Position numbers and translations under genes: made by a program. Source: Yponomeuta sedellus (Eukaryota > Arthropoda > Insecta > Lepidoptera > Yponomeutidae). From it: DNA of 64,000 bases. The stretch is taken from positions 18,365,878 to 18,429,877 of the forward strand of contig OW203740.1 in NCBI GenBank assembly GCA_934045075.1. The letters run 5' to 3'. This document shows positions 1-64,000 of the stretch, in pieces (the first letter of the stretch is position 1; each line of letters begins with the position of its first letter). A model generated the notes under the pieces. The model made no database searches, had not been told where the DNA came from, and was given only the letters and a program-made list of their open reading frames with translations.

Positions 1-658
1 CGCCTATATTCACAACCCTCACTACAGCGGTCTTGCCTCCATAGACGAGAGTTCTTGCTGTCAGCAATTTCTGACTGGCTGCACTGTCTCGTGTATCTTC
101 AATCAGCACACACCTATTCCGCTGATTCTTCTGACTCGGAGGCAGCTTCACCTTTACTTCAGTTTGTGCTCGTCCAGGTATTACGATTTTCCTCAGGCAC
201 GTGACATTTCCATCGGGACCGCCAAGTATGAAGTTCTCCTCATCACCACATTTAAAGACACCGTTAGTGACATCGATGTGACAGTTGTGTTTCTTCATAA
301 AGTCTAGGCCCAGAATGCAATCATCCATAATTTCGGCTACGATCACGTCGTGAATATATGACGCCTCCCCAACCCATATCGTAACCGATCTTTCACCCAG
401 GACGGGTATCTGCTGGCCAGAAGCGGAGAGAAGTCTGCATAAACTGGTGCCTTTGCGTCTCCCTACAGCTTTCACCAGGTCTGGTCTCACTATTGTTCTA
501 GAGGCTCCTGTATCTAGGGTAATTTTGCACTCTACTTTGTTCACTGCACCGCGTATTAGTAGACTGTTCCCATTCCATGCTTGTGAGATCTTGGTTACTG
601 GGGCTACCTCCGCTCCAGCCAGTACCCGCCCCGCAGTCCTGGCTTTTACTCGTTTCCC
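1..658 (-). CDS. Pol of element A, protease and start of pol (partial)
   Basis: The -1 frame relative to gag is open from the overlap at 658 to the window edge. It contains an aspartic-protease active site LDTGASRTIV (about 510-480) and, further on, the ILGLDFM block typical of retropepsin-like proteases (about 320-300). There is no start codon at the junction, so expression probably depends on frameshifting at 652-658. Reverse transcriptase, RNase H and integrase would lie left of the window. Confidence 0.75.
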
Positions 659-2217
659 TGATTCACGGTGAAGGGCGCAGCGTCATGCTTCTTTACGAAT
701 TCTTCAAAACGCTGCTCCATATTGTTGAGACGCGCATCCAGTCTGTCATCTGTTTTGGTTGCTTGCCTCTCCTTCTTAGGACACGTGAACTGCAGATGCC
801 CTCTTTCCCCACACTTGTAACACATGGGCCCGGAGTTCTTCTTGGGCGGTGTCTTGATCTCTTTAACCTCCTCCGTAACTTCTCGAAGTTTATAACCTTG
901 CCGGATATCATGACGCACAGCTTCTACTTCCAGGGCATGTGCCAGAGCTTCTTTTAATGAAGAATGGTGGCGAAGCTTTACTGCAGCCCTAATTTCAAGA
1001 TCCTTGATTCCGTCGACGAAAGCTTGCAAAATATTCGTGTCCACCATCTTACTATCAGCAGAAGGGTACGCCTTTCGAACCAGCTTCTCAATTTCCAACG
1101 CCCATTGTTGAAGTCCTTCACCCAGGCGCTGAGTCCGGTCGCGTAGCTGAGCACGAAAAACGTGTTCCAGGTGTCGTTCCCCATATCTAGCCTCAAGTGC
1201 CTCCAGCAAGTCTTTGAACTCGCTGCCTGAGGTGGGCAGTGCCTCCAGGACAGATAAAGCCGAACCTCTGAGCGCGACGGTGAGGGCTGTTAGGCTCTGT
1301 TCGTCCGTCCACCCGTTTGAAGCAGCGACAGTCTGGAACTGCTGGCGGTAGGCGACCCAAGATGTAGTACCATCGTACGGAGGCACCTTCACTTTAGGCC
1401 CGTGGTTTATGCTGACAACTCCGCTCGATGTAACTCCAGCAGCTTTAATACGCCGAACTTCCTGCTCTAGTCCAGTGAGGCCGGTTTTCACATTTTTTAG
1501 GTCATCCTCTAATTCGGAAACCCGTTCGTTCACTACCTCTACATCTTCATGTAGCTTAGCGACCGTATCACTGAACTTTGTAACGGCAGAAAGGATCACC
1601 TGTTGATCTGCCTTCTGTTCTTCTCGCAGGCCTCTCTGTTCTTCTTGCAGGCACTGCATCTGCTTGCTCTGTTCTTCTCGCAGGCCTCTCTGTTCTTCTT
1701 GCAGGCACTGCATCTGCTTGCTCTGTTCTTCTCGCAGGCCTCTCTGTTCTTCTTGCAGGCACTGCATCTGCTTGCTCTGTTCTTCTCGCATGCCCTTCAA
1801 CATTGCCATCAGGCACGACATATCCAAAACCTCCATTGTACGTGACTGAGGTTTAATGTCTTCGGTGGGCGTGGCCAGTTGGGCGTGGCTACGAGGCGGA
1901 GCCTGTTGGTCGGTTGGTGAAACCTGGTGGTCAAGGCCGGTGGGCGGAGCCTGGTGCACGGCGGTGGGCGTGGCCTGGTGGGCGTGGCCAGTAGGCGGAG
2001 CCGCTGAGCAGGTATGCTGTGTCTCCACTACGCGCGTGGCCTGGTGGGCGGGGCCAGGGGGCGTGGCTTGGTCGGTGGGCGTGGCCTGGTGGGCGAGGCC
2101 AGTGGGCGTGTCCCTATGGCCAGTGGGCGTGGCCTGAGGGGCAGTGGGCGTGGCCTCCGCAGCACCTCTGGACCTGGTCTTCACTCCAGGAGTATCCTCT
2201 CTCGGAGTCAGTGGCAT
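646..2217 (-). CDS. Gag polyprotein of element A
   Basis: An ATG at 2217 opens about 523 codons ending in TAA at 646. The N-terminal third is a low-complexity Pro/Thr/His region built of imperfect QATPTG-like repeats. It is followed by a glutamine/glutamate-rich segment in which an 18-residue unit containing LREEQSKQMQ is repeated about three times, predicted coiled coil. Then comes a retrotransposon-gag type capsid region with the W-x-R-x-R-like AYRQQFQ block, and a CX2CX4HX4C zinc knuckle (CYKCGERGHLQFTC) near the C-terminus. This is the structural protein that packages element RNA. Three codons before the stop lies G GGA AAC, a canonical -1 slip heptamer. Function is from family knowledge; the repeats and knuckle are seen directly. 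Confidence 0.8.
   Translation of the reverse strand: MPLTPREDTPGVKTRSRGAAEATPTAPQATPTGHRDTPTGLAHQATPTDQATPPGPAHQATRVVETQHTCSAAPPTGHAHQATPTAVHQAPPTGLDHQVSPTDQQAPPRSHAQLATPTEDIKPQSRTMEVLDMSCLMAMLKGMREEQSKQMQCLQEEQRGLREEQSKQMQCLQEEQRGLREEQSKQMQCLQEEQRGLREEQKADQQVILSAVTKFSDTVAKLHEDVEVVNERVSELEDDLKNVKTGLTGLEQEVRRIKAAGVTSSGVVSINHGPKVKVPPYDGTTSWVAYRQQFQTVAASNGWTDEQSLTALTVALRGSALSVLEALPTSGSEFKDLLEALEARYGERHLEHVFRAQLRDRTQRLGEGLQQWALEIEKLVRKAYPSADSKMVDTNILQAFVDGIKDLEIRAAVKLRHHSSLKEALAHALEVEAVRHDIRQGYKLREVTEEVKEIKTPPKKNSGPMCYKCGERGHLQFTCPKKERQATKTDDRLDARLNNMEQRFEEFVKKHDAAPFTVNQGNE
652..658 (-). promoter_or_regulatory. -1 ribosomal frameshift heptamer (gag/pol, element A)
   Basis: The minus strand reads G GGA AAC in the gag frame, matching X XXY YYZ, with the gag stop two codons later and pol open in the -1 frame. 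A downstream pseudoknot was not modelled. Confidence 0.6.
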
Positions 2218-2223
2218 CTCCAA

Positions 2224-2244
2224 ATCCCCAATTCTGACACCAAA
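2224..2244 (-). promoter_or_regulatory. Primer-binding site of element A
   Basis: Immediately inside the LTR the minus strand reads TGGTGTCAGAATTGGG, the usual TGG start of a tRNA primer-binding site. The matching tRNA was not identified. Element B uses a related TGGTGTCAGG. Confidence 0.6.
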
Positions 2245-2705
2245 TGTTACGGGCTAGGGTTCTGGATTTGTATGTAAAACGCCAATGACAACTTCTTAGG
2301 ATTTATTCACGCAGGGTCTGGTCTGCAGGTCTTCACGACACGAAGTCCACACGTAGATTCCAATCGCAGGTCCAATCGAAGTCCAATAGTATCGCTGAGG
2401 TCGTAGGTTATCGCTCGTATCGCAGGTATGTTCGCTCGAAGTTCACTCTTCGCTATTCCAAATGGAACTCACAGCGCGCCGCGGCGGCCGCTATTTATAT
2501 CCGCCGGCCAGGGTTCTAGAACATTCCCGTAACTACGTACCTACACTCGGTACACGCGGCAAGGTCGCTCGAACAGTTACTCATTTAAAGAGTTTTGCAC
2601 CTTACGATAGTGGACATACGAGTCATTATTGCTTGCAGCGTTTATTGTTTACTAAAACGCAGCATGCGGCGACTATTCTAGATGGTTCGGGATAGGACCG
2701 CGACA
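2245..2705 (-). repeat. 5' LTR of element A
   Basis: A 461-bp block begins on the minus strand with TGTCGCGG and ends with CCGTAACA, the expected TG...CA form. It carries a TATA-like ATATAAATA on the minus strand near 2490-2500 and is followed by a primer-binding-like TGGTGTCAGAATTGGGGAT that abuts gag. Boundaries are inferred from the TG/CA ends and the primer site because the other LTR is outside the window. Confidence 0.75.
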
Positions 2706-2893
2706 ATAGGTTGCACTTGACCCCAGTCACGCCTGACGGTAAGCGAGGACGGGGTCTACGATGTTATGTGCTTACCTGTTAAATGCCGGTTGACTCTACT
2801 TTTAAAGACACCCAGGTTATGTCTCCGGAAAGACAGACGCTGGCAGCGTGTTCCACAACTTTGCCGTTCTTACTATACATTTTTTGCCACCAG

Positions 2894-3043
2894 TTCACGG
2901 TGTATATCAACAACCGCAAGCACCGTACTGGCGAGCGGGTGGAGGTGGCCATCTACGGAGAGCCGGGCGCTTATGTGGGACTCTCGGCTATTGACAACGC
3001 TCTCTACACCATGCAGGCTGGCAACGAGCTTTCCTATGCCAAG
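2894..3043 (+). CDS. Mcr: Mcr exon (bait region/MG6 start)
   Basis: Acceptor CAG at 2891-2893, donor GTGTGT at 3044; 50 whole codons. The block GEPGAYVGLSAIDNALY matches the family G-x-PGSYVG-x-x-A-x-D pattern that begins MG6. The last 14 codons plus donor seed a 42-bp tandem array in the following intron. The preceding exon is not visible; element A lies upstream. Confidence 0.85.
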
Positions 3044-6000
3044 GTGTGTATGACAGTAACTGGCGACCAGCTTATTATGCCAAGGTATGTATGACAATAG
3101 TTTGCAACGAGCTTTTGTATGCCCAGGTGTGTATGACAATAGTTGGCAATGAGCTTTCGTATGCCCAGGTGTGTATGACAATAGTTTGCAACGAGCTTTC
3201 GTATGCCCAGCTGTGTATGCCAATAGTTGGCAACGAGCTTTCGTATGCCAAGGTGTGTATGACAGTAACTGGAAACGAGCTTTCATTTGCAAAGGTATGT
3301 ATGGCAATAACTGGCAACGAGTTTTGGTATGCCAAGTTATGTATTAATTACAGTAATTGGCAACAAGCTTCATATGCTAAGATATGTATGACGGTAACTG
3401 GTAACGAGCTTATGCTAAGGGGCTGATGAAGTCAGGGGATGGAAGAAAAAAAGAAGGAAAGATAGAGAAGGGAGAGTTGTAACGTCTTTAGCATTGATGA
3501 AGTACACCGGGTCATTTAGTATTTTCATAAATATATTGACTTGCAACTGTTATGATATTATTAACATTCACACCTCGGCCGCGCAGGTGATATCGAAGAT
3601 GTCCCGTTTCGACGAGGCCACCAACGGTACCTTCGCGTACACGTGGCGCTCGCACCTCGGCGTGGCAGACGACCTCGTCTACTTCCCCTCCTCCACCTTC
3701 GGCATCGACGCCAACCGGACCTTCGAGTGAGTACACACATACTGGACTGGCTGGACACACACACCGACCGACCGGACCATAGAGTGAGTATACACATACT
3801 GGACAACTGACCAGACTGGTCACGGGTAGACTGAAGTGACGATTACACACACATACAGCTGTTTCTCTCAATGTATGAAATGCATTCTTCCGTCACCACT
3901 ATACACGTTGTACGCTCAGCGTGGATACTACTGTAATGCACACACACATACACACACACTCACACACTCACACATACTTTTAAAGTTGGCAAATCTTGAT
4001 TGGTTTTAATTATAATGCTGCTATATTTATGCTATAGTACTATATTTAATATGATAGGTAAAATTGAAAACGCATGTATTTGTACGTTGTCGTGGTATAT
4101 TTTTACTAATTACGAACTGCCTATTTGTGGTCGTCTGTTATTGGCCCTGTGAACTGTATTTTTATTATTGTGATCGAATAATTTGTCTTCGTTGTTGATG
4201 TCCTTAATAAAATAAATGCTTGTATGTGTTTTTCTATTCTTAACTAGCTGACCCAGCGAACTTCGTACCGCCTACCATCGATTCTTTAAGTTTTTTATAT
4301 TTTCTCTCCGTAAGGACCATCCTCGCACTTCAAGAAATATTCTAAAAAATAATGAGCGATATCAGTTCAGCTGCTCTCGAGATTTGCGCTTACCAACACA
4401 TTCGGCGATTAATTTTTATATTATAGAAGGTGAACAATTAAAATTTCCTTTCGGCCGCCATGGCAACTAAACTTCGCAAACTTCGCAACCGGTTGTGAAA
4501 AAGGAATTTTTATTCTTTGTCGGCAGCTAGTTGCGAATAAAAATTTTTTTTTCTTTATGATGATGCCTTCCATGCCGATTTCGGCAACGGCGACCAATTC
4601 TGTTTTGTGTTACTGGTGCGTCCTCACATGACTAATGTAACCAATTTTTGCAGTAAACGTCCGAAGACAGGTGCCACATGTGAGGACTCCATTTACATAA
4701 TTGTACAAAATATTCGAAGGCGCTTTATTTTTTAAATGTTCTTTATACGCAACTACAGTGCGTTCACATGAACTTGACGCGTGAGAGAATTGGTAACAAG
4801 GACATAGCATGTGAATTAGCTTTTGGACCTAATCGGAAGATGGTAAAACAAGCCCTCAATCCTTTTATTTTCCCCAAGTAATGGAGATGATTTCTTATTT
4901 AACATGTTAACAGTAAACATCTCAGTGGTACGAATTCTCTCACGCGTCAAGTTAATGTGAACGCACTGTAGTTGCTAACGAGGTATTTTTCAATAACACT
5001 TTGATCCGTGAGCAGGTACGCGGGGCTGGTGGTATTCAGCGACCTGGCGGTGACGCGGCGGCACTCGCTGTGCAACGCGTCGCTGGCGCTCGGCGAGTGC
5101 CTGCAGGGCGGCTGCTACCCGCTCAGCAAGCGCTGCGACGGCGCCTTCGACTGCCCCGACCGTACCGACGAGTCTAACTGTGAGACTATTCGTTCATTCA
5201 TTCATTCATTCATTCATTCATTCATTCATTCATTAAACCTCATAGTTCCTCGAAGTTTCTCAACAACCCTGCTTGTGAAGTCGAGTCAAATCGACTTTAC
5301 AGACAAATATGGAATTACAACCGAAGGTCTCGGGTTCGATTCCCGGCCGGGTCAAACTAGGGAACGAACTTTTCTAGTTTGTCTCGGGTCTTGGATGTTA
5401 ACTATGTATTTATTGTATTAAATCTATCGTCGAGTTAGCACCTATGACACAAGTCATTTAGTTGTACTTAGTATAGGGCTAACGAGATCTGTGTACATAT
5501 TACACAGATCTCGTGTAATATGTGCACAGTGCATCGTGAAATATTCTATGAATATTTCGATATCAAATCGATATCAACCCTTGTATGTCCCCACTGCTGG
5601 GGCACGGGTCTATTCCTGCATCGCAGGAAGGTTAGGCCATACTCCACCACGGGGGCCAAGTTCGGGTTGGTGGATGATTTTAAGACAGTGGCGGGTCTTA
5701 CTGTCAGAAGTTATCAAGCCGCCCATAAGGCCTCTGACATGGCTTAACGACTGCCATTACATGACAGCCGGCACCAACGGCTTAACGTGCCTTGCGAAGC
5801 ACGGAAGCGCTCGGAAAAAAATGCCACTAGCGGTAGTCACGGGACGGTCACCCATCCCGCACCTGACCGCGCCTGTTGTTGCTTAACGCAAGTGATTGAT
5901 TCCAATCACTCGGTTTGACTAGGCCACGAGTGCTTCCTTCATGAATATTTATTTATTTATGATTAAGTACGTTGGCTTTCAGTCAGAATCGACCCCCAGA

Positions 6001-9000
6001 CCTCTATTTCAATAGTCAAGCGTGTCAACGTTATACCGTCAAGGCGTTCAAATATTGGCTGTCGACGCTGACCAGTCGCAATCTTTTGTCACGCAGGCGA
6101 GCACGACACGTCCTTCGAGCTGGCGCACTTCCGCAAGTTCCGCTTCAACCGCGTGCAGCGGCAGTACGACAACGTGTGGCTGTGGCGCGACGTGAACATC
6201 GGCCCGCACGGGCGATACGTGTTCGCGGTGGACGTGCCGCGGACGCCCGCGCAGTGGACCGTGTCCGCCTTCGGCATGTCGCCCGAGCGCGGGCTGGGGC
6301 TAGTGCGGCACACGCAGCAGGTACTGTGACACACGGGCCGCGCAGTGGACCGTGTACTGTGACACACGGGCCGCGCAGTGGACCGTGTACTGTGACACAC
6401 GGCCCGCGCAGTGGACCGTGTACTGTGACACACGGGCCGCGCAGTGGACCGTGTCCGCCTTCGGCATGTCGCCCGAGCGCGGGCTGGGGCTAGTGCGGCA
6501 CACGCAGCAGGTACTGTGACACACGGGCCGCGCAGTGGACCGTGTACTGTGACACACGGGCCGCGCAGTGGACCGTGTACTGTGACACACGGCCCGCGCA
6601 GTGGACCGTGTACTGTGACACACGGGCCGCGCAGTGGACCGTGTCCGCCTTCGGCATGTCGCCCGAGCGCGGGCTGGGGCTAGTGCGGCACACGCAGCAG
6701 GTACTGTGACACACGGGCCGCGCAGTGGACCGTGTACTGTGACACACGGGCCGCGCAGTGGACCGTGTACTGTGACACACGGCCCGCGCAGTGGACCGTG
6801 TACTGTGACACACGGGCCGCGCAGTGGACCGTGTACTGTGACACACGGGCCGCGCAGTGGACCGTGTACTGTGACACACGGGCCGCGCAGTGGACCGTGT
6901 ACTGTGACACACGGGCCGCGCAGTGGACCGTGTACTGTGACACACGGGCCGCGCAGTGGACCGTGTACTGTGACACACGGGCCGCGCAGTGGACCGTGTC
7001 CGCCTTCGGCATGTTGCCCGAGCGCGGGCTGGGGCTAGTGCGGCACACGCAGCAGGTACTGATAGCTTTTCTTTGCTGCGTTTTGACGTATTGTTTCCCT
7101 TGGCAGCGTCTTGACGTATATATTTTCTTTGCAGTACACGGGCGTGCTACCCTTCTTCATCAAAATGATTTACAATTATAAAAGTTTTATACAGCATACC
7201 GACGTATAACTCCCCCGCAATACACGGGCGTGCTGCAAAGTTACCTACAAGCACGACAGTTTAGTCCCCGCAGTACACGGCGTGCTGCCGTATTAAACAG
7301 TTTGTCTTGACGCGTCGGCCCCCGCAGTACACGGCGTGCTGCCGTGTTATACAGTTTCTCTTGACGCGTCGCTCCCCGCAGTACACGGGCGTGCTGCCGT
7401 GTTATACAGTTTCTCTTGACGCGTCGCTCCCCGCAGTACACGGGCGTGCTGCCGTGTTATACAGTTTCTCTTGGCGCGTCGCCCCCCGCAGTACACGGGC
7501 GTGCTGCCGTGTTCTACAGCAGTCTGACGTCTAGCTCCCCGCAGTACACGGGCGTGCTGCCGTGTTCTACAGCACTCTGACGTCTAGCTCCCCGCAGTAC
7601 ACGGGCGTGCTGCCGTGTTCTACAGCACTCTGACGTCTAGCTCCCCGCAGTACACGGGCGTGCTGCCGTGTTCTACAGCACTCTGACGTATAGCTCCACG
7701 CAGTACACGCGCGTGCTGCCGTGTTAAACAGCACTCTGACGCGTCGCCCCCCGCAGTACACGGGCGTGCTGCCGTGTTATACAGCACTCTGACGTATAGC
7801 TCCCCGCAGTACACGGGCGTGCTGCCGTGTTCTACAGCAGTCTGACGTCTAGCTCCCCGCAGTACACGGGCGTGCTGCCGTGTTCTACAGCACTCTGACG
7901 TCTAGCTCCCCGCAGTACACGGGCGTGCTGCCGTGTTATACAGCACTCTGACGTATAGCTCCCCGCAGTACACGGGCGTGCTGCCGTGTTAAACAGCACT
8001 CTGACGTATAGCTCCCCGCAGTACACGGGCGTGCTGCCGTGTTATACAGCACTCTGACGTCTAGCTCCCCGCAGTACACGGGCGTGCTGCCGTGTTATAC
8101 AGTTTCTCTTGACGCGTCGCCCCCCGCAGTACACGGGCGTGCTGCCGTGTTATACAGCACTCTGACGTATAGCTCCCCGCAGTACACGGGCGTGCTGCCG
8201 TGTTAAACAGCACTCTGACGTATAGCTCCCCGCAGTACACGGGCGTGCTGCCGTGTTATACAGCACTCTGACGTCTAGCTCCCCGCAGTACACGGGCGTG
8301 CTGCCGTGTTATACAGTTTCTCTTGACGCGTCGCCCCCCGCAGTACACGGGCGTGCTGCCGTGTTATACAGCACTCTGACGTATAGCTCCCCGCAGTACA
8401 CGGGCGTGCTGCCGTGTTATACAGCACTCTGACGTCTAGCTCCCCGCAGTACACGGGCGTGCTGCCGTGTTATACAGTTTCTCTTGACGCGTCGCCCCCC
8501 GCAGTACACGGGCGTGCTGCCGTGTTATACAGCACTCTGACGTATAGCTCCCCGCAGTACACGGGCGTGCTGCCGTGTTATACAGCAGTCTGACGTCTAG
8601 CTCCCCGCAGTACACGGGCGTGCTGCCATTCTTCATGCGCGTGGAGGGCCCGGCGCGCTGCCGCCAGGGCGAGCAGCTCGGCCTGCGCGTGGCCGTGTTC
8701 AACTACCAGGCCAGCGCCATCGAGGCCGTCGTGGTGCTGGCCGCCTCGCCCGACTACAAGTTCGTGCACGTCGAGGAGAACGGCATCGTGAGTACACTCT
8801 CCCGCGCTTGAAAAAATCTTAATTAAGCGCCTAATAAAATTGACACATTACGTATCTGTGTTCAATTTTATCACCTCATTAGTTATGGCGTGCATTGTTC
8901 ATGAAGTAATGAAGACTTTAGAAATGTATATTAATTACGTCTTATAATGATTAAGTGAGTACCAAATTAACACAATTTTATGCTTTTAAGAGAAAAGAGA

Positions 9001-12000
9001 AGGTACGAAACTTTCAAGCGGTATGCCATGTTGGTTTTAAAAGGGCCCAGCTGGGCCGAAATTAAAAGTTGATTCGAATGGTCACATAGTAATTTCCAAA
9101 AATGCATCTCGGTTCCACGCCCCAAAAATTGAGCGGGACACCAGTGTCTTAAAGCCATTATTAATTAAGAATTGCAACTTTTTAGAGTAAACAATTAGTT
9201 TTAAGTATAAGTAGACGTAAATAAAAAAAAATAATAGTTAAGAAACGTTGTTCCATAAAATGTGCGAACATTTTAATACTGCTTCTAAGTCAGTCAAAAC
9301 AATGACCTCCGGCACGCACGGTTCACAAATATCTTTCTAATTAAAAACAACGCATGATTTTGCACACTCACGCGATCTCAAATACCTCTAAGCGAAACAA
9401 ATGTATAAAGAAGCCATAATTTATCCATAAATAAATTAGATTAACTTTGAAATTTATTTAACTATTAATATTATTTAAGGAATTAGCTTCCTCGGTCAGG
9501 CCTCCACCCGTTACCTCCATTCTTCTCTGTGTCTGGTTTGTTTTGTTCAGTTTGGATTACATCCTTGTTTTGAGGTATCTTTCCATGTTTTCCTTTTTTC
9601 CAACTATTCTTTATCCATCTCGAAGATCCCATAACATATAAGTTAAGGCGCTTCGGGCTGCAAATAGCGCCACCAAAAAACATAACGTGTTTTATAATAC
9701 GTTTTTATCTAAAAACTAGGTGACCCAGCGAACTTCGTGCCGTCTAACAGTCGATTCATTAATTTTTGTATAATTTTCTCTCCGTAAGATCCTCGTACTT
9801 CAAAGAATATTCTAAAAAAGAATTAGCGAAATCGGTTCAGCTACTCTCGAGATTTGCGCTTACCAACACATTTAGCGATTCATTTTTATATTATAGAAGA
9901 TTAACATGAGAAATTTAACAACTGTGACATCTATTTTTAGTACCTCCAGTCTAGGACCTAGAACTATCATCTAATTCAACCATCTAAATCACTTGTGAGC
10001 CTGAGTATGCCTCGTGTTAGAGGCGAAACGCGTCGCGCATTTTTTCACACAAGTAGTGGTGGTGGTGTATTCGTGTCTTGCTTCTGCTTGAAAAAGTAGG
10101 AGGGAGGGCGGTGCATCTAACCGCATGGTGCTTATGGGAATTTTGACAGAATTAAGCAGTCGTTTTCACATATCAATTTCCGCCAAATTCGGCCGTTACA
10201 GCGGAAATCGATTAAATCCCTTGGTTTTTGATTCTAGGTTCGACTGTAGGTTCTACTTGTTACAGTTGGTAAGATTTGTCATGATCATCATTGGATACAC
10301 ACGTGGCGTTATAATAGTACATTACACAACTAGGGTGGTAATACAAAGAAAGGCCGAGATCGCAGAAGTTTGCGGCCCGAGGTGCAAGCGAGGGACGTAA
10401 ATATGCGATCGAGAGCTTTCTTTATTACCTCCCGTGTTGTGTACATCTTTTTATGTCTACACTTGGCCAGAAAGTGGCTTTTTCCGTACGCGCAGCGTGC
10501 GGAAAAAGCCACTTTATTGCCAGGTGTGGCATAAAACAAGTTATAATTTCTTTCCATTGGTGGCGCTAGTTAGCAGCCCATAGCTCCTTAATCTCAAATC
10601 TCCTCTGTACTGTATATTTATAATTATTTTTTAATACAGTTGCTCAAAAAGTGGCGTATTACAGGGACGTATAGCATGTGGGATGTGGGCTTTTACACAC
10701 TCGTGCTTTTTTTTACCTTTCCCGCACTCGTGCGTTTTCTTTCCCAACTGTCAAAATAATGTCTATTAAAAAGAAAAACCAACCATGAAGTTTTTACTAA
10801 AAAAAATCATATAAGTTTTTGTGAGCTACTAATTTGTTTCAATATCAGATTTAATGATTTGATTGAATGATTTAAGTTAGGTTTCATTTCATTTCATCAT
10901 TAAATTTCATTTTCATTTCATATCAATAAAAAAAATTCTACTGAAGACTTGGCTGTATGGGCATAGTTCCCTTTGCCTACTAGAATGTGTGAAAAAACAA
11001 ATCTCTGCTTATATTTTTTTACGGTTGGCGCCATTTTCCAAATATTTTTTCTTTATTAAATTGCTTTTTTTTTCGCAACTGTATTAAAAATAGTCGTTTA
11101 GTACACGTGCGGAACCGTCATTGAAACTTGTTCCGACTGTCAACCCTCGCCTTCGGCTGCGCCTCGGCTCGGGTCGACATTTGTCGGAACTCTTTGCAAC
11201 GACAGCCTTTCCGCACTTGTAATGAAATATACTATTATGTTTGTTTTTTTCCTGGTGCACAGTAAAGAATATTCTTATGTTATATCCTCCACTCCGTAGG
11301 TCCGCTCCTACAACCCGCGCACGTCGTTCGGCGAGCACCAGTTCTTCGTGTACATCGCGGCCGGCGACGCCGCCACCGTGCACGTGCCCGTCGTGCCCAC
11401 GCGGCTCGGGCACGTGCACGTCAAGTTACACGCCTCCACGCTCATCGGGACCAACCGCTACACGCACGCGGTGCTGGTCGAGGTGAGTGACGTCAGGTTA
11501 CACGCCTCCACGCTCATCGGGACCAACCGCTACACGCACGTGGTGCTGGTCGAGGTGAGTGACGTCAGGTTACACGCCTCCACGCTCATCGGGACCAACC
11601 GCTACACGCACGCGGTGCTGGTCGAGGTGAGTGACGTCAGGTTACACGCCTCCACGCTCATCGGGACCAATCGCTACACGCACGTAGTGCTCGTTAAGGT
11701 GAGTAACTGACGGAGCTCAGTCCTGAGCCTCGATCCTGGGTTCGAGTCCCGGCATGGGTGGAATTTTTAGCCTCTAAATAGGTTTTTTAAAAGGTGTTTA
11801 ATTATTTTAATTAGTTATCACGTTGTGTCTGCAATATGATATTTTAGTGGACAAATGATTTTATATTGCTTTTATTTATTGTTTGTTTTAAGACAACAAA
11901 TGAATTTAAGTTGTTTGTTTGTTGGTTTTTTAACAGGCGGACGGGCTGCCGCAGCACCGGCACCAGTCCCTGCTGCTGGATCTGTCCAACCGCGCCTACG

Positions 12001-14920
12001 TCTTCCAGTACATGCACGTCAACGTCACGGAGACGCCAGTCATACCCTACGAGGTGAGAGGACCTTTCATTGGTACATACCCGCTCTAGGAATAGAAATT
12101 TGGTCTCGCTTTCGAGTCCATTGTTTTACCCGATACCATCGATATCAACCCTTGAATGTCCCCACTGCTGGGGCACGGGTCTCTTCATGCACCGAAGGAA
12201 GGTTAGGCCATACTCCACCACGGGGGCCAAGTCCGGGTTGGTGGAGGATTGTAAGACAGTGGCGGGCCTTACTGTCAGAAGTTATCAAGCCGCCCATAAG
12301 GCCTCTGACATGGCTTAAAGTCTGCCATTACATGGCAGCCGGTACCAACGGCTTAACGTGTCTTGCGAAGCACGGAAGCGCTCGGAAAAAATGACACTAG
12401 CGGTATTCACGGGACAGTCACCCATCCTGCGCCTGACCGCGCCTGTTATTGCTTCACTCACGTGATTGATTTCAATCACACGGTTCGGCTAGGCCACGAG
12501 CGCTTCACATTGTTTTACCCACCAAACAAATATGGTACTGTTTTCTTCTAGAACCTAAGACTTTATTGCTTCCGAGTCCACTGTTCTACACACCAAACAC
12601 ATATCTTACTGTTTTCTTCATCGTAGAATATTTTATTTTTATTTATTTTTTTAATTACTTTAATACATGATGAAAAATGTAATTTTTATAAGCTGTCATC
12701 GGCATTGTTGCAGTAACACAAATGTAACTTGCTAAGCATCTATGCCAATATCAAGTTTTGTTACAGGTGGACCGCTACTACGTATTCGGATCAAACCGCG
12801 CTCGGGTGTCGATAGTGGGCGATGTGGTGGGCCCTCTGTTCCCCACTATGCCCATGAATGCTACCAGCATGCTCAATCTGCCCATGGTAAGTAGAAAAAA
12901 CAATCGTAACTAACACAAACGTCTTTTCTAAAGGAAGGACAGTATAATGGAAAAAAATATATTTTAACCTCATTGGAGAGGCCAAGTTATTATTATTATT
13001 CTTAATACGATACGTGAATGTTTTTTGTTTTTATTTAATTATCCAAGCTGAACGATAAAAATTATTTTTCAGCTTAGATTATTTAATAACCACGATTATT
13101 TAATAATCGTGGTTAATTTTCCTCTTCATGAGGACCATGGCTAATCTGTCAAGAGCGTACCGACCAAGAAGAAGAACTGATTCCACAAGTGATTGGGTTC
13201 GTTATTCCTCTTCCCACAGGACAGCGCCGAGCAGAAAGTGTTCAATTACATGATTGTGTTGAGCGGTCGTTATTATTTGTTCGTCTCTCCACAGGACAAC
13301 GCCGAGCAGAAAGTGTTCAATTACATGATTGTGTTGAGCGGTCGTTATTATTTGTTCGTCTCTCCACAGGACAACGCCGAGCAGAAAGTGTTCAATTACA
13401 TGATTGTGTTGAGCGGTCGTTATTATTTGTTCGTCTCTCCACAGGACAACGCCGAGCAGAAAGTGTTCAATTACATGATTGTGTTGAGCGGTCGTTATTA
13501 TTTGTTCGTCTCTCCACAGGACAGCGCCGAGGCGAACATGTTTGGTTACATGATTGTCTTGAGCGGTCGTTATTATTTGTTCGTCTCCCACAGGACAGCG
13601 CGGAGCAGAACATGTTCAGTTTCGCGGCGAACATGTACTTCACCCTGTACATGCGTCTCATCAACCAGCGCAATCGCACTCTGGAGCGCGACGCTTTCTA
13701 CCACATGAATATCCTGTACCAGCGGCAAATGTCCTTCATGAAGCCCGATGGCTCTTTCAGCCTCTTCCGCAGCGACTGGTGAGTGTGGCTACAATAAGCT
13801 CTTTCCCACCTGAGCCAGGGAACCGGGAGCCAAGATACAAGTTGTAACACTTAATTTGCAATAACATTTTCTTACTTCCACTGCAATATTGCTTCTTGAT
13901 CATGATGTCCGAAAAATGTTAATATGAAGTGAACACAGTAAGTTCACTTCATATTAACATTTTTCGGACATTTTAATTACATTTAAAATTTCTATATCTA
14001 GTGTTTAACAAAGAAAAGCAGTTCCCAAAAATAGAATTGTTTGTAAAAAACTTAGTGCAGGAAATATATCCGTAATTTAATTATTCATCAGACCTCATTT
14101 TATCAAAAGTATTTTATTACATTTACTAAAAATTATAAAAATAGTGCGACCAGGACAGCATGCTCGACTAAAAAACAGCGTAATGAACTACAATAATTGT
14201 TATTGAACGCCTTGTTCCTGAATGCTTGTCCCAACAGGAACCAATCAGCATCAAGCGTTTGGTTGACGTCGTTCTGCGCTAAAATCTTCCAAGACGCCTC
14301 TTTCAACGAATGGGAGAATTTCATCTACATCGATCCGGATGTGAGTACACCTTTTTGCCATCTTTGACTTTATTCATGTGCTGTGCATTGATGTATTCAA
14401 AGTCATCACAAGGAAATCAAAATTTATTCAAAAAATAATTGCCTAGTTCGTGTCAAGACGTGACTTTTTATTATTAACTTCACAGTATTTATAATTATAT
14501 ATATATATATATATAAGCTAAGCTTGGCCTTTTTTTTTTTGCATCTACTTAATGAGATGATTTATACAGCGTCCAGTGGTATCTTCACTCACACTAGATG
14601 GGTGAAGGGACCACTCCGACGCTGTAGTGCCTGGGACATAGTTTTATAGATGGTGTAGGCTTGCCCAGCACCTATACCATCCTGACAGCTTAGTCGGCCT
14701 AGCCCACAGGAAAGACTAGTCAATACGTGCGGAGCCAACCAAGCCGCGGGTTTCCTCACGATGTTTTCCTTCACCGTTAGCGTGTGGTATTGCGACTACA
14801 AATTCGCAAATGTACGTAACTTTGAAATTAAACAAAGTCATTGGTACATGCCCGCACTCGGGATCGAACCTGGGGCTCTCGCTTGCCAGTCCATGGTTCT
14901 ACCCACTGAGCTACCAGCGC

Positions 14921-15016
<96 letters not shown>

Positions 15017-18000
15017 TAAAAATGAAACTAAACCAAAACCTATTTTCTAATTTAAATAAAATATTTGAGCCAGATCGATCGAGACTTTTGCAGAATTATT
15101 CGACATCGGCTGTTTGCCATTTCAACGAGAAACATAGATAACTATCATCCCTAAATTAGCTATTCGAAAGAAGATAGTGTTACACCCAATTAAGGTGCAC
15201 TCACTACACCTTAGTTTGATTCTGATCTTCACACATGATTCTGATCTTCACACACAAATTTTTATATACCATAAAAATATAATTGTACTTTGTTAATTGG
15301 AAATTATTTAAATAAGGATAATTCGCACTTATTTCCAATTGTACGTTCTAGTATTGAATTTAAGTTCTAGCCATCCGAGAACATCTACATTCGAACTTAC
15401 GACCATAACCATTTAGGATTTACGTAGCTAAAGTTTTCCCACTCCTGACACCCTCCCCCCCCCCCCGACAAAAATGGCTTTCTAGAATAGGGTCGCCCAT
15501 AAATGGAATAGCCGGATTCAGGTGTATTTTTAGCCCTAAAAGTCTAACACATTGCTTTTGCCACGATATCCTTTGTCACCGCCCGCGGAGTCCGCATGTC
15601 CTACTTGTTCGCGTGTTTCTATCGACGTTCAAATTCAAACCGGATTTGTATTTACGACTACAAAGGATTGTAAAAAGTAGAACAAATAAAGTTATAAAAA
15701 GTAGGTTCGAGTTAACATGTTGCAACCACAATTATGTTTCTAACACCATTGATTAAAATATGACGTCATAAGGTGCACACTTGTGTTCGTAAAAAGTTTT
15801 TAAATGCTTTTTTTTTCCTAAATAGGCGACTATGTTGTAACATTGTGAAAAATTGCATGTTTCTCACAGCTTAAAAAGACAAAGTATTTCTGTTGGTAAA
15901 ATAAATGGTTTAATAAACTTCTTTATCTTCGAATCTGACACAATATTAGTTACACTTGATCTCCCTTCATCATTGTAATTCCCAGAGATGCTACTTTTTC
16001 TTAACTCAGACGTTGGTGAATCCTTTGGGAGGCCATCACTACAATATCGAATTGAGAGTGTTAAGGACTATATTTGAGGCCTTAACTACAAAGTAACTAA
16101 GACCTTTTGTATTTTTTTACCTACGTTCATGAATAAACTGTTCTGATTCTGAGTGTTGTCCGGGGCAGGTGATCTCGATGGCGGTTTCCTGGCTGCTGGA
16201 GCATCAGCTGCCGCACGGCGCCTTCTACGAGGTCACGTGGCTGCCCGACCGGAACGATAATAGCACCATCAACATCCCCAAGGACAGCCGCCTCTACAAG
16301 GAGAACGCGCACCTCTTCCCCAACGCGAGAGAGGTCAGTAACGACCCAACTTAGACTCTATGTCGATAGATGTAGAGTCCTTCAGCGTTAACATCTCGAA
16401 TGATAGGCGTCTCCACAGGGAGATCCCGCACCTCTTCTCCAACGCGAGAGGTGTGTGACCAAACAACTTGAACTTTGTATAGGTACAGTTCTTTAACATC
16501 AACATCTGAAGCACAGCCGCTTCTGCGGGGGGGGAATGCGGGTTTCATCCCCAATGCCAAAAAGTTCTGTCACAGACCAACTTGGACTTTATGTCGATAG
16601 GTACAGAGTGCAGAATTGGCTTTTGAATCTATGTAATCAGATGATTTATACAGAGTCCTTGGCACCTTCACTCATACTAGATGGGTAAATGTAGCACTCG
16701 GACGCTCCAGTGCCTGGGGCATTGTATTAGATAGAGTAGGCAGGCCCAACCTATATCATCCTGATAGATTAGTCGGCCTAGCCCACAGGAAAGATAAGTC
16801 AATATCTCATTGGCAATCTCCTGACAAACCAGGAAACCTTGTACGAGGGGAACTGGATGCTTAACCACAATGACTACAACATAATTAACATCCCGAAGAA
16901 CAGCCGCCTCTACAGAGAAAATTATAGATAGTGCGATAGAGATAGTGTGCAGAGCGGCCGCGGGCTTATCCATATAAAACTACGTCATTCTCCTGAACCT
17001 GACTTAGCGACAGTCGCGACGACGCTTTTTGGGAACCCTTGAGTTAACATATATTTTATACTTTCGTTCGTAATCTTTGTTGATGAAGCAAAGTTGATCT
17101 GTCAGGATCGTGGGAACTGGATGTCCCTGGTCTCTGCCTACCCCCTCTGGGATACAGGCGTGAGTTTTTCTTATGTTTCGTAATACAAACAATACCAATA
17201 CTCCTGTTGTTTCAGGCGAACAACTCGATAATACTGCAGCGGAACATTACGCTGACCGCTCATGTGGTGGTCACGCTTGAAACTGTCAAGAATCTAAAGG
17301 ACATCGGAGTTAGAGAGGTATGTATCTATGTCATACTTTGTAACCTAACCACTTCATATTTTTCTATATCTTGGTCATTGACTTATAAGTAAAATTCAAT
17401 GCCTTGGTTACTGAAACAATGTCGATGAACAACTTTAAAAGAAATCGTAAAAGGGGGCATATAAAATGTTGATACCATCTGCAAGTTCGTTCGTTATCAA
17501 CCTTTGTATGTCCCCACTGCTGGGGCTCGGGTCTCATCCTGCATCGCAAGAAGGGTAGGCCACACTCGAGTTAAACCACAGATTATTTTGATTGTACTCA
17601 TTCGAGTACCCTCCAAATACTGACTGAGTGCTTAGTGCGAGTTTTTTAACTACTCGATCGCGTTAACGTAAACTCATATTTCTATGGCATCGAGGAAGCG
17701 CCACCTAGCGACAAGTATGGAAATTAAAATTGCGAGTTGTAATGGTTTACGTTGAGAAGTGAACACGTTTACCAGCCAAAACACGAATAAACGCGAGTGA
17801 GAGTTGTACTGTGACAGCGTTTTGCCAGTTCGAACGGTTAACTTACTCATACTCACTACTCAATGCTCGATTAACGCGGTAGTAAAGTTATTCGATTGGA
17901 TCTGTCAAACTCGCACTAAGCACTCTGGTAATACTAGCTCAAGGAAATGCCTCCACCTCTCCTCGACTCGACCTCCGTTGAGTATCGAGTGGAGGAGACT

Positions 18001-21000
18001 TTGAGGAACGTGTTGGAATACGGGTGTGACTGTGTGTACCCGGCAGGGGCTGAGCGCTCGCGTGGTGCGCGCGCAGGAGCGCGGCATCAAGTGGCTGGAG
18101 GAGAACCTCAGGCTGCTGCAGGACTTCGGCGCCGCGTACGACCTCGCCGTCGTCGCGCACGCGCTCACCTTCGCCAAGGCGCCCAGCTCCGAGCACGCCT
18201 ACGTGCTGCTCAAGCGCTTGCAGCGCTCCGAGGGTGAGTTAACCTTGTAGCGGCCGCGGCTACGAGCACGCTACGTGCTGCTCAAGCGCTTGCAGCGCTC
18301 CGAGGGTGAGCTAACCTTGTAGCGACCGCAGCTATGCCGAGGCCGCCTGCTGCGAACACGCTTACGTGCTTCTCAAGCGCTTGCAGCGCTCCTTGCAGTA
18401 GGTCACTCTCAAAAACCGCATGCAACGAAAATGTAGCTTCGGCGAGGACTAAAGCTCTAACCACGTATAGTGTGTCATTTATTATTATTTTTATTTAATA
18501 TCCGCCATCATTATTATATGGTATACCTTGCCGAGAAATTTCCGTTTAGGTGAAAAGTGAAAGAACACGATCGTGTTTGATTTAATTGTGCTATGTTATA
18601 TTAGCATAAACGTATAGACTTAGTTTCAGTGTCTAATTAGATTACGATGGGGCTGACATGGCCACCATGTGATAGAAGTCTCGAAAAATCAATTATAAGA
18701 AAAACTTACAGGAACTGCAAAATAAAAATGATTTCATAGCAAAGTTTCTGCCTTCAGAGGCTTAAAATTAAATGCATTCCATTCTGGCTATAAAACAACA
18801 TCACTTAAAGAACTACAAATAGCACTGCGAACCTATCTAAAGTACTATTGACGGATCTGTGTTTAGGGTTGTAACGAAACTGCGTTTGTATGGGTTAACG
18901 GTCTGTATTGTACTGGCCGAGAAGAGAGCATGCTACATTATACTTATAGGACTGAATGGGTGGGTAAGGCATCACCATTCATTACATGTATGCATTCAAA
19001 GACGTATTAGTGGACTAATGGAAGTAGTGCACTAAAACATGGTCGTCATCCTCTTCTAATCTTTCCTGGCTTATCGTAGGTGGCCTAGTCTACTGGGGCA
19101 AGGAGCGCGTCCCGCAGCCGCCCTACAAGATGGAGAACCAGAAGCCCTTCCTCCTGCCTCGCCTGCCGTACAAGTATGACAGCAGCAACGTGGCCACCAC
19201 GGCCTACGCTCTCATGGCCTGCATGGACCACCAGGATGACAACGAGGCCATTGTCATGTGGCTCAACTCGCAGCGGTTGACTGACGGCGGATGGGCCAGT
19301 ACTCAGGTAAACAGCTGTAACGGATTGTAGTTCTTGTTAGGGTGTCGCGATTTTTTTATGTAGCTTTACTTCTGCATCTTCTTCTTCAGGCTATATTATG
19401 TAGTCCTCTGCTGGACCCTCTCCTAATGAGTGCCATAGCGCCCTGTCTTCAGCTTCACTTAGCAACGAAAATATTTATTAAATGGATCATTGGGGGGGGG
19501 GGATTTTAGGGGCTTTATAGCAAAAACTAAATAAATCATATCATTTATATATTATTTAAACGTCTCTCTGTCATTTATGTATTATTTAAACGTCTCTCTG
19601 TCATTTATGTATATTGTGACAGCACTTGTGCCATAAAAGGGTTTTTAGCGGAAATGCCAGTCTAGTCCGGTTTTTGGCCTCACGTACTCTGTCGTGGGTT
19701 GTGAAAATCATAATTTACACTTCTTGAAAGCTACCTTTTCCGCTTTCTGTAAAAGAAGACATGTTACCGAGGTGAATTAATTTTACGAAGCGTTGTTATT
19801 GGCGCCGCAAATCTCGTGGAGCTCCTTTAAACAACCCGTCGTACAGTCTTTTCATTTTACATCGGATATGCTGTGAACTGTGCGCTGCCCACAGGCACGG
19901 TTCGAAAGGATAAATATCTTGATAAAAATAGCTCGATAATTATCAATTGATAATAACAAAAAAAATCGTTTATGCAAAGCAAACAAAACCAAGCAGCAAG
20001 ATCTTAGTTGGCTATTAGGATTAGGTCAACAAATAAGTTCTACTGCATCTACAGCAGCAACACAGCCAATGGAAACAGAATCATCATCGGATGAAGATAT
20101 TCAGCAAGCATCTTTGGTCAATCCAATTTAATATATATTTAGAATGTCGAAACTGATGAACACTTTTTACTTTAATAAATGTTAATTTGTGTTGGATTTT
20201 AAATAAAAATCATAAAATTTATTTTATGATTTTTTTAGAATTGGCCAAATTATAATGCATTTGTTATGAAACAAAATAGTAAATTAAGATAAGATAAGAA
20301 TATTCTTTATTGTACACCAGAGCACATATTATAAAACATGTAAAGACACAAAGTACAATTGGCGGCCTTATTGCTAAAAGCAACCAGACAACCTTACGAC
20401 GGAAAGTTGGTAATTTCTTACACGGGTGATAATTATCTTGATATTTTCTAACCTTGCCCACAGGACACGTACGTAGCGTTCCGCGCGCTCATCGAGTACA
20501 CGAACCGCAAGCGGCTGCGTGACGTCAGCGCGCTCACAATCAGCGTGGACGCGGTCGCGCTCAAGGGCCGCTCCCGGCTGCTGCACGTCCAGAACAACAA
20601 CCTCGCCGTCATGCAGAGCGTCGAGGTGAGCCAATAGATCAATTAGTCGGCCGGGGAGTCACTCACTCACTCAAACTCACTCGGTCGGTCAGTCGACCGT
20701 GCACGAACTTCAAGTGACTGTGCGACGTGAACTAAGACAACAATGTTAGTCATTCAATCACTCAATGAGTCAGTCACTCGATCTTCGCACCTGAGTGTAA
20801 CTGTCCAATTTTATACGATTGGAACCACTCAGAATTTGGTGTGTGAAATATAGGGGCTGGACAGACTAAGCGAGATCGACAAAAGCGTCCATTAGTGCTC
20901 GCTACACTTGCTAATCCCTGCTAAAGACTCTAGTAAAGGCGTTCCTTTTATTACAGATTAAATTGACTGCAATTGAGGAGTGTTTTAAGGAATCGTGTTT

Positions 21001-24000
21001 TCATAAATAAAATTATTTTGTTTATACAATGACTTTTTTATTTAATTGATTGAGTTGAACTCAAAAGTTACCGCATTAGGTCCTTTCGACAAAGGTATTG
21101 TAGTGACAATACATTTCCCATTTTACACGTTAGCCCACACAAAAAAGCCTGCTAAATTTCCAGGCTTCACGTTTGTATTTTCCTTTTCTTCTTAGGTTGG
21201 TAGTTGTACCAGTCTATGTATTAGATTTAAGATATTTGTGAAAATATGGTTAGAGTCTAGGTTTTGCTCGCTGTCGTTTTCACCTCTATAACTCGACCCA
21301 ATGACAGCCATAACAATAACGTAGTACATTGACATTCAGCGAACAGAATGTAAATTCTTTATAGTTACAATATTTGCGGGGCTTAATCGCGTAGTAATTT
21401 ATTGCTATTTTACCTCGACGTTTTTCACAGTCTTCTCGTGACCACGATGACTGTAACGTCGTCGAAACGTCGAGGTAAAATAGCTAAAAATACTACGCGA
21501 TTAAGCTCCGAAAATATTCTAACTATGTGTACAAGTCGCGAAAGTTTAAAGTAAATTCTTTACTCCGAAATAAATTTATTTTTTCTGACTACCCCTCGCA
21601 GATTCCCGAGGCGTGGGGCACGGTGAAAGTGACGGCCCGCGGCGCCGGCTACGCCATCCTGCAGATGTCTGTCGACTACAACGTGGACGTGGCGCGCTTC
21701 CAGACAGACCCGCCGCAAAGGGCCTTCTCGCTGCACACTCGTGCGCACTTCTACGGGAAGAATCAGTCGCACATCGAGTACCAGAGCTGCGCTAGGTGAG
21801 ATACTAACACAACTGGACGTTTCTCCCTGTAGACGTATGCACATTTCTAGGGTTAGAATCAGTCCCGCATCAAGCACCAGAGCTGCGCTCAACTGACACA
21901 ACTGCACGTTTTTCCCTGTAGACATATGCACATTTCTAGAGGTAGAATCAGTCGCACATCGGGTACAAGAACTGCGTTACTTCAGATACTGTTGACGGTA
22001 TCGTGTTCTACAGAGAATATTGTAAAGAGGTTCGAAATTTCACTTCAATTTCGCCCATTAGCTCAGTTGGCAAGAGCGCTGGCACGGATAGCCTAGAGGT
22101 CACGGGTTCGAATCCCGGCATGGGTGGAATTTTTAGCCTCTAAATAGGTTTTTAAAGTATCTGGTTCTCTTACTCTTATGCCAAGAATCAGTTCCATAAG
22201 TAATACCAGATATTTGCTACGTGAGATAGTGACTGACACAGTTAGACACTTTGTAGACACCCTCGCAGCGTGTCTTTTCTGCGTCTGTAGAAATAAGGAA
22301 AATAGAAGTGCAACTTCTATGGGAACAATCAGTCGCATATCCAGTATCAGAGCAGTGCCAGGTGAGATACTAACACTATTATACGCTTCTAGATTGCACC
22401 CACGTAGCATGCCGAAAAAACTGATTCTAAACCAAGAATTAGTCATATACAGAATACCAAACAAAATGCTAGATGATATGATAATAGATGATACTGTCTG
22501 ATACAATCAAAGACTTTTCGATTGCGGCCTTACAAAGCCCCGCGACCTACAAACAAGTATGCTCTCTGTAGGGGTTTAGTCAAACGAACGTACACTTTTA
22601 CAGCATTAACAATTCACATATTGGAGCGCCAGAACATTAACACAACTACATGCTTCTCGCTGGGCAGGTTGGGCGAAAATCTTCTATAATATAAAAATGA
22701 ATTGCTGCATGTGTTGGTAAGCGCATATCTCGAGAGCAGCTGAACCGATGTCGCTAATTCTTTTTTAAGAATATTCCTTGAAGTACGAGAATAGTTTTTA
22801 CGGAGAAAAAAAAAATAAGGAATCGACTGTTAGGCGGTACGAAGTTCGCTGGGTCAGCTAGTTCATGATAAATGTAGTACTATAAAATTCTTTATTGCAT
22901 TTGTGCAAAACACAAGGTACTTGATACGAAGTCATACTTAATGCTTAGTAGCATTTCTTTCAGTAAACCTTTACTTTGTGGATAATGGCTGGGTGGGTAG
23001 TGCAAATGTATGTTTTTCCTAATTGTACGTTTCACATTGACAAGCCATTTTATCATAATCCATAAAGTAATCTAATCTACGAAATTAGAGCCTGGCAACT
23101 TCTAACTTTAAAATGGTCACCTTCCTTACACCCTATATCTTAAAAACCTATTTAGAGGCAAAAAATTCCACCCATGCCGGGACTCGAACCCGCGACCTCT
23201 ATCTATCCGTGCCAGCGCTCTTCCAACTGAGCTAATGGTCATTAAAAATAATATAACAAAATAATATAGCAATAAGGCCGCCAATTGTACTGTATCTTTG
23301 TAATTATGTTTTGTTTGTTTTTTCCTGGTGTACAATAAAGAATATTCTTATCTTATCTATATCCTAGAGATATCCCTATATCCTAGAGATTTCCCGCTCC
23401 GCAACGGTCACTTAAATTTCCTCCTCGGGTGTGCGTGTCCAACCCTCGCGGCCGCGACCAATGCCACGTGTGCCATCACAATTGAATGGCACATCTGTTC
23501 CAGCTGGACGTACCTGGAGGAGTCCCCGCGGTCGGGGATGGCCGTGCTGGACGTGGCCATCCCCACGGGCTACATGGTGCAGCAGCAGCGGCTGGACGGC
23601 TACGTGCTGTCGCGCCGCGTGCGCACGCTGCAGCGCGCCAAGTACCTGCCCACGCAGATCCTCTTCTACTTCGACTATGTGAGTGACCCGGGGGGCATTG
23701 TTGATCAATGGAGTCGTCTAATTATTTTAGAGGGCGGTGGTAGCGGAGCGGTGTAGAACGCCGGCCTCTCAATCGGGAGGTCGTGGGTTCAAACCCCGGC
23801 ATGTACCAATGACTTTGTTTTCTAAGTTATCTACATTTGTAAAATTATAGTAGCAATACCACTCGCCGACGGTGAAGGAAAACATCGTAAGGAAACCCTA
23901 GTGTCTGCAGTGTTAGCGTACCTCAGCGCTTGCTACGTACAATGGCCCAAGTAGAGGCTAAGTGGGGAAATATCAGGTCTAACTAACTAGAGTCGTCTTA

Positions 24001-26174
24001 GTCCGGTAATGGTTGTTACATTCACACTATCGGTAACATATTTTAAACTTTCGCGACTTGAACACATAGAATATTTTAACGCGTAGTAATTTATTGCTAT
24101 TTTACCTCGACGTTTCGACGACGTTACAGTCATCGTGGTCACGAGAAAAATTATGGCTGGCACCCGTTCGCATCTTCGGCTGATAAGGTTTCAGACTACC
24201 CTCAATCAGCCATCACAAAACACTATTAGGGTTGCGACACTATCGGTAGTCTAGCATATAACCCGTTCTACGCGCGATTCGATCTTCTTCGTGAGATGCC
24301 TATTTAATCAATAATAAAGAAGACCCCTGTTGCGCAGCGGTAGCGCATCTGCCTAGCATGCAAGAGGTCCCGGGTTCGATCCCCGTTTGGGGATAAAAAA
24401 AACCCAGGTCTTGGATGTTTACATCTTCGTGATGTCGCTGTTTCTGGTTCCCACGACACAGGGTATCCTAGTGTGGGGCCAGAAGCAATGTATGTCCCGG
24501 TATGTAAATGTAAAAAAATTGCGCGGGTACAGTACTACACCTCATAAAAGTCCCTTCGGGAATCTACGTTCGCGCAGACTAGGAGGAAGTGTAACGAAAG
24601 TACCCGAAGCTATAAGTACATTCAACATGATCTTTAACCGATATGGTTAAAGTGCAGAATTGATTGCCGCAGTAGCGCTACCTATTTCGCTCACGCTAAT
24701 ATTGCCAAACTTAATAGTCACCTGCATCGATGACGTTGAATCAACTAATAGCAACAAAGGCGCGCGGCCTGCCATAAAATAAAACTATCTGATTGGTCGA
24801 TCAACTTGCCGCACATCCAAAATTTGTTCATCTGCGCAGGTACATCCGCGAGACTTATTTCTTGTGTAGCACTGTAAAACGCGTGGAATGACATTGTACT
24901 TCTATTGCTTTGTCGACTGCCAAGTTGAGAAAAATAACAACCATGTCGTGCTTATATCATTCTATTGAAAAACGATGTAGTAGACTTTAGGGCCTGGTTA
25001 CTGACTCTCTTATTGTGAAGCATTGTTCTGGGTTACAAAGTACTAAAATTTAAAGGGTCCCAGACACTGCAGTGCCCGGAACATTGTTTTTAGATGGAGT
25101 AAGCGTGCCCAGCACCTATGCAGCACCTGACAGCTTAGTCGGCCTAGCATACAGGAAACAAGTCAACTTACAAACAAACACAGCTGCACCATCGGCGTAT
25201 TTTGTTCCATACCTAACTGGTGATTTTTCTGACACATATATTTTTCCCTGCAGCTTGAGGTGGAACCGACATGTGTGAACTTCACGATCGAGCGCTGGTT
25301 CCCCGTCGCCAACATGTCCCGGTATCTACCCGTCCGAGTGTACGACTATTACGCACCAGGTGAGTAGTCCTGCGAAGACAAGCCTATTCATTACCTTTGT
25401 AGATAATTTATACAGGGCTCAATAACATCTAGACAGATATATAGTAAACACTGAGACGGTACAGTTCCTGAGAAATAATCTGTAAATGGCCACGAGCGCT
25501 CTGCTTGAAGCGCTCAGTCGTGAAGCCATGTCATAGGCCTTTTGGCCGGCTGTCATGTAATGGCAGTCGTTCAGCCATGACAGAGGCCTTATAGGCGGCT
25601 TGATAACTTGTGTTTGTTGATGGTGGCTTAAATGTCAAAGAAATCACTATACATATATCAAAACAAATTAGCTTATAAAACACAGTTCCTTAAACACTCC
25701 GAAAACGCTGACTAAAATAGTCTATAGTGGATATTTTACAAAGAAAAATTATAATGACAGATTAAATAAAATGTATTTAAGAAGTGCTTCAGAGAAATCG
25801 TGTTATCGTGTTTTATAAATATGTAAATGTTTAACGTCAACGCGTTCATTCTACAATTGCGCTTGTAAGCGACTTTACGGAGCGGCAAGTGCCGAGACCG
25901 TGTTAGATGCTGTTATCGATATACCTATGTTACTATGTTGTTGCGTGATCACCAAACATCCCCATTTCGACCAACAGAACGCTTCAACGAGACGATATTC
26001 GACGCGCTCCCGACCTACCTCCTCAACATCTGCGAGGTTTGTGGCTCGTCGCAGTGTCCATACTGTTCCATCTACAACGGCGCCTTTGCTGCGGTGGCAG
26101 CAACGCCGCTGGTACTGGCTTTAGTAGCCGTGACCGCCTATTTAGTACCCGGACACTTAACGCGTGTCACGTAG
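2894..26174 (+). CDS. Mcr: Macroglobulin complement-related (thioester-less A2M family), 19 3'-terminal exons
   Basis: Nineteen exons with GT/AG borders and consistent phases sum to 3,078 nt (1,025 residues plus stop): 2894-3043, 3587-3726, 5016-5179, 6097-6320, 8611-8787, 11300-11482, 11937-12053, 12767-12886, 13594-13778, 14238-14340, 16169-16333, 17216-17317, 18047-18233, 19080-19306, 20464-20625, 21602-21795, 23504-23678, 25254-25359, 25978-26174. Order of domains: bait-region/MG6 strands, LDL-receptor class A domain, A2M (WLWRDV) and MG7 region, CUB/thioester domain, receptor-binding domain, hydrophobic tail. The site aligned with the family GCGEQN reads DSAEQN, so the thioester cysteine is absent, as known for Drosophila Mcr. 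Family knowledge: Mcr is a secreted or surface protein of septate junctions and of opsonisation. N-terminal MG1-MG4 exons lie left of the window. Confidence 0.9.
3017..3425 (+). repeat. 42-bp minisatellite made of exon end plus splice donor
   Basis: Starting in the exon 2894-3043, a unit of about 42 bp (GGCAACGAGCTTTCGTATGC then donor-like AGGTGTGTATGAC) recurs roughly ten times, at about 3020, 3062, 3103, 3145, 3187, 3229, 3271, 3313, 3358 and 3400. Copy two has lost a base, so read-through from the true exon meets a stop soon after. Confidence 0.9.
3587..3726 (+). CDS. Mcr: Mcr exon
   Basis: Starts after GCGCAG and ends two bases into a glutamate codon before GTGAGT at 3727. It encodes 46 codons beginning VISKMSRFDE, with an NGTF glycosylation motif. 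The donor region is repeated once about 60 bp downstream (GAGTGAGTAT near 3782). Confidence 0.85.
3722..3806 (+). repeat. Duplicated splice-donor segment
   Basis: GAGTGAGTACACACATACTG after exon 3587-3726 recurs as GAGTGAGTATACACATACTG about 58 bp on; two copies. Confidence 0.7.
4243..4434. repeat. Interspersed repeat R (copy 1)
   Basis: The segment starting AACTAGCTGACCCAGCGAAC and ending TTTATATTATAGAAG recurs at 9711-9905 and, inverted, at 22678-22862. It resembles short truncated tails of a lepidopteran LINE or Helitron-like family; family not assigned. Confidence 0.75.
4610..4700 (-). pseudogene. C2H2 zinc-finger remnant, LINE-like
   Basis: The minus strand encodes CGTCLRTFTAKIGYISHVRTH, a C-X2-C-X12-H-X3-H finger followed by a stop. 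Such a finger close to the end of an ORF is typical of insect non-LTR retrotransposon ORF2 ends. No reverse transcriptase text is adjacent. Confidence 0.4.
4750..4974. mobile_element. Short element with 42-bp terminal inverted repeats
   Basis: CAACTACAGTGCGTTCACAT at 4750 and its reverse complement ending at 4974 form 42-bp arms with a single mismatch around a 141-bp centre. It looks like a MITE; superfamily not identified. Confidence 0.65.
5016..5179 (+). CDS. Mcr: Mcr exon with LDL-receptor class A domain
   Basis: The first base completes the glutamate codon; the exon ends at TCTAACT before GTGAGA. It holds the cysteine pattern of an LDLa module, five cysteines here and the sixth completed across the next intron. 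The calcium site CDGAFDCPDRTDE is intact. An LDLa module inside an A2M protein is the main reason for calling this Mcr. Confidence 0.9.
5192..5236. repeat. (ATTC)n microsatellite
   Basis: About eleven uninterrupted ATTC units just after the donor of the LDLa exon. Confidence 0.9.
5334..5420 (+). repeat. SINE fragment (family S4-like tail)
   Basis: Contains a tRNA B-box-like GGGTTCGATTCCCGG followed by GGTCTTGGATGTTAAC, a tail shared with the copies at 24326 and 29196. Confidence 0.5.
5577..5936 (+). repeat. LINE-tail repeat Z, copy 1
   Basis: CCCCACTGCTGGGGCACGGG ... CCATACTCCACCACGGGGGCC ... recurs nearly full length at 12137-12511 and 56262-56585, inverted at 58575-58760 and in pieces at 17500 and 25483. 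Text of this kind is common in Lepidoptera as the 3' end of CR1/Zenon-like LINEs; the assignment is from memory and not searched. Confidence 0.7.
6097..6320 (+). CDS. Mcr: Mcr exon (A2M domain)
   Basis: Begins by completing the LDLa cysteine and ends HTQQ before GTACTG. It contains NVWLWRDVNI, the family WLW motif of the A2M domain, and the W-x-x-S-A-F-G-x-S...G-L-G-L segment. Its last 60 bp and donor are copied three more times inside the 33-bp array that follows. Confidence 0.9.
6237..7060 (+). repeat. 33-bp / 180-bp higher-order array of exon end plus donor
   Basis: Within and after exon 6097-6320 the 33-bp unit GCGCAGTGGACCGTGTACTG... repeats about fifteen times. At 6269, 6448, 6628 and 6988 a longer exon-derived block ending CACACGCAGCAG|GTACTG is embedded, giving four near-identical splice donors. 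Spacing of the long blocks is about 180, 180 and 360 bp. Confidence 0.92.
7134..7160 (+). pseudogene. Fossil copy of the start of Mcr exon 8611
   Basis: After TTTGCAG the sequence encodes YTGVLPFF exactly as at 8611, then diverges. It is longer than the copies in the 53-bp array (which stop matching after about 17 bases), so it is an independent or ancestral duplicate of the exon start. Confidence 0.6.
7210..8627 (+). repeat. 53-bp minisatellite of splice acceptor plus exon start, 26 copies
   Basis: Copies of CTCCCCGCAG|TACACGGGCGTGCTGCC start their exon-like part at 7274, 7328, 7382, 7437, 7490, 7544, 7597, 7651, 7704, 7757, 7810, 7863, 7916, 7969, 8022, 8075, 8130, 8183, 8236, 8289, 8344, 8397, 8450, 8504, 8557 and 8611; the last is the true exon. 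An imperfect copy lies at 7220. Two unit flavours (TACAGCACTCTGACGTATAG and TACAGTTTCTCTTGACGCGT) alternate in blocks, showing later multi-unit duplication. 53 is not a multiple of three. Confidence 0.95.
8611..8787 (+). CDS. Mcr: Mcr exon (MG7)
   Basis: Fifty-nine codons from YTGVLPFFMRVEGP to ENGI, between CCCCGCAG and GTGAGT. It matches the family segment PFF-x-x-x-x-P...RGE...L-x-x-x-V-x-NY. The acceptor and first 17 bases are the repeated unit of the 53-bp array upstream; only this last copy continues into coding sequence. Confidence 0.9.
9711..9905. repeat. Interspersed repeat R (copy 2)
   Basis: Same text as 4243-4434, beginning CTAGGTGACCCAGCGAACTT, about 85-90% alike by eye. Confidence 0.75.
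10460..10526. repeat. Inverted repeat (27-nt arms)
   Basis: CACTTGGCCAGAAAGTGGCT...CCG pairs with CGG...CCACTTTATTGCCAGGTG around a 13-nt loop, with a few mismatches. Confidence 0.6.
11300..11482 (+). CDS. Mcr: Mcr exon (MG7/CUB)
   Basis: Sixty-one codons from VRSYNPRT to VLVE, with donor GTGAGT at 11483. Typical beta-strand text of the MG7 end (FFVYIAAGDAATVHVPVVP). The last 57 bases plus donor are repeated three more times in frame downstream. Confidence 0.88.
11426..11706 (+). repeat. 72-bp array of exon end plus donor, 4 copies
   Basis: Units start at 11426, 11498, 11570 and 11642, each TTACACGCCTCCACGCTCAT ... GTCGAG|GTGAGTGACGTCAGG. The first is the real exon end. The junction GACGTCAGGTTACACG resembles the exon's own ACGTCAAGTTACACG, so microhomology could have started the duplication. 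All units are open in the exon frame (24 codons each). Confidence 0.95.
11720..11795 (+). repeat. SINE S1 fragment
   Basis: CCTGGGTTCGAGTCCCGGCATGGGTGG followed by the tail AATTTTTAGCCTCTAAATAGG, shared with 22055, 23105 (inverted) and 55105. Confidence 0.6.
11937..12053 (+). CDS. Mcr: Mcr exon (CUB part)
   Basis: Thirty-nine codons from ADGLPQHR to VIPYE, between TTAACAG and GTGAGA. It carries an N-V-T glycosylation motif. Confidence 0.87.
12137..12511 (+). repeat. LINE-tail repeat Z, copy 2
   Basis: Nearly the same as 5577-5936, including CCACCACGGGGGCCAAG and the end GGCTAGGCCACGAGCGCTTC. Confidence 0.75.
12767..12886 (+). CDS. Mcr: Mcr exon leading into thioester domain
   Basis: Forty codons from VDRYYVFG to LNLPM, between TTACAG and GTAAGT. 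The end, LNLPM, is the family segment LxxMP just before the thioester site. Confidence 0.88.
13217..13593 (+). repeat. 75-bp array of splice acceptor plus exon start, 5 copies before the exon
   Basis: Exon-like starts (CCACAG|GACA) fall at 13220, 13295, 13370, 13445 and 13520, then the real exon at 13594. Each 75-bp unit is open and reads DSAEQKVFNYMIVLSG... in 25 codons, but the last step is 74 bp, so any upstream acceptor would shift the frame of the true exon. Confidence 0.95.
13594..13778 (+). CDS. Mcr: Mcr exon with degenerate thioester site
   Basis: Starts DSAEQNMFSF where catalytic members read GCGEQNM, so the cysteine that forms the thioester is serine here. It continues with LERDAFYHMNILYQRQMSF and KPDGSFSLF, the first helices of the thioester domain, and ends two bases into a tryptophan codon. 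Five further acceptor copies precede it at 75-bp spacing. Confidence 0.9.
13906..13970. repeat. Perfect hairpin, 29-nt arms
   Basis: TGTCCGAAAAATGTTAATAT... is followed after a 7-nt loop by its exact reverse complement. Could be a short foldback element. Confidence 0.8.
14238..14340 (+). CDS. Mcr: Mcr exon (thioester domain)
   Basis: Completes the tryptophan codon and runs to YIDPD before GTGAGT; SVWLTSFCAKIF is the family S-x-WLTAFV-x-K-x-F helix. Confidence 0.9.
14553..14921 (-). mobile_element. SINE S2, full-length copy
   Basis: On the minus strand a tRNA-like head (GGTAGCTCAGTGGGTAGAAC, then a B-box-like GGTTCGATCC) leads into a conserved body (AACATCGTGAGGAAACCC, AGGATGGTATAGGTGCTGGG) and tail (CATCTAGTGTGAGTG). 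The same order occurs on the plus strand at 37071-37440. Confidence 0.8.
14922..15011. repeat. (TA)n microsatellite
   Basis: About 44 TA units directly at the head end of the SINE copy. Confidence 0.95.
16169..16333 (+). CDS. Mcr: Mcr exon (thioester domain)
   Basis: Fifty-five codons from VISMAVSWLLEHQLPHGAF to NARE, between GGGCAG and GTCAGT. Copies of its 3' end and one larger decayed copy lie downstream to about 16925. Confidence 0.9.
16334..16630 (+). repeat. Degenerate copies of exon 16169 end
   Basis: Segments resembling CAACATCCCCAAGGACAGCC...CACCTCTTCCCCAACGCGAG recur at about 16390-16450 and 16495-16560, each followed by text like GACCAACTTGGACTTTATGT and TAGGTACAGAG; unit about 110-125 bp. 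Confidence 0.7.
16628..16803 (-). repeat. SINE S2 fragment
   Basis: Shares CACTAGATGGGT-like tail, CCAGTGCCTGGGGCAT and TAGTCGGCCTAGCCCACAGG with the full-length S2 copies. Confidence 0.7.
16803..16925 (+). pseudogene. Decayed duplicate of Mcr exon 16169-16333
   Basis: ATCTCATTGGCAATCTCCTG aligns with the exon start ISMAVSW but has TGA in place of the tryptophan codon. After a shift the text reads LYEGNWMLNHNDYN and INIPKNSRLYREN against exon residues FYEVTWLPDRNDNS and INIPKDSRLYKEN. It is a whole-exon duplicate that has lost function, now interrupted from the parent by a SINE. Confidence 0.7.
17216..17317 (+). CDS. Mcr: Mcr exon (thioester domain)
   Basis: Thirty-four codons ANNSIILQ to DIGVRE, between TTTCAG and GTATGT; ITLTAHVVVTL is the family LTA-x-V-x-x-x-L helix. 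Confidence 0.9.
18047..18233 (+). CDS. Mcr: Mcr exon (thioester domain)
   Basis: Starts GLSARVVRAQERGIKWLE and ends one base into a glycine codon before GTGAGT at 18234. The helix pair AAYDLAVVAHALTFAKAP is typical of the alpha-alpha barrel. Its last 60 bases are repeated twice downstream. Confidence 0.9.
18234..18410 (+). repeat. Two degenerate copies of exon 18047 end plus donor
   Basis: CTCAAGCGCTTGCAGCGCTC|CGAGGGTGAG recurs at about 18268-18312 with the donor intact and at about 18355-18400 without it. Confidence 0.85.
18411..19079. other. Mcr intron, nothing recognised
   Basis: AT-rich sequence with no repeat or exon that I can support. Confidence 0.5.
19080..19306 (+). CDS. Mcr: Mcr exon (thioester domain end)
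   Basis: Completes glycine, reads VYWGKERV through VATTAYALMA to DGGWASTQ, before GTAAAC. VEXTAYALL-like and GGW-x-STQ blocks are strongly conserved in A2M proteins. Confidence 0.92.
19546..19618. repeat. 30-bp tandem duplication
   Basis: TCATTTATGTATTATTTAAA CGTCTCTCTG occurs twice in full and begins a third time. Confidence 0.85.
19961..20131 (+). pseudogene. Orphan C-terminal coding fragment, probably from a transposon
   Basis: An open stretch ends QQISSTASTAATQPM...ESSSDEDIQQASLVNPI then TAA, followed by AT-rich sequence with AATAAA-like signals. The Ser/Asp-rich acidic tail looks like a real protein C-terminus but has no start and no match that I recognise. It sits in the Mcr intron 19307-20463. 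Confidence 0.4.
20281..20440 (-). repeat. LINE 3' tail fragment
   Basis: TAAGATAAGAATATTCTTTA TTGTACACC with AATTGGCGGCCTTATTGC is inverted and repeated at 23262-23360. Confidence 0.6.
20464..20625 (+). CDS. Mcr: Mcr exon
   Basis: Fifty-four codons starting DTYVAFRALIEY, the direct partner of STQ in the previous exon; donor GTGAGC. Confidence 0.9.
21379..21511. repeat. Foldback element, family F1
   Basis: GCTTAATCGCGTAGTAATTT...CTATTTTACCTCGACGTTT is followed by its near reverse complement ending GCGATTAAGC. One arm plus centre recurs at about 24078-24150. Confidence 0.75.
21602..21795 (+). CDS. Mcr: Mcr exon
   Basis: Sixty-four codons plus two bases, IPEAWGTVKVTARGAGYAILQ to QSCA, before GTGAGA. 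The G-x-G-x-A-x-x-Q-x-x-x-x-YN block precedes the receptor-binding domain in the family. Exon-end copies follow to about 22400. Confidence 0.9.
21796..22400 (+). repeat. Scattered copies of exon 21602 end
   Basis: AAGAATCAGTCGCACATCGA-like text with following donor and TAGACGTATGCACATTTCTAG recurs at about 21850, 21945, 22190 and 22328, the last with an intact AGGTGAGATACTAACAC. A SINE splits the series. Confidence 0.75.
22055..22150 (+). mobile_element. SINE S1
   Basis: tRNA-like head: CCCATTAGCTCAGTTGGC, anticodon-loop region, GGGTTCGAATCCCGGCATGG, then the S1 tail TTTTTAGCCTCTAAATAGG. A tRNA-like fold is likely but the shared tail marks a SINE. Confidence 0.75.
22678..22862. repeat. Interspersed repeat R (copy 3, inverted)
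   Basis: Begins CTTCTATAATATAAAAATGA and ends GCTGGGTCAGCTAGTT. Confidence 0.75.
23105..23240 (-). mobile_element. SINE S1
   Basis: Inverted copy: CCTATTTAGAGGCAAAAAAT, CCGGGACTCGAACCCGCGAC, CCAACTGAGCTAATGG. Confidence 0.7.
23262..23362 (+). repeat. LINE 3' tail fragment
   Basis: AATAAGGCCGCCAATTGTAC ... GGTGTACAATAAAGAATATTC, sister of 20281-20440. Confidence 0.6.
23504..23678 (+). CDS. Mcr: Mcr exon (receptor-binding domain)
   Basis: Begins WTYLEESPRSGMAVLDVAIPTGY after acceptor TTCCAG, matching SGMA-x-x-x-V-x-x-x-TG of the A2M receptor-binding domain; ends FYFDY before GTGAGT. The acceptor at 23502 was chosen because it keeps phase and the family text; the open frame extends further upstream into intron. 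Confidence 0.88.
23733..23985 (+). mobile_element. SINE S3
   Basis: Head GGTGGTAGCGGAGCGGTGTAG and B-box-like GGGTTCAAACCCCGGC, then GACTTTGTTTTCTAAG and GGTGAAGGAAAACATCGTAAG. Sister copies at 59226 and (inverted) 44640. Confidence 0.7.
24326..24520 (+). mobile_element. SINE S4
   Basis: tRNA-like head (GCGCAGCGGTAGCGCATCTG, GGTCCCGGGTTCGATCCC) plus body CAGGTCTTGGATGTTTACAT and GGGTATCCTAGTGTGGGGCC. The same head and body are at 29196-29385. Confidence 0.75.
24840..24990 (+). repeat. Unassigned dispersed repeat U, copy 1
   Basis: GGAATGACATTGTACTTCTA TTGCTTTG ... TTCTATTGAAAA ... GGGCCTGGT recurs inverted at 58376-58540. Confidence 0.6.
25050..25165 (-). repeat. SINE S2 fragment
   Basis: Shares GCAGTGCCCGGAACATTG, CCCAGCACCTATG and CAGCTTAGTCGGCCTAGC with S2. 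Confidence 0.6.
25254..25359 (+). CDS. Mcr: Mcr exon (receptor-binding domain)
   Basis: LEVEPTCVNFTIERWFPVANM to YDYYAP, acceptor CTGCAG, donor GTGAGT; final strands of the receptor-binding domain ending in the family VYDYY. Confidence 0.9.
25483..25612 (-). repeat. LINE-tail repeat Z fragment
   Basis: GGCCACGAGCGCTCTGCTTG and GCCATGACAGAGGCCTTATA GG match inverted Z text. Confidence 0.55.
25978..26174 (+). CDS. Mcr: Mcr terminal exon with cysteine cluster and hydrophobic tail
   Basis: From RFNETIFDALPTYLL through a cysteine cluster (CEVCGSSQCPYC) to a hydrophobic stretch of about 20 residues (AVAATPLVLALVAVTAYLV) followed by nine mostly polar residues and TAG. The tail could be a transmembrane anchor or a GPI-attachment signal; relatives such as CD109 are GPI-linked. 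Confidence 0.88.
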
Positions 26175-26399
26175 TAGGCGAGGTTTGGCTGCTTTTTAAA
26201 TTCAAATTTAATTAATTTTGTAGTGATTCCTTCCCTAACGCTGCTAATGTTATGAAATAGTAGCACCTCTTGGAATGACAAGACAATTATGAAAGTGAAT
26301 TAAGAAACTGTCCAGCTGTTTAACTGTTAAAAGACAAACACAATATTATTAAGTATTATTATTTTGATTGGTGTTCGTCGGTACAATGACACAAACTAC

Positions 26400-26405
26400 A
26401 ATAAA
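26400..26405 (+). promoter_or_regulatory. Candidate Mcr poly(A) signal
   Basis: AATAAA about 225 bases past the Mcr stop, with AT-rich sequence after it. Not proven; other weak signals follow. Confidence 0.45.
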
Positions 26406-26591
26406 ATTCCATTAGACAGCGTGACGATTATCACTGCAGCTGCAGTCGCTTGTATATGTTACAGGAAGCCTTGATTAACATTGATGCGGATCGATATATC
26501 AATTTTAACAGTCAATGCAACTTTTCTTTTCGACAACGCAGGCAGCGTGAAGTTTGACGAACTATCAACTTTCATCCAAACTTACAGACAG

Positions 26592-26766
26592 CTGTTTTTA
26601 TACGGATTTATGCTCGTTTATTACAGTTTTACAATTTTCCAACGTTTCGGCACTTTTTCAGGTGCCGTGGTCCCGTGTCATCTGGGACCACGGCACCTGA
26701 AAAAGTGCCGAAACGTTGGAAAATTGTAAAAATGTAATAAACGAGCATAAATCCGTATAAAAACAG
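26592..26766. mobile_element. Foldback element F2, 83-bp near-perfect arms
   Basis: CTGTTTTTATACGGATTTAT... to GGTGCCGTGGTCCC pairs across a 9-nt loop with its reverse complement ending AAAAACAG. Text near 45240-45545 (ACGTTTCGGCACTTTTTCAA and GCTCGTGTTAACCTTAGAAA) is a divergent relative, and the same GTTAACCTTAG follows this copy. Confidence 0.8.
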
Positions 26767-29195
26767 TTTTAATTATGTCTACTGCTCGTGTTAACCTTAG
26801 AAAATACTTTACAGACAGCTTTCAAACTTTCTAGCACTTGCTGCAAGTTTGAAACAATCTTGTTAATTTCCGCGTCAACTTCAAGCTATCTTATTATCAG
26901 TATGGGAAGGTTGCATCGCCTGTTAAAATATGTATCGTAGCTTTCTGTGACATTCACGCGTCTGCCATCGACCTTGGATAAAATACGACAAAGCATTCAG
27001 ATACGATATTGTCTTTAGGTAGCTTTCAAATGGCTTAAAACATTCTAAGTACTTGAGATACTCCATTGATCCTAGTTCTTGTAAACAATGTAACTTGGCT
27101 GAGCGCTCACTAACTGTACACTCCGCTGATCTATTAAAGCCATTAGAATGTGTCTGAATGCAATAAAAGTAAATGTTAGTCTGTTGCATGAAACATACTA
27201 AATTAAGTTTGGTATGTAACAAAAAAACAGGACGACAGTACAAGTTTCGTATTGAAGAATTTTCTAGCCTTCAGCTGTTCAAACATACAATCCGAATCTC
27301 AATAACATTAAGACTATTTGATAAACACGTAACGTCCAATTACCTAGTACCTCACTAGAAGTTTTGTAATGCTTCATAGTTTATATTTTAATTAAATAAT
27401 TCTAACATAAATAGGTACGAGTATACCTAGAGATGTATTTAATAAAGAAACAGATTTGAAAAAGAGAAATGATTTGTATAAACATTAAAATTATGCTGGA
27501 AACAGTGAGCAGTCTTTTGTTAATCCTAGAAGCTGATCTCTTTAAAAAGCAAGAATCAGATATTAATCTACTTAGTGATTCTGAAAATAATAAGTTACAG
27601 TAAAGAATTTAATAATGCAAATGAGAGATCTGATTGTAAATGTATTTTTTTTCACCACCAGAATGTTAAAATAAGTTTATGTTCTGCTTGGGAAGCACAA
27701 GGTCAAGTTAAATGTTTTATCCCACTATCGGATACTGGCATCTCGCTTTACCCATTGAAAAGAAGAAAGATGCAGTACCCGATGATGCGATAAACTTTTA
27801 TCATGGTGCTCCCCTAGCTGAAACTGTACAGTTATCTTACTTGTGTAACTAGATACCATATGTAACCTTAATTATTCCATTAGTTAGAATTTTTCTTGAT
27901 GCATGTCTTTATGCAAGTAATTATCCTACTCCTACTGTTTTACTTATTCTTGGTACATTCTTGTTCCAACATTTATGCAAGTTTCCCCTTGATTGAGTTA
28001 ATATCAGTTTTTCTTCTTTTTCTGTTTTGTCTTGGTGCTGTCGGCATTTCCCTTCGAATATTTTTATTATAAAATAGTTTGTATCTGAATGTTGCACATA
28101 TCAGAACATATTTTATTGGATTTTATAGAGGTGTGTTCTAATTAAATGTGAATTATAAATAATTCAGTTATTCTGTATTGCAATGCTAAAGCATTGAATG
28201 CAGCCTTGCCTTTGCAGACACAAGTAAATTCTAAATTAGTGGCAATTTAAGTGCAAAAATCATGTATATATCATAGTTTTATGTACGTACCTTAGATATA
28301 AGAGAAATATTTTTACATTTTACACTTAAAATTGATTTTAAATGTTTATTAAACAACAATATTCATGTCAATCATAAAAAGCCTTATTAAATTAAGACAA
28401 TAAGGAATTAGAAAGGTCATGATGTTTGAAAACATATTTTTATAGCAAATTGATGTATGTATGCCATACCATTGTGTAAGACTTAATTTCTTATAATTTT
28501 GTGGTCAAGCCAAATTATCACTTTTGATCTAGTTAAGATGTGATACAGTTCATACAGTGCTATAATTTGGGTTGAAGATGACTTTGTTTCTTATGGCAAA
28601 ATTTAATATCTGAATAACTGAGAAGCAAGTTCTGTTTTTGCTATGAAACTGACTCCTCAGTATTCTTGCCATGTGAAATAATTCTTAGGTAGGATTTTAG
28701 TACTTTTTATACCTTTCACTGTAGTCATTTCAAGAGCAACTTGTACAAATTGTAACATGACCGTCCAGTCAACACTAGAAATCTCAATTTCCGTATTGGA
28801 ACATTACAAAAGTAATTTGTTCATTTAAGCAAGATACTTAAAGTTAATGGTAGTCTCCGTCCAAATTAACCAATGACTGATATTCTTTTTTATTATTTTG
28901 TATATGTTGTAAGTATTTAAGTTGTTATTTTGTTAACAGCTTTGTGAATGCTTAGTATAAATGAGTGGATATTAATATTGATTTAATGAAATTTTTGACT
29001 TTCCATAGATCTATTTCGCAATAAAAATCCAGGAAAATAATTATGTTCTCTTTTATTTCTCAATAGCAACAACTGTATAACATGCCGCAGGAGGGAAGGC
29101 AACAGCACAGGTTAACAGGGATTGAAATAAGATATTAAATAGATCTTACAATAATGTAACGGTTGTCCGTTACAACTACAACATTTTCACGAAGA

Positions 29196-29390
29196 CCTCT
29201 GTGGCATAGCGGTAGCGCGTCTGCCTACCATGCAAGAGGTCCCGGGTTCGAATCCCGGCTGGAAACAAAAAAAAAGTCCAGGTCTTGGATGTTTACATGT
29301 TTGTGATGTCGTTGTTTCTGGTTCCCATGACACAGGGTATCCTAGTGTGGGGCCAGAAGCAATGTATGTGCCAGTATGTAAAATGTTATG
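29196..29390 (+). mobile_element. SINE S4
   Basis: Head GGCATAGCGGTAGCGCGTCT with GGTCCCGGGTTCGAATCCC; body as in 24326-24520. Confidence 0.75.
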
Positions 29391-30047
29391 TTATGTTTCA
29401 ATAACCAACTTCAAATCTACTTTCTTACAAGTTTTATTTTAGTTTTCATAATTTTATGAATGGTCAAGAGTGAAACATTGCTAGACCTATGTAGTGTCTG
29501 AATGTGACCTAGGTTGTTATAGAGGTCCCATGTAACTAAAAGGCTTTATCGACTTATCAATACAACTCAATTATGAGACCAAATCTGAAATATGGACAAA
29601 CCACTAAATATGTCACTTTTTTATGTAGCCTCTATTGCTGACCTACATACACTAGGGCAAATATCAAAAGGTATTGAAATTTTTCTACTAAATTTGACAA
29701 AATTTATAGATGAATAACTCCCTCCAGTTTCACTGGACCTTCCTGAAATATGACAAACCCAGTAGTTTTCCACAGAATAAATAATAGAAACTTCCACACA
29801 ACGCAATCACTTGTCTCTTAGGATGCACCATTGTAACTAGGCATGGGCTTTGCAAATATAGGATTACATTTGTACAAATCAACAATAGCAGCTTCCAGTG
29901 GGAATCAATCTCATGTTTTTGCCAGTACCTTGTAACCTCAAAATGAATTTAATTGGAACAGTGCAAATAAAACCCAAGTTCAATTATAAATAATTTAATA
30001 ATTCAACTTTTAATACATTTTATAACCTAAGAGATGGGACTAAATTT

Positions 30048-30082
30048 GCAATAGTGATGTTTTATTTAAACATCACTATTGC
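30048..30082. promoter_or_regulatory. Hairpin over EMC7 stop codon and poly(A) hexamer
   Basis: GCAATAGTGATGTTT (30048-30062) pairs perfectly with AAACATCACTATTGC (30068-30082) around a 5-nt loop. In EMC7 mRNA it covers the last codons and stop, and the minus-strand AATAAA at 30061-30066 sits at the loop. Confidence 0.6.
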
Positions 30083-30759
30083 CTCTTTTTTACCTGCTTT
30101 GCAGATTTGCTAGTGCTCTGCTTGTTGGAGCTCGAGCCTCCGTTGAACAGTGTTGTGATCATTTCAGACATCTCTGGAAGCTCTGCCATCTTGGTCATAT
30201 TGCTTATTTGCTTCAAGTCTTCTTTGGTTTCGGGATCATTCATCATCTTCGGCAGGATCATAATTAGCAGCAGCGGAAGCACCATCATGATCACCATAGG
30301 GTTGAACAGGAAGTCTGTGAGTCTCCACTGTTCGCGAACATGGAAATATCTGAATTTGGAATGCGCCTTCATGCGGAGTGGGTAAGGCACTTGGATGACT
30401 TGAGATGTCTGCACAAAATTTACTTTCCTGGCTCTATATTTGCCTTTAGAGTTGATTTCTACGCGGACGGGCTCGTACATGTAGTCTGGATTGACGACTT
30501 CGACGACATAGGAGCCTGAAGGCACGTTGTGTACAACAAACGAGCCATCGTCCCTGATGAACCCGATGTATTCGCCACCATTGACGTGGATCTTGGTGTC
30601 CACTTGCCAGTTAGTGCTCTCCAACTCACTAGGTGCAAAAACTCTGCCTTCGATCGCGTAGCGACCACTGCTTGTCTCTTCATCGCCAGAATTGGCCGTG
30701 CACAAACCAATGTTGATGGAACCCACTATAAGTAACACCCATGTTGCCAGATTGGTCAT
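30076..30759 (-). CDS. EMC7: ER membrane protein complex subunit 7
   Basis: Single-exon gene of 227 residues with ATG at 30759 and TAG at 30076. Residues 1-22 (hydrophobic VLLIVGSINIGLC) are a signal peptide. Residues about 30-150 form the EMC7 beta-sandwich domain, with YAIEGRVFAPSE, DGSFVVHNVPSGSYVVEV and PYPLRMKAHSKFRYFHVREQW. A transmembrane helix follows (about 155-173, MVIMMVLPLLLIMILPKM), then an acidic/Met-rich cytosolic tail ending in Ser/Lys repeats. Length and order fit the eukaryotic family. The EMC inserts and stabilises membrane proteins in the ER. It is head-to-head with the PH-PTB gene (about 0.74 kb between its ATG and that TATA box), so the region may hold a shared promoter. 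Lack of introns could be ancestral or reflect retrocopy; a signal peptide and intact frame favour a working gene. Confidence 0.93.
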   Translation of the reverse strand: MTNLATWVLLIVGSINIGLCTANSGDEETSSGRYAIEGRVFAPSELESTNWQVDTKIHVNGGEYIGFIRDDGSFVVHNVPSGSYVVEVVNPDYMYEPVRVEINSKGKYRARKVNFVQTSQVIQVPYPLRMKAHSKFRYFHVREQWRLTDFLFNPMVIMMVLPLLLIMILPKMMNDPETKEDLKQISNMTKMAELPEMSEMITTLFNGGSSSNKQSTSKSAKQVKKRQ

Positions 30760-31500
30760 TTTGATCAGATACCCAATGCAGCAAAGGTTGAGAAGTTTTG
30801 TGGCTTACTTGACTGAAATACTAAGCGATTTTTATGGAATTACTGCACAGAAATTCACGAATCACGATCGAATCGTTCTCTCGCTACAGGGATGTTAGAT
30901 GCAAACTCTTGAATTATGGCACCAGAAGCTCAAAATTATGGTATTTTTGAAAAAAATAAGGTACGGGTGGAAAACTCTTACGGATTTAATAAATTAGGTA
31001 GGTACTATTATATAAAAATTTCTTCGAATTTTCATAAATTCTTCAAACGAACACTCTACTCGCTTTTTTCTTTAATCTGTGCTATTCGCTACTTCTGACA
31101 AAGTTCAAATTTTTGAAGAAATATTTACCGATAAAGCCACAAAGTTCACCTGTGAAGTTCACTTACAATCTACAGACTACAAAAACTATCACATTTATGA
31201 ACGTTCGTAGCAACTTACTGAAAGAAATGAATGAATGATTTTTTTGTGTTGTTAGGTATCGGTATATAAAAAAAACTCGTCACAGCAAAAGCGAAAGATG
31301 AAAATATGTGATGCAAAAGTGTTTGATACGAAAAATTGGCAAAATTATGGTACTTTTGCGTACCATAATGGATGTATCATGGTACATGGTACGAACAACT
31401 GAATTATGGTACATGTACCATAATTATGACACGTATTACATCCCTGTCTCGCTATCCAAAACACAGATTAGTCCAAAATATCTCTAGTCTGTGGATGTAG

Positions 31501-31536
31501 TATAAAAGATTGTTCTGTGTATCAAAGTATCAGTCA
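31501..31536 (+). promoter_or_regulatory. Core promoter of the PH-PTB gene
   Basis: TATAAAAG at 31501 lies 31 bp before the A of TCAGTC (31530-31535), the arthropod initiator. The first ATG of the frame is at 31799. A likely 5'-UTR intron runs from GTAAGT at 31601 to TTCAG at 31719. Confidence 0.6.
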
Positions 31537-31798
31537 TTGTGTTCTGTGGTCATTGTTATGTCAAAATTCAAGTTCACAGAGTAAACGTAAATAAAAACCG
31601 GTAAGTAGCGAAATCAAAGGACCAAAATTATCGATATGCGACGGAATATGCTGGAGTCCAACTCTATCTGTTTAGTTGATTACTTTTTTTTGTAAACAAA
31701 TCGTTACATTTTGATTCAGGAGAAAATTAAACCTCGTGCAATGCAAACGTGAACTACAATGCAAGTTTAAACTGGTGTGTTTCTTAATCATAAGCAGC

Positions 31799-31861
31799 AT
31801 GTCAGGCTACTTGGAGGTGAAGTACCCATTTAAATCGAGCCTCGGATTGAATCCATTTAAG
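31799..31861 (+). CDS. PH-PTB gene exon 1 (start of PH domain)
   Basis: ATG in AGCAGCATG context; 21 codons MSGYLEVKYPFK to NPFK; donor GTAAGT. Intron 1 is only 70 bp. Confidence 0.8.
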
Positions 31862-34800
31862 GTAAGTGTTGGTCACAGCTGTGGGATACACCTACGAAAA
31901 CAATGCAATTGATTTTTATGCAATCGTTCAGACGTGGAAGAGACAATGGTGCATTTTGCGGCCAAGCTGGACCAGCGCGGGCGGTGGGTGCCTAGCTGTC
32001 TACTGTAGCGAGGCGGGTGCTGCAGCGGGGGCCTTAGAGTTCCCGCCAGGCAGTGTGGTTCGGAGGGCGAAGTCCCGCTCACGCGCGCACGCCTTCGCCG
32101 TGTTCGCGCCGGACGAGCCACGGAAGCCCCGCGTGCTCCTCGCCGCCGCCTCCAGCCACGAAGCCCAGCTCTGGATGGATAAAGTCAAGAATCTCTTGAC
32201 CAACAATAAGTTCGTCCGTGAGTATGCTAGTGTACCCTCTTCTTTCAAAGGTGCGTGGAAATTTTTTTTCCTGAGTACCTACAATATTGCTAGCTTAGCT
32301 ATTGAATTATTTAAACAGCATAAGATTAAGAGTAGTTTCTTTTTTGATAATGTAAGTATACTGACTTACTTGAAACATCTTCTGGGTGGTGGAGAGGTCA
32401 TTCACTATTCACCAACCTGTCAACTTCGGCCACATAGGTCCACCATCTTCAACAGTGCTGCTGGAGGGCCTCAGGATAAAGTCTACCTGAACTTCAGAAA
32501 TTCTATAATAACTAAATGGGAGAATCAGTTCAACAAAATGGAATCTTATAATATGATAAAAGGCCAAGTCAATAGGTACTAGCTGGCCTGAATTGGAAGC
32601 AGCCGCGAACCACAGTCAGAAGTGGAAATCTGTGGTTGAGGCCCTATGCTCCGCTAGGAGTTAAGGGACCAAAGAAGATAATATGATAAATTATGACGAT
32701 TTTACCACTTTTACCAACAGTATTGAATTAAATTTAAGCATGTGTGCACAAAAAAAGCCTCTCGAAATTATGTGCCTACTGAGCCCTATAAATCTTGCAC
32801 ACTTTCAGCAACAGAGGCAGTGGAGATTGACATGACGTTGAATAGACCTATGCCCAACAGTGGGTGTATTTCATGGGTTTGTATAGATAGATATTTGGTA
32901 GATCTGAAAGTGACCAATCAATCATCATGACAGCCCAGCTATGTATAGGTTCTAATCTTTCGTGCAAGTATCTTTCAAAAAGGTACATTTTCAGGTGTCA
33001 CTGACCTGACCGTACCCACCTTGAGTTATTCAGCCCATTGTTAGATTTAAGTAGGTACTTTAGCAGGGGCCCAAAAAGAGCAGTGTCCGCTGACGTCAAA
33101 TAATTCAATGCAAATGTGTTTGAGCATTTACATTAAATTTCATTTTAGTAACGTACCATTGTTTACATTTGGTGGTGGTTTGATCAAACATTACTTTAAA
33201 CTGTTGTTGATTACTTGATGATGGTAGAATCAGTCTAGGTAGGTGACATAAGTTTTTTTAGTAAAAGATTAGGTAATTATTATTGTGTCACAAAAATGCA
33301 ACTGCTGCAAGTATGTGTTTGCGTAGGTACTGTACTTGTTAACTAGGTCAATGCTTTTAGGACGGTGCTAGTTTTGAAAATCAACCCAAATTAATATTAG
33401 AATAATCTGTTGAATTCAAAATTTCTATGCATATTTTGAGACAAGAAAAATCTTAATTATCGTGATCAGTCACAAGTGCATCTGGAATAAAATTCGTAAA
33501 GTGTGCTTACGAAAGATTTAGTTGAAAAACAGTTTGAACTAGGACACTGATAGATCAAAATTCTTCACTGGTGTTAGTAAATTACCATATCTAAATAAGT
33601 GTCGAATACGTAACTACTATTTGTAGAAAATTTAATGCGGAAGTCCCACTTTAATTAACAACATCGTGCCACGCCATCTATGCTTATTGCGTGATAAACT
33701 CTTTTTTAGTTACTGGATTAGGCGGTAAATTACTTTACAATAAGTAAATTGTTATATGTACGGCGGCGTTCAGCTATTTAATCAATACTATGTTTTCGTG
33801 CAGGTAGAATATATGAAATGAAATGAAATGAAATGAAAAGGTTTTATTCAAAGTAGCACAGAAACTGCGGCTTAATGAACGTTACAATTCAAACTAGGTG
33901 TCCATTTCAAAATCTAGATCATTTAGGAGAAAAAATGGACAAAAAAACTCCTAACTTAGTCTTTTCAAAAGTCCTTAATTAACATAGTTTACATAATTAT
34001 TTTGAACATAGAACTCATACATTGTACTGGCTTTCATTCCAGACCTCATTGTCATCTAAATAATCCTTTATGTTATAGTAGCCCTTTTGGCACAAAGTGT
34101 GCTTAACATATTTTTTGAACCGCGATTCAGGCAAGCTTAATATATCTTCAGGGATTTTATTATAGAAGCGTATACAATGCCCCATGAAGGATGTATTAAC
34201 CTTTGCCAGCCTAAATAGTGGGAACAAAAGTTTATGTTTATTTCTAGTATTTACATTGTGTTGGCTACCTAAAGTTTTAAAGTTACTGATATTTTTCCTA
34301 ACGTACATAATGTTTTCATATATATACTGACTGGCAACTGTCAGGATGTTAGTTTCTTTAAAGAAATCTCTTAACGAATCTCTACTACCCAGCCTATAAA
34401 TGAATCTGATCGCTCTCTTCTGCAAGACGAAGATGGTCTCAATGTCTGCTGCCCGTCCCCACAGTAGTATGCCATAGGACATAAGACTATGGAAGTAACT
34501 AAAATAAACTATACAACACACTAAACAAGAGCCTAAATATATTTGATCTTAACAAACACGAACTGAAACAGAAATTAACAGCATACTTAAACAGTCTTTC
34601 TTATGATCAAACCGAAAACCTTTTTGAAATTGATGTCTAATACCAGCTCATTTTACTTCTCACTTTCCGTTGTGCTTCCTAGTACCTACTTACCACACAC
34701 ATCACTGCCATCATTCACAAATATACACTCATCACACCTCTCACACACCCTCTGCTCAATGGCTGAAACCCGAACCCAAGACTCCGGTCGTAGGGCTGAG

Positions 34801-37800
34801 CAGACACACACACTTACATACATCTTACTTTTTTTTATATAAGTTTTACAAACATCTGTCATTTTTGATACAAACGTTTAATATTGTATACCTTATTCTG
34901 ATGACGCGTCGAATATGATACCGTTCTTTTGTAGACCGGGAGGCCTGGAAACCTAAGATACAGATCTTTTGATCTAGTTTAGGCTCCAGTCTTTCCACAA
35001 ATAGTACATTCTGCTGTATTGTATCATTTATCCAATGTTATTTTTGTATACGAATGTAATTTGTGTACAGAAAATAAACTATTATCTTATCTTATCTATG
35101 TAATATGTAGCAATTTTAAATAGTGATTTATTACTTTTTTATGTTACCTATATTACCTATACATCTCACCGGAGGGCATAGTCCTTCTCTCTCGGTGAAA
35201 GAGTATAGACTTAATTATCACGCATGCCCACAGCGGATTGGCAATTTGAAGTTAGTTGAACCCAGACACTTCTAAAGTTCATAATATGAAGTTGGAGGTC
35301 TCTGTTTCCAAGTGCGTTTAAATATAACAATAACTGAAAGTGTTTAAATTAAGACTGTTCATACATGTGCTTTGGACATAACACTCTTGTAAATGTTCGG
35401 CACTATACAGGGTGTCACATACTTTAATTTATTTTAGTAGGTGCTCGAAGTGACCGCCGACTTTTTCAATACAATATTCATCACGTTTAGGTAACGATCA
35501 TCACGATTGCATGAAATTTTATATGAAAACAATGCCTTTTATTCATTTGAGACATCATGTTTCATACAGACATTTACTGCTTAAAACCTACACAATAGAT
35601 ATCTAAATAGAAATAGTGTAGGTTTTTTTTCAAAACAACCGGGTTCGATTCCCGAACAGAGTTCAGATGTTTTTTAAATTGTGTGAATGCAGTTTTTCTT
35701 GTTATTAAAATCGATGACATGGTTCCTCAGAACAGATCATCGTATGTTTTATAGTTTCAGACTTTCCCATACTGACCGATTTGAATGAGACACCCTGTAT
35801 AATATACTGTAATTGATAATTTTCCTTTCCTGTAATAACTGTTGCCAATATAAAATAAATAAAAATACTAGCAGGGCGCACAACTACGTTCGCGTGGTTA
35901 CAGAATTAAATCAATTAAAGCCTATGTCCACTACGACGGCCCATTCTCAATACTGGTAAAATATTTTTTTCAATCGGATAGAATTAAGTACCTTCGCAAA
36001 TTACCCACTACATACAAACATAAACTTCCAAACTTTTCCTCTTCGTAATATTAATGAAATGAAATCGATTTTATTTCAAGGTAAATAATGTACATTCTGT
36101 TCGCTGTATATAAATCAATGTACAATGTAAAATCTAAGCCGCTGCCCAATTAGGGGGGGGGTAGCCCAGTGGGTACAACATGATCAACTCGGAAGCGAGA
36201 CACACGTATGGCTAAATATCCCATATTCAACTGCAGGACACAAGCCTTCTTTCAGAGAAAGTATCTCGACACCCACCTAAACACATTCATTAGCATAATA
36301 ATTATCGTAATTTGAATTACTAGGATAAGCATCCGTCTCATTTCCTGCTGAATTTTGTTTAATAAGCATAACATTCACATACCTGGCGGCTTATTCTGTT
36401 GGGTACAAAAGCCTATAGTATCAGTGGAAAACCACTGATAGTTGTTTTAAATACATTGACGCCACAAGTACTTAACGCGATTGTGTGACCGAATTTGGAA
36501 AGGCAATGCCACGAAAACATCTGTAATATACAGTGACAAAAACATCTAACAGTGGGCCTAACCTTACTACGATGCAGGAAGAGACGCCAGCTGTGGAGAT
36601 ATACAAAGGGTTTATATCATACAGTAGCTTGGCAGTGGTATCTTGCAAGTTTACATTAATAGAGGGCCTGGCGTCAAACTAAGTACAGTCTGTTAGCTTT
36701 TAGAATATACCTCGGCTACTATCGGGTAGTAATACAAAATAAAGGTAAGGTTTATTTTGTATTGTTATTTATAACTTTTCAAAATAGTGAAGAAAAGTTT
36801 TATACAGAGCAGGAAGTAGTATTATACCCGTGTGCCTTCGGCGAAAACCGAATCCTATTCTAGAGCTCGAGGAATATTCTAAAAGCTAACACACTGTACC
36901 CTGTGCTATAACGAACATAAAAAACTTCCTGACTGAGGCAGGGTGTGGCTAACAGGAATCTAACCCATGACTCATGTGTGTTATCACTAGCTAGTAAATT
37001 TCAACCTTAACGCGACTACTTTACCGGTTATAAAAATCGAGAATTCCCCCACTGTTACGCTTTCAGTAAGGAGTGGTGGTAGCTCAGTGGGTAGAACAAT
37101 GGACTCGCAAGCGAGAGACCCAGGTTCAATCCTCAGTGCGGGCGTGTACCAACGACTTTGGTTAATTTCAAAGTTACGTAAATTGCTAATTTGTAGTTGC
37201 AATACCACACGTTAACTGTGAAGGAAAACATCGTGAGGAAACCCGCAGCTTGGTTGGCTCCGCACGTATTGACTAGTCTTTCCTGTAAGCTAGGTCGCTA
37301 AGCTGTCAGGATGGTATAGGTGCTGGGCAAGCCTACACCATCTATAAAACCATGTCCCAGGCACTACAGCATCCGAGTGGTCCCTTCACCCATCTAGTCT
37401 GAGTGGAGATGCCACTGGACGCTGTGTAAATCACTCTCATTACGTACATGCAAAAGGCCTGAATACGCTTCCAAGTAGAGCCTTTTAATTCACTTTATCA
37501 CATCCTACTCCGTACTACTTTATCGTACAACTCCAATTTTAACTCCGACTAATATTTCTTTTCCCATCGTTTTTAAAACTTTCACGTGCTGTGCATCGAA
37601 TCACTTCATGACTTAATCAAAATGACCATATTCGTCTACAGTTGGACATATACCGCTGCATAGGCTTCCGCTTCTTTCTGGCTTCGGCCATTCAGCCCTG
37701 GCCAGCTATTGTTGCAGCTGGTGAGCATTTTGTGCTGCGATTTTCAGATCTGGACTTCACCCGACTCACTTTGTAGCGCGGTCTTCATAGAACTAGCCTC

Positions 37801-40800
37801 TTACACAAAACTTAACCTTATTCTAGGCTCCGGCAGCGCTCTCCGCGACACATACTCTGTATCCGTGGGCGTCACGGACCTGTCTCAACGCTGCGACCTG
37901 GAGGAGGGTGACGGGATACTGCGCCTGGAGCCGGGCGGTGTAGCGCTGACCTCGCGGCTCCTGGTGCCGTGGACCAGCGTCCGCGATGTGGAGAGGGTTG
38001 ACAACACCTGCCTACTGCACGTAGACAGGTACGATAGAAGACTCCTTCCGCCACTTACAACATCGGAGAGGTTTGACAACACCTGCCTACTGTATTTAGA
38101 CAAGTATCTACGATAAAGGACTCCTTGCGCCACTTCGTCGGAGAGGATTGACAAAATCTTCCTACTGCATGTAGACTAGTACGATAAAGGACTCTTTGCG
38201 CCACTTACAACGTTGGAGAGCGTTGACAACACCTGCCTACTGCATGTAGACAGGTACGTTAAAAGACTCCTTGCGCCACTTACAACGTTGGAGTGTTGAC
38301 AACACCTGCCTACTGCAGGTAGACTATTATGTTTGTGATTAAGAAGTGAAACACCTTGCTTGACGATTTTACAAAGACTGATTTATTTCAGGTTACCCAC
38401 TATAACATCTTTCTCATTATAATAACACAGTGAAAACAATTAACGTGTAAATAAATTAACTGGGAGGAATTCAACAACATAAGCCACAATATCAAAGGGT
38501 GACAGTATGAAGCCAAACCTGCCAATAAAGATTTAACTAAAATCACAATTACAGTTGACCAATCCCCATACAAACAATAACTTAACATAAACTAATAGCA
38601 AGTTCGCAGCTAATTATATAAAGTATAAATATGCAAATCTACTTTACCAATCCTCACACAAAGTAACAACTTTAATAAACAAAAAGAAATAGTATACATA
38701 AACAAATTGAGACTGTTTTTTTTTTAACATAATTTAACTCCGTATAATTACATATCCACAATTAATCGTTTTGGCGGCTTTACTATACGACCGCTTCTTG
38801 TTTGATAATGACCCAGGAACGCATCGGACGTTGATCCCTCGCCTGAATGACTAACATCAGGAGCAGGCTTATCTGTGCACGTTTCTGTTTCTGGTGGCCC
38901 ATCTAGATAAATATGCGCTCTAGAACTGGGGTCGACCAGATCATTGTCTGGAAGTTGTTTAAGAATATGTGCCCGGTTTCTACGAAACCTGCCACCATTT
39001 TCAGTTTCTAACCAATATGACCGATCTCCTCGAGCAATCCCTATGACCTTGGCCTTAATCCATACTCCGTTATCGCGCATACGTACTTTTTCGCCCGATT
39101 GCAGTGATTTTAATTGCCGCGTTCCCCGATCGTAATGCATTTTAGATTTGTTTGTGTTCGTGTCTCTTTTTATCAGCAATTGATCGCGATTTATGTTTTT
39201 TGGTACAAGAGCATTATCTGTGGCCGGCAACCGAGTGTTTAATCTCCTGCCCATTAAGAGTTGAGATGGAGAAAACTCTTCTCCCGCGATGGGAGTATTT
39301 CTGAAATTAAGAAAAGCCAATTGCCAATCACACTTTTGCTCCTGCGATTTGATTAGTAAACGTTTAACGGTTTGTACAAACCGTTCCGCGAGGCCATTTG
39401 AACGCGGATAAAGGGGCGAGCTGGTCACATGTTCAAATTCCCAGGTTGACGCAAAGTTTTCAAACTCATGCGAGCAATACTGTCGACCGTTGTCCGATAC
39501 AAGTTTATTCGGAATGCCATGCCTCGCAAATATATTTTTTAATTGGTTTATAACCATGCTACTTGTTAGGTTTGGGAGCGGTGCAACTTCAAAGTATTTT
39601 GAATAATAGTCCACAACAAGTAGATAGTGTTTCTGTTTAATCTCAAAAATGTCGGTGGCCAACACTTGCCAAGGCAGCGCGGGGCGCGCGTGCGGCTCGA
39701 GCGGCTCGCGGCGCTGCGCGGCGCGGTGCCGCTGGCACGTGTCGCAGCGCTGCACCAGCTGCTCCACCTCGCTGCCGATGCCGGGCCACCAAATGACGTC
39801 TCGGGCCCGCCTCTTACTTTTTTCTATCCCTAAGTGACCCTCATGAACCCTGTCGAGTAACTCTTTGCGCAGGGATTTCGGTATAATTATTTGATGATTA
39901 CGAAATAATATACCGTTGACAGCGTGTATATCGCCTCGAATTGTCCAGTATTGCTTGGCTAAGTCATGTATGTTTTCTTTCACCTCGGGCCATCCGTTTT
40001 CATAGTATTTTTGTATGTATTGTAAACTCTCATCTTTTTTTGTTTCGTTCCCTATCACCTCTAATTTATCCTGTGTAACAGATACGTTTTGAAGTAAGCT
40101 GTTGACATGAATGGTGACGTCATCAAAAATCTCCTTATTTGAACCGGTTTCAATCGGTGCCCGCGATAACGCATCAGCAATGTGCATGTGTTTGCCAGGC
40201 TTGTATGTTATTTTTAACGAGTAAGCTTGTAATTTTAATAACATGCGTTGCAGACGTGAAGGGGTATCATTGAGCGGTTTTTTGAAAATTGACTCCAACG
40301 GTTTATGGTCGGTTTCAACAATAATCTGATCATGTCCATATATGTACTGATGGAACCTCGTGCATCCGAAAACGATCGCTAAAAGCTCTTTTTCTATTTG
40401 AGCCCATCTACTCTCATTTTGAGTGAGAGTGCGTGACGCATATGCTACCGGCTGCCCGCTCTGTAGGAGGCAGGCGCCCAACCCGTAAGAGCTTGCATCG
40501 ACCGACAATGTTACATCCTCGCGCGGGGAATAGTATCTCAATACTGGTGCTTTGCTAATTTTTTCTTTTATTTTGTTAAAACATTTCTCATGCGTTTTGC
40601 ACCACTCGAACTCATGATCTTGTTTTAAAAGAGCACGCAGTGGTACTGTTTCATCTGTAAAGTTTGGGATAAATCTAGCGAGATAGTTTGTTATGCCCAG
40701 AAACCGCTCTAGCTCTTTTTTGTTATTTGGTTGTGCGATTTCCATTATTGCTTTGACGCGATTATTGTCAGGCCTCATACCGTTTGCGTCAAATATATGT

Positions 40801-43800
40801 CCCAAAAATGATATTTCGGTGACACCGAAAATGCATTTTTCTTTGTTGAATTTTACACCATTTTTCGTTGCCCTTTTTATAACTTCTTCTAGACGAGCAT
40901 CATGCTCTTTCCGCGTTTTGCCATAGACCAACAGGTCATCAATATAAACTGCTACTCCTGCGGTTTGAAATATTTTTGCCATCTCACTGTGGAATATTTC
41001 GCTAGCTGACTTTATACCGAAAGGCATTCTAAGAAAACGGTATCGTCCAAATGGCGTGGAGAAGGTGCAGAGCTTTGAACTAGGAGAATCTAACTGTAGC
41101 ATCCAAAATCCTTTTTGCGCATCTAACTTTGAGAAATATGTTGCACCTTCTAAGTCACTAACTATTTCTTCCAACGTAGGTAGTTGAAAGTGTGAACGGC
41201 GCACAGCTTTGTTTAGATAAAATGGATCTAGGCATAACCTCAAACTATTGTTTGGCCTCTCTACAATAACAATGCTCGACACCCAGTCCGTAGGACCCTC
41301 TTCGCGAATAATGATCCCTAATTTCTCCATTTTGTCAAGTTCGTCCTTCAGGCGAGGTCGGAGCTTAATAGGTATCTTACGAGTCGAATTAACGACGGGA
41401 GATGCGTTTTCCTCAACTGATATCTTGCATTTATTCGGTAGACAGCCTATGCCTTCAAAAATGCTGTCATCTATTTTGTATTGTTTTACTTCATTGATAC
41501 GAGTAATCATTTTTAGAGCTGTGCAAGCATTCAACCCCAATAGGTTGCTGCATTCGACATCCAAGACAAAAATTTTTTGCTCAGACGTTAAATCATTGTG
41601 TTTTAATTGGGCATTGAAATAACCGACCACCGGCAACTGGTGTTTACTTATTTCTTTTAGAATCGTTTTTGTTTTGCGCAATATATCGTGAGAAAAACCC
41701 GCCTCCCTGAAACTACGTAACGACATTACCGAGGTTTCCGCTCCACTATCGAGCTTAAATCGCACTGGATTATCATTGACAAGCACTGATTGGTACCACG
41801 ACGCTGAAGTTTCATTGTCTGTCGCGTGGATCGAGATATTATAGATCAAAAACTCACCGTCGTCGTCCTCACAATTCTCACCAGTTTCGTCCACGAGCTC
41901 GTGCACGATCTTTGCCCTGCAACACTTTGCATAATGACCCATGCGATCACATCTGTAGCACTTTACACTAAAGGCGGGGCACCGAACATGTATGCCGTGC
42001 CACTCGCTACATTTTTCACATTTATTGACGCGCCGCTGAGAGCTCGACTCGTATCTTGAACCAGCAGGCGGGCCGTCCGCGGCGCCGCCGGGCCTGCGCC
42101 CGCGGCCGCGGCCACGTCCACCTCGCCGTCGGCCTGCGCTCCCGCGCGCTACTTCCTCAATCGCCGGCGCCGCTGTGGAGCCGCCTTCGCCTCTGCGAGG
42201 CGCGCTTCCACACGCTGCTGCCTGCTCGCTAGCTCGCTCGGCTGCTCGGCACCAAGAAGTCGCTTCCTCTAGATTGAGTTTTGTTCTCGCCAGCAATTTT
42301 TCTCTCATCTGTGAGTCCTTCAAGCCACGTATAAGTTGAGTCACTATGAGGCTTTCTCGTAATGTGCCGAAATCACAACTCTTACTTTTGATTTTGATGT
42401 CACTCAGAAACTTGTCAAACGTATCATTGTTTTGATATGTTTCGAAAAAAATATGTCTCTCGTAGTTCACATTAAGCGTTGGATCACATCGATTTTCGAA
42501 CTTTTTTATCAAGTCGTCATATTTTATTGTGCTGACATCTATATCAAATTCTTTACTAATCTCACGTCCATATTTGCCAATGCAATGGAGGAATAAAGCA
42601 CATTTTTCATTTGACTTCGCATCTGCATTGCCCGCCGCCACTAGATAGTAATCGAATGAGGTTATAAATTCTCGCCAATTCACTGCCAAGTTACCGAGTT
42701 CCTGCAGTGGTTCCGGCTGCTGTATACACAGAGACATGTTTCAGAACACTTGTGGACTTCACACAACACTAATTTTTCAGTTTTTTATTACACCTGACAC
42801 CATATTATGTTTGTGATTAAGAAGTGAAACACCTTGCTTGACGATTTTACAAAGACTGATTTATTTCAGGTTACCCACTATAACAAATACGATAAAGGAC
42901 TCTTTGCCACTTACAACAGTAGTCAGTATTTACTTCGACAGCTTAGGCGCGTCGTAATCATTATTTAATTTACTTCATCAGTCATTACATTTAAGTTTTT
43001 ATGTTTACGTATTTACTAGTTTTTTTTGTAATTAAATACTAGCTCGTTAAGTTACGCTCGAAAATGTATTATTAATAGAAAAACGATACGTTCCGCTAAT
43101 TAATAACGGTTAACACGGAAGCCAATTAGGATATTAGCTAACGTCACTTCGCCGGAACACCGGGCAATTATTGAATATTATTGTACTTGGTCAGTGAAAT
43201 CGTGACGTTAAAGGATAAAAGGCTTAAAAGGATAAAATTTGCCGACGCAGATTTGTCGTTGCCAACCGCTAAGTCCGGGATCAGTCTTTCATGGACTTTA
43301 GTGGGTGATCGTCCGCTGTTAGTGCTTAAGTTCAAGAAAACAAGCGAACAAGACTCTTTTTGATAACGGGAAAAAATATTTTTAATATTTTTTCTCCTAA
43401 CTTGTTTTCAACTTCATGCACCTAGGATAGGTACTTCTAAGTCTCAGCAGTGTAAACGCAACCTTATGCCCGGTTTTATTGCACTTTGTTATTAACAAAC
43501 CAACACATAATAAATATTATGTAGGTACCCACTTCTTGCTTAGTTTTAAAGTTATAAGTGAATTGTCACGGTACGTTACCTTAAATAATACTTACTAACA
43601 GTATATAACTATTATTTCTCAAGTCAGTGAGTTCATGCGTTCTTATTGAGAAATAACTTTCATAAGTCACCATCACAAAAAAATCGGAACCTTTTCTATC
43701 TTCGCGTGTCAGTGCTTACTAGTGTCAATTCTGAGATCATAGCTCTCTGCTATATACTTTTATCTTTATCTACTAATTTCCCAATATAAGAGTGCACTTG

Positions 43801-46800
43801 CGACCTCTAAGTCTACAAGTTGGAAGTGCGAGTGAAAATCAGAAACTTATCTGCGAGTGAAACTAAAGAAAATGGTCTGTGTCCTCTACGGGATCAATCT
43901 CGAGCCTCGCTACGGAACCGGCTTGTACAGGACAAAGTGCAGTAATTGTCTATCGTAAGTGCGAGGAATTTCCTAACTAGCTTAAACCTGCAAGAGGTAG
44001 CTGTTTAGTGCAGCTTTCTGCAGCTGCTTAAACTGTTAAAAGTATCCAATAAAATCAACAGATGGGTGCAGAGACAACAGAGGGCGTTGTAGGTATAGCC
44101 TGTTAGCTTTTAAAATATACTTCGGGCTCTGAGCAGGCTTCGTTTTCGGCAGGTTTTCGTACTGATGATCGAGTTCTGATTTCGAAATTAAAGTTTCATA
44201 TTAGTTCCGATATTTCTATTGCACGAATATATCCGATTCTATCCGATAGTAGCCGAGGTATATTCTAAAAGCTAACAGACATAGTTAAACCTGAGATTTC
44301 TTTCTTTATTGCAAACAGTAAATTCGAAAGATCATTAATTCATTACATACAATTTATTCCATAGGCGAACTTATCTCTAACAGAGATCTCTTCCAGCCAA
44401 CCTTAGCATCGGGTGTTTAAATTAAGACAGCGGGAGGAAGGGGGAAATATTTATAACTATATAAGTAGTAATACGATAATACACTTACATATAAATATAT
44501 ACTTATACATACATAAACCTATTAACTATGTGATGTTAGAAAGGTAGTGCTCATTTAACCTCTTTTTGAAAGCATATACGGATGGACTCTCTTGAATGCA
44601 GTTAGGAAGATTTCCACACTACCTCGCGATCTTTTCTTTCACAGGTTCATAAGTTAGAAAACAATGTCATTGGTTCATGCTGGCATTTGAACCTACGACC
44701 TTCCGAATGAGAGTCGGGATTCTACCGGTCCGCTACCAGCGCTCATGGAGATGGCTTGCCAAACGCCTTTCCTTTTCCTCGTGTCTTAAGTAGACCCGAT
44801 ACGTGACTTGGTGGCGAAATCGTGGTATTTTTTTGAGTGCGCGCTCATTTTGTAAACATGTTTGTTTGAAATGATTACGTGACAAAATGAAGGAAAACAT
44901 TGTGGAGAAACCACGGCTATCAACCACGAGTCGTGTAAATAGCAGTTGTCATTATCAAGCGGTACTTGTTATTTTTAGAACTAGACGGGAAACAATCGCT
45001 ACAAAACACGTCATGGGACTTTATTTAAAGGGCGTAAGAAAATATTCGTATTCATCCCGGGATTTTGGCTCCAAGGATGAAGCTCAGTCCTACACGTTAA
45101 TAGGTATAGCAAAAATATTGTTAAAAATAGCAGCTGTTCCACGCTTTTTTATGCCGCAGGTGCTAATATCAATATGGAATAAAAATACCTAAGTATATAT
45201 ATTTTTTGGATATTGTTAAAAACTATTAAATCAATAAAAACTGTATTTAAACGGATTGTACTTGTTAATTTTTAAATTTTTACAATTTACCGACGTTTCG
45301 GCACTTTTTCAAGTAAGTTAACTGTTAGTTTACTACCCTCGGCAAAAAATACAAAAGAAATCATGAAGTCACGTTGCAAAATAGGCAAACCAATAATTTT
45401 ATATAAAGTCAACAATATTAATTATTAGTAATTGAAGTTAAAATCAAATCTATAAACCAGTTATTTTAAATGAACAAAAAATCATTTAAAATAACTGGTT
45501 TATAGATAATGTCTAGTGCTCGTGTTAACCTTAGAAAATACTAAACTATAAAATTATTAGTAATAAATAAATAAATGAATGAATAAATAAATAAATCAAA
45601 ATTTGTCCTTGAAGTTCGGGAAAAGCTCGGAAAAAATGCTAGACTCGATTTATAACCCTGATAATACATAATACGCAAGTACATAGGTACCTACCTACAA
45701 ATTTGTACGAAACCCTGGCTGCGCCAGTCCTGACTGCTTGCGATGAAACGTATCGTGAGGAAACCCGTAGCTTTGGCTGAGACCAGTGTCTGCAACGATC
45801 CTGACATATCTCTTTTGCTTTACCAACGTTAGGGTGGACGTCCCTTACCTGTTCTTCCACTCATCTTTTGTCAATCCCTCAAATTAAATGTTTTGCTTGT
45901 TCTTTTCTTTCTATCCTACTAATATTATTATGAGTATAAATGTGAAAATTTGTGAAAATGTTAGGATATTGGTTAGTCAATCACCCAATATCGGCAGAAC
46001 GGATTTACCTACATGAAACTTTTCGAACAGTTAGGCAAAGATTTTAATTGAGACATAGGATGACGTTTAGGGGATAAGCTGATGTAATATTATAAATGTG
46101 AAAGTTTATATGTATTTATGGATGTTTGTAGGTAACTCAATCATGCCAGAACAGCTGAACACGGATTGGAATGAAATTCGGCACAGAGATAGAAGTCTGG
46201 AATAGGACATAGGCCACTTTTTATTCACATAGTCACATCACATCTTCAATATTATAAAGGCGAAAGTTTGTGAGGGTGTATGTTTGTTACTTCTTCACGT
46301 CTAAACGGCTGGAGCGATTTTACACAAGCGACACTCTGGATTAACACAAGCTACGTTTTACTGCGGGAAAATATCTTATTCCGATGGGAAAATCGCTAAT
46401 CTGCGGGGCACAGCTATTGTTTTATAAAAAGCATTCTCCACAGCTCGTTCGGCCAAGGGGCGGGCACGCTGGCGCTGCGGACGCCTCTGGCGCCGGCGCT
46501 GGCGCGCGCGCTTAGCCGCGGCGCCGGCGCCGGCCGCGCGCGCCGCCTCAGCCGCAGCGACGGCGACCTGCGCGCGCGCCGCGCCGGCGCCGGCCTCGGC
46601 CCCGCCGGCGAGCGGCCGGACCGCGGCGGCTGCTACAGCGGCCCCTCCGAGGTCTCCCTCGACGACACGGATCTTCTCATGTCTAAGGTGGGTGTTTTGA
46701 TTTTGAGAACCGCACGTAAAAAACTCATTTTTGCACACTATCTCTCTTTTTAATTTATGAGTTGATATAATTAGCGTTAGAGCGCTTCGCCGAAAATTTA

Positions 46801-49800
46801 TTACTTAACATAAAAAAGTTACTGAATAAATAACAATAAAAAATATATTTATGGGCAACGACACGTGTATTATAAGTAGATCGCTTAGGTTAACATTATT
46901 AATCACTATTACTTCATTTGGACACAATGTGTATTCAACAGAGGCGGTTTGATTTATCTCTACCGACCCGAGATATTCATTGACCCCTTAACAATAACTT
47001 ATGTGTGACTTACACCCTACAATCTAAGTGAAAATTTGGAGTTTTTGTTACGCAATCGGACCCCTTAATAGGAAAACAGCTAGCCTACTGCCACAGTATT
47101 TGTAAACGACCAATTCAACGACACCGCACACTATGACAACGAAAAAACTAAATATAATTTTAGGTGTACAGTCGCGTGCACTAACGTTCAAACACGTTAG
47201 GACCTCGTCACATTAACCTCTTCTAGCCAGATGTATGAGAATTTGACTATTTTGTCTGCGACACGGTACTGGAATGCATATATGTTAGTGCACGTTGTAA
47301 TAGTATAAGAAATCTATAACCAATACGTATGTGACTCCTATTTAAGATTGTGTATCCGAATAAATGAGACAGTTATTCTCGAGCAGTCAGAACGTTTTAT
47401 TGTATACAAACACCCGTCCTTACATGGCGACCCTTTGCCATATTCGGATTTGGATCCGCGCTCGCGCTCCTCGACTATTAGTAACGCAGTAAAATAATGT
47501 AAATACCGTAATACCCGTTTGCAACTGAATCAAAAATGTGCAACTCAAAAACCGAAAGAAAGGAAGAAGTCTTCATCAACCAGAATGGAGCCGGCAATTC
47601 AGCGAGCACAGAACAGCTGCAATACCATATCTCAGCTATCAGCACCGTGATGATGATAATCCTCGCTCTACTTCTTATCGCGGCCATCTTCTTCTTCTAC
47701 AAGTGCTACAGAAACTGCCACCATACTTGGATTAACAACCAAATGCTTCGCCAAAACCTGCGACGTTCGTTCTCCGTGCATCGAACTAGTGCACCGCCAG
47801 TGACTTGTTCTTCATGCGGCAACAATCCACGGTCCGGAGACGATGTACAGATGAAACCATGAGTGTAACCAAAGTGTAACGAAGTGTAACCAAAGTGTGT
47901 AAAATTAAAAAATAGTATGTGAAGGTATTATTGTTCAAGTGTTAAAGGAACTTAATTGAGGTATGGTTATATTATAGTCTTATTATGCTATTGGAAACAT
48001 AAAATAAAATTTTACGAGTAATAATGGGCTATGGCCGAAGATCTTAGTATTATATTAGTAAAGTTAAAATCGATAAGAGATAATTTAGTGAAGTTGAGTT
48101 ATGAAAAAAGGACACTCGAACGTTTACGAGGAAAGCTAAATGAGGCTAATACAGTGTATGAGGAATATAAATTGTTGATTATAGAAATTGAAAAACAAAT
48201 AGCTAGTAAGAAATTAAGTGGGGAAAATTTAACATTGATAAAAAAATATTGTGAGAGGGTAAAAGAGTTAATTAATTTTATAAGAGATTTTTGTAACAAA
48301 ACCTATAGGGAAGCGAGCACATCAGATTTAAAATTGAGTCACAGTGAAAAGTCCAAAATGGAGTTTGATTTAAAAACTGCACTTAGTTTATTGCCAGTTT
48401 TGAACAATGACGACGCGACTACTAAACAACTTATTGACGGGGTGGAATATTACGCATCTATTTTGAGTAGCCAGCAATGCAAGACAAATTTGATTAATTT
48501 TGTTTTGAAAAGTAGACTGAGTCAGGCTGCAAAATTGAAGTTAAAAACCAGTTACAATACTGTTCAGGAACTGATATCGGATATGCGGAGTATTCTTTTG
48601 CCTAAAAAGAGCCCAGTAGCATTGCAGAATAAACTACAAACCTTGCGTCAAGATCAAAGGTCAATAGACGAGTTTGGTAAGGAACTTTCAGAGTTGTTTA
48701 TGGACCTCACTATTTCTCAAGCAGACGGAAAAGTGGAAAGTCTCAATATTTTACAGCCTCTAAATGAAAAACAGGCGATCAAGCGATTCGCTGACGGATT
48801 ACGTAATAGGAGACTAGGTACAATAATAGCTGCCCGAAATTTTGACTCATTAAGAGATGCTATTCAGGTAGCAATCGACGAGGACACAACGGCAACACCA
48901 ACTGGTAATATTATGACTTTTCATAGAGGACAAAAAAGTTTCAGAGGTTCGCGCCGAGGAAGCAGTAGCCGTGCATACAACGCCCCAGTTCGTGGAAGAG
49001 GTTACCATAACTACCAAAACCGGTTTCATCGCGGTGGTTCGTCCACGTTCCATCGTGGCCGAGGTGGTAATCAGCAGTATGGACGAGGTCAGTCTTCACC
49101 GTTCAGAGGTAGGTACACGAATTTTGACAGAAATACCTACCAACATTCAGGACGAAACGGACAGATAAACACAATGAGCGGAGACAGCAACACGAGCGAA
49201 ATCGAGACCGCGCCTTCTACGGAGGAGCATAAGTTTTTTCGTGACTAATAATAATAACAACATGTTTTATGCTAGCGACAACATGTGCTGCATCCAGTTA
49301 CGTCTTGATTGTTATTGGCAACAATTCCTAATTGATACAGGGGCATCAGTTTCTGCTATAGAGTATAAACATGTTTCTCAGCTAAACATTCCGATCCATA
49401 GAGAGCCGTATTGTATAAATGGTATTGGCGGTAAACTTGAAGCTATTGGATACGTTTATTTAACATTAGGTACTTCATTAAATACCTCGGATCAATTGCA
49501 AGAAAACAAATTCTATGTTTTCGAATCACTGCCCTTTAACGGAATATTAGGACGTGATTTTCTAAAAAAGCATAAAGCAATTATTAATTTTAAATCAGAT
49601 TCAATATCATTATGTAACAGTGCAGGTAATATTATTACAATGCCGATAGACAAAAAGAAAGAAGGAATTAAACAAGTTTTTATATTACCATCAAGATCAG
49701 AGACAATTCATTATATCAAAACGGATATGTCTGAAGAGTGCCTTATTTGTGCGACTGAGTTATATGAAGGAGTTTTTCTTGCTAGTACATTAGTAAAGCC

Positions 49801-52800
49801 TAAAAATGGTATGATACCTATTCTGGTACTTAACACAACAGAAAAGGAAATATGTTTGGATAAAATACAACCAACCTTTTGCCAAATTAATGAGTACGAT
49901 ATTTGCTCTTTTGATAAATGTGACAAGATTAGTGCTGATCGGGTAAAGAAATTATTTGAGTTATTACAGCTTAAACACTTGAATAGTGAGGAGAAGGAAA
50001 CAATCGAAAATATTTGTGCTAAATATTCTGATATATTTTTACTACCAGGAGATAAATTAACGACCACTAACATTTATAACCACCGAATAACATTAAAGCC
50101 AAATGTAGAGCCAGTATACACCAAGCCTTACAGATTACCGTATTCACAGAAATCTGAAATAAATAAACAAATAAGTAATTTATTGAATGAAGGTATTATC
50201 GAACCCTGTCAGAGTGAATGGGCGAGTCCAATACTGTTGGTTCAAAAAAAAAAAATGAATGACATTTCTGGAGAAAAAAAATGGCGATTAGTCATTGACT
50301 ATCGAAAACTTAACAACATTATACAGGATGATAAATTTCCTTTGCCAAACATAAATGAAATTTTAGATTCTCTCTCAGGTTCTATCTATTTTACGACACT
50401 TGACCTTTCTAGCGGCTATTATCAATGCGAACTTGACCCAGAATGTCGTAAATATACCGCATTTTGTTCAGGCCAATATAGAGTTTCTGAAAATGACAGT
50501 CAAAATTGTAAAGCATCACTTTCAGGTCAGTATCAAATGACTAGAATGCCTATGGGGTTAAAGACTAGTCCGAATTCATTTTCAAAAATGATGACAATCG
50601 CAATGTCGGGACTCACGTACGAAAAATGCTTAGTGTATTTGGACGACTTAATAATTTTCGGAAAATCATTATCAGACCATAATAAAAATTTACTAGATGT
50701 TTTTGGAAGGCTACGAGAGGTTAACTTAAAATTAAATCCATTTAAATGCGATTTTCTAAAACAAAATATTTTGTATTTAGGACATGTTATTTCCGGAGAT
50801 GGTGTCTTACCAGACCCAGAAAAAATTCAGGCACTAAAAAATTGGCCCGTTCCGAAAAATGTTGTGGAAGTTGTCAGATTTGTAGCTTTCGCAAATTATT
50901 ACAGGAAATTCATTAAAAATTTTGCAAAATCAGCTTATTATTTAACACGATTAACTAAAAAGAATATGCAATTTAATTGGGACGAAAATTGTCAAAAATG
51001 CTTTGAAGATCTAAAAGCGAAAATAGTGTCATCCCCTATATTACAATATCCGGACTTTAGAGAGAATAAAAAATTCATATTACAAACAGATGCATCAAAT
51101 TACTCTTTAGGAGCGGTGATATGTAATGAAGATAAAAGGCCGATAGCGTTTGCAAGCAGAAATATGAACAAATCAGAGTTAAACTATCCGACGATAGAGA
51201 AGGAACTTTTGGCAATAGTATGGGCTGTCAAACATTTTCGACCTTATCTTTATGGTAGAAAATTTTTAATCCAAACTGATCATAAGCCGTTAATGTATTT
51301 ATTTGGAATGAGAGATCCATCAAGCAGATTAATGAAATTTAGAATTATCTTGGAAGAATACGATTTTGAGATTGAATATATAAAAGGAAAAGAAAATATT
51401 ATAGCTGACGCGATGTCACGCCTTCGTATTACGTCACAAGAATTGAAAGAGATGAATGGAAGTGTAAATGTTATGACTCGTTCCCAACTTAGAAAAAATG
51501 AAGAGGATCAGATTTCTAGGAGTGCTATAGTTACTACGGACGATCGGCCTGCGCAACCGAAAGTTGTAGAAATTTATAGTAAACCTAAAATATCTGTTGA
51601 ATTGAGATTTACGGATAGAGAAATTTTAAATAAATTAAAAAGTGAAAAAGAGATAGAAATAGAAAATAAAGTATTTTGTTTTGCTCCTAGGAGAATGATA
51701 TTATTTATAAACCCAGTATCCCAATCGCAACTGACGCCAGACGCTTTTGTGAGGGAACTGAAGAGTTTTTGTGAAAAAATAAACGTGCACGAATTAATAT
51801 TTGAAAGGAATATAAAATATGATAATTTTACTAAAGAGATAGTAAAAGAAATAAAGAAAAATAAAGATTGGTCCGGACCACGACTATGTATATTAAATAA
51901 TATAAAAAGAATAGAGAATAAAGATGACCGAAGAGTAATTTTGAATGATTTTCATCTGTTACCAACAAGTGGCCACGCTGGTATCAGAAGAATGTACAAC
52001 AATATCAAACAAAATTACTTTTGGCCAGGTTTAGAGAAGGATGTTAAGGATTTTATTAAAAAATGTGATAAATGTCAAAAATTTAAACACAGTAGTCATT
52101 ACGTAAAAGAACCAATGACGATTACATCGACCGCAACTTCGGCGATGCAAACTGTTTTTCTGGACGTTGTTGGACCATTGGATAGAGATGATAACAATTT
52201 TAGTTATATATTAACTATACAATGCGAATTAAGCAAATATGTGGAAGCTTATGCAATGGTAAGTAAGTCAGCAGAGGAAGTAGCCAGAACATTTGTAAGT
52301 AATTTTATACTAAGATTTGGTATTCCTGAGAAAATCACAACAGACAGAGGGACGGAGTTTTTATCATCAATCTTCAAGGAGGTATGTAAATTATTAAATA
52401 TTACTACACTTAACTCTACAGCGTATCATCATCAAACTATTGGTTCTCTAGAAAATACACACAAAAATTTAGGTAACTACTTACGGATGCAGGCAGATAA
52501 TCACATGGGATCATGGAGCACGTGGCTTTCCTTTTGGTGTTTTTCTTATAACACTTCAGTTCATACAGTGACACAGTATACCCCTTTTGAACTAGTTTTT
52601 GGCAAGAAATGCAACATTCCATCAAATTTAACTAAAGATAAAGTAGATCCACTTTACAATTGTGATAATTACCCGCTAGAATTAAAGTACAGAATTCAAA
52701 CAGCTCAAAAGGAAGCACGACAAAATTTAGTAGACAGTAAAATAAAAAGAAAACTGAAATATGACCAAAATAGCAATAGCGTAACATACAATAAAGGAGA

Positions 52801-53233
52801 TTTGATTTTAGTAAAAAATGAAACTGGTAACAAACTACAGAGAATTTATAATGGACCTTACGAAGTTATTAAAGATGTAGCTCCAAACGTCGAAATTGCA
52901 AAACACGGTAAAATAGATTTAGTTCATAAAAATAGAACAAAATTATATAATCAACCTAGTTAAGTTGCATTTATTGTATAGTACTAAAATAAAATTAACT
53001 TATGGTTATTTTATTTTACTTTTTCGGGTAAGGTGTAATAGTATAAGAAATCTATAACCAATACGTATGTGACTCCTATTTAAGATTGTGTATCCGAATA
53101 AATGAGACAGTTATTCTCGAGCAGTCAGAACGTTTTATTGTATACAAACACCCGTCCTTACAACGTGACCATACCGGATGTAGACAAAATGTTTCGGGCT
53201 TCGGGTGCACGAACGGACGGACGGACAGACAGA

Positions 53234-53295
<62 letters not shown>

Positions 53296-56200
53296 CACCC
53301 AGGAGAAACCCCAATTACGGGTACCACCGGCTCGGGGGAGCACAGTGGTTATGTCGGACTCCCCGCCCTGAAAAGGGCGGTATACCGACTAAAACTCCTG
53401 GGGTGTTCCTTCGCACCGCAAAGGACGGGGCCACGGGAACGCTTGCGCACACTTCCGCGACCCCGTCTGCGGGCGCCCTTTCGGGCACTCCTTCGGCGGC
53501 GCTTCTGCCCCGTCGGTGCTCGACGACGGGGCTAGAAAACGCCGCATCTCTTCGTTGGAGCGCATAGGGGCCAAGTGCGTATGATCTTGGCCCCCATACG
53601 CCCCAACGCGCCGCCCCCTCCATCCCATCGCAAGCCGGTCGATGAGACGGGGAGGGCGGCGCACCTCCTCGTTGAGGCGCGTGGGGGCCCAAGCGTCCCG
53701 GTCCCCACACGCCCCACACGTGAGGCCCGTCACGTCGCCCACCAGCACTTCTCTGAAAGCAGAGAAGGCGGTGAGCGACCGCGCGGGCCCCCTCCGTGCC
53801 AGAAGGCACCCTCGGAACACGCAAGGGCGCCTTCCGGCCCGCCGTGATGGACGCGGAGAGTCCCCCGACCCTCCGCGTCCCGGCGGCCACTCTGGTCCGA
53901 CTGGTACGAGGCGCGCGCGCTTCCGCGCAGCGGCGCCCCCCCCAGTCGGTCCTTCATTCGGTTGGTCGCCTGGGTCCCGCTCCACAAAGTGAAACAGGGC
54001 CCACGCGACCCCTCCCGCCAGATTTTTCGCCGCTGGCCAGCAAGATCCCATAAAGAGAAGTTACTGACCAGCGCCCAGGGTGCACCGGCCCTTGCCACTT
54101 ACCCTTCCTACTGGTTCAAGATGAATCAGTAGGAACGGAAGCGGAAGGGCACACGGGAAGGTAATCTGGCATCGCACCCCACGGACAGACAGACCTGGCG
54201 CAACTATAAGGGTTCCCTGTTTACTACCGAACCCTAAAATTCAGTGCAACTCGCCCTAACAATATGTTTATCTACCAGCCTAAACAGAGCTCACTGTTCC
54301 ACTGTCCAACCCATCGGGTACTTTTTCAGATCTATTTCTTCGAAGTCGTATAAGTGTGTGGCGTTGATAGAACATACTTGAACTAGCAGTCAACATTTTG
54401 GATTTTGTTATATTTTTAACCGACTGAAAAGAAGGAGGTGGTCAATTTATCTGTATATTTTTTATGTATGAAATGAAAAGGTTTTATTAGCGCAGAAAAT
54501 GGGGTTTAATAAACGTTACAATTCAAACTTGGTGTCCATTTCAAAATCTAGATCATTTTTGAGAATATATGGACAGCGATCCAACGATTTTTTTTATATA
54601 GCCTCCATATTATGCGTGTTTGAAGGGCAAGAATCTCTCCCCTCTTTCAGAACAAGGCATCCATCTTTTGTGAGGCCGAGTCATTATTTTTGTAAATTTA
54701 TATTTAATATTTCATTATTAGCTCAGAATGTAACTAGTTTATTTTTATGCAATCTTATTTTTTCTTTGAGTTGGAATGTTTGAATGAATGGAATGAATGA
54801 ACACGGCCCAACTCTATCGATGTGTAAAAATTTATGAGTATTAAAAATCTATTTAGAGGCTAAAAATGGGTGGAATTTTAAAACTCTAAATAGGTTTTTA
54901 AAATTTTCCTTAGCACGGGTTAGTGCATTAAAAATAAAAATAGTAAATCATGTGGGTACAGCGATATCATTCCGATATATAGAAACCTAACTGAAAAGTA
55001 GGTACTCATGGCTGTAAGTGATGCAATTTACTTCAGCCAGATGTCGCTGCCTGTACGTAATACAGAGAATAGTGTAAAGAGGTTCGAAATTTCACTGATG
55101 CCGGTGAGTCGCCTATTAGCTCAGTTGGAAAGAGCGCTGGCACGGATAGCCAGATGTCGCGGGTTCGAATCCCGGCATGGGTGGAATTTTTAGCCTTTTA
55201 ATAGGTTTTTAATATTGTCTTTAGCAAGTGTTAGTGCATTAAAAATAAAAATAGTAAATTTATGAGTAGTATTATTTTGTAATGACTCGCGATGCTTTTA
55301 CATAGTTATATATTAAACGGGTCTAACTCTGATTATATGTAATTAATTGTATTCCCGACGCTAAATAACCGCGATTAGTCCCGTTTAATATATAACTATG
55401 AAAGAGTAGTATTATTATGATTGTGGGAAGTATGTATGTACGTGGTATGTACGTGGTATGTATGTATGTATGTATGTATGTATGTATGTATGTATGTATG
55501 TATGTATGTATGTATGTATGTATGTTGTATGTATGTATGTATGTATGTATGTATGTATGTATGTATGTATGTATGTATGTATGTATGTATGTATGTATGT
55601 ATGTATGTATGTATGTATGTATGTATGTATGTATGTATGTATGTATGTATGTATGTATGTATGTATGTATGTATGTATGTATGTATGTATGTATGTATGT
55701 ATGTATTTATGTATGTATGTATGTATGTATGTATGTATGTATGTATGTATGTATGTATGTATGTATGTATGTATGTATGTATGTATCTGGTACGTGTATA
55801 CGCAAGTACAACCACAAATACGTCAATGATGACGTATTTGTGGTTGCACTTGCGGTGTGGTGGGAATAGATGGCGTCAAACCGGCAAAGCAAATATCGTA
55901 CAGTGTGCAGCACATAATTCCCCTTAACATACGTGCACTCTGCTCTGTTACGCTATGGACGATTTTGCATAAAACGCGTTCGATAATATAGATAATATTA
56001 GGTATACTATTTTTATTTTTAATGCACTAACCCGTGCTAAGGACAATTTTAAAAAATAGATAATATTGTCAGTAAATACAGTACACTGCCTGAAGCTGAG
56101 TATCTGCTAGACCGACAGACTCAGTGTAGACTTTGTTAAACAGCATACATAGATATATACCCATACATAACTCATGCATGTATTTGGGAGGGTTAGGCAG

Positions 56201-59200
56201 AGACCGAGATTTGCCAGTAGCCGCGATCCTAAACAACACTTTCGCTTGCACGTGTTAATCGTCATCATCAACCCATTACGTCCCCACCGAGGGGCACGGG
56301 TCTCTTCCCTGAGGAAAGTATAGGCCATACTCCACCACGGGGGCCAATTCCGGATAGGTGGAGGCTAGCAAGACTAGTGGCTGGTCTTACTGTCAGATGT
56401 TTTCAAGCCGCCCTAACGACTCTGACTTGGCTCAACGACTGCCATCTATCGACGGCAGCCGGCACCAACTGAATGAATGAATTAATGAATAACCATTTTA
56501 CCCATACATGCACTGAACGTGCCCTGCGTTGCTTAACGTTCGTGATCGTTTAAGATCACTCAGGCAGCCGGGGCTACGAGCGTTTCTGATAATTTTGTCA
56601 GTATTTACAGTATACTGCCTGAAGCTAAGTGAAGAAAAAAATAATAATGGAGCGACAGATGTATGTCAGAGCCGTGGCAAGCGTTAAACTTTGGTCTCTG
56701 CCTACCCCTGCGGGATACAGGCGTAATGTAATATGTGAAGTAAATGTTATCAGTTGTGCTAGTGTTGCAACTGATAGAGTCAGGAGTTTGCTCACTTAAA
56801 TAGATTTGCATTTCTAAAGGAAGGCCAATGAGACGAAATAAAGAATATAAACAAAGTTTCAGGGGTTCTAAACATTTTTATTTGAATAAATTATAGTTGT
56901 ACAAATTTCGGATTCCTTATTCTAATCGCTGTCGTCTGTATTAGTCAAACATGATACGCCGGAAGAGTTCTAGGCTGTCTAGAGCCGTCACGCTGTGATT
57001 CCATAATTAAAACCAACAATTAATTACAATAACAGCAAAAAACAACAATAAAATTAACGGTAACGGATTAATAAACACAATAAACTTAGTAAATACGGAA
57101 ACGAAAAAATACGTATCACTTCAAACGCAATCTAAACAGGAATGAACTATTATAGTTCACAAAATAGCGGATGACACCAAATGTTGACAACTGCCGTACT
57201 GAGAGTTTTCCTGTACCACGAAATACGCAACGACAGCTGTCATCGATCAAATGACACCATTACCCCATACGTTTGACAAGGACAGAGATAATAATCGCTC
57301 ACTATCGCAATGTAACTCAGTAACGGCCCGTTTGTTTACATTCTTTATCTCGTCTCATTGGCCTTCCTTTACGTAATTTTCATGTCACCTGTGTAAATAA
57401 TAGGCCTTATGTACCGTCAAATGCCTTGAAGACCCTTCAACCTCATGTATATTGACCGCACCGTCGTTTGTGCCGCGCAGGAGTCGCGCGTGATCCCGGG
57501 CGGGCAGCTGGCGCGCTGCGCGGCGGCCGGCGACCTAGCGCCGTTCGCCGCTGCCGCTTCGCTCGCCTCATTCGACGACAGGTATTATATCTACGGCGAG
57601 GCCGTTTGGATAAACGGTATTATTGTTTGTATGTTTTTTTCATGTTCATGATGTCCTTGACTGGTTACCAAAACTCAGGGCCTACAGTTCGGCCGCTGGG
57701 AGAGTACGATCCTGAAACCTGTCTGTTTCATATGACTAGTGATGGGAGATAATCGACGTTAGCATTCCTTACGTTATTCTTAACTAGTTTTTGCCACCGA
57801 CTCATGATTTATAAGTAAATAAATAAACTAGTAGGTATGTTATGTTACTATTTGTTGCACAAAATAATAAAACATAAATTTTATTAAACGAACTTAACCT
57901 AACTGAACATAAAATAATTATATGCATTTCATCATAATTTCCTGTTATCACTTGAATATTTTTTAATTTACGCCAATTTTGCAATGCGCTTTCATTTACC
58001 AGGCTGCAACAAATTATTAGAAATAAAAGCAAATTAGTGTAAAATATAACGACTGGCACGTTATTATTTTCATTTTTTTTGGTACATCACTCCAAAAAAA
58101 ATACGGTTGACATAACCTTGTAACAGCGTAGTACGGATTTTAGGCATCAACATTAAATATTGATTTCTTATTTATTTAAAATTTAAATTACTACGCAAAA
58201 TATTACACTGATTGTAAGTTTACATAATAGTGTAGTTTCAATGATAATTATTTGCTAGTAGGACAAATAGAACTTAATTTATCGAAAATTCAACGCCACT
58301 TCAAAGTTAGGTACGTAGTCCATTCCATCGTGACCTGTCAGGATCGTATTCTCCTAGCGGCCTTACATTAGACATTAGTCTGGGACCAGGCCCTAGAGTC
58401 TAATACTTACATAGATTTTCAATAGAATGAATGATAGAAGCACGACAATGGTTGTTATTTGCCTCAATTTGGTAGTCTACAAAGCAATAGGAGTACAATG
58501 TCATTCCAGGGGTACAACCCGCGCAAATTAAATAGGCATCTCGCGCGAAGAAGATCGAAACGCGCGATCGAGACCGGCTGCCGTTGACAGATGGCAGTCG
58601 TTAAGCCAAGTCAGAGGCCTTAGGGCGGCTTGAAAACTTCTGACAGTAAGACCGGCCGCTAGTCTTGCAAGCCTCTACCAATTCGGACTTGGCGCCCGTG
58701 GTGGAGTATGGCCTATACTTTCCTCAGGGAAGAGACCCGTGCCCTTCTGTGGGGAAGTAATGTTTTGATGTCTGAAACGCTTGTACTTCTCGCAGCATGT
58801 CCGACCGCCGCTCGCTCGTGTCCGTGGCCTCCGGCGTGTACGAAGAGATCGCTGACGCGCCGCTGGTCGCTCACCGCTCAGCTGTACCGGTAAATATGTT
58901 TTACATGACGCAGCTTTAGCAAAAGGGGCACAAACACAAATTAACACTATTATCCAAAAAATATTGGAACAAAAGCTTTGCTCCAATATTTTTGCACTAA
59001 AAATGTTTTAATAACATTTTTGTAGACTTTTAGTCCGGATCTACTTACGGGTGTTGTTATATCGGAAGAGTCCGACCAGGTTTCGCTCCGATTCGCAGAG
59101 ACGGAGCTCGCGTCGTCGGTTGCTGTTGTGCTTACGAAAGTTTTAGTTCAAAAATAACATTTTTAGTGCAAGTTCTACATTATTGCAGCATATGGGTATA

Positions 59201-61111
59201 CGTTCCTATAACGGTTCTCGAAACAGTGGTGGTAGCGGAGCGGTAGAACGCCGGCTTCTCGTTCGGGAGGTCGTGGGTTCGGATCCCGGCGTAGGTGCTT
59301 TGAGTGACTTTGTTTTCTAAGCTGCACACATTTGTAAAGTAACCAATACCATTCGCTAACGGTGGAGCAAAACACCGTGAAGAGTCGTCCTGGCGTGATT
59401 TCACGAAAAAAAATGAAATCTAATTAGCCTCTAAATAGGTTTTTAAATCTAATTAGTTTTTTAGGTATTCGCATTTTTGATCTTGAAAACCCCTCTTTTT
59501 TAATTTTTCTTATATTTCTTTGATTATAGTCTATGGTATAAAAGCAATGTCACTCCAAACCTAAGTGAGATGCAAGTTTTTCATTGTTTCTTGAGTGACT
59601 GACCCACTGACCCCCTGGGTGCAGGAGGTGGAGCCGACGTACGAGTCAGTGGCCGAGTGCGTGTACGCCACCATGCGGCGCGGCAAGCGCTGCCCGCCGC
59701 CGCCGCTGCCGCCGCCGCGGAAGCCTTTTGGGTGAGTACACGGGTTGTTAGGCGAGTGGACTGGCTTTTGAATGAACTGGCTTTTGGGTGAGTGAGTTGA
59801 CTTTCGGGGAGTGGACTGACGTTTTGGGTGAGTGGACTCGCTTTTGGGTGAGTAAACTGGCATTTGGGTGAGTGGACTGGCTTTTGGACGAGTGGACTGA
59901 CTTTTGGGTGAGTGAGTTGACTTTCGGGGAGTGGACTGACGTTTTGGGTGAGTGGACTCGCTTTTGGGTGAGTGAACTGGCATTTGGGTGAGTGGACTGG
60001 CTTTTGGACGAGTGGACTGGCTTTTGGGTGAGTGGACTGGCTTTTGGGTGAGTGGACTGGCTTTTGGGTGAGTGGACTGGCTTTTGGGAGAGCTATTGGG
60101 TGGCTTTTTGGCGCGTGTACTGTTGGACGTGTTTGAATAAACTGGCTTCAGGGTGAGCGCACTCACTTATGGGTGAGTCGGGTTGAGTGTCTGTGTGTGT
60201 AAAGAGAGACAGAGAGTGAGCGAGTGAGTGAACGAGTGAGATTGATATCTACTGCAACATAAATTTAAAGTGGAAATCGGTGTAGAATTCTAAGAATTGC
60301 CTTACCAACAGCGATTAGTAAAGTACATTGTAGGAATTGAGCCCAATCGCGCCCCAGCATCCGAAGCTGACTAATCCTCGCCTCCGCTCGCAGCACAACA
60401 AAACTGGGCGAATCCTGGAGCTCGCGCCTGAACAAAGCCGCCGGCGACGGCGTCACCCGCCACAGCTCGCTCGGCTCCCTGCCGCGCTGCTGCAGCGTCG
60501 GCTCCGCCAACTCCGCTCACTCCGAGGGGTACAAGGTCAAGACGCTGCCGAAACCCGACCGCAAGACCTTCAACGTCTTCCGGAAACGCCTCAAAAGCGA
60601 CTCCAGACCCTCCGAGCCCAAGTCCCCGGAGACGAAGGAGAACCCCGACGAGACCAAAAAGAAAAAGTTCGATTTCACGCCCACCAAGGAGCTGTTCAAA
60701 AACTTCAGAAAAATCAAGAGCCTGAAGATCAAGACCGGGAGTAATCTGTCGAAGATAGGCGAGACGAAGAGCTGCGAGTTTTTGGACGAGACTGAGCATG
60801 TGAGTACTAATACTTGCAGCAGTCGGTGTTCGAAATCCGTGGAGTGTATAGAGGGGTCGACCAGCGAAGATTATCTGGATGACAGTGACGCCACGGACTT
60901 GTCGTTGGAACTCGACGATGACGCGGTAGCGTCTCTGTCTCTTCCGCAGGATATTGTAGCTCTCATACTGCGAGGCCGCGAAAGAATCGATTCCATAGGC
61001 ATAAAACAGCAATTAGCCGAGGACGACTACATGCCAATGTCGCCCATAGTTGCGCCCACGCCTATAGAACAGCACTATATCGTCATGTCGCCGAGGACCA
61101 ATATCGCTTGA
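31799..61111 (+). CDS. PH-PTB docking protein, DOK/IRS family
   Basis: Eight exons with consistent phases total 1,815 nt (604 residues): 31799-31861, 31932-32217, 37827-38028, 46444-46687, 57481-57581, 58796-58889, 59625-59731, 60394-61111. Residues about 1-115 form a PH domain (GYLEVKYPF, WKRQWCILRPSW, ending SSHEAQLWMDKVKNLL). About 116-230 form an IRS-type PTB domain (YSVSVGVTDLSQRC, LTSRLLVPWTSVRDV, then GAGTLALRTPLAPAL). The C-terminus is disordered with SH2 sites (VYEEI, PTYESV, CVYATM), a polyproline run, a basic stretch, and two YxxM motifs (YMPM, YIVM) for PI3-kinase p85. Family knowledge: such adaptors carry signals from receptor tyrosine kinases at the membrane. Size favours DOK; YxxM motifs also occur in IRS/chico. 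Confidence 0.8.
31932..32217 (+). CDS. PH-PTB gene exon 2 (PH domain)
   Basis: Starts TWKRQWCILRPSW after GTTCAG and ends one base into a codon at GTGAGT (32218). It closes with the PH C-terminal helix around the invariant tryptophan (AQLWMDKV). The frame stays open for 120 more codons into intron, which I read as chance plus repeat sequence. Confidence 0.85.
32580..32700 (+). pseudogene. LINE C-terminal fragment
   Basis: After the stop at 32580 the text encodes WPELEAAANHSQKWKSVVEA and LCSARS, then stop and GTTAAGGGACCAAAG, a pattern familiar from ends of insect LINE ORF2. Confidence 0.4.
33816..34521 (-). pseudogene. Jockey-like LINE, 3' end with reverse-transcriptase C-terminus
   Basis: The minus frame (34521-34015) has no proper start and encodes the end of ORF2 of a jockey-clade element (FHSLMSYGILLWG, LQKRAIRFIYRL, NVNTRNKHKL). 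A 200-bp 3' UTR follows and ends in ATTTC repeats at about 33816-33836. The same 3' UTR text recurs at 54470-54560, and a short bit at 3500-3560. Confidence 0.8.
35407..35798. mobile_element. MITE-like element with ACAGGGTGTC inverted ends
   Basis: ACAGGGTGTCACA at 35407 and GAGACACCCTGT ending 35798, with TATA on both sides as a possible duplication. No coding capacity. Confidence 0.6.
36691..36891. mobile_element. MITE M1, copy 1
   Basis: Ends TGTTAGCTTTTAGAATATAC and (inverted) AATATTCTAAAAGCTAACA. A second copy with the same ends lies at 44101-44277. Confidence 0.7.
37071..37440 (+). mobile_element. SINE S2, full-length copy
   Basis: Head GGTGGTAGCTCAGTGGGTAG and GGTTCAATCCTC, body AACATCGTGAGGAAACCC, AGGATGGTATAGGTGCTGGG, tail CCATCTAGTCTGAGTGGAG. 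About 370 bp, reverse of 14553-14921. Confidence 0.8.
37827..38028 (+). CDS. PH-PTB gene exon 3 (PTB domain)
   Basis: SGSALRDTYSVSV to CLLHVD, acceptor TTCTAG, donor GTACGA. The donor segment is tandemly repeated at 75-bp steps after it. Confidence 0.85.
37991..38324 (+). repeat. 75-bp array of PTB exon end plus donor
   Basis: TTGACAACACCTGCCTACTG...GTAGACAG|GTACGATA...CCACTTACAACGTTGGAGAG starts at 37998, 38073, 38148, 38223 and 38296. The first is the working exon end. The array is interrupted by element B and continues for about 35 bp at 42886-42920 (ACGATAAAGGACTCTTTGCC). Confidence 0.92.
38325..38407 (-). repeat. 3' LTR of element B (83 bp)
   Basis: On the minus strand begins TGTTATAGTGGG and ends CAAACATAATA; contains AATAAA and a TCAGTC initiator-like site. 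Exact match to 42803-42885. Confidence 0.85.
38748..42737 (-). CDS. Gag-pol polyprotein of element B
   Basis: A single 1,329-residue frame, ATG at 42737. Gag region to about residue 285 ends with an Arg/Gly-rich stretch and two Cys-rich motifs, CEKCSEWHGIHVRC and the knuckle CYRCDRMGHYAKCC. Protease active site LDSGAETSV is near 327. Reverse transcriptase follows, with YIDDLLVYG near 597, then RNase H (SVDASSYGLGA). Integrase comes next, with the HHCC zinc part (HLGIEKSKRR...CDTCQ) and the core around TDIFE and SDNGRQY. Gag and pol in one frame without frameshift or stop is a minority layout in the group. All domains look intact. Confidence 0.93.
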   Translation of the reverse strand: MSLCIQQPEPLQELGNLAVNWREFITSFDYYLVAAGNADAKSNEKCALFLHCIGKYGREISKEFDIDVSTIKYDDLIKKFENRCDPTLNVNYERHIFFETYQNNDTFDKFLSDIKIKSKSCDFGTLRESLIVTQLIRGLKDSQMREKLLARTKLNLEEATSWCRAAERASEQAAACGSAPRRGEGGSTAAPAIEEVARGSAGRRRGGRGRGRGRRPGGAADGPPAGSRYESSSQRRVNKCEKCSEWHGIHVRCPAFSVKCYRCDRMGHYAKCCRAKIVHELVDETGENCEDDDGEFLIYNISIHATDNETSASWYQSVLVNDNPVRFKLDSGAETSVMSLRSFREAGFSHDILRKTKTILKEISKHQLPVVGYFNAQLKHNDLTSEQKIFVLDVECSNLLGLNACTALKMITRINEVKQYKIDDSIFEGIGCLPNKCKISVEENASPVVNSTRKIPIKLRPRLKDELDKMEKLGIIIREEGPTDWVSSIVIVERPNNSLRLCLDPFYLNKAVRRSHFQLPTLEEIVSDLEGATYFSKLDAQKGFWMLQLDSPSSKLCTFSTPFGRYRFLRMPFGIKSASEIFHSEMAKIFQTAGVAVYIDDLLVYGKTRKEHDARLEEVIKRATKNGVKFNKEKCIFGVTEISFLGHIFDANGMRPDNNRVKAIMEIAQPNNKKELERFLGITNYLARFIPNFTDETVPLRALLKQDHEFEWCKTHEKCFNKIKEKISKAPVLRYYSPREDVTLSVDASSYGLGACLLQSGQPVAYASRTLTQNESRWAQIEKELLAIVFGCTRFHQYIYGHDQIIVETDHKPLESIFKKPLNDTPSRLQRMLLKLQAYSLKITYKPGKHMHIADALSRAPIETGSNKEIFDDVTIHVNSLLQNVSVTQDKLEVIGNETKKDESLQYIQKYYENGWPEVKENIHDLAKQYWTIRGDIHAVNGILFRNHQIIIPKSLRKELLDRVHEGHLGIEKSKRRARDVIWWPGIGSEVEQLVQRCDTCQRHRAAQRREPLEPHARPALPWQVLATDIFEIKQKHYLLVVDYYSKYFEVAPLPNLTSSMVINQLKNIFARHGIPNKLVSDNGRQYCSHEFENFASTWEFEHVTSSPLYPRSNGLAERFVQTVKRLLIKSQEQKCDWQLAFLNFRNTPIAGEEFSPSQLLMGRRLNTRLPATDNALVPKNINRDQLLIKRDTNTNKSKMHYDRGTRQLKSLQSGEKVRMRDNGVWIKAKVIGIARGDRSYWLETENGGRFRRNRAHILKQLPDNDLVDPSSRAHIYLDGPPETETCTDKPAPDVSHSGEGSTSDAFLGHYQTRSGRIVKPPKRLIVDM
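42803..42885 (-). repeat. 5' LTR of element B (83 bp)
   Basis: Identical to 38325-38407 and directly followed (minus strand) by TGGTGTCAGGTG at 42802-42791. Confidence 0.85.
44101..44277. mobile_element. MITE M1, copy 2
   Basis: TGTTAGCTTTTAAAATATAC at the left and TATATTCTAAAAGCTAACA at the right; interior differs in part from copy 1. Confidence 0.7.
44640..44935 (-). mobile_element. SINE S3
   Basis: Inverted: GTTAGAAAACAATGTCATTG, GAACCTACGACCTTCCGAAT, CCGGTCCGCTACC; and GGAAAACATTGTGGAGAAAC beyond. Confidence 0.6.
45916..46330. repeat. Two or three short LINE/Helitron-like tails in tandem
   Basis: ATTATTATGAGTATAAATGTG, ATATTATAAATGTGAAAGTT and ATATTATAAAGGCGAAAGTT begin similar blocks (with CGGATT, GAAACTTTT). 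A very common insect repeat text; family not fixed. Confidence 0.55.
46444..46687 (+). CDS. PH-PTB gene exon 4 (PTB end and low-complexity linker)
   Basis: SFGQGAGTLALRTPLAPAL finishes the PTB fold, then an Ala/Arg/Gly-rich linker with RRLSRSDGDL and EVSLDDTDLL. Very GC-rich against AT-rich flanks; donor GTGGGT. Confidence 0.85.
47296..47424 (+). repeat. 5' LTR of element C
   Basis: TGTAATAGTATAAG ... CGTCCTTACA; holds CCTATTTAAGA and AATAAATGAG. Exact match to the 3' LTR. Confidence 0.92.
47425..47439 (+). promoter_or_regulatory. Primer-binding site of element C
   Basis: TGGCGACCCTTTGCC directly after the 5' LTR. The TGGCGACC start is like sites used with tRNA-Arg; tRNA not verified. Confidence 0.6.
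47536..47862 (+). CDS. Small single-pass membrane protein ORF between LTR and gag (element C)
   Basis: ATG in AAAAATGTG context 111 bases after the LTR opens 108 codons. A polar N-terminus (about 1-35, with NGAGNSAST) is followed by a strong hydrophobic segment at about 37-57 (VMMIILALLLIAAIFFF). Next comes a Cys/His/Arg-rich juxtamembrane run (YKCYRNCHH), then a basic tail with a CSSCGNN pair and SGDDVQMKP at the end. The positive flank after the helix predicts C-terminus in the cytosol. It is neither gag-like nor a usual env (too short, no furin site, before gag). Position at the head of the genomic RNA means it would be translated first. I do not recognise it; it may be a captured host gene or an accessory factor for budding or membrane targeting. 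Confidence 0.6.
   Translation: MCNSKTERKEEVFINQNGAGNSASTEQLQYHISAISTVMMIILALLLIAAIFFFYKCYRNCHHTWINNQMLRQNLRRSFSVHRTSAPPVTCSSCGNNPRSGDDVQMKP
48031..49248 (+). CDS. Gag of element C, RG-rich, no zinc knuckle
   Basis: 405 residues from ATG 48031. The N-terminal 100 residues are a predicted coiled coil (LVKLSYEKRTLERLRGKLNE). A gag-capsid-like helical region follows to about 290 (LRQDQRSIDEFGKELSELF). The C-terminal 110 residues are an Arg/Gly-rich tract (FRGSRRGSSS, VRGRGY, FHRGRGG) in place of the CX2CX4HX4C knuckle. Such RG tracts bind RNA in other proteins, so it probably does the nucleocapsid job. The gag end overlaps pol by 71 nt; AAG TTT TTT CGT GAC TAA is the terminal run. Confidence 0.85.
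   Translation: MAEDLSIILVKLKSIRDNLVKLSYEKRTLERLRGKLNEANTVYEEYKLLIIEIEKQIASKKLSGENLTLIKKYCERVKELINFIRDFCNKTYREASTSDLKLSHSEKSKMEFDLKTALSLLPVLNNDDATTKQLIDGVEYYASILSSQQCKTNLINFVLKSRLSQAAKLKLKTSYNTVQELISDMRSILLPKKSPVALQNKLQTLRQDQRSIDEFGKELSELFMDLTISQADGKVESLNILQPLNEKQAIKRFADGLRNRRLGTIIAARNFDSLRDAIQVAIDEDTTATPTGNIMTFHRGQKSFRGSRRGSSSRAYNAPVRGRGYHNYQNRFHRGGSSTFHRGRGGNQQYGRGQSSPFRGRYTNFDRNTYQHSGRNGQINTMSGDSNTSEIETAPSTEEHKFFRD
49241..52963 (+). CDS. Pol of element C (protease, RT, RNase H, integrase)
   Basis: About 1,240 residues in the +1 frame relative to gag; the frame is open from 49178, and the first ATG is 49262, so fusion by frameshift is likely. Protease LIDTGASVS is at about 31-37 with ILGRDFL near 105. 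Reverse transcriptase follows, with YLDDLIIFG at about 466. Between TAF and RMPMG there are about 26 residues where relatives have about 10, flanked by two SGQY copies. RNase H starts QTDASNYSLGAV. Integrase has HAGIRRMYNNIK...CDKCQ, DVVGPLD and TDRGTEF. No internal stop. Confidence 0.93.
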   Translation: MTNNNNNMFYASDNMCCIQLRLDCYWQQFLIDTGASVSAIEYKHVSQLNIPIHREPYCINGIGGKLEAIGYVYLTLGTSLNTSDQLQENKFYVFESLPFNGILGRDFLKKHKAIINFKSDSISLCNSAGNIITMPIDKKKEGIKQVFILPSRSETIHYIKTDMSEECLICATELYEGVFLASTLVKPKNGMIPILVLNTTEKEICLDKIQPTFCQINEYDICSFDKCDKISADRVKKLFELLQLKHLNSEEKETIENICAKYSDIFLLPGDKLTTTNIYNHRITLKPNVEPVYTKPYRLPYSQKSEINKQISNLLNEGIIEPCQSEWASPILLVQKKKMNDISGEKKWRLVIDYRKLNNIIQDDKFPLPNINEILDSLSGSIYFTTLDLSSGYYQCELDPECRKYTAFCSGQYRVSENDSQNCKASLSGQYQMTRMPMGLKTSPNSFSKMMTIAMSGLTYEKCLVYLDDLIIFGKSLSDHNKNLLDVFGRLREVNLKLNPFKCDFLKQNILYLGHVISGDGVLPDPEKIQALKNWPVPKNVVEVVRFVAFANYYRKFIKNFAKSAYYLTRLTKKNMQFNWDENCQKCFEDLKAKIVSSPILQYPDFRENKKFILQTDASNYSLGAVICNEDKRPIAFASRNMNKSELNYPTIEKELLAIVWAVKHFRPYLYGRKFLIQTDHKPLMYLFGMRDPSSRLMKFRIILEEYDFEIEYIKGKENIIADAMSRLRITSQELKEMNGSVNVMTRSQLRKNEEDQISRSAIVTTDDRPAQPKVVEIYSKPKISVELRFTDREILNKLKSEKEIEIENKVFCFAPRRMILFINPVSQSQLTPDAFVRELKSFCEKINVHELIFERNIKYDNFTKEIVKEIKKNKDWSGPRLCILNNIKRIENKDDRRVILNDFHLLPTSGHAGIRRMYNNIKQNYFWPGLEKDVKDFIKKCDKCQKFKHSSHYVKEPMTITSTATSAMQTVFLDVVGPLDRDDNNFSYILTIQCELSKYVEAYAMVSKSAEEVARTFVSNFILRFGIPEKITTDRGTEFLSSIFKEVCKLLNITTLNSTAYHHQTIGSLENTHKNLGNYLRMQADNHMGSWSTWLSFWCFSYNTSVHTVTQYTPFELVFGKKCNIPSNLTKDKVDPLYNCDNYPLELKYRIQTAQKEARQNLVDSKIKRKLKYDQNSNSVTYNKGDLILVKNETGNKLQRIYNGPYEVIKDVAPNVEIAKHGKIDLVHKNRTKLYNQPS
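53034..53162 (+). repeat. 3' LTR of element C
   Basis: Identical to 47296-47424; preceded by purine-rich GGGTAAGG. Confidence 0.92.
53236..54180 (-). mobile_element. 5'-truncated non-LTR retrotransposon with 60-nt poly(A)
   Basis: A run of 60 T (53236-53295) is the poly(A) tail on the minus strand. The 15-bp ACGGACAGACAGACC occurs directly before it (53221-53235) and again at 54181-54195, a textbook target-site duplication. The body is strongly GC-rich, unlike everything around it, and carries a 220-codon minus frame (54051-53389). Such GC-rich 3' parts occur in R1-clade elements of moths; clade not established. Confidence 0.85.
53389..54051 (-). CDS. Uncertain ORF in the truncated non-LTR element
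   Basis: 220 codons from ATG 54051, rich in Gly, Arg and Pro (RKRARLVPVGPEWPPGRGG; TCGACGDRDAW). No reverse-transcriptase motif. High GC makes long frames likely by chance in several registers, so this may be C-terminal ORF2 remnant or non-coding 3' region. Confidence 0.3.
   Translation of the reverse strand: MGSCWPAAKNLAGGVAWALFHFVERDPGDQPNEGPTGGGAAARKRARLVPVGPEWPPGRGGSGDSPRPSRRAGRRPCVFRGCLLARRGPARSLTAFSAFREVLVGDVTGLTCGACGDRDAWAPTRLNEEVRRPPRLIDRLAMGWRGRRVGAYGGQDHTHLAPMRSNEEMRRFLAPSSSTDGAEAPPKECPKGRPQTGSRKCAQAFPWPRPLRCEGTPQEF
55105..55215 (+). mobile_element. SINE S1
   Basis: CCTATTAGCTCAGTTGGAAA, GGGTTCGAATCCCGGCATGG and the AATTTTTAGCC tail, as at 22055. Confidence 0.75.
55301..55400. repeat. 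Inverted repeat, 21-nt perfect arms
   Basis: CATAGTTATATATTAAACGG G and its reverse complement; GAGTAGTATTATT lies on both outer sides (55264 and 55405), as a target duplication would. Confidence 0.6.
55433..55786. repeat. (TATG)n tetranucleotide tract, about 340 bp
   Basis: Nearly unbroken TATG/ATGT units with only a few imperfections. All long frames here are artefacts. Confidence 0.97.
55801..55854. repeat. Perfect hairpin, 25-nt arms
   Basis: CGCAAGTACAACCACAAATA CGTCA pairs after a 4-nt loop with TGACGTATTTGTGGTTGCACTTGCG, one mismatch at most. Confidence 0.8.
56262..56585 (+). repeat. LINE-tail repeat Z, copy 3
   Basis: CATCATCAACCCATTACGTC CCCACCGAGGGGCACGGG, CATACTCCACCACGGGGGCC, GCCGGGGCTACGAGCG; divergent from copies 1 and 2. 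Confidence 0.7.
56815..57371. mobile_element. Non-autonomous DNA element with about 40-bp inverted ends
   Basis: TAAAGGAAGGCCAATGAGAC GAAATAAAGAAT at the left and its near-perfect reverse complement at 57331-57371; 557 bp, no ORF. Confidence 0.7.
57481..57581 (+). CDS. PH-PTB gene exon 5
   Basis: ESRVIPGGQLARCAAAGD to SFDD, acceptor CGCGCAG, donor GTATTA. Confidence 0.75.
58376..58540 (-). repeat. Unassigned dispersed repeat U, copy 2
   Basis: ACCAGGCCCTAGAGTC, TTTTCAATAGAATG, CAAAGCAATAGGAGTACAAT GTCATTCC mirror 24840-24990. Confidence 0.6.
58575..58760 (-). repeat. LINE-tail repeat Z, inverted fragment
   Basis: GGCAGTCGTTAAGCCAAGTC, GCCCGTGGTGGAGTATGGCC, ending just before the acceptor of exon 6. 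Confidence 0.7.
58796..58889 (+). CDS. PH-PTB gene exon 6
   Basis: MSDRRSLVSVASGVYEEIAD to RSAVP, acceptor CTCGCAG, donor GTAAAT; GVYEEI is an SH2-type phosphotyrosine site. Confidence 0.75.
59226..59400 (+). mobile_element. SINE S3
   Basis: GGTGGTAGCGGAGCGGTAGA, GGGTTCGGATCCCGGCG, GACTTTGTTTTCTAAGC. Confidence 0.7.
59625..59731 (+). CDS. PH-PTB gene exon 7
   Basis: EVEPTYESVAECVYATMRRG then a polyproline segment (PPPPLPPPRKP, an SH3-type ligand) and PF; acceptor GTGCAG, donor GTGAGT, repeated at 21-bp steps downstream. Confidence 0.8.
59732..60175 (+). repeat. 21-bp minisatellite of splice donor of exon 7
   Basis: GGCTTTTGGGTGAGTGGACT, which contains exon end CTTTTGG plus donor GTGAGT, repeats about 19 times with variants, grouped in a larger about 125-bp repeat (59790-59910, 59915-60035). 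Confidence 0.92.
60394..61111 (+). CDS. PH-PTB gene exon 8 (C-terminal tail)
   Basis: From TTKLGESWSSRLNKA to PRTNIA and TGA. Contains a Lys-rich segment (TKKKKFDFTPTKELF), an acidic segment (STSEDYLDDSDATDL) and YMPM and YIVM near the end. Confidence 0.85.
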
Positions 61112-61787
61112 ACGGCGCGTTAGATTTGTGGTTTGGACGTCATCCATTTGAATCTATGGTTGTAGGATTAGGCGCGCCTTTTGTGCCTAGTTTGTGTGTT
61201 ATTTTGGAACGCTTTCGCGTTGGTGTGTTTGGAAAATTATGTTTTCGCGAAGTGTTTGTGCGTGTCGTGGGGCGAAAATGTTTGTTGGATGATTCTTATG
61301 AAAATCTGGAATGTAAGATCTGACAATAAGGTCTATTTTACATTGCAGTGTTTATGTTTTTAGAGCGGCCTCGTATTTTAGCTTTAGTTCTGGACTGTAT
61401 CTTTATATTGTATTCGACTATTATAAGTCAGTGTCACGCCATATTTTGTAGTGGAAGTAGTGCAGTTACTTTAAACAGGTTGTAACAAGATGCCAGTAGA
61501 CGTAATTATAAAAGATAAAAGATTTTTACCACGATTATTATGTATTTCAGTTTCCGATATTTGAGCACCGTTACGAGCACCGTGATCGCGGATTTCTGTT
61601 TTATTTTAACGTTTGCTTCTCCAAGGATTCCGCCAATCTTGAATTGCAAAGAGTAGCATCTCTAGGAATTACAGTACACTATGTACAAGTTATGAAAATT
61701 TATAACAAATTCTGCCCAGCTGTTGCGCGCGCACTACAAACTCCAACATTACTGCATCGCGCAATCAATGTGTTTCACATGACATAG
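61112..61787 (+). other. 3' UTR of the PH-PTB gene (inferred)
   Basis: AT-moderate sequence from stop to the first AATAAA; a 71-codon overlapping frame shows no protein character. Confidence 0.5.
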
Positions 61788-61800
61788 AATAAATAATAAA
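61788..61800 (+). promoter_or_regulatory. Candidate poly(A) signals of the PH-PTB gene
   Basis: Two AATAAA hexamers, 61788-61793 and 61795-61800, about 680 bases past the stop; no earlier AATAAA seen in the 3' region. Confidence 0.5.
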
Positions 61801-62273
61801 TATGACGTCCGCCTAACCACAGTCGGACCGGCCGTCCCCAGGCATACGATCTGCCTGCCGGGAATTTCCCTTTATAGTGGAAGAGCACGATCACCCGCTC
61901 TTCCCTATAAACACAAAGTACCTACAACACTAACTAATTTTCTTATTTTCCACATATGAACATAACATTTTAACGAATATAGATAAAATACAGTAGTACG
62001 CTGCGGGGATTGGCGGGAAGGGGGAGATTACTGCGAAGATTTTGTGAGTTGACAACTCTTATGATTAGACTACAGGGGCGAGACTGCGTAACTGGATATT
62101 TTTTGTCAACTTTTTCTCCAAAATGATCTAGATTTTGAAAAGGAAATAAAACTAGGTTTACTTGTAACGTTCAATAAGTCACAGTTTCTGTGTAATGTGG
62201 GTGTGAATAAAATACTTTGGTCTCATTTATCCACTGTATGAACTAGAAGGATTTCATGATTGTCTATGTCATA

Positions 62274-62552
62274 CTGCAATTCTGAAAGAATAATCAGAAT
62301 ACAGCAATTCTGAAAGAATATTCAGAATGCAGCAATTCTGAAAGAATATTCAAAATACAGCAATTCTGAAAGAATATTTAGAATGCAGCAATTCTGAAAG
62401 AATATTCAGAATACAGCAATTCTGAAAGAATATTCAGAATACAGCAATTCTGAAAGAGTATTCAGAATACAGCAATTCTGAAAGAATATTCAGAACACAG
62501 CATTCTGAAAGAATATTCAGAATACAGCAATTCTGAAAGAATATTCGGAATT
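62274..62552. repeat. 28-bp minisatellite with palindromic unit
   Basis: CAGCAATTCTGAAAGAATAT TCAGAATA repeats about ten times; TTCTGAA and TTCAGAA inside the unit are complementary, so each unit and each neighbour pair can fold. Confidence 0.92.
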
Positions 62553-64000
62553 GTAGTAAGAAACTTCATTTAGTTTAAACCAGTTCAAAGTCTTCACAAT
62601 TGCAAGAATAAATTTTTCTGCCAATTTCGTGTCAACATGTGGATTTGACAGAATTTGTTGGCATTCACTGGTTGCGATTTCAACAAGAAATAGATTGAAC
62701 CTTCTACGAACTTTCAAATACATATATATTTTGACGTTTCGGAAACGCCAAAATGGTTAACCAAGCACAGTGGACAGAAGCGTTGATATGTTTAACCATA
62801 ATTAGTTATCGATTGACAAAATCAAGAAAGAGACAGATCTGTCTACCATATATCTGAATTACTATGTTGAGATAAACCCGTTGGTTCACGGCTGACAATG
62901 CTCATGGTCCCTTGTCGATGTTAAAATCACTCGAGATTTCAAATCCATCGTGGTAAGAATTCCCTGTCATTTAAAATTATGTCTACAATCACGCAAGTTT
63001 TGATAAGTGTAAGATTTCAGTACTTACCTACTTGAAATAAAAAAGCAACAGCTCGGCCTACGACAAAGTTCTACTACTAAGACTGCATGTGCAAGAACAA
63101 GGTACTATTGTAAACGAAAATTCTCATTAATATATTGAACGTAAAACGCAAGGTCTTATTTACGAGATAAAACACGAGATTCCTCTAAAACACTTCTAAG
63201 AGGTTAAATTATCGTGTTTACGTTTTTCCCTTTACCACAAACTATTTAAAGGGGTTGTGAGGAGTGTTTTATGGAAACTTGTTGTTATAAATAAGGCCTT
63301 AAGTCACGTAAGTCTTGTGTGACGGTCGCGGCGCTCAGTTGATCGGCTGCGACGCGTGTTTGTTGCGTGTCTCAGTCGCACGTCTCTGTCGCAGCGCGTT
63401 ACGTTAAGGATCTACTTTAAGGGCTTTTTACTTATGCCAGATAGCGCCGCCAAGAAGCGACTGTATCTCACAGTTGTATTGCAAAGGAACTACTTTTGAC
63501 GAAAACATTCACGAAATTCACATTCACTAAAGCACTTCTTAGAGGCAGTTTATTTTTTAGCAGTTTTTTCGTACTAAATCGCAATCATAGACTATTTTGA
63601 TAGATAGATAGAGAACACTTTATTGTACATAAAAAAGGAAATCACACAGATAGCGTGATCATAAACGCTCATCTTTGATCAGCGTTTTTCGAGTGTTTTA
63701 AGATATCGTGTTTTTATAAATAACATCGTTATCTTTCTTTTTGTTATTACTATCTCTGCTATTAAGTCTACAATAGCAAAAGCTTTATTATTGTACCATT
63801 TAATCAAGCCTACTTCATCTAAAAACAATTTCCCAGGCACTGCTACTGCCGAGTGGTCCATTTGCCCATCTAGTGTGAGTGGAGGGGCCACTGGACGGTG
63901 TACAAATAACATGACTTAGGTCCTTTAATTTAACTCTTTTCTAGGGTTTATTTTAATTCAATTCTTGGATTCTGGCAACGTGAAGAAAGACATTTATTGG
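62553..64000. other. Distal intergenic region
   Basis: AT-rich with a LINE-like tail at 63600-63660, and an S2 SINE scrap at 63828-63912. A GC-richer patch (63300-63420) has TATAAATA at 63286 upstream; it could be the start of another gene, but no ORF supports it. Confidence 0.4.

What the first reader, a model, noticed from the sequence alone, without database searches (positions are those of the whole stretch)
2894..60394. Splice junctions themselves are the units of tandem arrays, in two neighbouring genes
At least eleven exon borders of Mcr and of the PH-PTB gene are followed or preceded by tandem copies of the border itself. Donor-side series are at 3017, 3722, 6237, 11426, 16334, 18234, 21796, 37991 and 59732; acceptor-side series are at 7210 and 13217. 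Each array includes about 10-60 bases of exon plus the GT or AG signal plus a little intron, and the working exon is the first copy (donor) or last copy (acceptor). Random minisatellites would not be centred on splice sites so often. Units of 42, 33, 72, 75, 75 and 21 bp are multiples of three; 53 is not. Possible meanings: a duplication process linked to splice-site DNA or R-loops, decoy or backup splice sites, or a generator of new exon ends.
Basis: partly seen in the sequence, partly recalled or inferred. Interest (0 to 1): 0.95.

Follow-up and report, generated by a model that had tools for sequence, protein, structure and literature searches.

The report
Tandem-repeated splice junctions in moth genes
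In a moth-like insect genome the DNA at the edge of an exon, splice signal included, has often been copied many times in a row into the neighbouring intron, and protein comparison indicates that the copy nearest the exon is the working one, a pattern called 'mirages' that was known from lancelets.

Summary
In Mcr and its PH-domain neighbour, 11 of 50 splice junctions examined (9 of 24 donors, 2 of 26 acceptors) carry tandem copies of exon end, splice signal and intron; two of the 11 are weak. At all nine array sites in Mcr, 12 lepidopteran orthologues fit the exon-proximal copy, with one junction variable in length. It is not confined to this locus: 10 of 11 loci picked blind by a tandemly repeated donor word start at a coding-exon donor, 5 with good homology, and 7 of 60 donors of myosin exons chosen without regard to repeats carry such copies. 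This matches 'mirage' minisatellites of lancelets, here in an insect. Best reading: tandem duplication tolerated at exon edges because splicing keeps choosing the exon-proximal copy. A duplication process aimed at donors remains possible: donors exceed intron controls in the window and pooled, but not significantly in the myosins alone, and only one of two donor words shows genome-wide excess. Decoy, backup or coding-diversity roles are not supported: 12 of 21 donor arrays meet a stop before the second donor.

The parts
2894..3043 (+). Mcr exon M2; its donor (3043/3044) is the first copy of the array
   Evidence: open frame, orthologue alignment
3019..3411 (+). donor array M2, unit 42 bp, about 9 copies, 25 bp exon + 17 bp intron
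   Evidence: TRF and probe test
3716..3830 (+). weak donor duplication M3, about 57-60 bp, 2 copies (bounds set by eye)
   Evidence: probe score 36, null maximum 22, under threshold
6247..6999 (+). donor array M5, 190-bp unit with 33-bp sub-units; exon ends at 6320
7067..7134 (+). 28-bp repeat with acceptor-like TTTGCAG upstream of the M6 acceptor array, probably part of it
   Evidence: reading
7187..8627 (+). acceptor array M6, unit 53 bp, about 27 copies; working acceptor is the last copy, exon starts at 8611
11418..11704 (+). donor array M7, unit 72 bp, 4 copies; exon ends at 11482
13214..13618 (+). acceptor array M10, unit 75 bp, about 5 copies; exon starts at 13594 (last copy)
16300..16600 (+). 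degenerate donor array M12, spacing about 115-117 bp; exon ends at 16333 (bounds set by eye)
   Evidence: probe score 52, null maximum 20
18184..18400 (+). donor array M14, unit 72 bp, 2 copies plus a degenerate third; exon ends at 18233
21757..21976 (+). donor array M17, unit 89 bp, with further degenerate exon-end copies to about 22370; exon ends at 21795
37990..38324 (+). donor array C_3 of the PH-domain gene, unit 75 bp, 4.5 copies; exon ends at 38028
59725..60092 (+). donor array C_7, unit 20 bp, about 18 copies; exon ends at 59731
   Evidence: TRF; exon part only 7 bp, so not detected by the probe test
2894..26200 (+). Mcr (macroglobulin complement-related) exons M2-M20; 5' exons not seen in the window
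   Evidence: joined 1025-aa open frame, 84% identical to Choristoneura fumiferana Mcr over 97%
31932..61111 (+). neighbouring gene with weak PH match, exons C_PH, C_3 to C_8
   Evidence: C_4 to C_8 join into a 420-aa open frame; PH E 4.4e-4

Best explanation
These are mirage-type minisatellites. Tandem duplication and array expansion struck DNA straddling exon edges, mostly donors, in GC-rich genes. Inside an exon such an event damages the protein and is removed. At an exon edge it is tolerated, because the original exon and its splice site survive as the outermost copy and the rest becomes intron. Splicing keeps using the copy nearest the exon, the first donor or the last acceptor, as recognition across the exon (exon definition, recalled knowledge) would predict. 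Acceptor arrays are rarer, perhaps because extra AG sites upstream compete more. Shown: junction-spanning arrays, the exon-proximal copy is the conserved one, rarity inside exons, donor bias, recurrence elsewhere in the genome. Inferred: the duplication mechanism, the selection filter, the exon-definition rule and actual splice use.
For: Exon-proximal copy fits 12 lepidopteran orthologues at the array junctions of Mcr. Copies of exon far ends are rare, 1 of 171 probes, against 13 of 84 donors. Donors exceed acceptors: strict 13 of 84 v 4 of 87, P=0.021; curated 16 of 84 v 3 of 87, P=0.001. The 4 arrays lying wholly inside exons all have units divisible by three. In the myosins intron-interior probes outside junction arrays hit at 3 of 84, not significantly below donors at 6 of 60 (P=0.16), as tolerance would predict. 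Most donor arrays could not give a protein from inner copies (12 of 21).
Against: Tolerance alone does not predict more arrays at donors than in introns, yet the window shows it (7 of 24 v 0 of 41, P=0.0005) and so does the pooled set (13 of 84 v 3 of 125, P=0.0008). Junction arrays are longer than intron arrays, median 393 v 60 bp, P=4e-4. The GC part is weak: exon-end GC does not differ between junctions with and without arrays (P=0.82 window, 0.37 myosin), intron-only arrays are not GC-rich, and gene GC against array fraction is not significant by rank (P=0.11).
Confidence: 0.55

Rival explanations
1. Junction-directed duplication: transcription, R-loops or splicing-linked breaks raise the rate of tandem duplication at donor DNA itself.
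For: Donor excess over intron in the window and pooled. Triple tandem AGGTGAGT in at least 11 loci per 12,299 words, against 3 loci per 25,980 for the reversed word, P=5e-4; one of the 3 control loci is this window's C_7 array. Junction arrays are longer.
Against: AGGTAAGT shows no excess: 7 loci per 29,829 v 7 per 21,040, P=0.59, and pooled over both words P=0.088. Myosins alone: donors v intron P=0.16 strict, 0.09 curated. No G-skew (10 of 17).
Confidence: 0.22
2. The arrays have a function: decoy or backup splice sites, or a source of exon-end diversity.
For: Many copies keep strong donors: 26 further donors follow in L046 and the 12 whose scores were printed equal the first. The M7 array is open in frame through all 4 copies. 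Exon ends beside arrays in Mcr are less conserved, 0.66 v 0.84, P=0.027, and M12 varies in length.
Against: 12 of 21 donor arrays stop before the second donor; all upstream M6 and M10 acceptors found break the frame; 8 of 9 Mcr array sites show no added residues in orthologues.
Confidence: 0.08
3. Assembly artefact.
For: No reads could be examined; tandem arrays are hard to assemble.
Against: Copies within most window arrays differ from each other (TRF matches 79-98%); the same architecture recurs on many contigs.
Confidence: 0.05
4. Chance placement of ordinary minisatellites.
For: Myosin arrays alone: 4 of 14 on junctions v 12% expected, P=0.084; whole-array overlap null 4 v 5.7 there and 8 v 4.5 in the window.
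Against: Window: 8 of 15 v 5% expected, P=1.5e-7, though the window was chosen for looking unusual. Blind loci: 10 of 11 at exon donors.
Confidence: 0.05

Closest known systems
Mirage minisatellites of lancelets (Adh3, globins BflGb6 and BflGb9, troponin C, PGBD5): PMC3087553 and PMC3902484, passages read; the original Adh report is not held
   Same: Tandem units spanning an exon-intron boundary, at donors and acceptors, tens to about 160 bp, outer copy is the authentic exon, many copies keep AG/GT signals.
   Different: Here an insect; 11 of 50 junctions in one window; donor bias; no cDNA and no length polymorphism shown.
Internal tandem repeats at exon-intron boundaries of human segmental-duplication genes: PMC2812944, passages read
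   Same: Minisatellites at exon-intron boundaries, average unit 30 bp.
   Different: There they often change splicing and form new introns; here existing introns and orthologous proteins look unaltered.
Intron gain by tandem duplication of AG/GT sites (Rogers 1989; Zhuo 2007; Gao and Lynch 2009, seen only as references in PMC3087553)
   Same: Duplicated AG/GT sites are the raw material.
   Different: No new intron position was seen here.

Membership tests
mirage minisatellite | tandem unit spans the exon-intron boundary | tested here: met
   11 of 50 window junctions, 2 of them weak
mirage minisatellite | found at both 5' and 3' boundaries | tested here: met
   9 donors, 2 acceptors in the window
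mirage minisatellite | minisatellite-sized unit | tested here: met
   units 20 to about 115 bp in the window; single duplications of 334 and 348 bp in two myosins are larger
mirage minisatellite | authentic exon is the outermost copy | tested here: met
   orthologue alignment at nine Mcr array sites, one variable in length; protein level only
mirage minisatellite | normal mRNA splicing undisturbed | not testable with these tools
   no cDNA
mirage minisatellite | length instability between haplotypes or in soma | not testable with these tools
   one assembly, no reads
mirage minisatellite | concerted evolution inside the cluster with divergent edge copies | not tested
   degenerate late copies seen by eye in M2 and M14 only
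intron gain by AG/GT duplication | a new intron position created from the repeat | not tested
   intron positions in relatives could not be read; no added residues in orthologue proteins at 8 of 9 Mcr array sites

The most novel reading that the evidence does not exclude
Splice-donor DNA in GC-rich transcribed genes of this insect is a genome-wide hot spot of tandem duplication, driven by transcription or splicing itself. Tens of equivalent donors, or about 25 acceptors, then stand in a row, and the cell picks the exon-proximal one by position alone.
Probability: 0.2. Interest if true: 0.85.

Novelty: new member of a known kind. Interest (0 to 1): 0.6.

Why it matters
Mirages were described in lancelets. 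Here they occur in an insect, in conserved genes such as myosin, spectrin and a GRK, with 26 further donors beside one exon (L046) and 25 further acceptors beside another (M6). That is a natural experiment on how the spliceosome chooses between equivalent sites, and on whether exon edges are duplication hot spots or merely tolerant. It also warns that gene models at such junctions need protein or cDNA support: two myosin-head matches found by profile were themselves junction copies.

Tried and rejected
Chance alone: rejected for the window by the unit-span test. R-loop or G-skew signature: not found, 10 of 17. Frame-preserving units: 11 of 21, P=0.056. Exon-end GC as predictor: no difference. 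Sugar-transporter search: 10 matches, mostly long single frames, not used in any count. ABC-membrane search: 57 exon places, but no letters were left to fetch them. Acceptor word TTTGCAGG: 2 matches v 33 for its reversed control, no excess. AGGTAAGT: no excess by loci, and by raw matches 33 v 81 in the control, most of the 81 in one simple repeat.

Literature: searches of the held library listed no insect report of border-spanning minisatellites that I recognised from titles and abstracts; I read passages of PMC3087553, PMC3902484 and PMC2812944 only, and the library lacks most subscription papers.

Rows dropped or graded: 15 of 77 myosin matches whose DNA was not fully fetched; L056:1784 array and the L056 acceptor hit (border unresolved, kept in the strict counts); L057:2158 and L058:2702 are junction copies, not exons, but stay in the denominators. 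M3 and C_7 are only in the curated count. The listing was truncated (133 matches), so 11 loci is a lower bound.

Full report
Setting. The window is C21:18365878-18429877 of a 657.5-Mb, 57-contig assembly. Mcr exons M2-M20 were set by hand from splice signals and join into a 1025-aa open frame. The protein search returns insect Mcr/CD109; the highest identity among the full-coverage hits is Choristoneura fumiferana, 84% over 97%, so the host is lepidopteran-like (inference). The neighbour has a weak PH match and its last five exons join into 420 aa.

Observation. TRF, alignment and reading by eye place arrays at 9 of 24 donors and 2 of 26 acceptors; M3 is weak and M12 degenerate. Units hold exon, splice signal and intron, for example 25+17 bp in M2 and 50+22 bp in M14.

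Which copy works. Twelve lepidopteran Mcr proteins aligned to the joined exons show no added residues at 8 of the 9 array sites; M12 varies in length among the species (some orthologue models have gaps). The first donor or last acceptor is thus the ancestral site. Twelve of 21 donor arrays (9 window, 10 blind, 2 myosin) stop before the second donor. All 25 upstream M6 acceptors found lead to a stop and all 5 upstream M10 acceptors shift the frame.

Controls. A junction probe of up to 52 nt was compared with the adjacent 1 kb of intron, against first-order Markov resampled targets, with an exon far-end probe and an intron-interior probe as controls. Hits (score at least 40, z at least 6), window: donors 7 of 24, acceptors 2 of 26, far ends 0 of 50, intron 5 of 46, all five inside junction arrays. 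Myosin: donors 6 of 60, acceptors 2 of 61, far ends 1 of 121, intron 5 of 86, two inside junction arrays. Pooled donors exceed acceptors (P=0.021) and far ends (P=3e-6) and intron outside arrays (13 of 84 v 3 of 125, P=0.0008). In the myosins alone donors v intron is not significant (P=0.16 strict, 0.09 curated).

Unbiased exons. A Pfam myosin-head search gave 77 matches; 62 lie in fetched DNA. Curated donor copies, 7 of 60: a 67-bp array of about 26 copies and a 72-bp array in one gene, a 129-bp array, single copies 334, 348, 171 and 518 bases downstream. One acceptor has a perfect copy 154 bases upstream.

Genome-wide words. Triple tandem AGGTGAGT: 133 matches, at least 11 loci; reversed control 7 matches in 3 loci although that word is twice as common. 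Ten of the 11 loci start at an open coding exon with a donor at the array's first copy: 5 have homology at E below 0.001 (alpha-spectrin, GRK5/6, MKK7, GBF1-like, Nup54), 2 are weak (SPRY 0.12, 7tm 0.01), 3 rest on frame and acceptor; L045 shows no exon. Against this, AGGTAAGT and the acceptor word show no excess.

Interpretation. The kind is known: lancelet mirages. The best reading is tandem duplication filtered by selection, with splicing choosing the exon-proximal copy. The curated donor arrays all lie in genes with exon GC of at least 0.55 (16 of 61 v 0 of 25, cut chosen afterwards; rank correlation over 15 genes not significant, P=0.11). Exon ends beside arrays in Mcr are less conserved (0.66 v 0.84, P=0.027), which fits tolerance or array-driven change. 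A directed process stays open: it would explain the window's donor excess and the longer junction arrays, but the unbiased sample does not demand it.

Limits.

Noticed in passing
38748-42740 (-) and 48025-52963 (+): Long retrotransposon polyprotein-like frames (gag, reverse transcriptase and integrase-like by eye) inside the large introns of the PH-domain gene.
   Followed up: no
646-2253 (-): Gag-like frame with zinc knuckle that carries its own 54-bp tandem repeat at 1614-1816.
   Followed up: partly
30076-30804 (-): EMC7 gene (Pfam E 1.2e-37) between the two genes.
   Followed up: partly
46489-46584: GC-rich 36-bp repeat inside exon C_4; with three arrays in myosin locus L071 the 4 exon-internal arrays all have units divisible by three.
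   Followed up: partly
L057, L058, L064: Three different myosin genes carry the donor copy at about the same protein position, after the conserved FNxxxFxLEQ stretch; coincidence or shared cause unknown.
   Followed up: no
16300-16333 (exon M12 end): The only array junction of Mcr where lepidopteran proteins differ in length; possibly a trace of shifted exon ends.
   Followed up: partly
62271-62551: 28-bp unit repeated 10 times downstream of the second gene, not at a known junction.
   Followed up: no
C21:18477273-18477318 (-): One of only two triple-acceptor-word arrays in the genome lies 47 kb past the window.
   Followed up: no
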